The position numbers were made by a program, and so were the translations under genes. The notes beneath the pieces are model-generated. The model had not been told where the DNA came from, did not search any database, and saw nothing but the letters and a program-made list of their open reading frames with translations. From the NCBI RefSeq assembly GCF_028368975.1, contig NZ_JAQNDM010000002.1, forward strand, positions 806,001-870,000: DNA of 64,000 bases, given 5' to 3'. Position 1 is the stretch's first letter. Every line of letters begins with the position of its first letter. Below, in pieces: positions 1 through 64,000 of the stretch. The DNA is from Stigmatella ashevillena. Lineage in GTDB: Bacteria; Myxococcota; Myxococcia; Myxococcales; Myxococcaceae.

Positions 1-1
1 C

Positions 2-1048
2 CCGGAGGCGCTCCAGCACGCGGTGCGCCGGGCGCTCACCACGCGGGATCTGCTGCACGAGAATGCCTCCCTGCGCCAGTACGTCTCCCTTCTGGAGATG
101 GGGCAGCGCATCGCTACCACGTTGGACCGGGAGCGGCTCATCCAGACCACCGCCAATGCCCTGGATGGGCAGACCGGCGCCAGCGCGGTGCTCTTGATGA
201 TGTACGAGGGCACCACCCTGCGGCTGCACGGCAGCAGCGGGCTGGACGAGAAGGACGTCACCACGCTCGAGCCCCTCTTCACCACGCACTTGCAGGGGGT
301 CCGCACCCCCCGCGCCCTGGATGGGCTGCCTTGCGACTACCCGCACGTGCTCGCCTTCCCGGCCAGCGACGGCGAAGCGGTGCTCGGCCACGCCGTCCTG
401 TTCTTCGCCTCGGCGCCGCCCGAGAACGTGGCGGAGGTGGCCGGCTACCTCTCGCGGCACTACGCCCTGGCGCTGCGCAACCTGGGCCGCTTCTCCGAGG
501 TGGAGGATCTGGCCTACATGGACGATCTCACCCACCTCTTCAACATGCGCTACCTGCACCTGGTGCTGGACCGCGAGGTGAAGAGCGCGCTGCAGACCGA
601 GAGCAGCTTCAGCCTGCTCTTCCTGGACCTGGATCACTTCAAGGCCGTCAACGACACGCACGGCCACCTGGTGGGCTCCAAGCTGCTGGTGGAAGTGGGC
701 CGGGTGCTCAAGAGCTGTGTGCGCGAGCGGGATGTCGTCGTGCGCTATGGCGGAGATGAATACGTGGTGCTGCTGCGCAGCAGCGACTCGGGCGGAGCCC
801 TCAAGGTCGCGGAGCGCGTGCGGCGCACCATGGAGAGCCACCCCTTCCTGCACCGCGAGGGGCTGTCGCTCTCGCTCACCACGTGCGTGGGGGTGGCCAG
901 CTTCCCCGAGCACGCCCGGGACAAGGCCTCGCTGCTGGACATGGCGGATCGGGCCATGTACCGCGGCAAGCGCGGTCCCCGGAATGTTGTCTATGTGGCA
1001 GCGCAGGATCTCGAGGCGCCGCCCTCCGAGCGCAAGGCCACGGGCTGA
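2..1048 (+). CDS. GAF-GGDEF diguanylate cyclase, 5' end cut by window edge (probable REC-GAF-GGDEF response regulator)
   Basis: Makes the second messenger cyclic di-GMP from two GTP in the cytoplasm. The reading frame is open to the window edge, and the codons before the first GTG read PEALQHAVRRALTTR. That resembles the last helix and linker of a receiver domain, so the true start probably lies outside the window and position 23 is not a real start. A GAF-like sensor region spans roughly residues 20-140 of the visible part and the GGDEF domain about 160-325. The signature is RYGGDEY, with Tyr replacing the usual Phe, and the residues RERD upstream match the RxxD inhibitory site, so product feedback is likely. 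The gene is convergent with the ferritin gene, 18 bp away. Family assignment is firm; the REC part is inferred. Confidence 0.9.
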   Translation, partial: PEALQHAVRRALTTRDLLHENASLRQYVSLLEMGQRIATTLDRERLIQTTANALDGQTGASAVLLMMYEGTTLRLHGSSGLDEKDVTTLEPLFTTHLQGVRTPRALDGLPCDYPHVLAFPASDGEAVLGHAVLFFASAPPENVAEVAGYLSRHYALALRNLGRFSEVEDLAYMDDLTHLFNMRYLHLVLDREVKSALQTESSFSLLFLDLDHFKAVNDTHGHLVGSKLLVEVGRVLKSCVRERDVVVRYGGDEYVVLLRSSDSGGALKVAERVRRTMESHPFLHREGLSLSLTTCVGVASFPEHARDKASLLDMADRAMYRGKRGPRNVVYVAAQDLEAPPSERKATG

Positions 1049-1066
1049 CGGCCCGCAGGCCTCCCC

Positions 1067-1456
1067 TCAGCGGCGCAGGCTGCCCACGGTCAGCTGCCGA
1101 GGCAGTGGGGCTTCAGCGGCTGCCTCCTCGCCCTCCTTGCCGACGGCCTCCACGGCCTCGTGGGAGGCCCCCGTAGTGATGAGGCGGTATTTTTCCGAAG
1201 CCTCGCGATCATGTTGGGCCTGGGCCGGATCCAACCGGGCGATGAGTTGCCAGAAGAGCGCGGCATGCTCTTTTTCCTCGTCCATGACGTGGCGCAGGAC
1301 GGCCTTGGCCTCCTCGTTGTCGGTGGCATCGAGGTGGGCGGCATAGAGGTTGATGGCATCCAGCTCCGCCTCGATGTTCAAGCGGATGGAGCGGGCCAGC
1401 TCCGAGTCGGAGAGCTTCCGGGGCACCAGCGAGTGGAACGGATTGGTTTGCGGCAA
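1067..1456 (-). CDS. encC: Encapsulated ferritin-like cargo protein (EncC-like)
   Basis: A 129-residue ferritin-like protein expected to oxidise and store iron inside an encapsulin nanocompartment. The four-helix core shows the metal ligands in IEAELDAINLYAAH and DEEKEHAALFW (E and ExxH types). The last eight residues are LTVGSLRR, the targeting peptide known from the Myxococcus xanthus cargo proteins EncB, EncC and EncD. I place the start at a TTG (1454-1456) preceded by GGGAGG five bases upstream, giving MPQTNPFHSL. The longer open frame would run into the divergent kinase gene. The shell gene is not in the window, so loading is in trans. In M. xanthus encC lies close to an orphan groEL, as recalled, and the same neighbourhood appears here. 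Confidence 0.9.
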   Translation of the reverse strand: MPQTNPFHSLVPRKLSDSELARSIRLNIEAELDAINLYAAHLDATDNEEAKAVLRHVMDEEKEHAALFWQLIARLDPAQAQHDREASEKYRLITTGASHEAVEAVGKEGEEAAAEAPLPRQLTVGSLRR

Positions 1457-1590
1457 GTCAGCCTCCCGGCGAGCACGGCCTGGGTTCACGAAGGTAGGCC
1501 AGAGAGCATCCGCAGGCTTCCTCCTGGGGTCAACGGAATCCGGCGACGGTGCGTTGCACACAGACACAGGGTCCGCCATGCTCCGGGGGC

Positions 1591-3102
1591 ATGGAGACTC
1601 CCGCCCCGCTCGTCCACCTCCTGCAAGCCCTGGAGGTCGGGGACCTGTCGGCCGCGAGGGCCGCTGCGGCGGCCCTTCAGCGTTCTGATCCAGGAACGAG
1701 CCAACTCGCCGCCGAGGTATTCCACGAGCTGCGCCAGCCGCTGCTCGGCGTGAAGGCCTACGCCCAGCTGCTGGCGGAAGAGAATGGCCCCATGGGCCCA
1801 CTGAAGCTGCTGCTCGCGCAGGTGGAGCGCATGGAGCAGATCATCTCTGACTTCGTGCGCCTCTCCAGCGACCGCCCCGCGCCCCAGCAACGCCTGGTGC
1901 TGGCGAGCGCCATCTGGGCCGCCGCCAAGCTCTTCACCCTCAACCCGGACTCGGCCCGCATCTCATTGGAGGTAGATGCCCCTGAGAACATCGCCGTCCA
2001 GGGCAACGCCCGGCTTCTGGAGCAGCTCACCCTCAACCTGCTCAACAACGCGCGGGACGCCATGTCCGGCCGAGGGCGCGTGAAGGTGCTCGTCACCCAG
2101 GAGGGCCCGGTCACGGTGCTGTACGTGGCGGACTGGGGTCCCGGCATTCCCCCGGACATGCGAGACCGCATCTTCGAGCCCTACGTCTCCAACAGCAAAC
2201 GCGGCACGGGCCTGGGGCTGGCCGTGTGCAAGCGCATTGCCCAGGAGCACCACGCGACGATCGATCTCGCCCCGCCGAACGTGCTTCCGGATCAACCGCC
2301 TCCGGCCACGGTGTTCCGGATTGCCTTCCCCGCCACGGCGGAGGCCACGTCGGGCACGCGCAAGCGGCTGCTCATCGTGGACGACGAGACCATCATCCGG
2401 ATGGTCTTCCGCGACCTGATGGGCAAGGAGTGCGAGGTGCTGGAGGCCTCCACCGCCGAGGAAGGCCTCTCCATTCTGAAGCAGGGGCCGGTGGACCTCA
2501 TCGTCACCGACAAGAACCTGCCGGGGATCTCCGGCCTGGCCCTGGCGCAGCAGGCCCGCGCCCTGAGCCCCGGGGCCCGCATCATCTTGATGACGGGCTA
2601 CCCCTCGCTGGGAACCACCCAGGAAGCGCTGGAGCTGGGGGTGATGGACTACCTGCTCAAGCCATTCGACGACATCCGCCAGGTACGCGCCCTCTTGCGC
2701 TCCGCGCTCTCGGCGGCGCCGGTACCGCCGCGCTCTGTCAGCGCCCGGCGCGTGGACGTCATCGATGACAACCCCACCTCCACGCGCACCATCACCGAGG
2801 CGCTGGCGCGGATGGGGCTGGAGGCGCGCGTCATCCAGACACCCGAGGTAGTGGCCCTGGATGCACCGCTCGCCGTGGTGGTGAGCTGGGACTTCACCCC
2901 CGCCAGCGGCCGCAAGGCACTCGAGCTGGGAAAAGCCCTCGCCCAGGGAGCGCCCTTCGTGGTGATGGTCGAGCACCTCACCATGGAGACGACGCTGGAC
3001 TCGCTCCGGGCCGGAGCGGTCGGGTGTCTGCCCCGGCTCCTCTTCGATCCGCCCGCGCTCAGCCGCGAGCTGTCGCGCGCCCTCAAGATGACCACCACCT
3101 GA
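1591..3102 (+). CDS. Hybrid sensor histidine kinase with two receiver domains
   Basis: A 503-residue cytoplasmic signalling protein with no membrane segment or sensor domain in front of the kinase core. The HisKA box FHELRQP places the phospho-His at about residue 45. The ATPase boxes follow: NLLNNARDA, DWGPGIP and GTGLGLAV. The first receiver (about 258-365) has the DD pocket, phospho-Asp 307 in VTDKNLPG and the Lys of LLKPFD. A second receiver-like domain (about 385-503) keeps a DD pair and an Asp in SWDFTP but has Arg where the conserved Lys should be (CLPRLL), so it may not be phosphorylated normally. A GTG at 1549 in the same frame would add 14 poorly supported residues, so ATG 1591 is preferred. 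The gene diverges from the ferritin gene. Confidence 0.88.
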   Translation: METPAPLVHLLQALEVGDLSAARAAAAALQRSDPGTSQLAAEVFHELRQPLLGVKAYAQLLAEENGPMGPLKLLLAQVERMEQIISDFVRLSSDRPAPQQRLVLASAIWAAAKLFTLNPDSARISLEVDAPENIAVQGNARLLEQLTLNLLNNARDAMSGRGRVKVLVTQEGPVTVLYVADWGPGIPPDMRDRIFEPYVSNSKRGTGLGLAVCKRIAQEHHATIDLAPPNVLPDQPPPATVFRIAFPATAEATSGTRKRLLIVDDETIIRMVFRDLMGKECEVLEASTAEEGLSILKQGPVDLIVTDKNLPGISGLALAQQARALSPGARIILMTGYPSLGTTQEALELGVMDYLLKPFDDIRQVRALLRSALSAAPVPPRSVSARRVDVIDDNPTSTRTITEALARMGLEARVIQTPEVVALDAPLAVVVSWDFTPASGRKALELGKALAQGAPFVVMVEHLTMETTLDSLRAGAVGCLPRLLFDPPALSRELSRALKMTTT

Positions 3103-3110
3103 CAAGACAA

Positions 3111-3146
3111 CGGCCCCGGCGCCTCTCGCGAGGCGATCCGGGGCCG
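3111..3146. terminator. Intergenic hairpin downstream of the kinase gene
   Basis: CGGCCCCGG (3111-3119) pairs with CCGGGGCCG (3138-3146), continued by CGCCT/AGGCG with a two-base bulge and a six-base loop. It begins eight bases after the kinase stop codon. There is no clear T-tract, which is common in high-GC genomes. It lies between convergent genes and could serve both strands. Confidence 0.55.
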
Positions 3147-3152
3147 CGTTCT

Positions 3153-3179
3153 GGGGCGGCCAAACCTGCCAGCCGCCCC
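3153..3179. terminator. Intergenic hairpin downstream of groEL
   Basis: GGGGCGGC (3153-3160) and GCCGCCCC (3172-3179) form a perfect 8-bp stem with an 11-base loop, 13 bp after the groEL stop codon on the minus strand. It lies next to the other hairpin between convergent genes. A terminator role is inferred from position and stability. Confidence 0.5.
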
Positions 3180-3192
3180 AAGGCCTGAGGGC

Positions 3193-4836
<1,644 letters not shown>

Positions 4837-4878
4837 CGCAACCTCCTGGAATGATTGGAAAAGGGAACTCTCAGGCCG

Positions 4879-4905
4879 TTAGCACTCGGCCATGGCGAGC
4901 GCCAA
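4879..4905 (-). promoter_or_regulatory. CIRCE operator (HrcA binding site) of groEL
   Basis: On the plus strand TTAGCACTC (4879-4887), a nine-base spacer and GAGCGCCAA (4897-4905). The consensus is TTAGCACTC-N9-GAGTGCTAA, so one arm is perfect and the other matches 7 of 9. It overlaps the expected transcription start 43 bp before the groEL ATG, the usual position for HrcA repression. Confidence 0.85.
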
Positions 4906-4931
4906 AATAAGGGCCGCGCCGGGGTTGTCAA
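4904..4931 (-). promoter_or_regulatory. Housekeeping (sigma-70 type) promoter of groEL
   Basis: Reading the minus strand, a perfect -35 box TTGACA (4926-4931), a 16-bp spacer and -10 box TATTTT (4904-4909, 4 of 6 matches). The CIRCE site begins at the -10 box, so HrcA binding would block initiation. Confidence 0.7.
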
Positions 4932-5003
4932 CACGGAAGGTGGTGCGTGTGTTCGCGCGGACGTCCGGACGCCTCTCGAAAAGCCATGGAGGGGGCCGCA
5001 AGG

Positions 5004-5360
5004 CTACTCGGCGAATCGCACCAGGTTCAGCAGCTGCCCCACGTCTACCGGCTTCTGGAGGGTCAGGGCCACCCCTTTGCGCATGCTCTTGTCGGTGACC
5101 GCGCCATCGACGACGGCGGTGATGAGCAGAACCGGAATAGACCGGAAGCGGGGATCCGCCTTCACGATCTCGGTGAAGTGGATGCCGTCCAGGTGAGGCA
5201 TGAGGTAATCGGTGATGACGAACCCTACAGGATGGCGCTCCATGACATCGAGCGCCTGCAAGGCGTCCGAAGCAGAGTGGACGGTGTAGCCATGCCTCTC
5301 AAGGTAGTACGAGAGGCTGGTACACAACGAAGAATCATCATCGACGACGAGAATGTGCAC
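5004..5360 (-). CDS. Single-domain response regulator (CheY-like)
   Basis: A stand-alone receiver of 118 residues: VHILVVDDD gives the acidic pocket, Asp 51 in VITDYLMPHLDG is the phosphate acceptor, and the conserved Lys lies in TLQKPVD. No output domain is present, so it probably acts by protein-protein contact in a phosphorelay or motility system. I choose the GTG at 5358-5360 because it starts exactly at the conserved first beta strand. An upstream ATG in the same frame would add 32 residues without family likeness. No clear ribosome site is seen. The gene diverges from the TPR-zincin gene. Its cognate kinase is unknown. Confidence 0.85.
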   Translation of the reverse strand: MHILVVDDDSSLCTSLSYYLERHGYTVHSASDALQALDVMERHPVGFVITDYLMPHLDGIHFTEIVKADPRFRSIPVLLITAVVDGAVTDKSMRKGVALTLQKPVDVGQLLNLVRFAE

Positions 5361-5421
5361 GGTGCAGACCGTGTGGTGTGAATGCAGCAGTGAGGCAGCA
5401 AAGTAACCATCGCCTCGTGCG

Positions 5422-5450
5422 TTGACAACGCACTGAGGGCCTCCCATATG
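5422..5450 (+). promoter_or_regulatory. Possible promoter of the TPR-zincin gene
   Basis: A perfect TTGACA (5422-5427) is followed after 17 bp by CATATG (5445-5450), which matches a -10 box only at three positions. If used, the transcript would start a few bases before the ATG at 5462, giving an almost leaderless mRNA, consistent with the absence of a ribosome site. Confidence 0.3.
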
Positions 5451-5461
5451 TGCCATTTCAT

Positions 5462-6535
5462 ATGGTGAAGCGGACGGAGAAGCGCGCGGAGCCGGAGGGT
5501 GTGAAGGAGCAATTGAGGGCGGTGGAGGCGGCCTTCGAAGCCGAAGACTTCACCCGGGCGCTGGCGCTCGTGAACGCCTTGCTGGAAGTAACGCCGAAGC
5601 TGCCCGAAGCCCTGTACTACCGGGCGGCCTGCTTGGTGGACCTCGGACACTTCGAGGATGCCGCGCGGGCCTACCGGCATGCCGTGAAGAGTCATCCCGA
5701 GGACCTGGAGTTCCTCCTGGACGCGGCGGACTTTCTCATCTGCCGGATGGGCGAGGACCGAGAGGCCGTGGAGGAAGGTCTGGAGTTGTGTGCCCGAGGC
5801 CGGAAGCTGGCGCACCGCATGGACGAGGCGGAGTGGGTGTACGAGTTCCTGCTCCTGGAAGGGATGGGACTGAACCAACTTGGTGAGTGCGCGCAGGCCC
5901 TTGTCAGCTTGGATGCGGCGCTCGTCCACGTGCCCCGGTCGGTGGACGCGCACGTGGAGCGAAGCATCGCGCTGTTCGAACTGTGCCAGTTCGAGGATGC
6001 GCGGGTGGCGTTCGAGGAGGTGCTGGAAGACGCACCAGACGAAGGGTGGGCCTACCACTACCTGGGGCTGATCGCGGAGCGGCGCGGGGACGTGCGCGAG
6101 GCGAAGAAGCGCTTCGCGAAGGCGCAGGCCCTGCTGCCTCAGGAGTTCCCACCGCCGGTGGCGCTGTCGGAGGAGGAGTTCGACCAGGCGCTGGAGGCGG
6201 CAGTGAAGGCCCTGCCCGAACACGTGAAGGGCTACCTGGACAACGTCACCATCTCGGTGGAGGACATCCCATCGAACGATGATCTGCTGGCGCAGTCCCC
6301 TCCCCTGTCTCCGTCCATCCTGGGGGTGTTCCGGGGAACGCCGGTGGGCGAGCGCAGCGTGACGAACGCGTACGACCACTTCCCCGCCGCGATCGTGCTG
6401 TACCAGAAGAACCTGGAGCGCTTCGCGCGGACGCGCGAGGAGCTCATCGAGCAGATCGGCATCACCGTGATGCACGAGGTCGGCCACCTGGTGGGATTGG
6501 ACGAGGACGACCTCTGGGAACGAGGGTTGGACTGA
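5462..6535 (+). CDS. TPR protein with C-terminal zincin-like metallopeptidase domain
   Basis: About 357 residues. The first two thirds are tetratricopeptide-like helical repeats (for example ALALVNALLEVTPKLPEALY and a repeat around DARVAFEEVLEDAPDEGWAY). The last 110 residues match the minimal zincin family (Zincin_1 type), with the zinc motif HEVGHLVGLDEDDL, where the two His and the Asp are the likely ligands. Family members are small cytoplasmic metalloproteins of unclear substrate; the repeats may present a partner protein. An in-frame GTG at 5450 is possible, but the ATG at 5462 is closer to the first recognisable helix. No signal peptide is seen. Confidence 0.85.
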   Translation: MVKRTEKRAEPEGVKEQLRAVEAAFEAEDFTRALALVNALLEVTPKLPEALYYRAACLVDLGHFEDAARAYRHAVKSHPEDLEFLLDAADFLICRMGEDREAVEEGLELCARGRKLAHRMDEAEWVYEFLLLEGMGLNQLGECAQALVSLDAALVHVPRSVDAHVERSIALFELCQFEDARVAFEEVLEDAPDEGWAYHYLGLIAERRGDVREAKKRFAKAQALLPQEFPPPVALSEEEFDQALEAAVKALPEHVKGYLDNVTISVEDIPSNDDLLAQSPPLSPSILGVFRGTPVGERSVTNAYDHFPAAIVLYQKNLERFARTREELIEQIGITVMHEVGHLVGLDEDDLWERGLD

Positions 6536-6562
6536 GAGTCCGACGTCATTCGGGCGGCCGAC

Positions 6563-6624
6563 CTGGTCTTCAAAACCGGTGAGGGGCCGTGAGAGCGGTA
6601 TTACTCCCCCCGATGGACTCCCGA
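6563..6624 (+). pseudogene. Degenerate 3' half of a tRNA-Sec (selC) gene, possible attachment-site scar
   Basis: CTGGT-CTTCAAA-ACCGG (6563-6579) folds as a five-base-pair anticodon arm with loop CTTCAAA, that is anticodon TCA, the loop typical of selenocysteine tRNA. What follows resembles a selC variable arm (GAGGGGCCGTGAGAGCGG) and a damaged T arm (GATGGACTCC in place of GGTTCGACTCC). No acceptor or D-arm sequence precedes it, so this is not a working tRNA gene. A 3' tRNA fragment is what integrative elements leave behind. The toxin/immunity pair begins 30 bp later. Confidence 0.5.
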
Positions 6625-6655
6625 CGAAAGAGGGCCAGCGCCAGGAGGGCTCCGC

Positions 6656-8011
6656 ATGCTGCCACGATGGTCGATTCCCCTACTGCTCGTGATGCTGGCC
6701 GAATGCAGCGGCACCACGAAGTCCGTGCGCCTGTACACGAGCCACGACGAGCCCATCGTCTTCACTCCACGCGGCGGCGATGCAGCGCCAGTAGAGCTGG
6801 ACGAAGACGACTTCATCGAAGCCGTAGAAATGCTCGCCCAGAGCGTGCGGCCCTCCACTCGTCCCCAGGAAACGGCCCGGCGGCTGTTCGAGGTGGATTC
6901 GCGCAGCGGCCCGTACAGGTACGAACCGCGCAGCCACCGTGTCATCCCGCTGGGACCGGGCGAACACCTGGAGGGCGAACCACCCGCGTCAGAGGTGGAG
7001 CTGACGCGCGCCTACCTGCGCTGGTGCGAGCGCACGAACAAACCCGGCGATTGCCTGCGCCTCCTGGTGGAGAGTCCCACTGTCACCGGGGATGGCCGTT
7101 ACGCCCTGGCCATGGCCCTGGCCCAGGGCGTCGTGATGGACGAGATGATGAACGCCTTCAAGGGCATGGCCGACCCCCAAGCCATGATGTCGGCGGTTCT
7201 CTGGACGTGGACCACGTACATGATCTTGCTCGCGGTGCCCGAGCCTCTCTCGAAGGGCGTGGCCGCCATGATGACCGCCTCGATCATTGCCTACGTGGGA
7301 GTCGATACGTTCTGGAGCCTCATCGTGGGCTTCAAACGGTTGGTGGAGGAGGCGGAGCGGGCCACCACGTTTGACGACCTCCGAGATGCGGGGGAGCGCT
7401 ACGGCCACGTCATGGGCCGCAACGCAGCGCGCGCGTTCGCCATGTTGGCCACGGCCGCCATTGGGAACACGGCGGGGAGGCTGGGGGCGAAGGTGCCAAA
7501 GCTCCCCGGCGCCGCGCAGGCAGCTGTGCAGGCCGAAGCGCAGGTGGGCATCAGGCTCGCGGCGGTCGCGGACGTCGGAACGGTGGCCGTGAGCGCTGAG
7601 ACCGTCACCATCGCCCTCGCGCCCGGCGCGGTGGCCATGGCGGCCAGGGGCACGGGCGGCGGCGCCTCCGCCAAGGCGCGTCCTACGGGCTACAGGGCCT
7701 GGGGCTCGTTCAGCGGCTTCAAAAAGGCCCTGGGCCCGGCGGGCAAGAACAAGGAGTGGCACCACATCGTCGAGCAGACCCCTGGCAACGTGAAGCAGTT
7801 CGGGCCCCAGGCCCTCCACAACACCGACAACATCATCCCGCTGGACAAGCGCCTGCACACGGATGTCAGTGCCCTCTACTCATCGATTCGCCATTCCATC
7901 ACGCAGTCGTATACACAGACCGTGAGGCAGTGGTTGAGCACGCAGTCCTACGAGGCTCAGCGCGAGTTTGGGCTGCTGGCCATTGAGAACGTGAGGAAGG
8001 GGTTCTGGTGA
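6656..8011 (+). CDS. Lipoprotein polymorphic toxin with C-terminal WHH-type nuclease domain (SitA-like)
   Basis: A 451-residue protein with an N-terminal signal of lipoprotein type; Cys17 in VMLAEC is the likely lipid site, although Glu before the Cys is unusual for a lipobox. The middle part has hydrophobic helices (around residues 180-230) and Ala/Gly-rich sequence. The C-terminal 85 residues form an HNH/endonuclease-VII-like toxin domain with W368-H369-H370 and later NTDNIIPLDKRLHTDVSA. This architecture, with a small partner gene behind it, fits the myxobacterial SitA lipoprotein toxins that move between sibling cells by outer-membrane exchange; membership in a SitA5-like group is from memory. 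An AGGAGG site lies seven bases before the ATG. The stop overlaps the next start (TGATG), so toxin and partner are translated together. Confidence 0.8.
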   Translation: MLPRWSIPLLLVMLAECSGTTKSVRLYTSHDEPIVFTPRGGDAAPVELDEDDFIEAVEMLAQSVRPSTRPQETARRLFEVDSRSGPYRYEPRSHRVIPLGPGEHLEGEPPASEVELTRAYLRWCERTNKPGDCLRLLVESPTVTGDGRYALAMALAQGVVMDEMMNAFKGMADPQAMMSAVLWTWTTYMILLAVPEPLSKGVAAMMTASIIAYVGVDTFWSLIVGFKRLVEEAERATTFDDLRDAGERYGHVMGRNAARAFAMLATAAIGNTAGRLGAKVPKLPGAAQAAVQAEAQVGIRLAAVADVGTVAVSAETVTIALAPGAVAMAARGTGGGASAKARPTGYRAWGSFSGFKKALGPAGKNKEWHHIVEQTPGNVKQFGPQALHNTDNIIPLDKRLHTDVSALYSSIRHSITQSYTQTVRQWLSTQSYEAQREFGLLAIENVRKGFW

Positions 8012-8361
8012 TGACGCTGGAGGAACTGGTCGATCAATTCGCGAGGAACGTCGCGGCCCAGACCGATGCCATCCGGCGAGGAGATGCCAAGACGGGGAAT
8101 CGCCACGCCAAGCAGTACATCGCGGCGCTTCAGCAACTCCGGGCGTACGGGGATGCTGGTCGGGAAGCCCTCGCCGTGCTGCTAACGCATCCCCGTACGG
8201 ACATTCGCGCCATGGCGGCTGGGTTCTTGCTCCGCTACCGGACGGCGGAAGCCAAGGCCGTGTTGGAGGCTGCGGCGAAGGAAGGAGGCGTCGGCGCCCT
8301 CGACGCAATCATGACCCTGAGGCACTGGGAGAACGGAACCTGGGCGCTTGATCCGGAGTAG
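8011..8361 (+). CDS. DUF2019 protein, probable immunity partner of the WHH toxin
   Basis: A 116-residue soluble all-helical protein with the DUF2019 pattern: MTLEELVDQFARNVAAQTDA, then RGDAKTGNRHAKQY, and an armadillo/HEAT-like second half (THPRTDIRAMAAGFLLRY). DUF2019 proteins repeatedly follow toxin genes in myxobacteria, and here the start codon shares one base with the toxin stop codon. The inferred job is to bind and block the nuclease domain in the producing cell. No enzymatic motif is visible. Confidence 0.8.
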   Translation: MTLEELVDQFARNVAAQTDAIRRGDAKTGNRHAKQYIAALQQLRAYGDAGREALAVLLTHPRTDIRAMAAGFLLRYRTAEAKAVLEAAAKEGGVGALDAIMTLRHWENGTWALDPE

Positions 8362-8485
8362 CCCGCATCGAATGGACGGCCAGCATGTAGCACCACAGGA
8401 GGGGTCACATTTGCAGTGGCCGGGTGTTCAACCCTGAGGCGCTTGGCAGGAACGTCCCTGCCCGCTGTCCTCAGGGAGACTCTGC

Positions 8486-8863
8486 ATGCGGAAGTCATTC
8501 ATTGCCGCCTTGGCCTGTGCGGCTGTGGCACTCGTCGGCTGTTCGTCCGATCCAAATCCTTCAAATGTTCCGGAAGAAACCCTCGATCGGTGGTTCACCA
8601 CCTCTGATCAAGTGAAGCTGCACTATCTGGAGCTTGAAGGAGACGGCACGCCCGTCGTGCTCTTGCACGGCTTCCTGGGGACGGCGTACGGAGGCTGGGT
8701 CGCTCCAGGCTTCGCTCAGGCCTTGGCGAAGCAGCACCGGATCATTCTCCTCGACCAGCGCGGCCACGGAGAGAGCGACAAGCCTCACGACCCGATCCGC
8801 CTCCTGATATACTCCATGGGTTTATGGAGAGCATGCTGCCAGACGAGGCGAGCCCCTGGCTGA
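8486..8863 (+). pseudogene. Truncated alpha/beta-hydrolase lipoprotein
   Basis: Begins as a normal exported hydrolase: signal peptide with lipobox LVGC, then the oxyanion segment VVLLHGFLGTAYGGW and the strand IILLDQRGHGESDKPHDP. After about residue 102 (near position 8790) the family likeness stops and an unrelated tail of some 20 residues follows. The nucleophile elbow, the acid and the His of the triad, about two thirds of the protein, are missing. This is a decapitated remnant, and the break lies where core genome meets the biosynthetic region, which suggests insertion or deletion at this point. Confidence 0.75.
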
Positions 8864-8880
8864 GCCCGCCTCGGCTCAGC
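8859..8880. terminator. Hairpin between the hydrolase remnant and the XRE regulator
   Basis: GCTGAGCC (8859-8866) and GGCTCAGC (8873-8880) form a perfect 8-bp stem with a six-base loop. It covers the ends of two convergent reading frames and overlaps the XRE stop codon. A bidirectional terminator role is inferred. Confidence 0.5.
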
Positions 8881-9235
8881 GCAACAGCACTTGGGCCACG
8901 GTCACCAGCGCGTCGAGCTTTTCCTCATCCATCTTGCGCGCGAGCCCCAGAAGCTGGCGCACCCGGGGCACCTCCGCTTCACCGCGTGGACCACGGCCTT
9001 GCCGGGCGCCCCGCTCTGCCTCCGCGATCCCCAGGAGCTCGTCCGAAGCGATGTGCAGGACGGAGCACATTCGCAGAAGCGTCTGGACGCTGGGCAGCAT
9101 CTTCCCGCGCTCCAAGCGGCTGTAGACCATGTGGGCGATGCCCAGCTTCTCGGCCACCTCCGCCTGAGTCAGTCCCAGGTGCGTCCGGGCATTACGGGCG
9201 GCACTTCCAATTTGGCTCGCCAACTCTTCATTCAT
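8876..9235 (-). CDS. XRE-family transcriptional regulator
   Basis: A 119-residue DNA-binding protein with an N-terminal helix-turn-helix of the Cro/C1 type: ARTHLGLTQAEVAEKLGI followed by HMVYSRLERGKMLPSVQTLL. The C-terminal helix (VPRVRQLLGLARKMDEEKLDAL) may serve dimerisation. I start at the ATG at 9235, just before the conserved fold; the frame is open further upstream but without family likeness. It is the only regulator gene in the window beside the biosynthetic genes and diverges from the thioesterase/carrier pair, so it is a candidate cluster regulator. A small inverted repeat 44 bp upstream could be its own operator. Confidence 0.85.
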   Translation of the reverse strand: MNEELASQIGSAARNARTHLGLTQAEVAEKLGIAHMVYSRLERGKMLPSVQTLLRMCSVLHIASDELLGIAEAERGARQGRGPRGEAEVPRVRQLLGLARKMDEEKLDALVTVAQVLLR

Positions 9236-9278
9236 AGGTTTGGGCACCCCATCCTGGAGACAGTGCGACGAAGAAACC

Positions 9279-9298
9279 GTATATCCCAAGAGGTATAC
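9279..9298. promoter_or_regulatory. Inverted repeat upstream of the XRE gene, possible operator
   Basis: GTATA (9279-9283) and TATAC (9294-9298) are separated by ten bases, and the right arm is itself within the palindrome GGTATACC. The 281-bp space between the XRE gene and the thioesterase gene is locally AT-rich here. An operator role is a guess from position. Confidence 0.3.
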
Positions 9299-9516
9299 CA
9301 TCTCTATCTTCTTCAGGTTTATCAAGGAAGATTGCCAAGGGGACCCTGACTGTCCTGAGCCCCCGAGCAGCCCCTCGTTGTGTCCACACCGGTTCACCCC
9401 CTGCCCTCCTGGCGCGGCTGAATCTGAGCAATACCGGGATTCCACAGAGCAACGTGCGGTAGCATGCCCCGATGCGCCCGGCCGTTCATGCTGGGCGTCC
9501 CTCCTTGAGCCGCCTC

Positions 9517-10302
9517 ATGACGCCCGACCCCCTCCCCCGTCAGATCAACTCCCCCTGGATCGTTCAGCGGAAGCCCCCTGCCTCTCCTGCGATCCGGCTC
9601 TTCTGCTTTCCCTACGCGGGCGCAGGCAGCCTCCCGTACTTTAAGTGGCCGGATCTGATTCCCGGCGGCATCGACGTGTGCGCCGTCCAGCTTCCTGGCC
9701 GGGAGAACCGCCTCCGGGAACCTGCCCTGAGGGATCTCCACCAGTTGACAACGAAGCTGGTGGAGGCGCTCTCCCCCTATCTGGAGGGCGAGTTCGCCTT
9801 CTTTGGTCACAGCTTTGGAGCCCTTGTCGCGTTCGAGGTGATCCGCGAACTGCGCCGACGCGGACTGCCTCTTCCGAAAATGTTGTTCGCTTCAGGCTCC
9901 GAGTCCCCGTCCCTCCGGAGCAAGCTCCCCGCCTTGAGCGGACTCGAACGAGACGACTTCGTGCGCGAGGTCGCGGCACGATACGGCGGCCTTCCCCGCC
10001 ACATCATGGAGCAACGCGAACTCCTCGATCTCGTCCTCCCAACCCTTCGCGCCGATCTGAAGATCCTGGAGGATTACGTGTACCGCGAAGAGCCTCCACT
10101 CCCCTTGCCGATCTGTGCCTTCGGCGGCACCGACGATCCCCGCGTCGCCGAGACTGCACTCGATGCGTGGCGCCGGGAGACAGCAGTGGCCTTCAAGCTG
10201 CAGATCTTCCCCGGCAGTCACTTCTTCATCAATGAGGTCACCCGCCAAGTGCTCCAAGCCCTCAGCAGCGAACTCATCGCCGGTGCTCATCCCTCCCCAT
10301 GA
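9517..10302 (+). CDS. Type II (proofreading) thioesterase
   Basis: A 261-residue alpha/beta hydrolase of the RifR/GrsT class that removes wrong acyl groups from carrier proteins of PKS/NRPS lines. The opening IRLFCFPYAGAGSLPYFKW is diagnostic. The nucleophile is Ser99 in GHSFGA, the acid lies in GGTDDP and the His in PGSHFFI. The ATG at 9517 is chosen because it precedes the conserved start more closely than the in-frame ATG at 9472; neither has a strong ribosome site. The stop overlaps the start of the carrier-protein gene by four bases (ATGA), so the two are co-translated. It faces away from the megasynthase operon and probably serves the dead or relay modules and the starter carrier. Confidence 0.93.
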   Translation: MTPDPLPRQINSPWIVQRKPPASPAIRLFCFPYAGAGSLPYFKWPDLIPGGIDVCAVQLPGRENRLREPALRDLHQLTTKLVEALSPYLEGEFAFFGHSFGALVAFEVIRELRRRGLPLPKMLFASGSESPSLRSKLPALSGLERDDFVREVAARYGGLPRHIMEQRELLDLVLPTLRADLKILEDYVYREEPPLPLPICAFGGTDDPRVAETALDAWRRETAVAFKLQIFPGSHFFINEVTRQVLQALSSELIAGAHPSP

Positions 10303-10562
10303 ACAAGGCCCAGCTGCTCACCGATCTGACCCGGTACGTCGCCGAAGAGATTCTCGAGGGCAATGCGGAGGACCTCGAGCCCTCCACACCCCTGCTTGAG
10401 CTCGGCATCTTGAACTCACTGGAGACGGCCCGGATGATGCGCTTCATCCAGAAGCAATACGGCATCGCCGTCCCGGCCGAGGCCCTGCGGGTCGAAAACC
10501 TCCAGACGCTCTCCGCGATCACGGATCTGGTGCACAGCCTGCAATCCCAAAAGCCCGGGTAG
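10299..10562 (+). CDS. Stand-alone prolyl carrier protein (PltL/RedO-like)
   Basis: An 87-residue carrier protein. The phosphopantetheine site is Ser40 in LLELGILNSLET. The GILNS form, rather than the usual GxDS, is the one I know from PltL-type carriers that hold L-proline while it is oxidised to pyrrole-2-carboxyl. The partner enzymes, a flavin dehydrogenase and a proline-activating enzyme, lie 47 kb away at the other end of the operon. It overlaps the type II thioesterase gene by four bases. An alternative is a carrier completing the ACP-less KS protein encoded convergently; the sequence likeness favours the prolyl role. Confidence 0.82.
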   Translation: MNKAQLLTDLTRYVAEEILEGNAEDLEPSTPLLELGILNSLETARMMRFIQKQYGIAVPAEALRVENLQTLSAITDLVHSLQSQKPG

Positions 10563-10606
10563 CGTCTCCCGAGACGACTCCCAGGCGCCCGACACCCTTT
10601 GCCGGC

Positions 10607-13456
10607 TCAGCCCGCTCCCTTCAGGCTCTCCAGGAGCGCCTGGGCCTGCTCATCCGAAAGCTCCTCGAGCAGCGCCAGTTGGCCCGCGAGTGCATCGAGA
10701 TCTCCCTCCAGCACTTCCGGAGGAGCGCCTTGTTTCTTCGAGGCGGAGGCCTGCGGCGGATCGAACCAGTAACGGCTGCGCTGGAAGCGGCTGGTCGGCA
10801 GCACGACCTTGGCGTGCTGCTGGCCGTGGTAGAAGTCTGGCCACGCCACCTCGGTCCCCGCGGCGACGAGCTCCGCGAAGCCCTCGAGCAGTGCCTCCCG
10901 GCCGTCGCTGTCCGCTCGCAGACTGGGAACCCAATGCAGCTCTGGCGCAGGGCGCACACGCTTTCCCCAGGCCGTCAGGCCCGCTCCGGGGCCGATTTCC
11001 ACATGGGCCCCCACGCCCATCTCGCCCAAGGCCAGCAACGCCGCAGCCGGACGCGACGGCCCCCCGGGCGCTCCCTGCCAATACTCTGCCCCCGGTGACT
11101 CCAGCACCTGGCCGGTGACGGTCGAAACCCATGGCACCTGGGGCCGCTGATGGACCACCGCGCGCGCGGCGGCACCGGCGGCCTCACGCACGCTCTTCCA
11201 GCCCGCCGGGCTCATCGCATGGGGACCGTTGCTCACCTCGGAGCGCACCCCCAGCCGGGCGAGCTCGGCCTGCAACGCCTCAACGGACGCCCGTGCCCCC
11301 GAAAACACACCCCGCCCTCCACCATCGATCCCCACCAGACACACCTCTGGAAAGCCCAGCAACACCTCCCCGAGACGCGCGAACTCCTCGACGGCGAGTT
11401 CGGCCCCTAGAGGCAAGCGTTCGAGCTGCGCGCCCAAGGCGGCAACGAGCTTGACGCCCTCTTCCCAGGAAAAGACACCCGCAGCACACGCCGCCGCGTA
11501 CTCCCCCGTGCCAGACCCCAGCACTGCGGAAGGCTCGATTCCCCACCCTTTCCACAGGTGGACGAGGCCGCACTGCAAGGCCAGCAGCCCCGGAAGCGCG
11601 ACGCTCGGCGCCAGCGGAGCCGACGCCTTGCCCTCCTGGGGAAACAGCGCTGGGACCAGCGGACATGCGAGCGCGCGTTCACACTTCAGCACGGCGTCAC
11701 GGAAGATAGGCTCGGACTCGAAGAGCTGTCTTCCCCACCCCGCCCGCTCTGTCCCCTGACCGCCAAAAAGGAACGCGATGCGAGACCGCTGACGCCCAGA
11801 GCCGCTCCGGACTCCCGGCGTCTCCTCATCCCTCAGGAATCCAGAGAGACGGCGGCTCGCTTCCTCATGGCCCGATGCCACAACAGCAACCCGGTGCGGG
11901 AATGCGACCCGGCCCGTGCTGGCCGTAAAGCAGATATCCGGGAACGGAGCGTGGCGCAGGGCGCCAGAGGCAAAGCCGTTCACGTACTGCTGGGCCAGCT
12001 CACGGAGCGCGGGCGGTGTCTTCGCCGAGAGCACGAGGACCTGGGCTGAAGGCGTGCTGCTCGCGGAGGGGAGTTCCCCGGCCGGGGCTTCTTCGATCAA
12101 GACGTGCGCATTCGTTCCGTTGAAGCCGAACGCGGTGACACCCGCGATCCGCCGCTTCTGACCGCGAGGCCAAGCCACCCGGCCCTTGGGGACGGTGACC
12201 GGCAGCTCGTCCCAGCGGATGTTCGGGTTGGGGGTCTCCAGGTTCAGGTGCGCGGGGATCTCTTCGTTCTGCAGGGCGAGCACCACCTTGATGATGCCGG
12301 CCACTCCCGCCGCTCCCTCGGTATGGCCGATGTTGGTCTTCACAGAACCAACAACGATCGGATCCTCGCGAGGGCGCTCCTGTCCGTAGACTCGGCCCAG
12401 CGCCTCCATCTCAATGGGATCTCCGATGGCCGTTCCGGTCCCGTGTGCCTCGAGGTAACTCAGCTGCCCGGGTTCCACTCCTCCAGCGCGCAGGGCCGCA
12501 CGCATCACCTTCGCCAGGGCATTGCCATTGGGAACCGTCAGCCCGCTCGACTGGCCACTGTGGTTGGTCGCTGAACCCCGGATCAGCGCCAGGATCGGAT
12601 CCCTGTCCGCAATCGCATCCGACAGGCGCTTGAGCACCAGCATGCCGCAGCCCTCGCCCCGGACGAAGCCATCCGCTGCCGCGTCGAACGTGCTGCAGCG
12701 CCCCTTCTGGGAGAGCATCCGCATCGCGCAATTCACCACGGCGGTGAGCGGAGAAAGGATCAGGCTGATCCCCCCCGCCAGGGCCAGATCGCATTCGTAA
12801 GTGCGCAGGCTCTGACAGGCGAGGTGCACGGTCACCAGGGACGAAGAGCAGGCCGCATCCACCGCCATCGTCGGCCCCTGGAGGCCAAGAATGTAGGCCA
12901 ACCTCCCCGCCGCGACGCTCAACCCTGAACCCGAGGCCGTGTGGAGATCGATCTGGGTCGCATCGTTCATCAGATGCGAGAAGTCCTCGTTCATCATCCC
13001 AACGAAGACTCCCGTCGAACTCCCCTTGAGCCCCGTCGCCGCGATGCCTGCCCGCTCCAGGGCCTCCCATGTGACTTCCAGGAGCAGCCGCTGGTGCGGG
13101 TCCATCCGGGCGGCCTCGCGGGGGGAGATCCCGAAGAACCCCGGGTCGAAGTCCTCGACCCCCTGGATGAAGGCACCGTGCCGCGTGTACATCTTCCCCG
13201 GCGTCCCCGGAGTTGGGTCGTAGTAATCGTCGATGTTCCAACGCGAGGACGGAATGGTCGAGATCGCGTCCTTCCCATTCCGGAGCAACTCCCAGAATGC
13301 TTCTGGCGTGTCTCCTCCCCCTGGAAACCGATGGGCCATTCCAACGATGGCGATGGGCTCACTCAGGGCCAGAGCCAGCTTGGGTTGCAGCTTGCGTGCT
13401 ACCAGCGCCAGCTTGATGGGCGCCAGTTCGGAGACACGGGGAGATTGATCCGTCAT
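10607..13456 (-). CDS. PKS protein KS-AT* without ACP (AT catalytically dead)
   Basis: 949 residues. An N-terminal docking helix pair (1-32) is followed by a complete KS (about 33-457) with Cys203 in DAACSSS, His338 in EAHGTGT and His378 in NIGHTEG. The AT-fold region (about 559-880) is full length but has lost its catalytic residues. Where the family has GHSxG there is GSGTG (647-651), so Gly649 replaces the nucleophile. The HAFH segment reads PHAMSP, so the His is gone, and GQGAQ has become GQGTE. The chain ends in a docking-type helix (LSDEQAQALLESL) with no carrier domain. This is the last gene of the 47-kb operon. It probably supplies a KS to an ACP on another protein, perhaps the MT-KR*-ACP protein or the separate carrier. 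Confidence 0.9.
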   Translation of the reverse strand: MTDQSPRVSELAPIKLALVARKLQPKLALALSEPIAIVGMAHRFPGGGDTPEAFWELLRNGKDAISTIPSSRWNIDDYYDPTPGTPGKMYTRHGAFIQGVEDFDPGFFGISPREAARMDPHQRLLLEVTWEALERAGIAATGLKGSSTGVFVGMMNEDFSHLMNDATQIDLHTASGSGLSVAAGRLAYILGLQGPTMAVDAACSSSLVTVHLACQSLRTYECDLALAGGISLILSPLTAVVNCAMRMLSQKGRCSTFDAAADGFVRGEGCGMLVLKRLSDAIADRDPILALIRGSATNHSGQSSGLTVPNGNALAKVMRAALRAGGVEPGQLSYLEAHGTGTAIGDPIEMEALGRVYGQERPREDPIVVGSVKTNIGHTEGAAGVAGIIKVVLALQNEEIPAHLNLETPNPNIRWDELPVTVPKGRVAWPRGQKRRIAGVTAFGFNGTNAHVLIEEAPAGELPSASSTPSAQVLVLSAKTPPALRELAQQYVNGFASGALRHAPFPDICFTASTGRVAFPHRVAVVASGHEEASRRLSGFLRDEETPGVRSGSGRQRSRIAFLFGGQGTERAGWGRQLFESEPIFRDAVLKCERALACPLVPALFPQEGKASAPLAPSVALPGLLALQCGLVHLWKGWGIEPSAVLGSGTGEYAAACAAGVFSWEEGVKLVAALGAQLERLPLGAELAVEEFARLGEVLLGFPEVCLVGIDGGGRGVFSGARASVEALQAELARLGVRSEVSNGPHAMSPAGWKSVREAAGAAARAVVHQRPQVPWVSTVTGQVLESPGAEYWQGAPGGPSRPAAALLALGEMGVGAHVEIGPGAGLTAWGKRVRPAPELHWVPSLRADSDGREALLEGFAELVAAGTEVAWPDFYHGQQHAKVVLPTSRFQRSRYWFDPPQASASKKQGAPPEVLEGDLDALAGQLALLEELSDEQAQALLESLKGAG

Positions 13457-13477
13457 GGTGATTTCACAAACCTCGGC

Positions 13478-16400
13478 TCAACGGCCACGGCGCAGCATGG
13501 CCTGGACCTGGTCGTCATCCAGATCGTCCACGTCCGCCAAGAGCGCATCCAGTTCCTGATCCTCGCCAGCGTCCCAGGCAGTAGGAGGTGCGGCCTCTTC
13601 TTCCTTGAGCCCCAGGACTTCGGCCGCCAGGTAGTTCACCATCTCGTTGACGTTGGGGTTGTCGAACGCCACGGTCGCGGGCAGTGAAGCGCCCAGGCTC
13701 CGCTGAAGGACGTTTCGCAGCTCCACGGACATCAGCGAGTCCATTCCAAGAGCGAAAAAGCCCTGATTGGGATCGAGCGCGTCCGACGGTGGCCGTCCCA
13801 GCACACCGTTCACGAGCTCACCCACGTGCGCACGCAGCACGGCACGCTGGCCCTCGGCGGAGAGCGACTCCAGCTTCCGGCGGATTCCTCCACTCTCGGC
13901 CGGTGCGGCCTTCTCGATGAAGCGTTCGAACAGCGGGGAACTTCCCCGCCGCCCAAGCATCGCCCAATCCACCGGTAGGATGCCCAGCTGGCCTCCCAGC
14001 CCAAGCGCCTGCTCGAAGAGCTGGAGCCCATCCGCAGGTGGAATCACCCCGAAGCCGAGTTGTTCCATCCGGCGCTGGAGTTGTGCCTCCGCGGCCACGC
14101 CGATCTCCGCCCAAGCGCCCCAGTTGAGACTCAGTCCGGGCAAGCCCGCCGAGCGGCGGAAGTGGGCCAGTCCGTCCAGGAAGGCATTGGCGGCCACGTA
14201 GTTGGCCTGACCGCTGGAGCCGATCAGCGATGACGCAGACGAGAAGAGGACGAAGAAGTCGAGCTCTACGCCTTGAAGCACACGGTGAAGGTTCCATCCG
14301 CCCAAGACCTTGGCGGCGAACACCCGGGCGAACCGCTCCGGTGTCATCTGGGCCAGGAGCCCGTCATCGATGACCGCTGCGGAATGAACCACGCCCCGGA
14401 TCGGCGGCAGCCGTCCATTGATCTCTGCCATCGCGCGCTCGAGATCCGATGAAACGGACACATCGCATTTCAGGCTCTGAACCTCCACGCCTCGCGCTGC
14501 CAGCGCGGCCAGCCGGAACCGAGCCTCGGCCCCTGGCTCGCTTCGTCCGATCAACACCAGATGGCGAGCGCCCTTCTCGGCCAACCTTTCGGCCACGGCC
14601 AGACCCAACCCCCCCAGCCCGCCCGTGACGGCATAGGTTGCATCGGAGCGCAGGGATGCACCCGTCTCGCTGCCCGGAGACCGAAGCCGGTGGCTGCGAG
14701 CCAGGCGGGCCACACGGCGGGTATCTCCCCGCAGCGCGATCTCATCCTCGCCGCTCTCGCCCAGAATTTCCCCGGCGAGCTGCTCGAGTTCGTGAGGAGA
14801 CGAACCGGGATCCAGATCCACGCGCCGACAATGGAGTTCTGGATGCTCGCGCGTGATGGCCTTGCCGAGGCCCCAAAGGGCTGAGCCACTCAAGCCAGAA
14901 AGCGGCTCCCCTTCCATGACCGCCTGAGCCCCCCGCGTCACCAGCCAGAGCGAGGCCGCCCTGCCCTTCGAACCTCGGACGAGTGCCTGCGCAAGTTCGA
15001 GCACGCGGGTACTGTGACGAAGAGCATCCCCGGAGACATCAGCGCCCGCCGTGGCTCCATCGAGGCTCCACAGATCGATGACATGGATCGGGCCCGGCAC
15101 CGCGCCCTCCCAAAGCGCCAGAAGCGCCTCGGCACGCGAGCGATCAACGCCGAAGCCTCCCTCTCCTGCTCCCGCCGTCACCGTGTTCCAGCCACGCGCC
15201 TGGAGACGCTCGGCGAGGCGCTGCCCCACACCCTTTTCATCGGCGAGGATCAAACACTGAGGTGCTGCCCCCGAAATCGTGCCGGAAGTGCCTTCGCCGG
15301 GGGAGCCGGACTGCGCAGCCAGCGGACTGACCTGCCACTCCAGCTCATAGAGCCAGTTCTGCAAACGCTTGCTCCTCGCTCCGAAGAGACCCTCCCGGGT
15401 CACCCGCCTGAGCAACAGACGCTCGACGGACGCCACGAGCGCCCCTTCGGGAGACAACAGCTTGATGTCACACGTGTAGACAGGGCCCTTCGAATCCTCG
15501 TTCCGAGAGATCCGGGCATGGGCCCACACTTCCCGCAGGCCTGCCATGAGCACCCGGACCGTCCCAACGCCCACAGGAAGGTAGGCAGCCTCGCCTGTCT
15601 CATCGAGGACGGCCCCTACCATCTGGAAGCACGCGTCCAACAGGGAAGGAGGCAGCACATAGCGCTCGGCATCGGTCAGCGCGGCACCGGCCAAGCCAAG
15701 CTGGCCGAGCACCTCATTCCGGCCTCGCCAGAGCCCCCGAATCGCACGGAAGCTGGGACCGTAGGAGAGCCCCGCTTGGCCCAGCTTCTCGTAATAGGCC
15801 TCCACGGGGACTTCCTGAACGAGCTCCGCCCTGAGGCTTTGAAGATCCAGGCGCTCGCCAGGCGCGGATGCCGCCGAGGCAAGCTTTCCATGGGCGTGCA
15901 GCGTCCAGGAGGGTTCGGCTCCGCCGCCGCGCGCTTCCTCATCCTGGCTGAAGATCTCGAACCGTCCCGAGCGCTCCCCTTCCGGTGTGTAGAGCAGATG
16001 CACCCGGCGCTCCCCTTCCTCAGGGAGGAAGAGGGCTTGAGAGAAGGCGAGCTCGTCCACGGTACTGCCAGCATCTCCAAAGAGCGCCGCGCCCGCAGCA
16101 AGCCCCATCTCCACATAGGCGGCGCCCGGCATGACGATCTGCCCGTAGACCCCGTGATCGCGAAGGAAAGGCAGCTTCGACGGGCCCAAAGACGACTCGA
16201 ACTGCCGCACCTGCGCCGGAGACGCCTGACGGCGGCCGAGGAGCGGGTGGGCGTGCTCACCCCGGGCAGAGCCCTGTCCCCGCGGTCCCTGCCGATCCCA
16301 GGCCGTGCCGGTCAGTTCCATCCAGTACGCCCGCCGCTGGAAAGGGTAGCTGGGGAGCGAGACCTTGCGCCGGTCAAAGCCCTCCTCCAAGCCCTTCCAC

Positions 16401-19078
16401 TTCACCGGTGCTCCCGCGATGTACAGGGACGCGAGCCCCTCCAACATCTGCTGCCAATCCGGGCGCTCGGGCCGCAGGCTCGCCAGCCAGCGCTTATCGT
16501 CTCCGGAGATGCAGGCTTGACCCATCGCCACGAGGGTCGGCTTGGGACCTGCCTCCAGAAAGACCTGCACCCCCGCCTGCTTCAGCGTCTCCATTCCCCG
16601 CGCGAACATCACGGGCTTGCGGAGGTGATCCACCCAGTACCGGGGACTGACGATCTCCGCCCCAGCCTCTTTGCCACTCAGGTTCGAGATGAGGGGAATC
16701 GACGGTGGCTGAAGCCGCACCTTCTCCACGGCCCGCGAGAACGCGTCGAGGATGGGGTCCATCAGGGCCGAGTGGAAGGCATGGGAGACGCGCAAGGGCG
16801 TGCAGCGAACCCCTTTCTTGCTCAGCTCGCCCAGACAGTCACTCAGTGCTCCCTCACGGCCCGAGAGCACAATGCTGCGGGGACCATTGAGCGCTGCGAT
16901 GGACAGCTGCCCTTCGTACTTTGGAAGCAGGGTCTCCACCTCCGGGGAAGCAACGGAGACGGCCGCCATGCCTCCCCCGGCGGGCAGCGCCTGCATCAGC
17001 CGCGCGCGCGTGGCGATGAGCTCAAGTCCCTCCTCCAGCGTGAACACGCCCGCCACGCATGCCGCCACGAACTCCCCGACGGAGTGCCCCATCACGAAAT
17101 CCGGGACAATGCCCCACTGCATCCACAGCTGGGCCAGAGCGTATTCCAGCGCGAACAGGGCCGGCTGGGTGTACCCCGTCTCATCCAGCCGGGCACGCGC
17201 GTTGTCATCACGCTCCGGCGGATAGAGCAGCGAGATGAGCGACTGCCCCATCAACGGACGCAACACCTCATCACAGCGGAGGAGCGTCCGGCGGAAGGTG
17301 GGCTCGGTCCGGAAAAGCTCCTCACCCATGCCAAGCCACTGTGCTCCCTGTCCGGTAAACAAGAAAGCAATCCGCGGCGGTCCCTCGGCTTTCCCACTCA
17401 GCACCGGCTGGGTGCCGTGCCCAACTTGGAGCGCACGCAGTTGTTCGCGCATCGCCGCCTGCGAGTCACCGATGAGCGCGAGCCGATGCTTGAAATGGGC
17501 ACGCCCGGTATTGGCGGTGAAACAGATGTCCGCGAGGGCTTCCGAAGCGAGCTCGGCTCCTCCAAGCGCTTGTTCGTAGCGCTGGGCCAATTCTCCCAGC
17601 GCTTCCTGGCTCTTAGCCGACAACGTCAAGAGGTGGAGCGGCCGAGGCGATTCCTCCGGAGTCCGGGGAAGCACCGCAGGAGCCTCCTCGATGAGGACAT
17701 GCGCGTTGACGCCACTGAGCCCAAAGCCGCTGATGCCCGCAATCCGGGACCTGACCCCCATCGGCCAACCCGTCACCTGCGTGGGAATGGAGATCCGAAG
17801 TTGCTCCCAATCAATGGCCGGGGTGGGCTGGCGGAAGTGCAGATGCGGCGGGAGTTCTCCATGCCGCAAGGACTGAACCACCTTGATCATGCCTGCCGCA
17901 CCGGCGGCGGACTCAAGGTGTCCCAGGTTCGTCTTCGCCGAACCGACGAGCAGCGGCGCCTCCGGAGGCCGCCCCTGCCCGAGCACCGCATCGAGCGCCC
18001 GGAGTTCAATGGGATCCCCCAGCGGAGTTCCGGTTCCGTGAGCCTCCACGTAATGAACGTCAGACGGCGACAGGCCCGAGGTCTCCAGGGCCTTGCGCAG
18101 CAGCTTCTCTTGAGCGGGACCGTTGGGAACCGTCAGGCCGCCACTGGGCCCGTCATGGTTCACCGCGGAACCTCGGATGACGGCGAGGATGCGGTCCTTG
18201 TCCCGCTGGGCATCCGAGAGCCGCTTGAGCACCAGGACGCCGCACCCCTCGCCCCGCCCGTAGCCGTTGGCGGAAGCATCGAAGGTCTTCGAACGGCCGT
18301 CTGGCGCCAGGGCCCGCATCTTGGACAGAACGATGTTGTTGTCCGGATGGAGGATCAGGTTCACGCCACCAGCGAGCGCCAGCGAGCATTCTCCCAGGCG
18401 CAGCGCCTGACAGGCGAGGTGGGCCGAGACGAGCGCCGAGGAACAGGCCGTCGCCACCACCATGGACGGGCCTTGAAGGCCCAGGACATAGGAGACGCGC
18501 CCCGCGGAGAAGCTCAGCTCGTTCCCAGTCCCCATGTAGGGAAGATCCCGGGTCTGGATCGCATTGAAGGGAACGCGTCCATAATCACTGCTGAGAAAGC
18601 CGACATAGACACCGGTGTCGCTTCCCGCCAATGAGTCAGGATCGATCCCGGCATCTTCCAGGGACTCCCACGCGACCTCGAGCATCAAGCGCTGCTGCGG
18701 ATCAACGTAGTTCGCTTCACGCGGAGAGAGACCGAAGAACTCGCAGTCAAAGGCGGCAATGGGCTGCGCGAGAAACCCTCCCTCGCGCACGACCATCTTC
18801 CAGTCGGCGCCAGGATCCTGCGCGTAGTACGCATCCGCATCCCAGCGGTCCGCCGGCACCTTGCCGACCGCGTCGACTCCGGCCCGCAGCAGCTTCCAAT
18901 ACAAGCCTGGGTTGTCAGCCCCTCCTGGGAACCGACACCCCATGCCAATGATGGCAATCGGCTCTGTGCGCGCCCGCTCCAGCCCATCTACGCGCGTACG
19001 GAGGGTCTTGATTGCCAATGCCGCCCGTTGCAAGGGCGTCATCGCCTCCAGCGAGGCAGGAGTCTGATCGTTGGACAT
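13478..19078 (-). CDS. PKS module KS-AT-DH-KR-ACP
   Basis: 1866 residues forming one complete reducing module. N-terminal docking coil (1-38); KS with Cys212, HGTGT and NLGHLE; AT with Ser666 in GHSVGE and HAFH ending at His769, predicting malonyl-CoA. The DH has His975 in [12 protein letters not shown] and Asp1148 in LLDACFQ. The KR has the GGLGGLGL dinucleotide loop, Tyr1627 and Asn1631 in NYVAAN, and VIDDG, the B-type marker. The ACP carries Ser1781 in LGMDSL. The acidic tail ([10 protein letters not shown]) is a docking end. There is no ER, so each round should give a trans double bond. The gene lies after the NRPS-TE gene in the operon and its place in the chain order is not given by gene order; it may act iteratively. 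Confidence 0.95.
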
Positions 19079-19087
19079 CTCTTCTAC

Positions 19088-21109
19088 CTAGTGAGGCGAA
19101 CCCGCTTGCGCGGGCGTCGGGCGTCCAGCGGGTACAGCTCCGAGACGAGACCAATCGATGGTGCCGAGCTGGGCGGCCATCTTCAGATCGATGATCCGCT
19201 GACGCTCGTTCCTATCCAGCACGAGGCCCAAGTACTTGGCCCCTTCGCGGATGACCCAGCCCCTCTCCAAAAACTCCGTCAGCTGGGCCTCGAAGGCCGC
19301 CTCCGTCATCGCGCCTTCCGTCCGCCCCTCGTTCAGCTTCGAGAACACGCCCTTGCTGCTCTGGATGGAATCCAGGATCTTCAAGATCTGGAGGCCATCG
19401 GCCGTGAGGGGAACCTTCTTCGAGGTTCCATCCCGCGTATCCAGGACACAAGGCGCCTCGCCATCGAGCTGGAACTCGAGCGTCACACCCCGGCTGTACC
19501 CATCTCGCCACTGCTCGGTCCGCTGCAAGGTGTCGCGCAGGTAGAGGTGCGGCTCGCGGGCATCCTCATAGTCATAGTCGAAGTAATACGCGATCCGCCG
19601 ACGCTGCTCGGGCGGCAGCATGGCGTAGACGTAGTCGTAGGACCATTTCTGGCGAACGTTGACCAGCTTGTACTTCTCGGGCGACTTCCAGTACGGCGCG
19701 AACCGATCCAACCGGATGCGGCCGCAGCCTCCCGGTGGAGGCAGATGGAACAAAGAAGGCATCAGCCGGGCCATGTCCGCGTATTCCTCGGGAGGCTCGT
19801 CCGGGAAGCCGAAGAGGATGTTCCAGTTGACGTTGATGGCGAACTCCTCGCACCACTTGATCAACTGGATGTTCTGCAACCGCGTGGTGCCCTTGTCCAT
19901 GAGCGCGAGGACGGGCGTGCTGAGGCTTTCGATCCCGGGCTGAAGCTCGGTGACGCCTCCCGCGACCATGAGCTCCAACTGCTCCTTCCGGAGGTTGCTC
20001 TTGGTCTCGTAGAACATCGTGATCTCATCCCCCTGCTCGATGAGGGCGGGGAACACCGACTTGATGTACTTCAGGTCCAGGATGTTGTCGGCCATCATGA
20101 AGAAGTTGAAGCCGTAGCGCTGGGCCAGCGTGCGCAACTCGTGGACAAACTTGCCCGCGTCCTTGCTCCGATACGCCAGGCCCGAACCGTTGAGGCCACA
20201 GAAGGTGCAGTGCGCCTTGGCGCCCCACCAGCAACCGCGGGAGGACTCCGCGGTCAGGTTGGCACGCTTGGCCATCGGCATGTCCTTGATGGCCTCGAAA
20301 TAGTGGTCGAAGTCCGGCATCGGCAACGAGTCCATGTTCTCGATCTGCGGAGCCGCCACGTAGCGCGGCTGCGGCCGATTCGTCCCAGGGTTCAGCACCC
20401 CCCTGACGAGATCGAGGATGACCCCCTCGCCCTCTCCGGAGACCACATGGTCCAGGAAGGGGAAGTTGTCCGAGATCGCCTTGCCCATGTCCGCTTCGCA
20501 GTTGGCCCCCCCCATGATGATCGTCAACTCCTCACGGGGGACCAGCCGACGTAGCTCCTTGGCCAGCGCCAGGGACGCCACATTCTGCTGAAAGGTCGAG
20601 GTGAAGCCGATGACCCGAGGCTTGTCTCGGAGGAGCTCTTGGGCCCACTGCCTCACAATCCGGGGGCTGTCCTCCCGGAGGGCACGGATGAGCTCGCGGG
20701 CCTTGCCCCAGTGCAGTGCCTGCTCACGGCGCGCGCCACCGGAGGTCGCACCTTCCGTGTGCTGCTTCACCTCCAGCAGCGGCGTCAGCAGATCGGCGTA
20801 CTCCTCCCAATTCGAGGCTCCCTCGCCCCACAATGCGGGAGCGAAGACCATCTCCCCGAGGAGCAAGTCGGGAGATGCGGGAAGGAATGCCATTTCACCC
20901 GCGAGAATCTCCGGCGGCGTGGCGTACGACAGGTAGTAGTAGAGCTCCCAGCCGATCTGCCGCATGAACTGCACATTGAGGTACTGGACGTTGGCCTTGA
21001 TTCCTTCTTTTTGAAGCACGCTGACCAGCGTGCTCACGCCCAAGGCAGGCTGGTGCTCCGGCAGAAACGGAGCGACGACGAATCGGACTTGAACGGAATC
21101 AGAGGACAC
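19088..21109 (-). CDS. B12-binding radical SAM enzyme of the RiPP-maturation C-methyltransferase type
   Basis: 673 residues. The cluster motif is C293-x7-C301-x2-C304 in RGCWWGAKAHCTFCGLNG, the unusual spacing typical of the 'RiPP maturation radical SAM protein 1' family (TIGR03975-like), not the classic CxxxCxxC. The N-terminal 240 residues fit a cobalamin-binding fold (VIGFTSTFQQN, IIMGGANCEADMG). Further family marks are MMADNIL, ELQPGIESL and GRIRLDRFAPYW. Such enzymes are expected to methylate unactivated carbons. The start is a GTG with AGGAG eight bases upstream, three bases after the previous gene, so it belongs to the PKS operon. No RiPP precursor gene is seen nearby, so it probably modifies the carrier-bound or released polyketide. 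The substrate is unknown. Confidence 0.88.
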   Translation of the reverse strand: MSSDSVQVRFVVAPFLPEHQPALGVSTLVSVLQKEGIKANVQYLNVQFMRQIGWELYYYLSYATPPEILAGEMAFLPASPDLLLGEMVFAPALWGEGASNWEEYADLLTPLLEVKQHTEGATSGGARREQALHWGKARELIRALREDSPRIVRQWAQELLRDKPRVIGFTSTFQQNVASLALAKELRRLVPREELTIIMGGANCEADMGKAISDNFPFLDHVVSGEGEGVILDLVRGVLNPGTNRPQPRYVAAPQIENMDSLPMPDFDHYFEAIKDMPMAKRANLTAESSRGCWWGAKAHCTFCGLNGSGLAYRSKDAGKFVHELRTLAQRYGFNFFMMADNILDLKYIKSVFPALIEQGDEITMFYETKSNLRKEQLELMVAGGVTELQPGIESLSTPVLALMDKGTTRLQNIQLIKWCEEFAINVNWNILFGFPDEPPEEYADMARLMPSLFHLPPPGGCGRIRLDRFAPYWKSPEKYKLVNVRQKWSYDYVYAMLPPEQRRRIAYYFDYDYEDAREPHLYLRDTLQRTEQWRDGYSRGVTLEFQLDGEAPCVLDTRDGTSKKVPLTADGLQILKILDSIQSSKGVFSKLNEGRTEGAMTEAAFEAQLTEFLERGWVIREGAKYLGLVLDRNERQRIIDLKMAAQLGTIDWSRLGAVPAGRPTPAQAGSPH

Positions 21110-21112
21110 AAC

Positions 21113-23938
21113 CTACTCCTTTTCGAATACCCGGGAGGAGCCAGACCGCAGCGCCTCATAGAGAGAGTCCGCCAGTTCGATGATGCTCTTGCCCGCCAGC
21201 AGCGCCTGCAGGGGGAACTCGACCCGAAGCTCGGTGAGGAGCAGCTTCTTGAGCTCCACTCCCATCAGGGAATCCAGCCCAAGCTCGTGCAGCGTCTGCT
21301 CTGGCTCTGGAAGCTGCGCAGCGCCCATTTCCAGGATCCGCGCCACCCGCTCCCGGAAGTAGGTGAGGACGGCGCCCCTCGCCTCCTCTCGGGAACTTCC
21401 GCGCACGCGCTTCACCAGCTCGCGACGGATCTCCGAGCCCGCCCGGCCTGGACCCGCGTCACTCCAGAAGTCCGCGAACAACGGCGGCAGATCGTCTCCC
21501 GGAAGGCTTCCGAGGAACGTCGGCCAGTGGATGGGCATCACTCCCGCCACCGCGGGGACCTGTCCGAACACCTGCTCCAGCACCGCGAAGGCCTGCTGGG
21601 AGTGCATCATCCCCACGCCCCGCTTGCGCATGCGCGAGTCCAGCGCCTGCGAGGCCTCGTCGTCGGACTGCGCCCACGCGCCCCAGCTCGAACTCTGCCC
21701 GTGCAGCCCCAGAGACCGCCGGTACTCGGCCAACCCATCCAGGAAGGCGGTGGCCGCCAGATGGTTGCTCTGACCCGAGGCGCCCATCAAAGACGTGGAC
21801 GAGGACAACGAGAGGAAGAAGTCCAGCGGCTTGTCCGCCAGCCAGCGGTGTAGGTTCCACGCGCCGGCAACCTTCGCCGTGAACACCCGGCCAAAGCGCT
21901 CTCGCGTCTGGTGGACGAGGATTCCGTCATCCACCTCGGTCGCGGCGTGGATGATCCCTCGCAACGGCGGCATGCGCTTCGAAATCCCGGCCATCACGTA
22001 GTCGAGATCCGAATCCACCGAGACGCCTGCCAGGGAGACGATCGTGGCCCCACGGCCCCTCATCTCCCGCACCTCGTCGGTGGACACATCGCTGGCCCGC
22101 TTGCGTCCCAGGAGCACCAGATTCCGTGCTCCCCGCTCGACCATCCAACGGGCGACCAGGAGCCCCAGCCCTCCCAGGCCACCTGTGACAAGGTAGGTGG
22201 CATCCGCCCGGAACTGGAGGCGCCCGGCTTGCTCCCAATCCCACTGCCGGTACCGGCCCAACCGCAACACGTGACGGGTTCCGTCCCGGAACGTGACTTG
22301 ATCCTCGCGATCCTGGGCCTGGAACTCCGTCCACAGTTGGCCCGCCTCGTCCTCGCCGCGGAGTGGCGCCAGATCGACCCGGCGACAATCGAGCTCCGGG
22401 TGCTCGTAGGCGATCGCCTTCCCCAGGCCCCAAAGAGGTGATCCCAGCAGGCCAGGAAACGCCTCGTCCCCTACGCGCTGCGCTCCCCGGGTGACCACCC
22501 AGAGGGAGGGAGACACCGTGGCCCCCGCGCCTCCCTTGAGCAGGGCCTGGGTGAGGTACAGAACGCCGCCACAGGCATCCAGGGCCTCATCCTGGAGCGG
22601 CCCCACCGCCAGCCCCTCCGGTGTTGGCACATCGAGGCCCCACAAGTAGACAACGTGGGAAGGCGCCAGCTCCCCGCGGGACACCTCTTCCACGGCCCGC
22701 AAGAAGCCTTCTGGGTTCCGAAGGGGCACCGCGTAACTGCCGTCATCGTTCCGGCGGAACTCATCTCCCCTGTGGACGAGCGTGCACTTGCCACCCGCTT
22801 CTCCCACGCGCCGCGAGAGTTCCGCGCTCAATCCACCCTTGTCGGCGAAGATCAGGCAGTGCACCTGCCGCACTGGAGTCTCTGGGTTGATCTCTTGTGC
22901 GGAGCGGGGCGGGCTCGCGACGGGCCGCCACTGCGGCGCATACAACCAGTTGTGCGGCAGCTCGGTGTAGCGCCTGGCCGCCAGGAGCCGCTCACGGTTC
23001 AACGCCTCCAACTGCTGGGGATCGCGTTCGCGCTGCTTCTCCGCGATCAGAAGCAGGTAGGCCGCAGCGCCTCCCCGAAGCAAGCCTCCGATGGCCGCCT
23101 TCGTCCGGGCTCTCTCCGCCCTCACGTCCTCCGGTGTCCACCCAAGCTGGCCCAAGTGCGTCTCAAGCGCAGGCTCGTAGAGGAAGTTCCCCGCTTCCTG
23201 GGCTGCGTCCACGCAATCCACGACGAGAAAACGATTCTCGGAGAGCAGTGGAATCAGCTCCTCCACGGTGGGCAGGGCCAGCCGCTCGATGTGGGGCAGC
23301 GACAAGCCCGTCTTCAGAAACAGATCGCCGATGACCAGCCGGCCACCCTCTTTGACCCGCGAGCCCAAGGCAGCGAAGAGCGAGCCACGCTCCTGGGTGT
23401 GACCGAGCGCCTCCAGCCCAAAGGCGAGATCGAAGCCTGCCTCCGGACCCTCTCGTCCCAGTTCTCCTGTGACGATGCCGATACGGCCTTCCAGCGAGCG
23501 GGCCTTCACGAATTCACGGGCGGCTTCGGCCTCTTCAAGCGAAGAGGTATGCCCGACCATCTGGAACTTCCCCGGCCGCTCCGCCAAGGCGGCCAGTTCC
23601 AAGCCCCTTCCGCAGCCAAATTCGAGAACGTGCTCGCAGGCCTGGAGATCCACGCCACGAAACAACGCTCCCCGGAGGTCACGGCGGGCTTGGGCAAGGT
23701 GCCGAGCCTGCTCTGCCTCCGGAGAAGCCTGGCCCGCCATCAGCCAGGAGAACGAGGGGACGATCTCCGAAAGCAGCGCCAGTGTTCCCAACGATGGCCG
23801 AGGGCGCAGTGCTTCACTGACTGGCGCCTGCTTCGGCTGACCACGGCCCTTCAGCGCCAGCTCCAGCAGAGCCCGCTTTTCGGGAGAAAGCGCGGCGATC
23901 CTATCCGCGAGAACGCGGCCCTGCCCCTCTTTATCCAT
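21113..23938 (-). CDS. PKS fragment cMT-KR*-ACP lacking KS and AT
   Basis: 941 residues. A short docking helix (LSPEKRALLELALKGRG) opens the protein. A SAM-dependent C-methyltransferase follows (about 60-310) with the binding loop VLEFGCGRG. The KR (about 350-800) keeps GGLGGLGL but has SGQSNHLAAT where NYxxAN is expected: His726 replaces the catalytic Tyr and Thr730 the Asn, so it is probably inactive. A C-terminal ACP has Ser890 in ELGLDSL. There is no KS and no AT. The protein looks like the second half of a split methylating module whose KS could come from the ACP-less KS-AT* protein of the same operon. A strong AGGAGG lies eight bases before the ATG. Confidence 0.88.
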   Translation of the reverse strand: MDKEGQGRVLADRIAALSPEKRALLELALKGRGQPKQAPVSEALRPRPSLGTLALLSEIVPSFSWLMAGQASPEAEQARHLAQARRDLRGALFRGVDLQACEHVLEFGCGRGLELAALAERPGKFQMVGHTSSLEEAEAAREFVKARSLEGRIGIVTGELGREGPEAGFDLAFGLEALGHTQERGSLFAALGSRVKEGGRLVIGDLFLKTGLSLPHIERLALPTVEELIPLLSENRFLVVDCVDAAQEAGNFLYEPALETHLGQLGWTPEDVRAERARTKAAIGGLLRGGAAAYLLLIAEKQRERDPQQLEALNRERLLAARRYTELPHNWLYAPQWRPVASPPRSAQEINPETPVRQVHCLIFADKGGLSAELSRRVGEAGGKCTLVHRGDEFRRNDDGSYAVPLRNPEGFLRAVEEVSRGELAPSHVVYLWGLDVPTPEGLAVGPLQDEALDACGGVLYLTQALLKGGAGATVSPSLWVVTRGAQRVGDEAFPGLLGSPLWGLGKAIAYEHPELDCRRVDLAPLRGEDEAGQLWTEFQAQDREDQVTFRDGTRHVLRLGRYRQWDWEQAGRLQFRADATYLVTGGLGGLGLLVARWMVERGARNLVLLGRKRASDVSTDEVREMRGRGATIVSLAGVSVDSDLDYVMAGISKRMPPLRGIIHAATEVDDGILVHQTRERFGRVFTAKVAGAWNLHRWLADKPLDFFLSLSSSTSLMGASGQSNHLAATAFLDGLAEYRRSLGLHGQSSSWGAWAQSDDEASQALDSRMRKRGVGMMHSQQAFAVLEQVFGQVPAVAGVMPIHWPTFLGSLPGDDLPPLFADFWSDAGPGRAGSEIRRELVKRVRGSSREEARGAVLTYFRERVARILEMGAAQLPEPEQTLHELGLDSLMGVELKKLLLTELRVEFPLQALLAGKSIIELADSLYEALRSGSSRVFEKE

Positions 23939-23982
23939 CCCAACTTCCTCCTGAACGGCGGCTCCGCCTGAAGACCTACGGC

Positions 23983-24438
23983 CTAGGTGATCTTGATCTT
24001 CTCTGGCCCCTCAGCGCTGGGCCTGCTGCTGGTGCTGCTGCCGTCGCCTGGAGTGGAGGCCGCCGCGGTGCTCTGCGAGGCCGGTCCCTGGACACCTGGC
24101 TTGCTGCACGAGGTGAGGTCAGGCCGCCGGGAGTATTTGGAACCGTAAGAGGCGCCGACACGCTCCATCATCTGCTTGATCGTCATCATGCGCCCATCGG
24201 CCCGAGGCCGCGACTCGTCCGCGAGCGCCGTATCAATCTTGTCCAGCTCGTTGATCTCAGCCTCGATCAAGTGGGAGATCCCCTTGAGCAAGTCCTTCTT
24301 CGCCCGGAAGAGCTGTTGCACGAAGCCTCGCCCTCCTGGGACCAGGGCCTCGGCCACATCGGCCACCTGCGCGCCCTCTTCGGGCAACGCCGTGATTCGA
24401 AAAAATCCCTGCGGGAAACGCACGTTGTGCCAGGACAT
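23983..24438 (-). CDS. Unknown small protein coupled to the ArsA-type ATPase
   Basis: 151 residues that I do not recognise. Residues 1-85 look folded, with a hydrophobic start (MSWHNVRFPQGFFRITALP), a helix FVQQLFRAKKDLLKGISHLI and an acidic helix EAEINELDKIDTAL. Residues from about 105 on are low-complexity Ser/Thr/Pro/Gly and probably disordered, ending PEKIKIT. The start codon shares one base with the stop of the ATPase gene (TGATG), so the two are translated together and are likely to interact. It has no signal peptide and no catalytic motif. It could be a client or adaptor of the ATPase. Confidence 0.75.
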   Translation of the reverse strand: MSWHNVRFPQGFFRITALPEEGAQVADVAEALVPGGRGFVQQLFRAKKDLLKGISHLIEAEINELDKIDTALADESRPRADGRMMTIKQMMERVGASYGSKYSRRPDLTSCSKPGVQGPASQSTAAASTPGDGSSTSSRPSAEGPEKIKIT

Positions 24439-25604
24439 CAGCCACCTCTTTCCTGTCGGAAACTCACGATGAGTCTATCACCTTCCATGCGCGCTCCTTC
24501 GGTGGGAGCGAGCGCCACCATCTTGGGAAGCAGGATGTTGCGCCGGAAGGCGCCCACCCGGATGACCAGCTCCTCTCCGCGCCGGAAGAGCTCGATCTCC
24601 TCCTTGGACACGAAGGGCAACTTGACCTCGAACCGGTACACATCCACCGCGTCCTTGGTGATTCCCAGGGCAGGTTGCACGGCCATGACCCGCGCCGGAT
24701 CCTCTCCCGCGTAGAGCAGGTTCGCGAACGCCTCAAGCTGCCCTTCGCCCACCACTTCTCCGGCATGCAGTGGAATCTTCACCATGGGGAGAGGCGCAAA
24801 GAGCCCCTGGAGCTTCTCGACCTGGAGTTGCTGCGCGAGATACTGGTCCGCCAAAGCCCCTTCCTGCTCTGGCAGGAGTCCGTTGATGACGAGGCTGTCG
24901 GTGGCGATTCCATAGAGGCTGAAGGAGGTATACGCCCGCTGGGTCTCCTGGACAGCGATCTTGTCGGCGGTCGTGACCAACCGCAGGGTCGTCACCTCCG
25001 GATTGTGAAGCAGCGCGTCCACGATCACCAACTTGTCCCGGACCTCCCGGACCGCACCTGTCTCGCCGCCATCCGCAGCGGAGGGCCGTGCACGCTGGGT
25101 CTTCCGATGATCCTGACCCAGTTGTTTCCGGAAGTACCAGCTCATGGCGGACGTGCTGCCGACGAAGCGCAGCGCTCCGGCCGTGGACGGGCAGTCCACG
25201 ACGATGAGCTCGTATCGCTGCTCCCGGATGTGTTCGCCGAGCCGCAGCAGGGTGACAAGCTCCTCCAGGCCGGGGGGGATCGCCACCTCCACCGCCGCCA
25301 CGGAATCCAGACCTCCACTTCCCGTGAGCGCGGCAACGTAGGCATGGAGTCCATTCCATCCGTGCCGGAGCTCTTCCTGAGCATCGATCTCCTGAAGATG
25401 CAGGTGATCATTGACGCGAACGGGCCCTCCTTGGGTTGCGAACAGCGGCGCCTCGATACCAAAGGAGCCACTCAGGCTTCGAGACTGGTCGAACGAAAGG
25501 ATCAGGGTCCGGATGCCCCGGCGCGAGGCCGCCAGGCCCGTGGCTGCCGCCACGGTCGTCTTCCCTGCTCCTCCTTTTCCTGAGACAAGAATGATTCTGG
25601 CCAT
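24438..25604 (-). CDS. ArsA/Get3-type ATPase with C-terminal HSP20-like domain
   Basis: 388 residues. The deviant Walker A motif SGKGGAGKTT at residues 8-17 and the switch region VVDCPSTAGALR define a SIMIBI-class ATPase related to ArsA and Get3. The last 85 residues (DVYRFEVKLPFVSKEEIELF, then EELVIRVGAFRRNILLP) look like the small HSP20-like beta domain found at the end of many bacterial ArsA homologues. There is no ArsB or ArsR near it, so arsenite export is unlikely. It is embedded between the NRPS-TE/patatin genes and the methyltransferase gene of the operon. A role in carrying or inserting a hydrophobic protein or product is possible but unproven. Confidence 0.88.
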   Translation of the reverse strand: MARIILVSGKGGAGKTTVAAATGLAASRRGIRTLILSFDQSRSLSGSFGIEAPLFATQGGPVRVNDHLHLQEIDAQEELRHGWNGLHAYVAALTGSGGLDSVAAVEVAIPPGLEELVTLLRLGEHIREQRYELIVVDCPSTAGALRFVGSTSAMSWYFRKQLGQDHRKTQRARPSAADGGETGAVREVRDKLVIVDALLHNPEVTTLRLVTTADKIAVQETQRAYTSFSLYGIATDSLVINGLLPEQEGALADQYLAQQLQVEKLQGLFAPLPMVKIPLHAGEVVGEGQLEAFANLLYAGEDPARVMAVQPALGITKDAVDVYRFEVKLPFVSKEEIELFRRGEELVIRVGAFRRNILLPKMVALAPTEGARMEGDRLIVSFRQERGG

Positions 25605-25645
25605 CTTGTTTCGCCTTTCTTGGTGCGTTCCGTGCTCAGCCTGCG

Positions 25646-26746
25646 CTAGGCGCCCACCGACGCCGGAGGAACAGCGGGAGCGGCGTCACCCAGCCAACCT
25701 GACTTCAGCAACCATTTGTGCGCATGCGCGAGCTGATCGACGCTGGACTGCGTGGCCAACAATTTTTTGAGAGCCGCTTCCACCTGCTGCTGATCGTAGG
25801 CTTCGAGACGGTCGTCGACAACAGGGTTCAGCCGGAAGTATTCCTTCCGGAGAATCATGCGACACTGGTAGTGCACGGCATCCGAGCCCGCCTCGAGCAG
25901 CATCTTCACCAGGACCATGGGATCCCGGATGTCCAGGAGCCACTTGGAGAAACCCCAATTGGCCGTACCATTACAAAAATGGGGTGTCAGGTAGGTCGAC
26001 CTGCATCCATTCCCAAACGACATCAACAGGATGTCGGTCAGATCGGGCTGCTCCGACTCCATCGTCTCCACCTGCGCCTGACCGTTCTTCCGGCTCAGGT
26101 TACTGATGGCCTGGGCCAGGCCCACGAGCGATGGATTGTTGGCGAAGAGGCCACCATCCACGTAACCGCTGCCCTGCTCCTCCATCCCCTGGTAGATGGG
26201 ATAGGAGAGCGGCGGTGAGCCGCTCCGCATCAAGACATCCACCACCAGCTCATTCAGGTCTGAGTCGGACGGATGAGTGGAATTGTGGAAGATCTTTGCC
26301 TTCCAGCTCCGGAGCCCCTTGCGCCGCCCATCGAGTTGGAACGATGGGATCGCGACCTTTCTCTTCAGGTCCCCGAGCTTCAAGTTCGCGCCGAAATAGC
26401 TGATGAAAAAATCGCGCATGTAGCTGGAGTCGAGCAGCGAACTGGCCCCTGTCAGCGCCACCAGGGAACGCCCGATGGACACCGCCTTCCGGTTCATGGC
26501 GACGACTTCACCCCAGAACTCAAGAATCTTGGTGAGGGCCACGTCCGGGTTCTCCTCACTGGCCAGGAACGCTGCGTTGAACGCCCCCGCCGAAGAGCCG
26601 GTGAACAGGTCCACGTTGTTCAACAACGTCCGGAGGTCACCACTGGCGTCAAGCGTTTGCCGGATCGACCGGAGCATGCCCGCAGTGACGTAACCCTCTC
26701 CGCCTGATACGGATGATCCATCCATCGCCAAGATTCGATACGGCAT
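25646..26746 (-). CDS. Patatin-like phospholipase/acyl hydrolase
   Basis: 366 residues. A Ser-Asp dyad is visible: the nucleophile in FTGSSAGAF (GxSxG) and the Asp in YVDGGLFANNP (DGG). The oxyanion loop reads DGSSVSGGEG instead of the usual GGGxRG form. The first strand YRILAMDG sits right after the ATG at 26746, which shares one base with the stop of the NRPS-TE gene (TGATG), so it is coupled to the terminal synthetase module. No signal peptide is present. Patatins cleave acyl esters; here it might release, trim or acyl-edit the product, or act on membrane lipid during export. The role is open. Confidence 0.88.
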   Translation of the reverse strand: MPYRILAMDGSSVSGGEGYVTAGMLRSIRQTLDASGDLRTLLNNVDLFTGSSAGAFNAAFLASEENPDVALTKILEFWGEVVAMNRKAVSIGRSLVALTGASSLLDSSYMRDFFISYFGANLKLGDLKRKVAIPSFQLDGRRKGLRSWKAKIFHNSTHPSDSDLNELVVDVLMRSGSPPLSYPIYQGMEEQGSGYVDGGLFANNPSLVGLAQAISNLSRKNGQAQVETMESEQPDLTDILLMSFGNGCRSTYLTPHFCNGTANWGFSKWLLDIRDPMVLVKMLLEAGSDAVHYQCRMILRKEYFRLNPVVDDRLEAYDQQQVEAALKKLLATQSSVDQLAHAHKWLLKSGWLGDAAPAVPPASVGA

Positions 26747-29700
26747 CACGTGACCCCCTTGGAGATCTGCTCTTTTGGCCCCTGGGTAGACACTTCTCCC
26801 CGGGGATTCTCTTGGATTGGCGTGGCAGACAGCACCCGATCCAGGCTCTCCTGCAATCGCAGCGCAAGTGTCGCCACATTCCGCTCGTCCATGATGAGCG
26901 TCATGTGGTTGCCTGGCACCGCTACCACTTCCACACCCGACCGGGCGAATCTTCGCACACTCTCGACGAGCGAATCCCGTCCTTGAGCCGGAGGATTTGC
27001 CCGAAAGAGCGTGGCACTCCCGCCATAAGAAGTGAACGTATAAAGACGCTCGGCCCGCATGGTGACAGTAAAGTTCCGGGCCGTACGGCGGGCATCCTGC
27101 AGGAACCTCCGGAGGTAGGTGCGCTGGCCATCGGCGTCCCTCCGGAGCAGTTCTTCGAGAGAATCCGGCAGGCTGACGCCCATCCACTCTCCCGCGATCC
27201 TCACATTCTCATAGTCGCGTGGGAATGGAGCCTGCGCCAGCACCTTCACCATCTGCGAGCCGGTGAAGACCGCTTCGCGCACATCCCTGCTATCGCTCGC
27301 GGCCTTCCGGTCCAGCGACGCGCCGTCGATGAGTGCCAGCAACGCGACTTTCTCCCCCGTGGCCTCGAGTTGCCGTGCCATCTCGCACACGACAATGCCC
27401 CCGAAAGACCACCCCGCAATCCGGTACGGCCCATGCGGCTGGAACTTCCGCATGATGCCCACGTAGAGGGCGGCCGCTTCCTCCACCGTTGCGGGGGGAT
27501 GCGCCTCATCCATGACACCCGGCATCTGGAATCCATAGACGGGCTGCTCTGCGCTCAGGTAGCGCGCCATGGAAACGTAGACCGCTGGACTCCCGGCAGA
27601 CGGGGGCACGCAGAACAGGGGTGGGTTGTGGCCCATCGGCTTCAACGCCACCAGTCCCTCGGGCAACCTCGCGGCCAGCGCGGACAACGCGCCAGAGTGC
27701 TCGTCAATCCACCGGGCCAGGTCTTCGACCGTGGGCCGCTCGAAGATCTCGTTGAGGGGAACCTCGATCCCGAGGCTGCTGCGGATTCGTGCGATGAGGG
27801 TAATGGCGAGGAGCGAGTGTCCCCCCATCTCGAAGAAACTCGCGTTGGGGGAGACAGCGTCCAGCCCGAGCAGTTCGCTGAAGAGGGCCTGAAGCTGGCG
27901 CTCCGTTTCACTCGTCCCCCGTGTCCTCACCAGCGCACTGGCCCCATGCGCTTCGGCTGACAGCGGAGGGAGTGCCTTGCGGTCGATCTTCCCGCTGGGC
28001 GTCAGTGGCAGTTCCTCGAGAACCACAAACGCCCCTGGAATCATGTAGTCGGGAACCTGCCCGCGGAGAAACTTCCGGAACTCCTCCTTGAGCGCTCCAG
28101 AATCCCCCTGCGCAAGGGCCTTTGCCTGAACGTAAGCCACCAAGCGCGGCTGGCTTCCCGGAACACGCTGCAACACCACGGCGGCCTGAACGGCCCGAGG
28201 GTGCCTCGCGAGGGCTGCCTCGATCTCTCCCGCCTCGACCCGGTGCCCGCGGATCTTCAGCTGATCGTCCAACCGCCCCAGGAATTCAATCTTGCCGTCC
28301 GGGAGATACCGGGCGAGATCTCCCGTGCGGTAGAGCCGGGCCCCCCCAGCACCCGAGGTCTCTGACTGGAACGGGTTCGGGATGAAACGCTCGGCCGTCA
28401 GCTCTGGGCGCCGCAGGTATCCTCGGGCCAGTCCGGTTCCGCCGATGTGGAGTTCACCCGGAACACCGATCGGCACCGGCTGCCGATGACGGTCCAGGAT
28501 GTACAGCTGCGTATTGGTGATGGGCCGACCGATGGGAATCCGCTCCGGGAGTGGCTCACCACCTTGAGGCACGTCGCAGACACAGCAGGCCACCGCGGCC
28601 TCGGTGGGCCCGTATTCATTGATGATGCGGGTGGAGAGGCGCTGCTCCCGCCATGTCGCCAGGTCCCCTGCGTGAAGCCCCTCCCCGCCGAGCACCGCTG
28701 CGTGGGCTCTTTCGAGGACCCTCCGGGCCCGGCCAAGACCGTCAAACGCCCGAAGGTGAGAGGGCGTCATCTTGATGAAGCTGAAGTCCTGTTCGGGGTA
28801 CGTCTCCGAGGTCAACAGGTCGATCTCTTGCCCTCGTGGGAGCAGAAACAGGGCACGTCCCGCGAGCAGGGGCGCGAAGAGGCTCGTCAATGTCCCATCG
28901 AAGCTGACGGAACCAATCACCGGGCTGCCCGAACCCGCCCTGAGCTGGTAGGCGTCAACGCACCACTTCAGGTAGTTGACGATGCTCCGATGGGTGATCT
29001 CCGTGCCTTTCGGCTGCCCTGTCGAGCCTGACGTGTAGAGGATGTACGCGAGATGATCGGGGCCTGTTTCACGGCGCAGACGCTTCCCGGTGGCACTCGG
29101 GAGGTGCTGCCCCTGTTCATCCACTTGGACGACCGTGAAGCGCCCCAGCTCCGAGAGCCTCCCCGCGAGCTCGCCCGCAGAGAGCACCACTTCGGGCCGT
29201 GCATCCTCGAGGATGCGGCGGAGCCGCTCGGAAGGTTCATCCGGGTCGAGCGCGAGGAACGCGCCACCTGCCTTGAGCACGGCCAGGAAGCTCACGATCA
29301 ACTGGGGTGAGCGATTCAGGTAGATGCCCACCACCCCCTCGGGCCCGACCCCCAGGTCTTGCAGGTGGACCGCCAGCCGGTCACTGAGTTGATCGAGCTC
29401 GCCATAGGTCAGTTCCCAGTCGCCCATGGCGATGGCGCACGCATCCGGTGCCTGGATCGCCTGCGCTTCGATCAGCTCATGCAGGCAGTGACTGCCCACA
29501 GGGTCCTTCCGCGTGTCGTTCCACTGCCGGAGCACGCGCTCACGAACCGCACTGGAGAGGAGTGGAAGCTCGCTGACCGGACGCTCGGGCTCCTTCACGA
29601 GTGCCGCGAGAAGCGTCTGGAAGCAATCCACGTAATGCTGGATGGTGCTCTTCTCGAAGAGATCGCGGTTGAACACAAACCGCGACACGAGCCGATCCCC

Positions 29701-31077
29701 GAAATCCTCCACGAAGAGGTTGAGGTCGAACCGAGACGTCGTGGTCTCGAACTCAAGCGAGTGGATCTTCAGGCCAGAGGCATCGTGAAACTCCCCCGCT
29801 GCCCGGCTCCAAGCGAATACGACTTGGAACAACGGGTTGTAGCCGGGGTTTCTCGGAGGCTTCAGCTCCTCCACAAGGAGGTCAAAGGGGAGGTCCTGGT
29901 GAGCGAAGACTTCCAGCACCAGCTCTCGGACACGCTCCACCACGGATGAAAAACCCGGGTTGCCTGCGAGGTCCAACCTCATCACCAGGTTGTCCACGAA
30001 GAAGCCGACCAGCGGCTCGAACTCGGTCCGGCTCCGGTTGATGGAGTTGGCGCCCAGAACCAGATCGTCTCGCCCCGTGAGCCGGTGCAGGAAGACGAAG
30101 AACGCGCTCAGCATGCCCATGAACGGCGTGGCGTTCGCGGCATGGCTCAGCGCCTTCAAGGCCTCCGTGACCTGGGGCCCTACCTCGAAGCGGACCTCGC
30201 CCCCCGCGTAAGTCTGCACCCGAGGGCGCGTGTGGTCCGCGGGAACCTCCAGCAGTGGAGGCATCCCGGCGAGTTTTTTCCTCCAGTAGTCCACCAGGTT
30301 CTGGCGGACCTCTCCCTTCAGGTAGTTCCGTTGCCAAACCGCGAAGTCGGAGTACTGGAGATCCAGAGGCGGCAGCGGGGAAGGCTGTCCCTTGGCAAGA
30401 GCGCCATAGAGCGTCACGAGTTCCCGGATGAGGATCCCTCGTGCCCAGACATCCGCAGCGATGTGGTGCAGGCACACCTGGATGAACTGCCCCTCCTGGT
30501 TCCGGTCGATCACGAGGACCCGGACCAGCGGGCCCTGGGCCAGGTCGAAGGGCCGCTCACCCTCGCGCTGAAGGAATGCCTCCATGCCACCTGGCTCGGT
30601 GGCAAGCACCTGGCTCTCATCCAGCACGCGAAACTCAAGCTTCGGTTCGGAATCGGCAATCTGGACGGGGGCTCCCTCCAGCTCGACGTAGCGCGTGCGG
30701 AGAATCTCATGGCGGCGGATGATCTCGACGAAGCTGCGCTCCAGGAGTACCGGATCGAGCCGCCCCTCGACCTTCAGGGGCATCATCAGGTTGTAGGCAG
30801 AGCTTCCGGGCTCGAGACGATCGAGAAACCACAGCCGCTGCTGCCCATAGGACAGTGGCACCGGTCCATCGCGGCGTGCCTTCGCGATCGGGGTGGTCTC
30901 CCGCTTTTGATTCCGCTCATGCAACAGTGCCAGAAGCCCACTCTTGTGCTGAGTGAGCGCGTTCCGGAGCGCCTCGTCGGCGGCCCCCTTCGGGCCCCGA
31001 AGCTTCAACAGGTCCCCTTCCGCCCAGACCTCGAGGCCACGCCGATTCAGCTCGGCGAGCAGCTCTCCCAGACTCAT
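26746..31077 (-). CDS. NRPS termination module C-A-PCP-TE, predicted Asn-specific
   Basis: 1443 residues. It opens with a TubC-type docking domain (1-55). The C domain follows with HHIAADV (204-209), and the Gly of HHxxxDG is replaced by Val. In the A domain my hand reading of the nine specificity positions gives D-G-T-K-V-G-E-V-A, closest to the asparagine code DLTKLGEVG. The PCP has MGGHSLL. The thioesterase at the C terminus has the nucleophile in GWSFGG and the His in PGNHMTL. As the only type I TE in the window it should end the assembly line, yet seven genes of the same operon follow it. The start overlaps the stop of the preceding PKS gene (ATGA). Asn specificity should be treated as a prediction. 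Confidence 0.93.
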   Translation of the reverse strand: MSLGELLAELNRRGLEVWAEGDLLKLRGPKGAADEALRNALTQHKSGLLALLHERNQKRETTPIAKARRDGPVPLSYGQQRLWFLDRLEPGSSAYNLMMPLKVEGRLDPVLLERSFVEIIRRHEILRTRYVELEGAPVQIADSEPKLEFRVLDESQVLATEPGGMEAFLQREGERPFDLAQGPLVRVLVIDRNQEGQFIQVCLHHIAADVWARGILIRELVTLYGALAKGQPSPLPPLDLQYSDFAVWQRNYLKGEVRQNLVDYWRKKLAGMPPLLEVPADHTRPRVQTYAGGEVRFEVGPQVTEALKALSHAANATPFMGMLSAFFVFLHRLTGRDDLVLGANSINRSRTEFEPLVGFFVDNLVMRLDLAGNPGFSSVVERVRELVLEVFAHQDLPFDLLVEELKPPRNPGYNPLFQVVFAWSRAAGEFHDASGLKIHSLEFETTTSRFDLNLFVEDFGDRLVSRFVFNRDLFEKSTIQHYVDCFQTLLAALVKEPERPVSELPLLSSAVRERVLRQWNDTRKDPVGSHCLHELIEAQAIQAPDACAIAMGDWELTYGELDQLSDRLAVHLQDLGVGPEGVVGIYLNRSPQLIVSFLAVLKAGGAFLALDPDEPSERLRRILEDARPEVVLSAGELAGRLSELGRFTVVQVDEQGQHLPSATGKRLRRETGPDHLAYILYTSGSTGQPKGTEITHRSIVNYLKWCVDAYQLRAGSGSPVIGSVSFDGTLTSLFAPLLAGRALFLLPRGQEIDLLTSETYPEQDFSFIKMTPSHLRAFDGLGRARRVLERAHAAVLGGEGLHAGDLATWREQRLSTRIINEYGPTEAAVACCVCDVPQGGEPLPERIPIGRPITNTQLYILDRHRQPVPIGVPGELHIGGTGLARGYLRRPELTAERFIPNPFQSETSGAGGARLYRTGDLARYLPDGKIEFLGRLDDQLKIRGHRVEAGEIEAALARHPRAVQAAVVLQRVPGSQPRLVAYVQAKALAQGDSGALKEEFRKFLRGQVPDYMIPGAFVVLEELPLTPSGKIDRKALPPLSAEAHGASALVRTRGTSETERQLQALFSELLGLDAVSPNASFFEMGGHSLLAITLIARIRSSLGIEVPLNEIFERPTVEDLARWIDEHSGALSALAARLPEGLVALKPMGHNPPLFCVPPSAGSPAVYVSMARYLSAEQPVYGFQMPGVMDEAHPPATVEEAAALYVGIMRKFQPHGPYRIAGWSFGGIVVCEMARQLEATGEKVALLALIDGASLDRKAASDSRDVREAVFTGSQMVKVLAQAPFPRDYENVRIAGEWMGVSLPDSLEELLRRDADGQRTYLRRFLQDARRTARNFTVTMRAERLYTFTSYGGSATLFRANPPAQGRDSLVESVRRFARSGVEVVAVPGNHMTLIMDERNVATLALRLQESLDRVLSATPIQENPRGEVSTQGPKEQISKGVT

Positions 31078-34000
31078 AACGTTAACTCCTCGATCTCAAC
31101 GGCAGCGCTGGGAGGACGCGCGAGCAGCTCGTTGAGTTCAAGCTGGCTGTGCAACGCCTCCACGATGCCTTCGAGGTTGGTTCCATCGATGAAACGGGCC
31201 ATGGGCAGATCCACGCCCAGCTCACGTCCAATGCGGTTCTTCAGTTCGACGGCACGCAGGGAGTCGAGTCCCATCTCGTTCAGGGAGACCTTCTTCTGGA
31301 AGACCTCATGATCCGGAGCGAACCCCAACAAGGGAGCCATCCGCCCCTGGACATAGTGCGTGAGAAGCCCGCGCCGCCGGACACTGTCCGCGCTCTTGAG
31401 TTCACCCAGCAGCTCATGCATCCGCGCCACAGAGGAGGAGCGAGCCTGCTCTCTCATCATGAGCTCGGAGAACAGAGGCCCGTGGCCCGGAGACAGGGCT
31501 GAGTCCACCGATGCGACTCCCATGGACACCACGCCCATCTGGACGACGTCCAACATCAGCAGATCGCCGAGAATCTGAAACGCCCGCCGGGGAGGAAGGC
31601 TGCTGGAGTCCACGCCCGGCGTGCTCCCCTTGGCCGTCGTCTTCGCTGCCATCCCCTCTCCGGACCAGCGTCCCCAGTTGACACTGAGCGCTGGCAACCC
31701 CCGTCTGCTCCGGTGAGACGCCAGCGCGTCAAGGAAGCTGTTGGCCGCCACATAGTTGGCCTGACCGGCCACACCCACGAGCGACGCCGCGGAGGAGTAC
31801 ATCACGAAGAGGTCAAGCGGGAGCTGGGCCGTCGCAAGGTGCAGATTCCAAGCGCCCAGCACCTTCGGCGCAAACACACGCGCGATGCGCTCCCGGCTTT
31901 GGAGCATGAAGACCCCGTCATCCAGCACGCCTGCGATGTGGAAGATCCCCAACAACTGGGATTCACGCGCGGAGATTCCCTCCAGGAGACGCTGCACGTC
32001 CTCCCGACGCGAGACATCGGCCCGAGCCACGGTGACATCACACCCGCGCACTGTCAGGGCGTTGATTCTGGCCTTCACGGCCTCCCCAGGCTCGCCGCGG
32101 CCGACGAGGACCAGTTGCCGGGCCCCTTCCTCCACCAACCACTCCGCCGTGGCCAGTCCGAGGGCGCCCATTCCACCCGTCACCAGATACGTCCCATCGT
32201 CCCGGATTCGCACAGGGCTGGAGCGGCCCACCGCTTTGTCAGGCCGCACAAGCCGGGCTCCCAACAGCCGGCCACCACGCAAGGCCATCATGTTTTCTTC
32301 GGGAGGCTCGGCCATCAGCTGGAACAACCTCGCCGGTGCATCTTCATCTCCATCCAGATCGGCCAGGCGGCAGCCGAGTTCCGGGTGTTCGATCGCCGCC
32401 GCGCGGCCGAGCCCCCAAATCGGCGTCTGGGAGATCCCCTCCACCGCATCTGCGGGAACGGCCGCGACAGCTCCACGCGTCACCATCCAGAGGGCGGGCC
32501 GCTGTCCCCAGGCAACGCGGGCCATCGCCTGGACGAGGTGAAGCGCCCCAGCGGTGCTTCGCGCGGTCACACCCGCCAGATCCTCAGTGGAGAGTTCGGC
32601 CGCGCTGCGCTCGTCGAGTCCCCACAAATATGCGACGGCCGCCGGGGCAACGCCTCCTTCTGAAAGGTCCTGGAGCAATCGGCTGAATCCCGCAGGATCT
32701 CCCGGATCGAGGCGGTAATGGTCCCGCCCCAACTTTTCGTAGCCCTCTCCCGGGCTCACGGTCACACACGTCTTGGCGTGTTGCAGCACCAGCTCCTTCA
32801 ACCGCTCCGCGACACCGCCCGAGTCCGCGAACACCAGCCAATGGCCAGGCGGAGAGACGACCCGATCACGCTCCCAGGAGGCGCGCTGCTCACGCCATGC
32901 CAACTCGAAGAGAAGCTCACGCGTCGAGTCCGCGAGGGAGGCCTTGAACGCGTTTCGATCGACCTGCTTCAACAACAGGCCGTCGACCTCGGCGATGACC
33001 TCCCCATCCTCGCCGAGAATCCGGAGGTTGGCACTCAGGACCTCCGCAGAGACAGAGGAACGACCGTTGCGCTGGACGTGCACCCAGACGCTGCTGCCAG
33101 CCTTCTTGAACCAGCGCAGCCGCTCAATGGCCACGGGCATTCGTTGCCGCCGCTCTCCCTTGACTTGAGAATCTTCCTCCATGAACACGGCCGCGACCGC
33201 TTGGAAACAGGCGTCAAGGATCAAGGGGTGCAACCGGTAGCTGTCCAGGCCCATGATGAGGCTGTCGGGCAGCTTCACGTGGGCAAGGCAGCTGTTCTCT
33301 CCGAACCGCAGTTCATGGATGGCTCTGAACGAGGGGCCATACTCAAGCCCACTGCGATCCATCATCTCGTAGAGCGCGGTGACCGAGCCCTGCTGCGGGA
33401 ACCGCGCGAACAGCTCCGCCTCAAGATTGATACGCCCTGCCCGCTCGCGTCCCTCTTCAATGCGCCCTTGGGCGAGGCGATCCCAGCGCCGTTCCGAGCC
33501 GGGCCCTTGGGCGTAGATCTCAAAGCGAGCGTTCGCCTCTTCCGGCGTCAGCACGGTCTGGACCTCACATATCTCGGCCTCGGTGAAGACCAACGGCCGC
33601 TCCAGCTCAATCGCCTTCAGCTCGATCGGCCGTTCTTTCGGATTCGCATGGTAGATGGCCCCCAGCGCCATCTCGACGTAGCAGGCCGCCGGCAGCACCG
33701 TCATCCCGAGAATGCGATGCTCCGCGATGAAGGCGGGCTCCCGGGTGCTCAAGCGGGCTGCGAAACGCGTCTCCTTCGAGCCAGCAAGCGCCAGAGCCAC
33801 TCCCGCCAGGGGATGGGCGGCGTCCTTCGACGTGCCACGCTCCGTCATGTATTGCAGAGAGCCGGTGTTTCGAGCCTCGATCCAGTAGCGCTCCCGCTGG
33901 AAGGGGTAGGTCGGCAGGTCGCGCGGCCGACGTTCAAACGGCGCATCAAAAGCGCTCCAGTCGACCTCGAAGCCACGCACATACAGCGCGCTCAAGCTGG

Positions 34001-36587
34001 AGAGCATTTGGGCGGTCTCCCCCTCCGAGGGGCGGAGGCTCGGAAGCCAGCACAGCTCCTCTGCATCCGGGAAGAGCCTGCGTCCGATCCCTGCCAGGAT
34101 CGGCGCCGGGCCCAGCTCAAGGAACGTCCGATGCCCCTGCTCACGCAGGAACCCCATCCCCTGGGCGAAGTGAACAGGCTCCCGGAGGTGGCGGCACCAA
34201 TACTCGGGCTGGGTGAGCTGCTCCGTCACGAGCCGGCCTTCCAGCGTGGAGACAAACGGGATGCTCGGCACCGAGAGCTTGATCCCTTTGAGAGCCTCCG
34301 CAAATGGCCCAAGAACTGGATCCATGAGCGGAGAATGGAAGCCATGGGGCACCCGAAGGAACTTGCAGTGGATCCCCCGTTGGTCCAGTTCACCCTTCAG
34401 GGCTTCGAGCGCGGATTTGCTACCTGAGACGACCATGTCCTCCGGCCCGTTGATGGCTGCGACGGAGACCACCCCAGAATACGGCGCGATCGCCTGCGCC
34501 GTGACCTCCTGAGAAGCGGTGATTGCCAGCATCGCCCCTTCGCCCGGAGCCGCGCTCATGAGCTGTGCACGCTCCACACACAGCCCCAGCACATCCTCGA
34601 TGCCCATGACGCCCGCAACGGCGGCCGCTGCATATTCTCCCAGGCTGTGCCCAACCACTGCCCCTGGAACAACCCCCCAGGAAGCCCACAACTCCGCGAG
34701 GGCATACTCCAGCGCCACGAGCACTGGCTGAGCGTTGCGGGTGTCTTCGAGGAGGGCCTGCGCATCCTCTCCAAAGAGGAGATCCTCGAGCGGGAGGCCC
34801 AGCTTGCTCTCGAGAACGCTCGAGCAGCGCTGGAGCGCCGCGCGGAACGCAGGTTGGGTCTCGTAGAGTTCCTTGCCGACCCCTGGATGCAACGCGCCCT
34901 GTCCCGTGAACAGAAAGACCGGCTTCGGACTCTCGGTCCCCTGCCGGGGCTCCCGGTCAGGACGAGCCTTTTCGGCCCGCAGCCGCGCCAAGCCCATCCG
35001 AAGGCTGGCGCTGGTGGCGCCCGAGACGGCCAGACGGTGCTCGAAGTGAGAGCGCCCGACATTGGCGGTGTAACACCAGTCCCCCAGCGACGCGTCATCG
35101 CCAGGCAACGTGCGCTCATGGGCCTCCACCAGTGCCTCCAGCGAGGCTTCGGTCTTGGCGGACATCGTCAGCACATGGATGGGACGCTCCTTCTCCACCG
35201 GAGCACGGGCCGTGAGCGGTGCCTCTTCCACGATCAAATGCGCATTGGTGCCGCTGAAACCGAAGCTGCTGATCCCCGCGATCCGCCGCTTTTCTCCGCG
35301 CGGCCATGGCCGTATGGACGTCGGGATGCTGACCGGCAGATCGTCCCAGCGGATATTCGGGTTGGGCCGCTCGAAGTTGAGGTGCGCGGGGATGGCCTCA
35401 TTCTGCAGGGAGAGAATCACCTTGATCAGACCCGAGACCCCCGCGGCGGCCTCGAGGTGCCCGATGTTGGTTTTGACGGAACCGACCAGGAGTGGCTCAC
35501 TGCGCGGGGTCTTGCGTCCGAAGACGGAGCGAATCGCTCCCATCTCGATGGGGTCTCCCAACGCGGTCCCCGTTCCATGGGCTTCAACGTAGCTGACCTG
35601 ATGGGGCTCTACGCCGCAGCCATCCAGCGCCATCCGGATGACGCGCTCTTGAGCACGGCCATTTGGCACCATCAGGCCACTGCTTCGGCCATCGTGATTG
35701 ACCGCCGAGCCCCGGATGACTCCCAGGATCGGATCCCCCTTCGCCAGCGCATCCGACAAGCGCTTGAGCACGACGACGCCGCAGCCCTCCCCTCGCGCGA
35801 AGCCATCCGCGGACGCATCGAAGGTCTTGCAGCGCCCGTCGACCGACAGCATGCGGTTCTCGCACCCGAACATCATGGTGATCGGCGAAAGGCTCAGGCT
35901 GACGCCACCCGCGAGCGCCAGATCGCTCTCGTCGTTCCGCAGGCTCTGGCACGCCAGGTGGATGCAGACGGCGGAAGAAGAGCAAGCCGTGTCCACGGTG
36001 AGCGCGGGGCCTTGGAAACCCAGCGTGTGCGCAATCCGGCCCGCAGCCATGGACGGATAGTTGAGGGAGGCGGCGAACATCTCGACGCCCGAGGTGATGC
36101 CGAGCACGTTGTAATCGTTGTGCATCAGCCCCACGAACACGCCGGTCCGGCTCCCCACGAGCCCTCCGGGGGGAATGCCAGCCCGCTCCAAAGCCCGCCA
36201 GCACTCCTCATGTAGAAGGCGCTGCTGCGGATCCATGTCCTTCGCGTCACGGGGTGGAATCCCGAAGAAGCCGGGATCGAATAGGTCGACATCCTCGATG
36301 AAGGCGCCCCGGCGCGTGTAGACCTTCCCGCGGATTCCCGGCGTTGGATCGTAGATCTCGTCAATGTCCCACCGCTCGCGAGGAACCTCCCGGGTCGCGT
36401 CCCCTGCGTCCTTGAGGAACTCCCAGAAGGTCTCTGGCCGCTCCCCTCCTCCTGGAAACCGGCACGACATGCCGATCACCGCGATCGGCTCCGCAGCCAG
36501 GATCTCTTTCTTGGCACGCAGCTGACTCGCCAGATAGGCGAGCTTGACGGGCGGCATCTCCGAGAGGCGTGTCGATAGTTTCGCCAT
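31074..36587 (-). CDS. PKS module KS-AT-DH-KR-ACP
   Basis: 1837 residues, a complete reducing module without ER. The KS has DTACSSS, HGTGT and NIGHLE. The AT has GHSLGE, and the specificity site reads HGFH rather than HAFH, still nearest to malonyl types. The DH shows EHRILGMTVLPAA and LILDACFQ. The KR is active by motif (GGMGALGL, NYVAAN) with LDD, the B-type marker. The ACP has EMGLDSL. The tail ends VEIEELTL and probably contacts the TubC-type domain of the next protein, the Asn NRPS, whose gene overlaps by four bases. The N-terminal docking sequence (PPVKLAYLASQLRAKK) is of the same type as in the ACP-less KS-AT* protein. Product of a cycle: one more double bond. Confidence 0.95.
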   Translation of the reverse strand: MAKLSTRLSEMPPVKLAYLASQLRAKKEILAAEPIAVIGMSCRFPGGGERPETFWEFLKDAGDATREVPRERWDIDEIYDPTPGIRGKVYTRRGAFIEDVDLFDPGFFGIPPRDAKDMDPQQRLLHEECWRALERAGIPPGGLVGSRTGVFVGLMHNDYNVLGITSGVEMFAASLNYPSMAAGRIAHTLGFQGPALTVDTACSSSAVCIHLACQSLRNDESDLALAGGVSLSLSPITMMFGCENRMLSVDGRCKTFDASADGFARGEGCGVVVLKRLSDALAKGDPILGVIRGSAVNHDGRSSGLMVPNGRAQERVIRMALDGCGVEPHQVSYVEAHGTGTALGDPIEMGAIRSVFGRKTPRSEPLLVGSVKTNIGHLEAAAGVSGLIKVILSLQNEAIPAHLNFERPNPNIRWDDLPVSIPTSIRPWPRGEKRRIAGISSFGFSGTNAHLIVEEAPLTARAPVEKERPIHVLTMSAKTEASLEALVEAHERTLPGDDASLGDWCYTANVGRSHFEHRLAVSGATSASLRMGLARLRAEKARPDREPRQGTESPKPVFLFTGQGALHPGVGKELYETQPAFRAALQRCSSVLESKLGLPLEDLLFGEDAQALLEDTRNAQPVLVALEYALAELWASWGVVPGAVVGHSLGEYAAAAVAGVMGIEDVLGLCVERAQLMSAAPGEGAMLAITASQEVTAQAIAPYSGVVSVAAINGPEDMVVSGSKSALEALKGELDQRGIHCKFLRVPHGFHSPLMDPVLGPFAEALKGIKLSVPSIPFVSTLEGRLVTEQLTQPEYWCRHLREPVHFAQGMGFLREQGHRTFLELGPAPILAGIGRRLFPDAEELCWLPSLRPSEGETAQMLSSLSALYVRGFEVDWSAFDAPFERRPRDLPTYPFQRERYWIEARNTGSLQYMTERGTSKDAAHPLAGVALALAGSKETRFAARLSTREPAFIAEHRILGMTVLPAACYVEMALGAIYHANPKERPIELKAIELERPLVFTEAEICEVQTVLTPEEANARFEIYAQGPGSERRWDRLAQGRIEEGRERAGRINLEAELFARFPQQGSVTALYEMMDRSGLEYGPSFRAIHELRFGENSCLAHVKLPDSLIMGLDSYRLHPLILDACFQAVAAVFMEEDSQVKGERRQRMPVAIERLRWFKKAGSSVWVHVQRNGRSSVSAEVLSANLRILGEDGEVIAEVDGLLLKQVDRNAFKASLADSTRELLFELAWREQRASWERDRVVSPPGHWLVFADSGGVAERLKELVLQHAKTCVTVSPGEGYEKLGRDHYRLDPGDPAGFSRLLQDLSEGGVAPAAVAYLWGLDERSAAELSTEDLAGVTARSTAGALHLVQAMARVAWGQRPALWMVTRGAVAAVPADAVEGISQTPIWGLGRAAAIEHPELGCRLADLDGDEDAPARLFQLMAEPPEENMMALRGGRLLGARLVRPDKAVGRSSPVRIRDDGTYLVTGGMGALGLATAEWLVEEGARQLVLVGRGEPGEAVKARINALTVRGCDVTVARADVSRREDVQRLLEGISARESQLLGIFHIAGVLDDGVFMLQSRERIARVFAPKVLGAWNLHLATAQLPLDLFVMYSSAASLVGVAGQANYVAANSFLDALASHRSRRGLPALSVNWGRWSGEGMAAKTTAKGSTPGVDSSSLPPRRAFQILGDLLMLDVVQMGVVSMGVASVDSALSPGHGPLFSELMMREQARSSSVARMHELLGELKSADSVRRRGLLTHYVQGRMAPLLGFAPDHEVFQKKVSLNEMGLDSLRAVELKNRIGRELGVDLPMARFIDGTNLEGIVEALHSQLELNELLARPPSAAVEIEELTL

Positions 36588-36594
36588 CAGTGCA

Positions 36595-39500
36595 TCATCT
36601 GGTGAGCGCGCTCTCCAGCTCCTGGTCGATGAGTGACGTCAGTTCCTGCTCTGACAAACCTTGGATCTCGGCAGCCAGGGCGTCCTGCACCTGCTCCGAG
36701 CTCTTGTCCTGCTTCTGAATCTCTCCACCCAGACCAAGTTCCCCGGCCAGGTGCGCGACGAGCCCATTCACGGTGGGGAAGTCGAAGACCAGGGTCGAGC
36801 GAAGGCTCTTGCCGAGGCTGCTCGCCAGCCGGTTCTTGATCTCGACCGCCAGCAACGAGTCAACGCCCAGCTCAAACAGACGCTCCCCGCCCGCGATCTT
36901 GTCCGACTCCGCCATGCCCAGCGTGGCGGAGACCTGCTTCATCACGTGCTGGCGCAGCACTTCCATCCGCCGGTTCGGTGGAGCCAACTCCCATTGCTGG
37001 AGAAAGGCGGAGGGTTGGTTCTGAAGGGGTACTCCACGGGCGAAGGACCGGACGAACGCCTGGCTCGCCAATCCCGGCAGTTGTTCCGTCAAGCGTGTCC
37101 AGTCGACGGGAAAAACACCGAGCTGGGCGTGGGTGCCCGCCAGGAGCTGCTCAAGAACGCTCAACCCCTGCTCGACCGGGATGGCACCGAAACCCAGCGG
37201 CCCCTGGTGTCCCGCATCCCCACGTTCAAGCCGCGCAGCCATGCCTGCCTCGGCCCAGGAACCCCAATTGATCGTCAGCGCGGGCTTGCCTTGCGCGCGC
37301 CGGAGGTGGGCCAGCGCATCCAGGAACGCATTCGCGGCGACATAGTTGGACTGGCCGGGGGTGCCAATCAGCGAGGCCACCGAGGAGAAACAGACGAAGA
37401 AGTCCAGCTCCATTCCAGAGCTGAGCAGGTGCAGGTTCCACGCCCCTTGAACCTTGGGCGCCATGACATCGTGAAAGTGCCCGGCGGTCTGATTGCCAAT
37501 GGTCCCGTCGCGGATCACCCCCGCAGCGTGGAAGATGCCACGCAAGGGCGGAGCACCCCTCAGCCCAGCCAGGACCGCCGCGACCTCTTCATGTGACGCA
37601 AGATCCGCACGGGCCACTTGGACGCGCACGCCCTTCGCTTCCAACGCCTCGATCTGCCGCTGGGCCTCTGCGGACGGGCCACTCCGTCCCAACAAGACGA
37701 GGTATCGGGCGCCCCGGTCCGCCAACCCCTTGGCAAGCCGGAGTCCAAGTCCACCCAAGCCGCCCGCGATGAGGTAGGACGCGTCCGCAGAAATCTCCCC
37801 CTTCTTCACCGAGCCCGTGCGAAGCCGGGCGCGCTCAATCCGCGCCGCATACAAGGCTCCGCCGCGCACGGCCAACTGGGCCTCGCTTTCGGGGAGGGAG
37901 AGCGCACGGATGAACGTCCCAAGATCCCCGAGACGCGGCTCTCCAGCCAGATCGACGCGAAGGCAGCGCGTCTCCGGAAGCTCGGTCGCCACCGCCTGGC
38001 CAAAGCCCCACAACGGAGCCTGGGCGATGCGCGGTCCCTGATCATCAGAGGACAGGCGCTGGGTTCCCCTCGTCACCAGGATCAACCGGGGCATGGTGGC
38101 CCACGAGGCCCGCGCCAAGGCCTGCGTCAGGTGCAACGCTCCTACACAGCCCGTGGCCTGTGCGGCTTCAAGCCCTGCCAACGAGGGCTCCGCATCTCGG
38201 CCCTCATCGAACCCCCACAGATACAAGAAGCCGCTGGGCGGATCGTTCTCGTATGACGCGATCAGGCGATTGAAGTGGTCAAGGCTCCCAGGATCCATCT
38301 GGAACCCATCCGACCTGCTGCTGAACTCGCGCCCTTTGCGTACAGCCGTGCAACGATCTCCTCGCTGCAAGAGCAGCGACATGAGCTCGTTCCCGAAGCT
38401 TCCCTCGTCGGTGAAGACGACCCAATGCTGGCCTGCCAGCCGTGGCTTTTCCACAGCGTCGCACGGGCTCCAGGTCACTCGATACAGCCAATCCGAGAAG
38501 TCGCTGTCGAGACCGCGCAGCAACATCTCCTGACCTGCCTTGCGCACCGAGAGTCCCGTGAGTGCCACCACCACCGTGCCATCCTCGGCACACAGGGTCA
38601 TATCCGTAACGGGAAGACCGGCAGGAGACTCCTGCTGACGCTGCTCGGCGTGGGTCCAGAGGCGCTCCGGCAGTGCGCCATGGAGTTCGAGCTTTTGGAT
38701 AGCCACCGGAAGGTGCAGCACATCGCCCGGCATCAGCGGCGTCACCGCTGCCGCCGTTCTCAGGCTCGCGTCAAGCAAGGCGGGATGAAGACGATACGCC
38801 TTGCCCGGGTCCTCCACGTGACTGAGCGAGAGCGCGGCGTGCGGCCCTCGGTACAGCGACGACAACACCTGAAGCGAAGGGCCGTATTCGAGCCCACGCT
38901 GGCGAATCGCCGAGGAGAGTTCGTCGATGGAGACCGCACTGGGGCAGCTCCGGCGCCACGCCTCCAGCCCCGCCGGAGGAGAGAGCGCCTTCAGCGCGGA
39001 GACACGGCAGGTCAGGTGGGTTGTCCAAGACGCGTGCGCGCCCCTTCCCTCTTCAGAAGGCCCGTCTCCCTTGCTCACCACCGTACACGTGAAGCCCGCC
39101 TCGCCTTGATTCTCCAAGATCGTCTGGACAGCCCGGGTCTGCTGATCCGGCAGGATCAGGGGCTGCTGAAACGAGATGTCCTCCAACGACATCGCGTCCG
39201 TGCCCAGCACCTGAGCCGCAGCCGAGGCCACCATCTCCAAGAACGCCGCGGCAGGCACCACGGCCTTGCCGTATACGCGGTGGTCAGAAACGAGGGACAC
39301 CGCCCCGGCGGTGAGTTCCTTGGAGAAGACCGTGGTTCCCTCCCGCAGGGCCGTGGAGTCCCATCGGCTCCCCAGCAGTGGATGCGCTTCGGAGCGCCTA
39401 CCCGGGCGAGACCAGGGAGCTGGGACATCCAACCAGTACCGTTGTCGTTCGAATGGATAGGTTGGCAAGACGGCCTTCTTGCGGCCGTAGTCGCCATCAA

Positions 39501-42159
39501 AGCGTTCCCAGTCCACCCCCACTCCCCGCACGGAGAGTTCGGCCAAGGACCGGAGCAGTCCTTCCCAGTCCGAGTGGCGCGGGTGCAGCGTCCCCAACCA
39601 CAGCCCCTCTTCGGAGGTCGCATCCTCCTGGGCAAGCGTCGACAAAGCGGGCTTCGGGCCGATCTCCAGGAAGATGCGAACCCCTCGGCGAACAAGGGTC
39701 CGTATCCCCTCGGCGAAGCGCACTGGCTGGAGCACGTGACGAGACCAGTAGGCAGGCTTCGTGATGGCCTCCCCTACCTCCACGCCATCGAGGTTGGAGA
39801 TGAGATCGATCTGCGGTCTCTGGAAGCGCACGCGTGCAGCCGCACTCTCGAAGGCCCCCAGCATCGGCTGCATCAATGGCGAGTGGAAGGCGTGCGAGAC
39901 ATTCAGGCGCCGACCCTCGATCCCCTCTGCCGCCAGTTCCCGGGCAATGGCCTCGATCGAGGTCTCGTCTCCGGAGATCACGGTGTTCCGTGGGCCGTTG
40001 ATGGCCGCCAGCGTCACCCGGGAGTGGCCCGCAAGCGCCTGAACCACGCGTGCCTCGCCAACGGACAAGGACAGCATCGCCCCCCGCTCGGGAAGCCCCT
40101 GCATCAGTCGCGCACGCTCGGCCACCAGAGGCAGCCCCTCCTCGGGCTCCAACACCCCAGCGAACACAGCTGCCGCGTATTCACCCACGCTGTGCCCCAG
40201 CACCGCATCGGCGCGCAGGCCCCAGGAGCGCAACACGTGGGCGAGCGCAAGCTCAAGGGCCACGAGCGCCGGTTGGGTGTATCGCGTCTCATTCAGAGTC
40301 CCCTGGCCGTCCTCCTGGAAGAGGAGTTCCGTCAGGGGCCGGTCCAGGTGTGGCCTCAGGATCTCCTCGTAGCGCAGGAGTTCGCGGCGAAAGCCCGGCT
40401 GCGTCTCGAACAGCTCCCGGCCCATGCCCACGTACTGAGCTCCCTGGCCCGTGAACAGGAACGCGACGCGCGGCACCTCTGCCTCCCGCCGTCCGCTCAC
40501 CCACGTTCCTGGCAAGCGGGGCTCTCCACGGCCAAAAGCGCGCAGCGTGGCCGTCATCTGTTCGGAGGTTGCCGCCACGAAGGCCACGCGCTCCTCCAGC
40601 GCGCTTCGTCCCACGTTCGCGGTGTAACAGACGTCCGCGAGCACTTCCTTCCGCTCGCTGGAAAGCGAGTCCGCGAGTGAGTCGGCCAAACGGCGCAAGC
40701 TGCTGTCCGACCGGGCCGAGAGCGCCAACAGGTGCAGAGGGCGCTCCATCTTCCGCGCGGTCTCCTGCGGGCGAGGAGCGGATTCGAGGATGACGTGGGC
40801 GTTCGTCCCCGAGAAGCCGAATGAACTCACGGCCGAGAAGCGCGGCGCGGGCCCTTGCCAGCTCTGCTTCTTGGCCGGAACCTCGACGAACAACCGGCCC
40901 CAATCGACATGGGGCGTGGGCGTCCGCAAATGGAGGTGAGGCGGTATCTCCTCGTTCGCCAGACACAGGGCCGACTTGATCAAGCCCGCGATCCCAGCCG
41001 CTCCTTCGAGGTGACCCAGGTTCGTCTTGACCGAGCCCACCACCAGTGGCTGCTTCCGGGTGAGCTTGTCACCGTAAACCGAGGCAATTGCCTCCAGTTC
41101 GATGGGATCGCCGAGCGCCGTCCCGGTTCCGTGCGCTTCGACATACCCGACCTGTGACGCCTCCACCCGGGCGTCCTTCAGGGCCTCTCGAATCACATCC
41201 TGCTGGGCGAGCCCATTCGGAACCGTCAGCCCGCTGGTCCGGCCATCCTGGTTGACGGCTGAGCCGCGAAGCACCGCGATGATCGGATCGCCGTCCTTGA
41301 GCGCGTCAGAGAGACGCCGCAACAAGACCAGCCCACAGCCCTCTCCCCTTCCGATGCCATTCGCCGCAGCGTCGAAGGTCTTGCAGCGCCCATCCGGAGA
41401 GAGCATGTGGGTTCGCGACTCGATCAGCGTCGCAACCGGGGAGAGCAGCAGGTTCACGCCACCTGCCAGTGCGAAGTCGACCTCGCGCTGACGCAGGCTC
41501 CGCATCGCAAGGTGCACGGACACCAGCGACGAGGAGCACGCTGTGTCGACCGTGAGGCTGGGCCCCTGGAAACCAAAGGTATAGGAGAGGCGGCCCGAAG
41601 CAACGCTCGCACCGTTCCCAGCGCCCGTGTGAGCATCGATGAGCTCGGGAGACTGAGTGGCGAGCTGGGTGTAGTCCTGCCCCATCATGCCGATGAACAC
41701 GCCGGTTCGCGTCCCGTTCAGCGCGGACGGGCTCCGCCCAGAACGCTCCATGGCCTCCCAGGCGACCTCCAGGAGAAGCCGGTGCTGGGGATCCATCCGA
41801 GCCGCCTCGCGCGGAGAGATCCCGAAAAACCTCGGTGCGAACTGATCGATGTCCCGCAAGAAGCTGCCGTACCGGCAGTAGATCCCCCCAGGCTGGTCCG
41901 GATCAGGATGGTAGAAGCTGTCCGCGTTCCACCGATCGGAGGGGACTTCGGTGACGGTATCAACGCCCTCGGAAAGCAGACGCCAGTAGCCGCTGGGGTC
42001 AACCGCTCCACCCGGGAACCGGCATCCGATGCCAACGATCGCGATGCCCTCGTGCCGCTCCCGCTCGTGGGCATCGAGCTTCGACTGCGCGTCCTGCAAC
42101 TTCAGGAGCGCACGCTTCATCAAGTCCCCGTAGCCTGTATCGCTTCCTTGCGTCGACAT
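36595..42159 (-). CDS. PKS module KS-AT-DH-KR-ACP
   Basis: 1854 residues with the layout docking coil, KS, AT, DH, KR, ACP. The KS carries DTACSSS and HGTGT; the AT GHSVGE and SHAFHSPLM, so malonyl-CoA. The DH has DHRVYGKAVVP and LLDASL. The KR has [14 protein letters not shown] and VIRDG, with the second Asp of the LDD motif kept, so B-type reduction. The ACP has ELGVDSL. The C-terminal tail LSEQELTSLIDQELE is a docking helix. The ER is absent, consistent with polyene formation. The gene sits 7-9 bp from its neighbours on both sides in the operon. Confidence 0.95.
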   Translation of the reverse strand: MSTQGSDTGYGDLMKRALLKLQDAQSKLDAHERERHEGIAIVGIGCRFPGGAVDPSGYWRLLSEGVDTVTEVPSDRWNADSFYHPDPDQPGGIYCRYGSFLRDIDQFAPRFFGISPREAARMDPQHRLLLEVAWEAMERSGRSPSALNGTRTGVFIGMMGQDYTQLATQSPELIDAHTGAGNGASVASGRLSYTFGFQGPSLTVDTACSSSLVSVHLAMRSLRQREVDFALAGGVNLLLSPVATLIESRTHMLSPDGRCKTFDAAANGIGRGEGCGLVLLRRLSDALKDGDPIIAVLRGSAVNQDGRTSGLTVPNGLAQQDVIREALKDARVEASQVGYVEAHGTGTALGDPIELEAIASVYGDKLTRKQPLVVGSVKTNLGHLEGAAGIAGLIKSALCLANEEIPPHLHLRTPTPHVDWGRLFVEVPAKKQSWQGPAPRFSAVSSFGFSGTNAHVILESAPRPQETARKMERPLHLLALSARSDSSLRRLADSLADSLSSERKEVLADVCYTANVGRSALEERVAFVAATSEQMTATLRAFGRGEPRLPGTWVSGRREAEVPRVAFLFTGQGAQYVGMGRELFETQPGFRRELLRYEEILRPHLDRPLTELLFQEDGQGTLNETRYTQPALVALELALAHVLRSWGLRADAVLGHSVGEYAAAVFAGVLEPEEGLPLVAERARLMQGLPERGAMLSLSVGEARVVQALAGHSRVTLAAINGPRNTVISGDETSIEAIARELAAEGIEGRRLNVSHAFHSPLMQPMLGAFESAAARVRFQRPQIDLISNLDGVEVGEAITKPAYWSRHVLQPVRFAEGIRTLVRRGVRIFLEIGPKPALSTLAQEDATSEEGLWLGTLHPRHSDWEGLLRSLAELSVRGVGVDWERFDGDYGRKKAVLPTYPFERQRYWLDVPAPWSRPGRRSEAHPLLGSRWDSTALREGTTVFSKELTAGAVSLVSDHRVYGKAVVPAAAFLEMVASAAAQVLGTDAMSLEDISFQQPLILPDQQTRAVQTILENQGEAGFTCTVVSKGDGPSEEGRGAHASWTTHLTCRVSALKALSPPAGLEAWRRSCPSAVSIDELSSAIRQRGLEYGPSLQVLSSLYRGPHAALSLSHVEDPGKAYRLHPALLDASLRTAAAVTPLMPGDVLHLPVAIQKLELHGALPERLWTHAEQRQQESPAGLPVTDMTLCAEDGTVVVALTGLSVRKAGQEMLLRGLDSDFSDWLYRVTWSPCDAVEKPRLAGQHWVVFTDEGSFGNELMSLLLQRGDRCTAVRKGREFSSRSDGFQMDPGSLDHFNRLIASYENDPPSGFLYLWGFDEGRDAEPSLAGLEAAQATGCVGALHLTQALARASWATMPRLILVTRGTQRLSSDDQGPRIAQAPLWGFGQAVATELPETRCLRVDLAGEPRLGDLGTFIRALSLPESEAQLAVRGGALYAARIERARLRTGSVKKGEISADASYLIAGGLGGLGLRLAKGLADRGARYLVLLGRSGPSAEAQRQIEALEAKGVRVQVARADLASHEEVAAVLAGLRGAPPLRGIFHAAGVIRDGTIGNQTAGHFHDVMAPKVQGAWNLHLLSSGMELDFFVCFSSVASLIGTPGQSNYVAANAFLDALAHLRRAQGKPALTINWGSWAEAGMAARLERGDAGHQGPLGFGAIPVEQGLSVLEQLLAGTHAQLGVFPVDWTRLTEQLPGLASQAFVRSFARGVPLQNQPSAFLQQWELAPPNRRMEVLRQHVMKQVSATLGMAESDKIAGGERLFELGVDSLLAVEIKNRLASSLGKSLRSTLVFDFPTVNGLVAHLAGELGLGGEIQKQDKSSEQVQDALAAEIQGLSEQELTSLIDQELESALTR

Positions 42160-42168
42160 GGCTCCGTC

Positions 42169-45100
42169 CTAGTTCATCTTCGACAGCTGCTCGGCGAGCA
42201 TGTTGGCAAGGCTGGCTTCGGTCAGTCCTTCCAGGTGATCCTCCACCGGCCCGCTCTGTTCCTGCCGGGTGTCCTCCACCGCTGCGAACTCCAGGGGAAT
42301 GAAGGCGGACATGAGCTGCTCTGCCAGTTTCTCCGTCGTTGGGTAGTTGAAGACAAGGGTCGCCGGCAGTGAGACGCCGAGCCCGCCCTGCAACCGGTTC
42401 TTGAGTTGCAGCGCCGCCAGGGAGTCGATCCCCATTTCGCTGAATCCCTGCGCTGGGTCAATCGACTCGCGCGAGTCCATGCCCCTCATCCAGGCCACCT
42501 GCTCACGCAGATAATCCATCAGCATCTTCCGGCGATGCGTGATCGGTGCCGACGTGAGCTTCTCCAGGAACGTCTCGCGCCCCGCCGTCCGCCCGCCCGC
42601 TTTCTCCCGAAGGTCTGCGTCGTATGGCGAGGGCCTTCCCGCCCCGAACGCCGCCCAGTCGATCGCAGCAACGCCGGCCTGCGCCACCTGGGCCGCCAGC
42701 AGCATCTCCAACGCCTGGAGCCCCTGCTGCTTCGCAATGACACCGAACCCAGGGGTTCGGGCCTGTTCGCTCACGTTCACCCGGGCTCCCGCATCTCCCG
42801 CCCACACCCCCCAGTTGATGCTCAGGCCGGGCAATCCCTGGGCACGGCGGTGATGCGCCAGCGCATCCAGGAAGGCCGTTGCCGCGCAGTGGTTTGCCTG
42901 GCCCGCCGAGCCGACCAGCGACGCCACCGATGAGAACAACACGAAGTGCTCCAGTGGCATGGCCGCGGTCAACACGTGCAGATTCCAAGCGCCCCTGGCC
43001 TTGGGCCTCAGGACCGTTTCGAACCGGGCCCAACTCTGCTGCCGCAGAACGCCGTCGTCGAGCACACCCGCCGAGTGGAACACGCCTCCCAGAGGTGCCA
43101 CTTCGCGCTCGACTTCCCGCAGGAGCGCCGAGATCTGGCCGTAGTCCGCGATGTCGGCCTGCCGGTATTCGACTCGAACGCCCTGCTCGCGCAGGCGCTC
43201 CAACCGCTCGGCTGCATGCGGTGGCACGGCGTCCCGCCCCGTCAGGACGACGTTCCGCGCCCCCTTGGTCGCCAGGAGCTCCGCCGTCAGCAGCCCCAAC
43301 CGCCCGAGTCCGCCGGCCACCAGGTAGCTGCGATCTGGGCGGAAGAGTTGCACCCGCTCCACCGGCTTAGCGGCCAGCTTGCGAGCCTCAGTCCTCCGGA
43401 GCCGGGCAACATAACGCCCCTCGCGGTACGCCACCTGATTGTCGGCCACCTTCGAGCGGCGGCGGATCTCCTGAGCGAGCATGCCTACCTGGACTGACTG
43501 CTCACCGCGCGGATCGAGATCGACACACCGGCAGTCCAGTTCAGAGGACTCGATGGCGATGGGCCTCGCCATCCCCCAGAGCACGGACTGAGCAATTCCG
43601 GGCAACGGTTGTCCAGGCCGTACCGGCTGCGCACCCTGGCTGATCAGCCACACTGCGTCCGAGTACCCGCGTCCCATCAGGTATTGCAGGAGCCCCAAAG
43701 CGCCCCCACCCCCCAACACGGTGGCCTCGCCCAGACTCTCCCCATCCATGCCTTCCGCCTCGGGACCGTCGAGCCCCCACAGCAGGACGGCATCCGAGAA
43801 TGAACCCGGAAGGTCCCATGCGCGGAGGGCTTCGGCGAGCGCCGCGGGCTCTCCCGGTACCTCGACGCTCGTTTCATCGAGCCGACGAAACGCCGGTCCC
43901 CGGAACGCAAGGAAGCACGTTCTCCCGCCGCGTGTGAGCTCTTCCGCGAGCTGGCGCCCGAACCCAGCCCGGTCCGCGAGAATCAAGCATGGCCTGCTAC
44001 CGCTCGCAGGCACCGCGTCGCCGACACCCTCCAGGGCCAGGGGCTCCCACCGGCGCTCATAGAGCAGTTCATCGAGCGAGGCCGTGACAGCCCCGCGCAG
44101 CGCCTCCTGACTGGTCCGCTGGAGCTCCAGTCCGCGGACCTGCGCGCGCACCCTGCCATCTCCACCGAAGATCCGAACGTCCGCACGCAGGCGCTTGCGG
44201 TCAGCATCGACCGGCTGCACCACCGCATGGCTCCACACGCCGTCCTCCAGCCCCCCTGACAGCACGAGGCTCTCGATGCCCGTGGGCACATAGAGTTCCG
44301 TGCCTCCCATGGCCGGGTAGGCGCCTCCCACCACTTGGAGACAGGCGTCCAGCAAGGCTGGATGCGCGAAGTAGGCGCCGCTGCTCCCAAGCACGGCGGG
44401 CTTCTCGATGCGCGCCAGGACCTGCTCGCCTGCGTGGCGCAGTTCCGTGATGCCCCGAAACTCTGGGCCAAAGTCGACACCACTCTCCCGAGCCCGCTGG
44501 TAATACTCCTCGACTGGGAGCGCGGTCTGGATCCCCGCGAGGACCCCCGGAAGATCCTGCTCCGCCGTGGGCTTCTCGCCATCGCGCAACACCGCGAGGG
44601 TTCCCGTCGCGTGCAGCATCCACTCCCCCGCCGCACCCGCTTCAGCGCGGCTGAAGATCCGCACCGAGGCCCCACCCTCCCCCTCACGGCTGACGGCGCA
44701 TTGGATCTTCCGCTCGGCATCCTGAGGGAAGGTCATCGCCCCCAGAATGGAGAGGTTCGTCAGGCTCAGTTCATTCGTTCCGAGCAACCGGGCTCCCGCT
44801 GCCAACGCCATCTCGACGTAGGCAGTCGCCGGCAGCATGGGCGTGCCAAAAACACGGTGCTGCCCCAAGAACCCCGGGGCCGCTGGCCCGAGCTTCGCTT
44901 CGAACAGCACCTCTCCCGTCCCAAGAACCGCCAATTGCACCCGGTTGCCCAGCAGCGGGTGCTCCTCCAAGACCGTGCTCGTGCCCTGAGGACGCTGCAG
45001 TCCTGCGCCCTCCTCCCAGAACCGCTGGCGCTGGAAGGGAGAGGTTGGCACCTCCACCTTGCGCCGCCGGTAACCGGCATCCAAGGCCGCCCAATCCACC

Positions 45101-48100
45101 CGGGCGCCTCGCACGAACAAGACGGAGAGGCTTTCCAACATCTGCTGCCAGCCGCCGTCATCCAGCCGCAAGCTCGGCAGCCACGTGCACTCTCCCTCTG
45201 GCAGACACCGCGCCCCCATGCCGAGCAAGGTCGCCTTCGGACCGATCTCGACAAATACTCGGGCGCCCTCCCGGTACAGGGAGGCCATGCCCTGCTCGAA
45301 ACGCACGGGGTTGCGAAGCTGGCTGCACCAGTAGTCCGCAGAGGTGATTCCGTCCGTGACAGGCTCGCCCGTCATCCCCGAGATCATCGGAATGGAGGGA
45401 GGCGCGTAGGCAATCGTGGAGGCGACAGCACGGAACTCCGGCAGGATCGCCTCGACCATGGGGGAATGGGCGGCACGCGGAATGTTCAGGCGCTTCACCT
45501 TGAAGCCCCGCCCTTCCAGTGCGCTTGCGATTTCGCCGATCTCTCCCGGAGCACCCGAGATGACCACGTTCTCGGGACCGTTGAGCGCGGCAATGGAACT
45601 TGCCCAGCCCCCCTGGGACAGGATCTCGCGCAGCTCGGCCTCGCCTGCGGCCACCGCGATGTTGCTGCCCATCGGAAGCTGGTGCATCAACCGGCCCCGG
45701 TGGACCGCCAGCTTGAGTCCGTCTTCGATGCTGAACACCCCCGCGAGGCAAGCGGCAGCCATCTCACCGGTGCTGTGACCGATCAACACGTCCGGCTGGA
45801 TGCCCCAGGACATCCACAGCTCGGCCAGTGCGTACTCGAGCACGAAGATCACCGGCTGGGCGTAGTCGAACTGATCGATGGGAGAGGCCTGCCCAGGCTC
45901 CGCATAGAGCACAGAGAGGAGGGAACGATCCCAATACGCCTTGAGCAGTTGATCAAAGGCGTCAATGCGTCGGCGGAAGCCTGGATGAGTCTCGTAGAGC
46001 TCACGAGCTGCCCCGACATATTGCGAGCCCTGGCCTGAGAACAGGAACGCAATCTTCGGCGCCTGCTTCGCACCGATCGTGCTCTGCACGAGCCCTGGAC
46101 GCTCTTCACCTCGCTCCGCCGCGCCGAGGAGATCGGCCACACGGCCGCGGTCAGTCCCTACCACGGCGAGCCGATGCTCGAAGGCCACACGGCCGGTGTT
46201 CGCCGAGAAGCACACATCCGCGAGCGGCACCTCGGAGCCCTCCAGCAGCGTCCGGTAGCGGCCCACGAGCCGCCGCAACGCCTCGTTGCTCCGCGCCGAG
46301 AGCGCCAGGATGTGCGGGGAGCGATCCGTTTGCAGCGCTCCCGCTCCGGCGTCAACCCACGCAGGCGCCTCTTCCAGCACGATGTGGGCGTTGGTGCCGC
46401 CAATTCCAAAGGAGCTGACACCCGCGCGGCGCGGGCCATTCTCCACCTGCCAGGGCGTGGCCTTGGCGACCACGTAGAAAGGGCTGTGCTGGAAGTCGAG
46501 CTGGGGGTTGGGCTGCTCGAAATGAATCGAAGGCGGCAACGTGCGGTGTTGCAGGGCCAACACGGCCTTGATGAGCCCCGCGATCCCAGCGGCGCTGTCC
46601 AGGTGTCCGATGTTGCTCTTCACCGAGCCAATCGCGCAGGTCCCGGGTTGGCCTTGCCCGCCGAACGCCTGTGTCAGCGCGGCCACTTCAATGGGATCAC
46701 CCAGCGCGGTCCCGGTTCCGTGGGCCTCGATGTACGAGATGGTCCGCGGGTCCACCCCCGCACGCCGGTGGGCCCGACGGACCACGTCGGCCTGGCCCTC
46801 GACCCCCGGCGCCATGAACCCGACCTTCCGGTGCCCATCGTTGTTGATGGCGGAGCCCTTGATGACCGCGAGGACTCGATCGCCATCGGCGAGCGCCTGG
46901 CTCAGGCGCTTGAGGACCACCACGCCCGCCCCGCTCCCTGGGATGGTTCCGCTGGCCTTCGCGTCGAAAGGCCGGCAATGGCCGTCTCTCGAGAAGATGC
47001 TGCCCTCCTCGTAGAGGTACCCCACCTTGTGGGGGACCTTGATCGCCACGCCGCCCGCGAGCGCCATGTCGCAGTTCCCGTTGAGCAGCGCATCGCAAGC
47101 CACGGACACGGACACGAGTGACGTCGAGCAGGCCGTCTGGAGGTTGACGCTCGGTCCGCGCAGGTCAAGCTTGTAGGAGGTCTGCGTGGCCAGGAAGTCC
47201 TTGTCCTGGGACACGAGGTCCTGGAAGAAGCTGATCGGCTTGGTCAGATCCGGATAGGGATAGCGGTAGTGGCTGACGCTCTTACCGGCGTACACCCCAA
47301 CGACGGCGTTGCAGGCACTGGGTGGATAGCCCGCGTGTTCGAGCGCCTCCCAGGCACACTCCAGGAACACGCGCTGCTGGGGATCGAGTGAACGCGCCTC
47401 GCGAGGGGTGAGGGAGAAGAAATCAGCGTCGAACTGGTCATGGCCGTCCAGCACCGCTGACGCGCGAACGTAGCGGGGATCCTGGAACGCGGTCGCACTC
47501 ACGCCCGCCGCCAGCAGCTCTTCATCCGTGAAGGTGCTGATCGACTCGACGCCCTGAACGAGGTTCTGCCAGAACTGGTCGAGGGACGCTGCGCCCGGGA
47601 AGCGGCCACTCATGCCGATGATGGCGATGTCCTGGTCCGCCTGCTCGCGCGGCGCCTCTTCCACGGGGGCGTCCGCCACCGCAGGCACCAGCTCCGCACC
47701 CGTCGCGCCCAAATGTCCCGCCAGCGCGCGAATGGTCGGGTTCCCGAACAGATCGACGACGGGAACCGAGACGCCCAGTTCCTCCTTGAGCCGGAGGTGG
47801 AGCTTGACCAGGTGCACGGAGTGGGCACCCAGCTCGAAGAAGTTCCGGTCCGTGTGGACGTCCGGGACGCCGAGCACCTCGCCTACCACCTTCGCCAGGG
47901 AATTCTGAAGCGCTCGTGCTTCCCCTCGGCCACGGGCGGCCACGGGAGGAGCGTCCGGGCTCTTCTTCTCTGGAGAGACCTGGTCCGGATGCGGCAGCGC
48001 CCGGCGATCCACCTTGGCGTTGCGGGTCAGCGGCAAGGCCTCCAGCACGACGTAAGAGGACGGCACCATGTGCTCCGGCAGCTTGCGCGCCAGAAACTCG

Positions 48101-51084
48101 CGGATGCGCCGGGTATCGATCCCTCGCTTGAGATCCGCGGGGACGACGTAAGCGACCAGCCGCTTCTCATGGTGCTCTCCCACGGCACCCACCACGGCGG
48201 CGCTGATGCTCGTCTCCTGCAACAGGGCGGCTTCGATCTCGCCCGGCTCGATGCGCTGGCCCCGGATGGAGAGCTGGAAGTCGATGCGCCCCAGGAACTC
48301 GATCGTCCCATCCGGGAGATAACGCCCGAGATCTCCCGTGCGATAGATGCGCTCTCCCGTACGCGGGTGCACCGTGAACTTCTTCGAGCCAGCCCCCGCG
48401 CCGATGTAGCCCTTGGCCACACCGATGCCCGCACAGCACAGCTCGCCCGGCACCCAGATGGGCCGCTCGTCCAGCCGCTCATCGAGCACGTAGTACCGGG
48501 TGTTGGCGATCGGCTTCCCGTACGGAATGCTGCGGCGGCGCTCATCCGCTTCCACGACGGGGTGGGTGATGTTCCACAGGGACGTCTCGGTCGGGCCTCC
48601 GACACTCACCACCTTCACACCGCCAAACCGGGCCCGCAGCCGCGTGGGCATGGTCACGGCGATCCAGTCCCCCCCCAGCATCACGAGCCTCAGGGGACAG
48701 GTGAGCCGGACGTTCCCTCCCTCGAGGTACGTCAGCATCATCTCCATCATCGCCGGCACCGTGCTCCACAGCGTGACGCCGTGCCGAGCCATGAGTGAAG
48801 CCCAGTGCGCGGGATCCCGGCGCGTGGATGCCTCTGGCATCACGATCGCGCCTCCCGCACTCAGGGTTCCGAAGATGTCATAGACGGAGAAGTCGTGGTG
48901 GAGCGCGCTGAGGGCGATGAGGCGATCGTCCGGCCCCACGCCGAACTTGCGGTTCGTCCACTCGATCGCGTTGACCATCCCCGCGTGGGTGAGCATCGCC
49001 CCGTTGGGATGGCCCGTGGAGCCCGAGGTGTAGAGGATGTGCGCGAGATCCTCGGGCCCTTGAGCCGGTGGCAGCGGTGCCTCGCCGTACTCGCGGAAGG
49101 CATCCTCGGTGACGGTCAGCACCTGAACGCCTTCCGCCCAGGGCCCCTCGGAGAACTTCGGCTGCGTCACCACCAGGGTGGCACCGCCGTTCTCCATCAT
49201 GAAGGAGCGGCGCTCCAGCGGAAGTCCGGAGTCGATCGGCAGGTAGGCCGCGCCGGAGCTCAAGACTCCCAGCACCGCCACGATCTGCTCCCACCCCTTC
49301 TCCATCACCACCGCGACGATGCGATTGGGCGCGGCGCCCCGCTCGCGAAGCGCGTGCCCGAGGCGATTGGCCTGCCGTGCCAGCTCGCCATAGCTCAGCG
49401 AGACACGCGACGAGATCAGCGCTGGAGCCTCCGGCTTCGCCGCGGCGTTTCTGTAGAAACCCGAGTGGAGCAGCTCTCCACTGAGCGGGCGGGCCGTGCC
49501 GTTGACCTGAGAGAGCAGCTCGCGCTGCCGGACTGGGAAGGTGTCCAGGTTAGGCTTTTCCCACGCCCCATCGTCCTCCGCCAACTGGCGGAGCAACGCG
49601 CAGAAGCTGGCGAACATGTCCTCGACCATGCCGGACGGGAACAGCTCTTCCGCCACGTCCCAGTTCAGGAAGACCCCGCCCCGCTGGTAGACGATCTGTA
49701 GATCAATCCACACCTGCGGGGTCTGCGTGAGGGCTTCGATGAGGTCGCCAAACTCCTCCGCCAGGAAGTCCACCCAGTGCGAGTCCCGGCTCTTGGAGTG
49801 AGAGGCGAAGCTCGTCATGACGACGGGCATGATCGCGCCGGAAATCCTCCCCTGGGCCCGGAACAACTCGCGCAACAGATCGACGCCACTGACCTCACGG
49901 TGCTCGAGGGCCAGGAAGAGCTGCTCGCGGATCGCGAGGGCCCGCTCGGTGAAGCTCCGCTCAGGCCGGTGGTCCACCTCGATCAGGGTGAAGCTGGCGA
50001 ACGTGCCGACGATGTCGTTGACCTGCGGATGGATGGGCAGCCGGTTGAAGTGCGGAACGTTGAGCGTGAAGCGGGGATTGCGGCTCCAGCGGGCGATCAC
50101 CTCCGCATAGGCGGCCAGCAGCAGTTCCGGCTCCGTCAGACGGCGTGCGCGCGCCCGTTGTTTGAGGCGCTGCCATACCTCGGCATCCAGGCGCTCGAAC
50201 CAGCGGCGGAAGCGAGGACGCCGGAGCGTGCTGGGATCCCGCTCAAGCGGCAGATCCGGTGCCGGGGGGAGGTTGGCCAGGCGCGATCGCCAATACTCCA
50301 GGGACCGGGCGTAACGCGCTCCCCGGGATTGATGCACGGCCAGCGCATAGTCCCGGTATGACAGTTCAAGCCTCGCGGGCGAGGGAGCCGTCCCGGGGTG
50401 CCTGTAGAAGTGCACGAGTTCCCGGTAGAGGATCTGGAAGCTGTAGCCATCGATGAAGGTTCCATCGATGCTCATGAACAGGCGTGCCCGCCCTCCATCG
50501 AGGAGGCACACGCGCAGCTCGAACAAGGGCCACTGGTCGAGCGGCAATACCTGCTGAGCCAGCCGCTCGCGGATGGCCAGAAACCGCGCCTCTGCCTCCT
50601 CCTCGCTCCGCCCGCGCAGATCCTCGACCGGAAGCGGGTAGCGCGGCACAGTGGGCAGAATCCGCTGCTGGAACCCGGGGAGCGCTACCGCCCGCAGCAT
50701 CTCGTGACGGGCAATGACCTGATTCCAGGCCTCCTCGAAGCGCGCCAGATCGAGCTCACGGCAGTCGATCTCGTTGTACGCGTGCATCGCGGCGTTCAGC
50801 TCGAGATCCGCTTCTCGGCCCACGCTGTAGGCCTGCTGGATCTCGGACATGGGGAACGGCTCGTGCCGCTCCTCCGGCCTCGGCACCGCTTCCAGAGCGG
50901 CCTCCGCCTGCGGCTCGCGTTGCTCGGACAGGAGAACCAGCAGCTCCGCCTTGTGTGCCACGAGCTGCTCGCGCAGCCCCTCCGGAATCTCACCGGAGGG
51001 GGCCTCGACGGCCAAGCTCTCGCCATCCACCCAGAGCTTGATGCCGTGCTCGGCCAGCGCTTGAAGGAGTTCTCCCAACTTCAT
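42169..51084 (-). CDS. Hybrid Cy-A-PCP / KS-AT-DH-KR*-ACP megasynthase
   Basis: 2971 residues. A TubC-type docking domain (1-55) leads into a heterocyclisation domain with the diagnostic DxxxxDxxS (Asp207, Asp212, Ser215). The A domain specificity positions read by hand D-F-Y-S-M-G-V-L-W, between known Cys and Thr codes, so Cys, Ser or Thr. The PCP has LGAHSVH. The PKS half has KS (TACSTS, HGTGT, NIGHLD), AT with GHSTGE but an odd specificity segment RAAHSP, DH (QHRVFGTPMLPA, LLDACLQ), KR and ACP (EMGIDSL). In the KR the active-site stretch is SAGQANHCAAT, so Tyr and Asn are replaced by His and Thr and reduction is doubtful, leaving the DH without a normal substrate. No oxidase domain is present to turn an azoline into an azole. 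Confidence 0.94.
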   Translation of the reverse strand: MKLGELLQALAEHGIKLWVDGESLAVEAPSGEIPEGLREQLVAHKAELLVLLSEQREPQAEAALEAVPRPEERHEPFPMSEIQQAYSVGREADLELNAAMHAYNEIDCRELDLARFEEAWNQVIARHEMLRAVALPGFQQRILPTVPRYPLPVEDLRGRSEEEAEARFLAIRERLAQQVLPLDQWPLFELRVCLLDGGRARLFMSIDGTFIDGYSFQILYRELVHFYRHPGTAPSPARLELSYRDYALAVHQSRGARYARSLEYWRSRLANLPPAPDLPLERDPSTLRRPRFRRWFERLDAEVWQRLKQRARARRLTEPELLLAAYAEVIARWSRNPRFTLNVPHFNRLPIHPQVNDIVGTFASFTLIEVDHRPERSFTERALAIREQLFLALEHREVSGVDLLRELFRAQGRISGAIMPVVMTSFASHSKSRDSHWVDFLAEEFGDLIEALTQTPQVWIDLQIVYQRGGVFLNWDVAEELFPSGMVEDMFASFCALLRQLAEDDGAWEKPNLDTFPVRQRELLSQVNGTARPLSGELLHSGFYRNAAAKPEAPALISSRVSLSYGELARQANRLGHALRERGAAPNRIVAVVMEKGWEQIVAVLGVLSSGAAYLPIDSGLPLERRSFMMENGGATLVVTQPKFSEGPWAEGVQVLTVTEDAFREYGEAPLPPAQGPEDLAHILYTSGSTGHPNGAMLTHAGMVNAIEWTNRKFGVGPDDRLIALSALHHDFSVYDIFGTLSAGGAIVMPEASTRRDPAHWASLMARHGVTLWSTVPAMMEMMLTYLEGGNVRLTCPLRLVMLGGDWIAVTMPTRLRARFGGVKVVSVGGPTETSLWNITHPVVEADERRRSIPYGKPIANTRYYVLDERLDERPIWVPGELCCAGIGVAKGYIGAGAGSKKFTVHPRTGERIYRTGDLGRYLPDGTIEFLGRIDFQLSIRGQRIEPGEIEAALLQETSISAAVVGAVGEHHEKRLVAYVVPADLKRGIDTRRIREFLARKLPEHMVPSSYVVLEALPLTRNAKVDRRALPHPDQVSPEKKSPDAPPVAARGRGEARALQNSLAKVVGEVLGVPDVHTDRNFFELGAHSVHLVKLHLRLKEELGVSVPVVDLFGNPTIRALAGHLGATGAELVPAVADAPVEEAPREQADQDIAIIGMSGRFPGAASLDQFWQNLVQGVESISTFTDEELLAAGVSATAFQDPRYVRASAVLDGHDQFDADFFSLTPREARSLDPQQRVFLECAWEALEHAGYPPSACNAVVGVYAGKSVSHYRYPYPDLTKPISFFQDLVSQDKDFLATQTSYKLDLRGPSVNLQTACSTSLVSVSVACDALLNGNCDMALAGGVAIKVPHKVGYLYEEGSIFSRDGHCRPFDAKASGTIPGSGAGVVVLKRLSQALADGDRVLAVIKGSAINNDGHRKVGFMAPGVEGQADVVRRAHRRAGVDPRTISYIEAHGTGTALGDPIEVAALTQAFGGQGQPGTCAIGSVKSNIGHLDSAAGIAGLIKAVLALQHRTLPPSIHFEQPNPQLDFQHSPFYVVAKATPWQVENGPRRAGVSSFGIGGTNAHIVLEEAPAWVDAGAGALQTDRSPHILALSARSNEALRRLVGRYRTLLEGSEVPLADVCFSANTGRVAFEHRLAVVGTDRGRVADLLGAAERGEERPGLVQSTIGAKQAPKIAFLFSGQGSQYVGAARELYETHPGFRRRIDAFDQLLKAYWDRSLLSVLYAEPGQASPIDQFDYAQPVIFVLEYALAELWMSWGIQPDVLIGHSTGEMAAACLAGVFSIEDGLKLAVHRGRLMHQLPMGSNIAVAAGEAELREILSQGGWASSIAALNGPENVVISGAPGEIGEIASALEGRGFKVKRLNIPRAAHSPMVEAILPEFRAVASTIAYAPPSIPMISGMTGEPVTDGITSADYWCSQLRNPVRFEQGMASLYREGARVFVEIGPKATLLGMGARCLPEGECTWLPSLRLDDGGWQQMLESLSVLFVRGARVDWAALDAGYRRRKVEVPTSPFQRQRFWEEGAGLQRPQGTSTVLEEHPLLGNRVQLAVLGTGEVLFEAKLGPAAPGFLGQHRVFGTPMLPATAYVEMALAAGARLLGTNELSLTNLSILGAMTFPQDAERKIQCAVSREGEGGASVRIFSRAEAGAAGEWMLHATGTLAVLRDGEKPTAEQDLPGVLAGIQTALPVEEYYQRARESGVDFGPEFRGITELRHAGEQVLARIEKPAVLGSSGAYFAHPALLDACLQVVGGAYPAMGGTELYVPTGIESLVLSGGLEDGVWSHAVVQPVDADRKRLRADVRIFGGDGRVRAQVRGLELQRTSQEALRGAVTASLDELLYERRWEPLALEGVGDAVPASGSRPCLILADRAGFGRQLAEELTRGGRTCFLAFRGPAFRRLDETSVEVPGEPAALAEALRAWDLPGSFSDAVLLWGLDGPEAEGMDGESLGEATVLGGGGALGLLQYLMGRGYSDAVWLISQGAQPVRPGQPLPGIAQSVLWGMARPIAIESSELDCRCVDLDPRGEQSVQVGMLAQEIRRRSKVADNQVAYREGRYVARLRRTEARKLAAKPVERVQLFRPDRSYLVAGGLGRLGLLTAELLATKGARNVVLTGRDAVPPHAAERLERLREQGVRVEYRQADIADYGQISALLREVEREVAPLGGVFHSAGVLDDGVLRQQSWARFETVLRPKARGAWNLHVLTAAMPLEHFVLFSSVASLVGSAGQANHCAATAFLDALAHHRRAQGLPGLSINWGVWAGDAGARVNVSEQARTPGFGVIAKQQGLQALEMLLAAQVAQAGVAAIDWAAFGAGRPSPYDADLREKAGGRTAGRETFLEKLTSAPITHRRKMLMDYLREQVAWMRGMDSRESIDPAQGFSEMGIDSLAALQLKNRLQGGLGVSLPATLVFNYPTTEKLAEQLMSAFIPLEFAAVEDTRQEQSGPVEDHLEGLTEASLANMLAEQLSKMN

Positions 51085-54000
51085 AGCAGGACCCGCTTCG
51101 AGTCATTGCGTCCAGAAGGAGCCGTGCCCAGCACACTGGCAACGGCGAGCTTCTCCAACAGTTCTGCCGTCACCTGCCCGATCGAGCGTTCATCGACGAA
51201 GCTCTTGAGCGGCAGGCTCACCTCGAGTTCGCTCGTCACCAGGTCCCTCAACTCAAGCGCCATGATGGAGTCAAACCCCAGCGCATCGAACGAGTCCGTG
51301 GAGGTGAGGCGCTCAGGGGGAACCCGGCTCACCTCACCGACCATCTCTTTGAATCGGGCTTCCAGCACTCCTCGCCTCGCGGAACTCTCGAGTGCGAGCA
51401 GCACATCCCGCAGCTTGCGCGGTGCTTTGTCCGCCTCACTCCCTCCTTCCCGGGCAGTCAAGCCCCGAAACAAGGAGGACGCCGCCACGGACGGATGGCT
51501 GTTGATCCATCGCACTTCGTCGAAGCGAGCGATGCCCCGGGTGGCAGGGCTGTCAGCAAGCGTGAGGGCCATCGCAGCCAGGGCGTCATCGACAGACAGG
51601 GGACCCATGCCCCTGTCCGCGAGCCGCTCCCCTCGCCGCTCGTCCACGGCCGCCATTCCGACCTCTGCCCAGCTTCCCCAGTTGATGCTGACCGCTGGCA
51701 AGCCGCGCGTCCGCCGAAGCTGGGCCAGCGCATCCAGGAAGGCGTTCGCCGCGGCGTAGTTGGCCTGACCGGGAGCCCCGATCATCGATGCGGTCGACGA
51801 GAAGAGGACGAACTGCTCAATCGAAGCATCCGTGGCGAGGGTGTGGAGGTTCCAGGCACCCGCTACCTTGGGACCCATGACGGTTCCGAAGCTCCGGGGA
51901 TCCATTTGCAGCAACGAGCTGTCAGCCAATACACCCGCGCAATGGAAGACTCCCCCGAGCGCGGGGCCTTCGCGCCGGAGCGTTGCAAGCATGTCAGCGA
52001 CCGCCTCCGGGTGGCTCACATCGACGCGGAATGCTTCCACCCTCGCCCCGGCGGCCCGCAGTCCATCCAGCACCTGACGGGCCTCTGCTGTCTCTCCCGT
52101 CCGGCCACACAGCGCGAGGGAACGCGCGCCACGGGCCACCATCCAGGAGGCCAGACGAAGCCCGATGCCACCAAGTCCTCCCGTGATCAGGTACGTGCGA
52201 TCCTGCCGGGGAAGGAATGCCCGTGCCTTGCCCTCCGTCCTGCGGCCTCGAGTGAACGAGGGGGTCAGGCGTCTGTCACCTCGCAAGACGATCTCGTCAT
52301 CGTCCTGCGCCGGAGCCAGTTGCCGTCCAAGCTCGGCGATGAGTCCACGGAGGTCCTCCGGGCCCGCCACCGGACCCGCATCGATCCGCTTGCACTGGAG
52401 TTCCGGATGCTCGTACGCGATGACGCGCCCAAGCCCCCAGAGCGGAGCGCCTGTGATCGACACCGGGCCCGGTTCGTCCCCCATGACCTGAGCCCCCTGG
52501 GTGACGAGATACAGCCTGGGAGGCTTCGGCATCGCCGCGCGTGCCAGCGACTGGACGATCAACGTCACCGCGATGGCATCCGCTTGGACTGTCTCACGCA
52601 CGCCCTCAAGCGTCTCAGGGTGTCCACTGCATGCCCGGAAGATGACGCCCTGAGGCTCCCGGCCAGCCGCTGACAGCTCTCTCAAAAGACGGGGGAACGA
52701 CTCTGGATGAGTGAAGTCGAACCGGTAGTCCCCTTCGAGCACCTTCTCGTAGGACGGACCGGCACTCGCGACAACGGCCGAGCCACCCGCCGCGACAAGC
52801 CCGTCGCGCAGGTCCCCGGCTGCCTTCGGATCCCGGGCGAGGATCAGCCACGTTCCATTCACCCGAACCGGCTCGTGGCCTGTCCTTCGATCAGTCCATG
52901 CGAGCTCGCAGAACAACCCTTGCAGGGCCTCCACGTTCTCCTCACGGACCGCCACCGCCAGGGGCTCTGCCTTCTTTGGCTCCCGTTCCCCGTCCCACCA
53001 GAAGCGTTCCCGCTGCCAAGGGTACGTCGGAAGGACCGTTTTTCTCCCTCCTGGGTAGATGCCCTTGAAATCGATGGAGAACCCCGCGCAATAGAGCTGG
53101 GCGGCACTGCTCAGGGTTCCAAGCTGGGCATCGGAAGCGGCTGAGCTGGCACGCAAGGTGAGCACTTTGCTGTTCCTGCGATGCGCCGCCGTCTCCAGCT
53201 CATCGCCCAGCGAGGCATCGCACCCAAACGCCAGAAAGACGGATGCATTCCGCTCCAGCAAGTGTTCCGCAGCCAGATCCAGCTCTACCCGGCCAGCGGA
53301 GGTGGACTGCCTCGTCCACTGATCCACCGGCACCGTGGCTCCCGCCCCGATCCACTCCTCGTCGGAGATGGAAAGGAACGGGCACTTCGCAGGCTGTGGA
53401 CGGATGGGTTGTTCCGCCGGACGCTGAAGAATGATCCGGACCGCGTCCTCCACGGAGAGCAGCCCCGCGACAACCCCCGCGGAGAGTGCGCCCGTGCCAT
53501 ATCCAGCCACGGCGGCGGGACTCACGCCGTAAGAACGCCACAGCTCCGCCAAGGCCACTTGAAAGCCGAGGAGAACCACGGCCTTTCTTCCAGCGGCTTC
53601 GTCAGACCCAGGCACGGGCTCACCCACCACCTCACGAAGCACTGCATCGACCTTCTCAGCGTGTTCCCGGAAAGTGGCATCCCGTCCCCATCCTCCGCGC
53701 AGGGACTCAGCCGCCCAGGAGGCATCGTCTCCAAAGACGAAGACCGCTTCACGGCCTGCCGGGGCCTTGGCCTGCCCTCGGAAGACTCCCTCTCCGCCGC
53801 GCCCGTCCGCTGCGAGCCTCAACAGCGAGAGCAACTCGCTGGGAGTCCGCGCGGCAAGCGCCAGGCGCTGCTCGTGATGAGAGCGTCCCGCTCCTGCCGT
53901 GAAACAAGCATCCCGGAGACTCGCAGCCGGGTGGGCCTCCCATTGACTCAGGTAGCTCGCCGCCAGCTCTCGCAGGGCCTGCTCCGTGCGCGCCGACAGC

Positions 54001-55436
54001 GGCAACAGGTACGGACCCGCCTCGGCGTGCTCCGCAACCGGCTCACGGTATGCCTCGATGAGCGCGTGGGCATTCACCCCACTCATCCCGAACGAGCTCA
54101 CGGCAGCCAGATGCGGCTTGGCCTTGTCGGCCAGCGCCGTGCGCTCGCGGGGAACCGCCAGCCCCGACCCCGCCCAAGCAAACTCAGGATTCGGGTGTTC
54201 GAAGTGGAGGGAGGGAGGCGCCTCTCCCTTCTGGAGCACCCACACCGCCTTGATCAGACCCGCGATTCCCGCAGCTGCCTCGGTGTGGCCAATGTTCGGC
54301 TTGGCGGACCCAATCCACAGAGGTTTTTCCGGTGGCCGCGAGGCGCCGTAGACCCGCGATACCCCATCGAGTTCGATGGGATCCCCGAGCCGGGTTCCCG
54401 TCCCGTGCGCCTCCAGGTAGTCCACCTGCCCCGGCTCGACCCCCGCACGCTGGAGCGCAAGCCGGTACAAAGACTCCTGTGCCCGCACGTTCGGCACCGT
54501 GAGCCCACCGCTCGCGCCGTCGTGGTTCATCGCCGTGCCCCGGATCGTCGCCAGAATCCGATCCCCATCCCGAACGGCGTTCCGGTACCGCTTCAGGATG
54601 ACCACACCGCACCCCTCGCCCTGCACCATGCCGTCCGCATCCCGATCGAACGCGCGGCACCGGTTGCTCGGAGAGAGTGCCCCCGCCTTGGACAGAAACA
54701 CGCTCAGCTGAGGCGCCAGGATGAGCTTCACGCCCCCCGCGATGGCCAACACCGACTCGTCCGTTCTCAGGCTCTGACACGCCAGATGCACCGCGGCGAG
54801 CGACGAGGAGCAGGCGGTGTCCACGGCCATGCTCGGGCCCTCGAGCCCAAGCAGGTAGGAGAGCCGCCCGGCGACATAGCTCGCATCCACGCCCGTGGAG
54901 TAGTGGGCGCCGACCTTCTCCAGCCCTCCTTCCGCCAGGAACGCATAGTCCTTGGCATGGACACCCGCGAACACGCCGGTCCGCGTTCCCGCCAGCAGGT
55001 GCGGAGGAATGCCTGCGTCTTCAAGCGCCTCCCAGCTCACCTCCAGGAAGAATCGCTGCTGCGGATCCAGCCCCTCGGCTTCCCTCCGTGAGATCCGGAA
55101 GAACTCCGCATCGAACCGGTCCACGCCTTCGACGAAGGCCCCCCGGCGCATGGACATCTTCCCGGGCTTGGAGGGATCGGGATCATAGAGCCCCTGGAGT
55201 GCCTTCCGGCTGGCCGGAATCTCCGAGACCGCGTCGCCAGCGCCCCACAAAAGGTCCCGGAACTTCGCCGGGCTCGCCGCGCCTCCCGGAAACCGGCAGC
55301 CCATGCCGATAATCGCAATCGGGTCATCCTCGCCCCGAGTCGCAGCCGCAAGCTTCTTCTGCAGCTTCTCGATCGTGAACAGGGCTTGCTGGAGGGGGGT
55401 CAGCTCGGCCGTAGAGCCTTCCTTTCGACTCATCAT
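51081..55436 (-). CDS. PKS protein KS-AT*-KR-ACP with truncated, inactive AT
   Basis: 1451 residues. The KS is intact (Cys209 in DTACSSS, HGTGT, NIGHTE). The AT-like region (about 565-765) is only some 200 residues, a third shorter than normal. The nucleophile motif is GYGTG (645-649) with Gly647 where Ser belongs, and the small subdomain carrying HAFH is deleted. The post-AT linker VLPTYPWQRERFWW remains. The KR is intact (GGLGGIGL, NYAAANAF) and the ACP has ALGFDSI. It cannot load its own extender, so it either takes malonyl from another AT or simply passes the starter on. Two ATG codons in a row (55436, 55433) overlap the stop of the loader gene; the downstream stop overlaps the next start (ATGA). 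Confidence 0.92.
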   Translation of the reverse strand: MMSRKEGSTAELTPLQQALFTIEKLQKKLAAATRGEDDPIAIIGMGCRFPGGAASPAKFRDLLWGAGDAVSEIPASRKALQGLYDPDPSKPGKMSMRRGAFVEGVDRFDAEFFRISRREAEGLDPQQRFFLEVSWEALEDAGIPPHLLAGTRTGVFAGVHAKDYAFLAEGGLEKVGAHYSTGVDASYVAGRLSYLLGLEGPSMAVDTACSSSLAAVHLACQSLRTDESVLAIAGGVKLILAPQLSVFLSKAGALSPSNRCRAFDRDADGMVQGEGCGVVILKRYRNAVRDGDRILATIRGTAMNHDGASGGLTVPNVRAQESLYRLALQRAGVEPGQVDYLEAHGTGTRLGDPIELDGVSRVYGASRPPEKPLWIGSAKPNIGHTEAAAGIAGLIKAVWVLQKGEAPPSLHFEHPNPEFAWAGSGLAVPRERTALADKAKPHLAAVSSFGMSGVNAHALIEAYREPVAEHAEAGPYLLPLSARTEQALRELAASYLSQWEAHPAASLRDACFTAGAGRSHHEQRLALAARTPSELLSLLRLAADGRGGEGVFRGQAKAPAGREAVFVFGDDASWAAESLRGGWGRDATFREHAEKVDAVLREVVGEPVPGSDEAAGRKAVVLLGFQVALAELWRSYGVSPAAVAGYGTGALSAGVVAGLLSVEDAVRIILQRPAEQPIRPQPAKCPFLSISDEEWIGAGATVPVDQWTRQSTSAGRVELDLAAEHLLERNASVFLAFGCDASLGDELETAAHRRNSKVLTLRASSAASDAQLGTLSSAAQLYCAGFSIDFKGIYPGGRKTVLPTYPWQRERFWWDGEREPKKAEPLAVAVREENVEALQGLFCELAWTDRRTGHEPVRVNGTWLILARDPKAAGDLRDGLVAAGGSAVVASAGPSYEKVLEGDYRFDFTHPESFPRLLRELSAAGREPQGVIFRACSGHPETLEGVRETVQADAIAVTLIVQSLARAAMPKPPRLYLVTQGAQVMGDEPGPVSITGAPLWGLGRVIAYEHPELQCKRIDAGPVAGPEDLRGLIAELGRQLAPAQDDDEIVLRGDRRLTPSFTRGRRTEGKARAFLPRQDRTYLITGGLGGIGLRLASWMVARGARSLALCGRTGETAEARQVLDGLRAAGARVEAFRVDVSHPEAVADMLATLRREGPALGGVFHCAGVLADSSLLQMDPRSFGTVMGPKVAGAWNLHTLATDASIEQFVLFSSTASMIGAPGQANYAAANAFLDALAQLRRTRGLPAVSINWGSWAEVGMAAVDERRGERLADRGMGPLSVDDALAAMALTLADSPATRGIARFDEVRWINSHPSVAASSLFRGLTAREGGSEADKAPRKLRDVLLALESSARRGVLEARFKEMVGEVSRVPPERLTSTDSFDALGFDSIMALELRDLVTSELEVSLPLKSFVDERSIGQVTAELLEKLAVASVLGTAPSGRNDSKRVLL

Positions 55437-57652
55437 TCAACCTCGATGCTGAACTCCGCCAGCTTCCGGGCAATCAGCTCGCGGGTCTGATCTTCCGACA
55501 ATCCGGCGATTCGCTCAGCCAATTCTCGATCTTCTTGTGAGGGGGTATCCCCGGGCCTCTCTTCTCTTGGACCGGGCTCTGTCCGGGCTTCCCACCGTCC
55601 CGACAGCCACTTCGCCAGCAGTTCTACCCGGGGGTGCTCGAAGAAGACCGTGGACGACAACTCAAGGCCCAGCCCCCGAGAGATGCGCTCCTTCAGCGAC
55701 GTGACGCCGATGGAGTTCATGCCCAGCTCGAAGAAGGTCCGCCCCCGTGTGTCGAGCCCCGCCGGATCCGCCTCCAACACCTCCGCGACCTGGACGCGGA
55801 GAAACGCCACCAGCCGGGCCTCGCGCTGACCCGCGGGAGCCTCCCGGATCTCCCTTGCCTCATTCGCCTGAGGAGGCGGTGCGGTGGCCACCTCTGGCCG
55901 CGAGTCCGTCGGCGCCCTGCACACTTCTCCGGCGGACAGCCACTCCGGCCAGAGGCGCTGCCGCTGGAAGGGGTACCCCGGCAGGCTCACGCAACGTCCG
56001 TCCGCCGCGAAGAGCGCCTCCCACGAAGGCGTCCCCCCCTCGACGTAAGCCTTCCCCGCTTCGATCTGCCCAGGCGGCTGTCCTTCTTCCGCCAAGAGCA
56101 GCGGCCCGGCAGACCGCGCACATTCACCGAGGAGCTTCACCAGCCCCTCCCGTCCGCCTGCGATCACCGCCGCACGATGGCGGTGGTGCTGCCGCTTGAA
56201 CGCGGCCGTGAAGCAGACATCCTCCAACCGCGTCTCCTGGGTGACGGGCCCCGCGAGAAAATCCCGGAGCTGGAGCGCTTGTGCGCGCAGCGCCTCGGGG
56301 GAGAGCGCGGAGAACACCAGGAGATGGCCCGATGAGCGGGTACTGGATGCCTGTGGGAGGCGAGCCTCCGGCGCGGCCTCCAGGACCACAAAGGCGTTCG
56401 AGCCCCCCAGCGAGGTGGACACGACGCCCGCCCGCCTGGGCTCGCCCGTGCCACGCTCAGGCCAAGGCTCCTGCTTCGACTGGATGCTCAGCCCAAGTTC
56501 CTCGAAGGCGATCTGCGGATTGGGGGTCTCCACATGGATCGTCGGCAGGAAGGCCCGGTGATACAGGGACAAGGAGACCTTGATGAACTGCGCGATGCCG
56601 GCCGCCGCCCCCATGTAGCCCAGGTTGTTGCTGACCGCTCCCAGCCGGCAGGGAAAGGGCCGAGCTTTTCCAAGCACCTCGCCAATGGCCACGGCCTCGG
56701 CCGCGTCTCCCTTGAGGAAGGACGAGCCGTGGAGTTCGACGTAGTCGAGGCTGGCGGCCTCCACGCCGCCCCGCTCGCAAGCATGGCGGATGACCTCCGC
56801 CTGGGCCGAGACACTGGAGGCCATGATCCATTCGTTCCGGCCGTTGTGGTTGACGGCGCTGCCGCGAATCACCGCATACACGCGATCGCTGGCATCGACC
56901 CGGGACAGGGGCTTGAGCACCACCACCCCGGCGCCCTCTCCACGGATGTAGCCGTCGGCCTCCGCATCCAATGTCCGGCACTGTCCCCGGGCCGAGAGAA
57001 CCCCCGCCTGGGACAGCATGATGCTGCTCTCCGGAGAGAGCATGAGATCCACGCCGCCCGCGAGCGCCAGATCCACCTCGCCCAGCGTCAGGCTCCGGCA
57101 CGCCTCGTGGATGGCGGACGTCGAAGAGGCACACCCCACGCTCGTGCAGGTACTGGGACCCCGGAGATCAAACGCGTACGAGATCCGGTTCGCCGCGAAG
57201 GAGGGCGTCGTGCCGAGCAAGGCGTAGCCATCCAGGGCCGTCCAGTCCCGGGCCAGCATCCTTTGGAAGTCGTTGAAATTGAGTCCGACGAAGACGCCCG
57301 TCCGGCTTCCGCGCAGGGCATCGAAGGGAATGCCAGCGTCCTCCAGCGCGTACCACGCGCTCTCGAACAACACGCGATGCTGGGGATCCATCTGCCGCAA
57401 TTCGCGCTTCGGAAGACGGAAAGCGAGGGGGTCCGCGTTCTCTACGCCCTCGAGCAGTCCCGCACGGCGGTTGCGAATTTTTCCCGGACGATCAGGGGAC
57501 GGATCATGGAGCGTCGACAACTCCCAGCGGCTGGACGGAATCTCCGCCGTCGCGTCGATTTCTTCAGACAGGAGATTCCACAACTGGCGCGGACTCTCAG
57601 CTCCTGGAAAACGGAGCCCGAGTCCAACGATGGCAATCGGCTCGTACCGCAT
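55433..57652 (-). CDS. Loading protein KS*-ACP with excised AT
   Basis: 739 residues, first gene of the 47-kb operon, with no N-terminal docking domain (it begins MRYEPIAIVG). The KS keeps Cys174 (SVGCASS) and His308 (VELHGSS), but the third catalytic residue is Tyr346 in NNLGYMG where NIGH is expected. This should allow acyl transfer but not decarboxylative condensation. Linker sequences that normally flank an AT are present on both sides (LLVFSALSPEAL before, VSLPGYPFQRQRLW after), yet the AT itself is missing, a clear deletion scar. The ACP has Ser647 in ELGMNSI. The C-terminal docking helix (GLSEDQTRELIARKL) leads to the next protein. Best role: moving pyrrole-2-carboxyl from the PltL-like carrier onto the assembly line. 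Confidence 0.9.
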   Translation of the reverse strand: MRYEPIAIVGLGLRFPGAESPRQLWNLLSEEIDATAEIPSSRWELSTLHDPSPDRPGKIRNRRAGLLEGVENADPLAFRLPKRELRQMDPQHRVLFESAWYALEDAGIPFDALRGSRTGVFVGLNFNDFQRMLARDWTALDGYALLGTTPSFAANRISYAFDLRGPSTCTSVGCASSTSAIHEACRSLTLGEVDLALAGGVDLMLSPESSIMLSQAGVLSARGQCRTLDAEADGYIRGEGAGVVVLKPLSRVDASDRVYAVIRGSAVNHNGRNEWIMASSVSAQAEVIRHACERGGVEAASLDYVELHGSSFLKGDAAEAVAIGEVLGKARPFPCRLGAVSNNLGYMGAAAGIAQFIKVSLSLYHRAFLPTIHVETPNPQIAFEELGLSIQSKQEPWPERGTGEPRRAGVVSTSLGGSNAFVVLEAAPEARLPQASSTRSSGHLLVFSALSPEALRAQALQLRDFLAGPVTQETRLEDVCFTAAFKRQHHRHRAAVIAGGREGLVKLLGECARSAGPLLLAEEGQPPGQIEAGKAYVEGGTPSWEALFAADGRCVSLPGYPFQRQRLWPEWLSAGEVCRAPTDSRPEVATAPPPQANEAREIREAPAGQREARLVAFLRVQVAEVLEADPAGLDTRGRTFFELGMNSIGVTSLKERISRGLGLELSSTVFFEHPRVELLAKWLSGRWEARTEPGPREERPGDTPSQEDRELAERIAGLSEDQTRELIARKLAEFSIEVE

Positions 57653-57660
57653 AGGGTCTA

Positions 57661-57707
57661 CGATTCACAGGTGATCTCAAAACAGCCTATTGTTTAAAAC
57701 TGAATCG
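57661..57707. promoter_or_regulatory. Nested inverted repeats in the divergent promoter region
   Basis: In the 140-bp space between the loader gene and the dehydrogenase gene, CGATTCA (57661-57667) and TGAATCG (57701-57707) form a perfect 7-bp inverted pair 33 bp apart. Inside lies AAACA-N6-TGTTT (57680-57695), nearly on the same centre. The stretch is markedly AT-rich for this genome. This is a likely place for the promoters of both operons and a shared regulator site; no convincing -35/-10 pair was found. Confidence 0.4.
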
Positions 57708-57792
57708 AGACTAGGGCACGGTCATTGGAGGGTCAAGGACTCAGGAAGATGGGCCCCTCACACCGGAACTCCCTGGGTCACGCAAGGACAAC

Positions 57793-58932
57793 ATGGACTT
57801 CAGTTGGACGAGTGAGCAGGTGGATCTCTACGACCGCGCGCTGGATTTTGCCCGGACGCATCTGGCTGAAGATCCGAAGCGCACCGAAGAGAAGTTCCCT
57901 CGCACGCTGTGGCAACGATGTGGCGAGTTCGGCTTCTTGGGTCTGTCCGTGCCCGAGCGCCATGGTGGCCTTGGACTCGACACGCTGACGACCGCCCGGG
58001 TGATGGAGGCGCTGGGGCGCGGGTGCGTCGATACTGGGTTGGTCTTCTCCGCTGGGGCGCACCTCTTCGCCTGTGTCATGCCCATCCTGGAGGTTGGCGA
58101 TGACAGGCAGAAGGCCCATTACCTTCCCCGGCTCTGCTCGGGAGAATGGGTCGGCGCCAACGCCATCTCCGAGCCGGAGGCAGGCTCCGATGTCTTCGCC
58201 CTCAAGACGCGCGCGGTCCGCGACGGCGACAGCTACGTGCTCGATGGAGGCAAGAGCTACGTCACCAACGGCCCGGATGCCGACGTCTTCCTGGTCTATG
58301 CCCTCACGAATCCCTCGGCCGGCTTCATGGGGCTGAGCGCTTTTCTCATCGAGAAGAATACGCCGGGCCTCTCCGTGGGGAGGCCCTTCGAGAAGATGGG
58401 CCTGTCCACCTCGCCCATCGCGCCCATCTATCTCGAAGGCTGCCGGGTGCCCGCCTCCGCCCTGCTCGGCGCCGAGGGCCAAGGGGCTCCTCTCTTCAAG
58501 CGCTCCATGCAATGGGAGCGGGCCTGCCTCTTCGCCGCTTACGTGGGCGTCATGGAGCGGGTGCTCGAACAGACGGTGGACTTCGCCCGTCAGCGCAAGC
58601 AGTTCAAGCGGGCGATCGGAAAAAATCAGGCCATCTCCCACCGGCTGGCGGACATGAAGCAGCGGCTCGAGTCTTCGCGGCTCCTGCTGTACCGCGCCTG
58701 CTGGTTGATGGATCGCGGCCAGGAGGCCGCCCTGGAGGTGTCGCTGGCCAAGCTGGCGATCAGCGAGGCCGCCGTTCAGTGCGGTCTGGACACCCTCCAG
58801 ATCCACGGTGGAATGGGGTACGTGACCGAGACGGGCATCGAGCGGGTGCTGCGAGACGCCATTCCCAGCACGATCTTCTCCGGCACCTCGGAGATTCAAC
58901 GGGACATCATCGCCAGCAACCTGGGCCTATGA
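57793..58932 (+). CDS. Prolyl-carrier-protein dehydrogenase (PltE/RedW-like flavoenzyme)
   Basis: 379 residues of acyl-CoA dehydrogenase fold. It begins MDFSWTSEQVDLYDRALDFA, the start typical of the branch that oxidises L-prolyl-S-carrier by four electrons to pyrrolyl-2-carboxyl-S-carrier. Other marks are ANAISEPEAGSD (flavin/substrate loop), SYVTNGPDAD, LQIHGGMGYV and STIFSGTSEIQRDIIA. AGGA stands six bases before the ATG. The gene overlaps the following adenylation gene by ATGA, which activates proline, and the PltL-like carrier at the far end of the cluster completes the trio. Fatty-acid oxidation is the alternative role but the context argues strongly against it. Confidence 0.92.
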   Translation: MDFSWTSEQVDLYDRALDFARTHLAEDPKRTEEKFPRTLWQRCGEFGFLGLSVPERHGGLGLDTLTTARVMEALGRGCVDTGLVFSAGAHLFACVMPILEVGDDRQKAHYLPRLCSGEWVGANAISEPEAGSDVFALKTRAVRDGDSYVLDGGKSYVTNGPDADVFLVYALTNPSAGFMGLSAFLIEKNTPGLSVGRPFEKMGLSTSPIAPIYLEGCRVPASALLGAEGQGAPLFKRSMQWERACLFAAYVGVMERVLEQTVDFARQRKQFKRAIGKNQAISHRLADMKQRLESSRLLLYRACWLMDRGQEAALEVSLAKLAISEAAVQCGLDTLQIHGGMGYVTETGIERVLRDAIPSTIFSGTSEIQRDIIASNLGL

Positions 58933-60473
58933 CGCTCGACCAGATCGTGATCCGCAGCGCGGCGCGGGCCCGCGAGGCCATCGCCGTCCAAGGCCCCGAC
59001 GAGACGCTCACCTATGGGCAGCTCGACACGCTCGCCAACCGGATTGCCCGCGCCCTGCAAGGGCTGGGGGTCAAAAAAGGGGACCGGGTGGGGCTGTGGA
59101 CGGAGAAGTCAGCGCGCGCGGTGGCCGCGATGCAGGGCATTGCCCGGCTGGGGGCCGCCTATGTGCCGCTGGATCCGTTGAATCCCGCCGCGCGGACGAA
59201 GATCATCCTCGACGACTGCCGCATCGACGTGCTGGTGACCAGTGCCCTCCGCGCCGCAGAGCTCCGCAACGGCGGCATGGACCGGCTCCGCTTCCTGCTG
59301 GTGGATGACGAGGGCCCCTCGCTCTCATGGTCCCGGCTGGAGGGCTTCTCCGGCGAAGCGATTCCCCACCACGGCTCTCAAGACGCGGATCTGGCCTACA
59401 TCCTCTACACCTCTGGGTCCACCGGAACGCCCAAAGGCGTGTGCATCAGCCAGCGGAACGCGTTGGCCTTCATCGAGTGGTGTCACGGGCTGCTGGGCAC
59501 CACTCCTGCCGATCGCTTCAGCAACCACGCTCCGTTCTTCTTTGATCTCTCGGTGCTGGATCTCTACGCGGCGTTCCTGGGCGGGGCCTCGGTCACCCTC
59601 ATCCCAGAGGCGCTGGCGTTCTCGCCCGAGAAGCTGGTGGAGCTGGTGCTGCGCGAGCGGTTCAGCATCTGGTACTCGGTGCCCTCGGCGCTCACCCTGA
59701 TGATGCAACAGGGTGGGCTGCTGAATCACCCGGAGCTTCCCTTCCGCGCCGTGCTGTTCGCTGGAGAGCCCTTCCCCATCAAGCACCTGCGCCCGCTTCG
59801 GGAGCACCTGCCCGCCGCACGGTTCTTCAACCTGTACGGCCCCACCGAGACGAATGTCTGCACCTTCCACGAGGTGACGGACATCTCCCCCGAGCGCACC
59901 GAGCCCGTCCCAATCGGCCGCGCGAGCTGTGGGGACCAAGTGTGGCTCGCCAAGCCACCGGAGTCCGATCCTGCCCAGCAGGGTGAGGGCGGCGAAGTGG
60001 GCGAGCTGATGGTGGCCGGTCCCACGGTGATGCTGGGCTACTGGGGCCACCCGCCTCAAGGGGATCAGCCCTACCCCACCGGGGATCTCTGCCGCCGCCT
60101 TCCCGATGGCACCTTCGAGTACCTCGGCCGCCGCGACAACATGTTGAAGGTGCGGGGACGGCGGATCGAACCCGGCGAGATCGAAGCCGCGTTGCTGACC
60201 CATCCGGACATCCGCGAGGTGGGGGTGGTGGCTTCTGGCGCTGGCCTGGAAGCGCGGCTGGTGGCGTTCCTGGTCAGCGCCTCCGCCACCGTGCCCTCGC
60301 TCCTCAAGGTGAAGAAGCACTGCGCCGAGCGGCTGCCGCGCTACATGATCGTCGATGAGGTCCGCGTGCTGGAGGAGCTGCCTCGGACGCAGAACGGCAA
60401 GCTCGATCGGCGTGCGCTCCAGACCCTGGTGCAGCAGCGTCCACCGGGTTCAGGTTCGCTCCCGGTGGGCTGA
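58929..60473 (+). CDS. L-proline adenylating enzyme (PltF/RedM-like)
   Basis: 514 residues, a stand-alone A domain that makes prolyl-AMP and loads it on a separate carrier. The AMP-binding loop is YTSGSTGTPKG and the C-terminal catalytic Lys is in RTQNGKLDR. By hand alignment the nine specificity residues are D-L-L-Y-L-A-L-V-C, which I know as the proline code of pyrrole-forming enzymes. FFFDLSVLDLYAAF is typical of the same subgroup. The gene is coupled to the dehydrogenase (ATGA overlap) and ends six bases before the convergent hydroxylase gene. No carrier domain is attached; the PltL-like protein encoded at the opposite end of the cluster is the expected partner. Confidence 0.94.
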   Translation: MTLDQIVIRSAARAREAIAVQGPDETLTYGQLDTLANRIARALQGLGVKKGDRVGLWTEKSARAVAAMQGIARLGAAYVPLDPLNPAARTKIILDDCRIDVLVTSALRAAELRNGGMDRLRFLLVDDEGPSLSWSRLEGFSGEAIPHHGSQDADLAYILYTSGSTGTPKGVCISQRNALAFIEWCHGLLGTTPADRFSNHAPFFFDLSVLDLYAAFLGGASVTLIPEALAFSPEKLVELVLRERFSIWYSVPSALTLMMQQGGLLNHPELPFRAVLFAGEPFPIKHLRPLREHLPAARFFNLYGPTETNVCTFHEVTDISPERTEPVPIGRASCGDQVWLAKPPESDPAQQGEGGEVGELMVAGPTVMLGYWGHPPQGDQPYPTGDLCRRLPDGTFEYLGRRDNMLKVRGRRIEPGEIEAALLTHPDIREVGVVASGAGLEARLVAFLVSASATVPSLLKVKKHCAERLPRYMIVDEVRVLEELPRTQNGKLDRRALQTLVQQRPPGSGSLPVG

Positions 60474-60479
60474 CCCTGC

Positions 60480-62078
60480 TTACTCCGCACCGAGGAAGAA
60501 CTCGGCCTTCACATAGGGCAGGCTGGCGGCAATGCCCCGCTCCTGGCACCACGCCATGAGCTTGCGGGCTTCCACGAGCTGCGGAGAGGTTTCCTGGTAG
60601 CCCATGGCCATCACGTGGCCCATCCAGGGCTCCCGGCCCATGGCGTAAACACAGACCTGGCTCGGGTGGAGACGCTTGATGATCTCGATGCCTCGATCGC
60701 TGTTGGAGCCATTGAGCCGCCGGGACTGATCCTGCTTGCGCGGCAACGGGGCTGGCAGGAGCGGCCCGTACATCCAGCTCAGCGGTCCGCCCTCGGACTC
60801 CATGCCAATGAACAGGGCATCGATGTCCCCCTCCACGGCATGGATGTGATCATACAGGCGCGGCTCGATCGCATTGGAGTCCGCCGCCATCAGGAGCGAC
60901 TTGCCTTCCAGCCGGACCAGGTGCGCGAGCTTCGCCCGGATGTTCAGGTCCCCGTGCTCTCCAATGAACGGCATCCCCGTGAGCGAGCCGCCTGGAATGT
61001 CCAGGGACTCCAGCTCGCCGAGGGTCACCACGCGGCGGAATCCCACGTTCTGCAACAACAGCTTGAGGGAGGGATCCGCGAGGCTTCCGCCATCGCTGGC
61101 GGGAACCACGATCGTGCCGATCCGGTTCCGCAGCGGCAGCAGCGTCTCCAGCATCAGGTGATCGGCGTGCCCGTGGGTGATGAGGACGTAGTCGATCGTC
61201 TCGGGGAGATCCGCATGGGTGTACCGGGGGAGCTCCGTGGGGAAGTCGTAGCTGACCACGGGATCCGTGAGGATGCTCACGTCCTTCGACTCGATGAGCA
61301 CACACGCATGGCCGAAGTAGCGCACCCGGACACCCTTGCCGCTGTAGCGAGGCGTCTGGCGGGGAGGCTCTTCCGTGAAGAACGTCGCGAACCGCTCCGA
61401 GTGCTCCTCGCCGATCCCCAGCGCCTCCTGGATGGGCGCCACCGGTCCCGGCGTGTGCCTCATGGCGAAGAGCGCATCGAGCGCCCCGTGCCGGAAGGGC
61501 ACATGCACGTGCAAGGTGTCCTTCTGTGAATCGAGCCGGGGAGTACTGAAGACGTAGGGCCGCGCATCCCCTTCGAGAAGGCGGAGCGCCACGCTCTGGG
61601 CGGACTCCTGGTAGTGGGGGCTCCGGTAGAGCAGGGCCTCGAAGAAGCGGGGCGACGCCCGGTTGTTGAGATCGTACGTGAGTTCCACGTACCCCTGGAG
61701 GAGGTCGGGCACCTTCCGGTACAGCTCCTCGAGAGAGGATCCGCTGGCGGTGGCCAGCAGCTTGTCCAGGTCCGCCACGGCCTGGGCGAACCGCAGGGAC
61801 GAGGCCTGCTCACGCTGGGTGCGCTCCAGCAAGGCCTTCACTTCCGCGGCACGGTCCGCGCCGTGGTTGATGTAGGGGCCTCCCATCAGCGCGGGATTCT
61901 TCAGCGCGGCGACATGGACGGCGGGCATGGAGACAAACGACTGCATGATCTTCACATGCAGGTTGGCCACGAAGAGCGGCGCGGTCGCAGGAGCGATCAG
62001 GTACCACCACGCGTACCACTGGTTGTAGAGCGGTTCGGCGGCGGCGTTCTGCTTCAGGTACTTCGCGGGTTGGGACAT
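60480..62078 (-). CDS. CmlA-like di-iron beta-hydroxylase of carrier-bound amino acids
   Basis: 532 residues. An N-terminal domain (about 1-240) typical of CmlA, beginning MSQPAKYLKQNAAAEPLYNQ, is followed by a metallo-beta-lactamase-fold domain (about 245-530) with the metal motif THGHADHLMLETLLPL. CmlA hydroxylates the beta carbon of an amino acid held on an NRPS PCP. The ATG at 62078 has AGGGG eight bases upstream; a TTG at 62114 would add 12 residues but lacks support. It lies 51 bp after the mbtH gene on the same strand. A PCP-ending NRPS encoded just to the right is the natural partner. It may feed the pyrrole/polyene line or belong to a neighbouring product. Confidence 0.9.
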   Translation of the reverse strand: MSQPAKYLKQNAAAEPLYNQWYAWWYLIAPATAPLFVANLHVKIMQSFVSMPAVHVAALKNPALMGGPYINHGADRAAEVKALLERTQREQASSLRFAQAVADLDKLLATASGSSLEELYRKVPDLLQGYVELTYDLNNRASPRFFEALLYRSPHYQESAQSVALRLLEGDARPYVFSTPRLDSQKDTLHVHVPFRHGALDALFAMRHTPGPVAPIQEALGIGEEHSERFATFFTEEPPRQTPRYSGKGVRVRYFGHACVLIESKDVSILTDPVVSYDFPTELPRYTHADLPETIDYVLITHGHADHLMLETLLPLRNRIGTIVVPASDGGSLADPSLKLLLQNVGFRRVVTLGELESLDIPGGSLTGMPFIGEHGDLNIRAKLAHLVRLEGKSLLMAADSNAIEPRLYDHIHAVEGDIDALFIGMESEGGPLSWMYGPLLPAPLPRKQDQSRRLNGSNSDRGIEIIKRLHPSQVCVYAMGREPWMGHVMAMGYQETSPQLVEARKLMAWCQERGIAASLPYVKAEFFLGAE

Positions 62079-62129
62079 GGGCTGCACCCCTCTCGGAACG
62101 GCTTCCGTGGCCAAGCTGTGCGACGGGCT

Positions 62130-62354
62130 TCAGTTGCGCGGTGTCTGCGCGTCCATCTTCTTGCGCAGGCTCAGAGGACGCATGTCCGTCCAGACCTGCT
62201 TGATGTACTCCAGGCACTCGGCCTTGGTGCCCTGCTTGCCGGCGTCCTTCCAGCCCAGCGCGTTCTCGCGCTCGGCCGGCCAGATGGAGTACTGCTCCTC
62301 GTGGTTCATCACGACCTTGTAGATTGCCGTATCCTCTTGCTCGCTCGTGGCCAT
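62130..62354 (-). CDS. mbtH: MbtH-like protein
   Basis: 74 residues. The family core is visible: [36 protein letters not shown] and [10 protein letters not shown], with the conserved Trp residues that contact A domains. MbtH proteins bind NRPS adenylation domains and make them soluble or active. AGGAG lies nine bases before the ATG. It is first in a two-gene operon with the CmlA-like hydroxylase and is the only MbtH in the window. The A domains of the two NRPS proteins in the operon, or that of the partial NRPS at the right edge, are possible partners. Confidence 0.95.
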
Positions 62355-62408
62355 CACGCGACTCCTGGATTTGGGGTTTGGCGCCTCTATCGCATATTCC
62401 TTGATATC

Positions 62409-63230
62409 ATGACATCCTCGAATTCCAGCTCCATGTCCAAGCAGGCAGCCGAAGCCCTCGCTCAGGCCCGCCGCTTCTCTCGGGCCCTTCAGGACCGGAC
62501 CGCCACGCGCACGCTCCGCTTTTCTGCGGGGACCGCCTTGTTCAACGATCTGTTCCCCAAATCGTGGTCCCATAACTTCCTGCGTGTGGATGCTCCGGCC
62601 GAGGGGATTTCGGCCCAAGCGCTCGCGGCCCAGGCCGAGGTCCTCCACGGGGAGGCCGGGCACACCCATCGGCGCCTCTGGGTGGACGACGCGGCCACCG
62701 GCGAGCAGTTCCTGGACGGCCTTGCCTCGCTGGGATGGCAGACCACGTGCGAGTGGGTGATGGCCCACCTGGGTGAAGTGCCCCTCCCAGACCCCCGCGT
62801 CACCGTCCAGGAGTTCTCTCACGAGGGCATGCGCCCCTTCTGGGAGGAGATGTTCCGCCGGATGGAGTTCGTTCAGGACGAGAAGACGGTGCAGCAGTTG
62901 ACCGAGCGCAACCTTCACCTCGGCCAGCAGTCCTCGGTCCGGCACTTCGGCGCGGTCTTCGAGGGGCGAATCGTCAGCGCGTGCGATCTCTACCCCGGTG
63001 AAGGCATGGCGGAAATCCAGGACGTGGAGACGCTGGAGGAGTTCCGGAAGAAGGGGTTCTCTCGCTCGGTCCTGTTGACGGCCCTGCGCGCCGCCCGGGA
63101 GCGCGGCGCCGCCTTCACCTTCCTCACCACCGATGCGGACGACTGGCCCAAGGAGTTCTACGGTCGGCTCGGCTTCCAGGCGGTGGGGAGGTTCTTCGTC
63201 TTCGTCAGAACTCCCTCCAGACCTGAATGA
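62409..63230 (+). CDS. GNAT-family N-acetyltransferase
   Basis: 273 residues. The C-terminal half holds the acyl-CoA binding fold: [20 protein letters not shown], then [20 protein letters not shown] (the RxxGxG-like turn reads RKKGFS), and [19 protein letters not shown]. The N-terminal half (residues 1-130) is less conserved and may hold substrate. It is transcribed opposite to MbtH and the partial NRPS, and ends 19 bp from the NRPS stop. The first ATG (62409) is used; ATG 62433 is an alternative, and neither has a clear ribosome site. Its substrate is unknown; self-resistance or tailoring are both possible. Confidence 0.85.
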
Positions 63231-63249
63231 GCGGACGCCCCCTTCTGGG

Positions 63250-64000
63250 CTATCCCTCCTCTTCTTCCTCGTCGTCGTCCTCGTAGCGGGAGACGGCGAT
63301 GAGAGGGGGCGCGTCCAGCACCGGAGCTCCTCGAGGAAGCGACTCCAGCCGGGCGGCGATTCCAGACACCGTCGCGTTCTCGAACAGGGAGACCACCGGC
63401 AGCTCCGCCTGAAGCTCCTGCCGCACCTTCGAAATGATCTGGATGGCCATGAGGGAGTGGCCGCCGAGGTCGAAGAAGTTGTCGTTCATTCCCACCCTTG
63501 GCACCCCCAGCACCTCCTGCCAAATCCCCGCCAGCTTCTTCTCCATCTCCGTGCGCGGTGCCACGTACTCCGCCTGCTCCGTCCCGTACTCCGGCGCAGG
63601 CAACGCCTTGCGGTCCACCTTCCCGTTGTGCGTCAGCGGCAGTGCCTCCATCACCACGAACGCTGAGGGCACCATCGCCGCCGTCAGTTGCCCCTTCAGG
63701 TACTCCGCGAGCTCCTTCCCCGTCGGCTTGGCTCCCGCTTCCTTCGGCGTCACGTACGCCACCAATCGCTTGTTCTGCCCTTCCGCCCTCGCCACCACCA
63801 CGCTCATTCCTACCTGCGGGTGTTTCCTCAAAGCCGCTTCGATCTCCCCCAGCTCGATCCGGATGCCTCGGATCTTCACTTGGTGGTCGTTGCGCCCCAG
63901 GAACTCGATGGTGCCGTCCTCCAGGTACCTCACCAAGTCGCCCGTGCGGTACAGCCTCTCTCCGGCCTGGGTGGCGAACGGGTTGGGCACGTAGCTGCCC
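63250..64000 (-). CDS. NRPS, C-terminal end: A-PCP (continues beyond the window)
   Basis: The visible 249 residues start inside an A domain. The frame is open to the edge and reads [10 protein letters not shown] before the A8 region [20 protein letters not shown] and the A10 motif [16 protein letters not shown] follows ([10 protein letters not shown]). The end is a short acidic tail, [11 protein letters not shown], instead of a TE or a docking domain. Specificity residues lie outside the window. An A-PCP end without TE next to mbtH and a CmlA-like hydroxylase suggests that this PCP holds the amino acid to be beta-hydroxylated. Whether it joins the pyrrole/polyene line or another product cannot be told. 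Confidence 0.9.

Follow-up and report, generated by a model that had tools for sequence, protein, structure and literature searches.

A locus orthologous to the DKxanthene cluster of Stigmatella aurantiaca DW4/3-1, and its cassette of a radical SAM enzyme and a split module

The window analysed here, a stretch of 64,000 nucleotides (bases 806001-870000 of contig 2 in a genome of 10.95 Mb), very probably holds a DKxanthene (dkx) cluster orthologous to the one of Stigmatella aurantiaca DW4/3-1, in a strain of the same genus (probability about 0.95). In a protein comparison, 17/17 genes were found in the DW4/3-1 cluster (G037) with identical order and strands. Identity over the whole protein was 74% for the small protein c5 and 88-96% for the other 16 genes, the radical SAM enzyme being the highest (96%). 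PMC6163206 names DW4/3-1 among the known producers of DKxanthenes. Judged from its genes, the locus most likely makes a DKxanthene, one of the known yellow pigments of myxobacteria. In M. xanthus, dkx comprises 14 genes, MXAN_4289-4305 (PMC3986340), to which the locus of M. xanthus AM003 (L081) probably corresponds. A preliminary description of this DNA had proposed a DKxanthene or an undescribed relative. The first part of that proposal stands, as genes, order and all A-domain codes read are those of DW4/3-1, and the second part was dropped because a cited producer has the same gene content at 74-96% identity. Gene content and order near-identical to a known producer's cluster also remove the novelty, as the preliminary description had itself foreseen for such a case. 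With the candidate "new compound class" gone, the stray genes are tied to a developmentally important pigment pathway. The cluster itself is already known; its cassette and the KR domains with His for Tyr (His-KRs) pose a modest open question.

The genes of the cluster are as follows, with positions in the window:

9472..10302, plus strand: type II thioesterase (TE2); Pfam Thioesterase, 9.2e-37; stop overlapped by the carrier gene
10299..10562, plus strand: stand-alone carrier, putative prolyl/pyrrole-2-carboxyl, 87 aa; PP-binding, 1.3e-8
10607..13456, minus strand: c1, KS + AT, front half of a split extra module; KS Cys/His/His intact, AT without the GHSxG Ser
13478..19078, minus strand: c2, KS-AT-DH-KR-ACP (Pfam), downstream of the TE-bearing gene
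19088..21109, minus strand: c3, putative B12-type radical SAM enzyme; C-x7-C-x2-C motif; TIGR03975, 566.7 bits (cut-off 281.85)
21113..23938, minus strand: c4, MT-(pseudo KR)-KR-ACP, back half of the split extra module; KR with His/Thr for Tyr/Asn
23983..24438, minus strand: c5, small protein; first ~75 residues conserved, PEKI-like C-terminal tail
24438..25604, minus strand: c6, ArsA/Get3-like ATPase with an HSP20-like C-terminal domain; ArsA_ATPase, 5.4e-56; ArsA_HSP20, 9.1e-19
25646..26746, minus strand: patatin-like lipase; Patatin, 1.1e-17, scanned in the longer ORF 25646-27187
26746..31077, minus strand: c7, TubC docking-C-A-PCP-TE (Pfam), Asn-like code DGTKVGEVA
31074..36587, minus strand: c8, KS-AT-DH-KR-ACP (Pfam)
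36595..42159, minus strand: c9, KS-AT-DH-KR-ACP (Pfam)
42169..51084, minus strand: c10, TubC docking-Cy-A-PCP-KS-AT-DH-KR(His)-ACP (Pfam)
51081..55436, minus strand: c11, KS-(truncated AT)-KR-ACP (Pfam)
55433..57652, minus strand: c12, KS-ACP; KS with Tyr (NxGY) in place of its second His (NIGH)
57793..58932, plus strand: L-prolyl-carrier dehydrogenase (PigA type); NCBIfam NF053553 PigA, 504.6 bits (cut-off 500)
58929..60473, plus strand: proline adenylation enzyme (Pro enzyme), code DLLYLALVC; AMP-binding, 1e-81

The starter set for pyrrole-2-carboxyl is complete, with the Pro enzyme, the prolyl-carrier dehydrogenase and the carrier. The best solved relative of the Pro enzyme is 6o6e, 'L-proline--[L-prolyl-carrier protein] ligase' (2.3e-148), and its code is unchanged in 9/9 other dkx loci read. 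The carrier is 65-91% identical in the dkx loci whose contig includes it. The next gene beyond the cluster, common to the window and DW4/3-1, encodes a CmlA-type hydroxylase (60480-62114). Among ten full-length neighbourhoods and the window, it lies beside dkx, facing a long NRPS, in these two only; in G057, a 64% match is found 1.4 kb beyond the Pro enzyme on the opposite strand, with no NRPS-length ORF nearby. The hydroxylase was left outside the cluster, and a role in the pathway is not disproved.

The starter genes flank a 13-gene operon on the minus strand, running from 57652 to 10607. Its first half encodes, in order, KS-ACP, KS-(broken AT)-KR-ACP, Cy-A-PCP-KS-AT-DH-KR-ACP, two KS-AT-DH-KR-ACP proteins and C-A-PCP-TE. 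The patatin, ArsA and the small protein follow, and then MT-KR-ACP, the radical SAM enzyme, KS-AT-DH-KR-ACP and KS-(broken AT), so that c3 and c2 sit between the two halves of a split KS-AT / MT-KR-ACP module. The cluster holds four DH domains and no ER domain (Pfam, E<=0.001). The Cy domain of c10 has the motif DGTFIDGYS in the window and 9/10 orthologues, and DGTFVDGYS in the tenth. The code of its A domain, DFYSMGVLW, is identical in 10/10 orthologues, and its A3 Lys is replaced by Asn in the window and in all ten. The c7 code is the same in 27/27 rows, five of which duplicate others; it is close to the Asn code. The c10 code clearly resembles none of the familiar codes for Thr, Ser or Cys, and this, like the Asn at A3, speaks against the DKxanthene assignment. 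From DKxanthene chemistry, the amino acid is presumably Thr, a choice that the code itself does not decide.

These features agree with what is described of the compounds. According to PMC4902038, DKxanthenes consist of asparagine, a polyene, an oxazoline and a pyrrole, and differ among themselves in methyl branching and in the length of the polyene. These parts are matched by the Pro, Cy, DH-KR and Asn-type modules, as well as by c10, in which no oxidase domain was found (Pfam). Every element named in the preliminary description was found at its stated place. It had placed a pyrrole starter system at 10299 (carrier), 57793 (dehydrogenase) and 58929 (Pro enzyme), and each part is present there; the same Pro code was read. 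The operon content it gave, namely one Cy-A-PCP, four DH modules without ER and an Asn-like C-A-PCP-TE, was likewise recovered with Pfam.

Gene content, order, domains, codes and orthology are seen directly in the sequences, whereas the working scheme proposed here infers the flow of substrates, the positions at which c11, c12, c2 and the split module act, and any repeated use of modules. Proline, loaded by the Pro enzyme onto the carrier at 10299, would be oxidised to pyrrole-2-carboxyl by the PigA-like flavoenzyme. The starter would then be handed to the line, probably through the condensation-incompetent and presumably non-extending KS-ACP of c12. The Cy-A-PCP part of c10 would add a hydroxy- (or thiol-) amino acid and cyclise it to an azoline, and the PKS modules of c10, c9, c8 and c2 would build the polyene, with c2 probably acting out of gene order. 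Malonyl units may be supplied in trans for c11 and c1. Given the size of DKxanthenes, there are presumably too few intact extension modules to make the polyene if each acts once, a point against the assignment; modules may be used repeatedly to reach the chain length. Asparagine would be added by c7, and the TE of c7 would release the product.

The cluster was then compared with its relatives. Among 96 family genomes, 23 close homologues of the Pro enzyme are present (77-100% identity, window included), the next one being 57% identical. Ten neighbourhoods were available at full length (nine dkx, and G049, which is not), and twelve more covered about 17-30 kb toward the cassette end. Of the close loci, 21/23 were classified; G074 and G078 were left out for their contig ends, and the neighbourhood of G078 was not compared. 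Nine loci form type A, with the thioesterase and no c1/c3/c4 (G033, G034, G059, G062, G065, G066, G075, G076 and G077); L080 and L081 are also of this type and stand outside the count of nine. Type B, with c1/c3/c4 and no thioesterase, comprises ten loci (G014, G015, G054, G055, G057, G058, G060, G069, G070 and G071), and the contig of G015 ends after c3, with c1, c2, the carrier and the thioesterase beyond its reach. The window and DW4/3-1 form type C, with both the thioesterase and c1/c3/c4. The thioesterase adjoins the carrier in 9/9 type A loci and in DW4/3-1.

Membership of the remaining genes follows from the same comparison. The preliminary description had doubted that the ArsA ATPase and the patatin belong to the pathway. 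Both are present, together with c5, in 21/21 classified dkx loci, and the patatin is 66-92% identical in nine other dkx loci. Its similar doubt about the radical SAM enzyme and the split module is answered by a recurrent sub-type, as 12/21 classified loci have both the radical SAM and MT-KR-ACP genes and 9/21 have neither. The thioesterase (9472-10302), the small ORF (23983-24438) and the altered catalytic residues were absent from that description. The small protein c5 matched neither Pfam (threshold 0.001) nor NCBIfam (0.01). An orthologue of c2 is present in 20/20 classified loci (window included) whose contig extends there. Type B separates from types A and C with high support in the trees built for c7 (23 rows) and for c2 (22 rows). 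Branching within A and C is open, so that loss of the cassette (c1, c3 and c4) from type A, once or twice, and gain in type C are both possible. That Stigmatella acquired the cassette horizontally in recent times is unsupported, since the cassette and the backbone show similar divergence, but the trees leave gain versus loss unsettled. The three cluster types over 21 loci provide a comparative handle on the roles of the cassette and of the ArsA-patatin-small-protein trio.

Of 195 phylum genomes, with up to six candidates scored in each, 12 (counting the window) have a close orthologue of the radical SAM enzyme c3 (at least 82% identity), and 12/12 lie inside dkx loci. The C-x7-C-x2-C motif is present in the window and in all 14 orthologue rows. 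The Pfam B12-binding domain scored 23.6 bits, under the Pfam cut-off of 32.1, and no solved relative was found by sequence at E<=0.01. Compared with nine type B loci, conservation within the cassette is uneven, with 89% identity for the KS of c1, 52% for its AT, 59% for the MT of c4, 88% for its KR, 89-91% for the radical SAM core and 68% for the C-terminal part of that enzyme. The high values for the radical SAM core, the c1 KS and the c4 KR indicate that the cassette is under selection. Most likely, the cassette introduces a modification, which may be a methyl group, and only strains that carry the cassette would have it in their products; that c3 transfers a methyl to the polyketide or the azoline is guessed from what its family is called.

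Several catalytic residues of the cluster are altered. In an alignment of seven KS domains, the KS of c12 kept its Cys, but its second His was Tyr both in the window and in 9/9 orthologues, and the triad of the c1 KS (Cys/His/His) was intact in 10/10. The Ser of the AT motif GHSxG is missing from c11 in the window and 9/9 orthologues, and from c1 in the window and 10/10. One KS and two ATs of the cluster are thus conserved in a catalytically broken form. AT-less modules are also found in other myxobacterial systems, haliamide being one example (PMC6163206).

The KRs of c10 and c4 in the window keep Lys and Ser and have His for the catalytic Tyr. For c10, Tyr is replaced by His in 10/10 orthologues; Asn is replaced by Thr in seven and kept in three (G059, G062 and G074), and Thr is present in every cassette-bearing locus read. 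For c4, His and Thr are found in 14/14 rows, representing 11 distinct loci. Among 30 KRs examined from 42 matches in the same genome, His/Thr occurs only in c10 and c4; 26 have Tyr/Asn, and the other exceptions are one with Asp for Tyr and one degenerate domain. In a KR tree of 40 rows, from which the degenerate L164 was dropped, c4 adjoins c2 (support 94/79) and c10 adjoins c11 (96/91). A single origin of the His state, with the group defined by His and including the c10 row of G062, which keeps Asn, was recovered in 0/200 bootstrap trees. The tree indicates that the change from Tyr to His arose independently in the c10 and c4 KRs. Such a repeated change in conserved KR domains is enzymologically testable. 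A changed task could be isomerisation, the handling of keto and enol forms, or presentation of the chain to the radical SAM enzyme.

The KR of c4 is the most conserved KR of the cluster. Against its 88%, the KRs with Tyr reach 74% (c2) and 73% (c8) relative to nine type B loci each, and 73% (c9) and 71% (c11) relative to five each; the c10 KR stands at 78% (five loci). Differences at 4-fold sites are similar across all regions compared (45-57%), so the high conservation of the c4 KR reflects constraint on the protein. Recombination as its cause is ruled out by the same ordinary silent-site divergence. Conservation alone is no proof of enzyme activity in this KR. We put forward only tentatively that cassette-bearing dkx clusters recruited a RiPP-type radical SAM enzyme and a split AT-less module, that the His-KRs work with a changed task, and that the pair installs a C-methyl on the carrier-bound polyene. 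The literature search, whose reach stopped short of the primary dkx gene-cluster papers, returned none that paired DKxanthene with a radical SAM enzyme, and its partial passages on DKxanthene and ketoreductases did not treat dkx KR domains.

Two other views of the cassette were weighed, and both are rather improbable. The first takes the split module for a decayed relic, with a broken AT, an altered KR and a drifting MT. The lost Ser and the low conservation of the c1 AT and the c4 MT speak for it, as does the GxGxG motif of this MT, which lacks a Gly in 3/11 distinct orthologues (G054, G060 and G069). Decay is, however, at odds with the c1 KS, c4 KR and radical SAM core, which remain at 88-91% protein identity with ordinary silent divergence (45-50% at 4-fold sites), with the intact KS triad, and with the c4 motifs LGLDSL (ACP) and TGGLGGLG (KR cofactor), intact in 14/14 rows. 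The second view holds that the radical SAM enzyme, the altered domains and the split module make this DKxanthene variant distinct enough for a separate compound class. The cassette is indeed missing from 9/21 loci, the M. xanthus group among them, and is well conserved where present; pigments of M. stipitatus are reportedly possible new DKxanthene derivatives. Nevertheless, the codes for the starter, the azoline and the Asn-type position show no change, and DW4/3-1, with the same genes, is listed as a DKxanthene producer in PMC6163206.

A different pyrrole-azole polyene pathway that merely resembles dkx, e.g., of the pyrronazol type (myxobacterial halogenated pyrrole-oxazole compounds; PMC4902002), is very remote: pyrrole starters do recur in unrelated clusters, as in the G049 locus (dehydrogenase 68%, Pro enzyme 56-57%, megasynthases with generic NRPS matches only, ~33% or less), but orthology with dkx loci over the whole cluster and identical codes (Pro enzyme 9/9, c10 10/10, c7 27/27 rows) speak against a non-dkx pathway, and a pyrronazol-like one conflicts with the Asn-type module and with Pfam, which found no halogenase among the cluster genes.

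Compared with known systems, the DKxanthene cluster of the window has its closest counterpart in S. aurantiaca DW4/3-1 (C1:5.89-5.95 Mb), from which no structural difference was seen. The radical SAM enzyme matches TIGR03975 (rSAM_ocin_1, RiPP maturation C-methyltransferases) near full length at twice the cut-off. Unlike the RiPP systems of this family, it lies within a PKS/NRPS operon with no precursor gene beside it, and such a gene is excluded by space, as the radical SAM gene is 3 bases from c4 and 9 from c2. Its best-scoring relative in the family outside dkx loci is 39% identical. In the M. xanthus group (type A), the starter genes, thioesterase, c2, c5, ArsA, patatin and c7-c12 are ordered as in the window, and c1, the radical SAM gene and c4 are lacking; this order was compared in full for G062 and G059, where two additional ORFs separate c12 from the dehydrogenase, and in part for the others. 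M. xanthus AM003 has the thioesterase, carrier, c2, c5, ArsA, patatin, c7 and c8 in order. In type B (M. dinghuensis, M. eversor, Citreicoccus inhibens and others), no thioesterase match lies beside the carrier in the 9/9 loci readable there, although G057 has a 37% match far off. The megasynthases and radical SAM enzyme of type B share 57-84% protein identity with the window, and c1, the radical SAM gene and c4 are placed as they are in the window.

Two ketoreductase (KR) domains of the dkx operon carry the same exchanges at the active site, histidine standing in place of the catalytic tyrosine and threonine in place of asparagine:

21671-22201, minus strand, KR of c4
42799-43329, minus strand, KR of c10

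The change from tyrosine to histidine was acquired independently in these two domains of the same pathway, and the c4 domain is the most conserved among the KRs of the cluster.

The small protein c5 is kept in all 21 classified dkx clusters:

23983-24438, minus strand, small protein c5

It has an FVQQLFRAKKD-like stretch near the N-terminus and a PEKI-like tail at the C-terminus; no family match was found in Pfam (at 0.001) or NCBIfam (at 0.01).

Related starter genes also occur outside dkx. A locus with NRPS-like genes in genome G049 (contig C131, L063-L066) is distinct from dkx. Compared with the dkx genes, its dehydrogenase matches at 68%, its proline adenylation enzyme at 56% and its carrier weakly; two CmlA-type matches are present. 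This locus is another pyrrole-starter pathway.

L084 (BNCN01000004.1), whose record title reads 'Comamonas sp. KCTC 72670', contains a type A dkx segment. Genome G066, whose contig C4 equals it in length, shares a genus group with Myxococcus eversor. The Comamonas name appears to reflect a labelling error or contamination.

The window holds three further features around the cluster:

8486-8863, 125-aa ORF, start of an alpha/beta hydrolase fold only
60480-62114, CmlA-type diiron hydroxylase, adjoining dkx
63250-63990, minus strand, end of an NRPS, adjoining dkx

The 125-aa ORF looks like a truncated gene. In the Myxococcus-group type A clusters of G062 and G059 (L047-L050, L075-L078), two additional ORFs (865-867 aa and 474-495 aa) separate c12 from the dehydrogenase, whereas the window lacks them. 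The hydroxylase and NRPS probably form a separate cluster; genes of both kinds likewise adjoin dkx in S. aurantiaca DW4/3-1, with an ORF of 3228 aa there.
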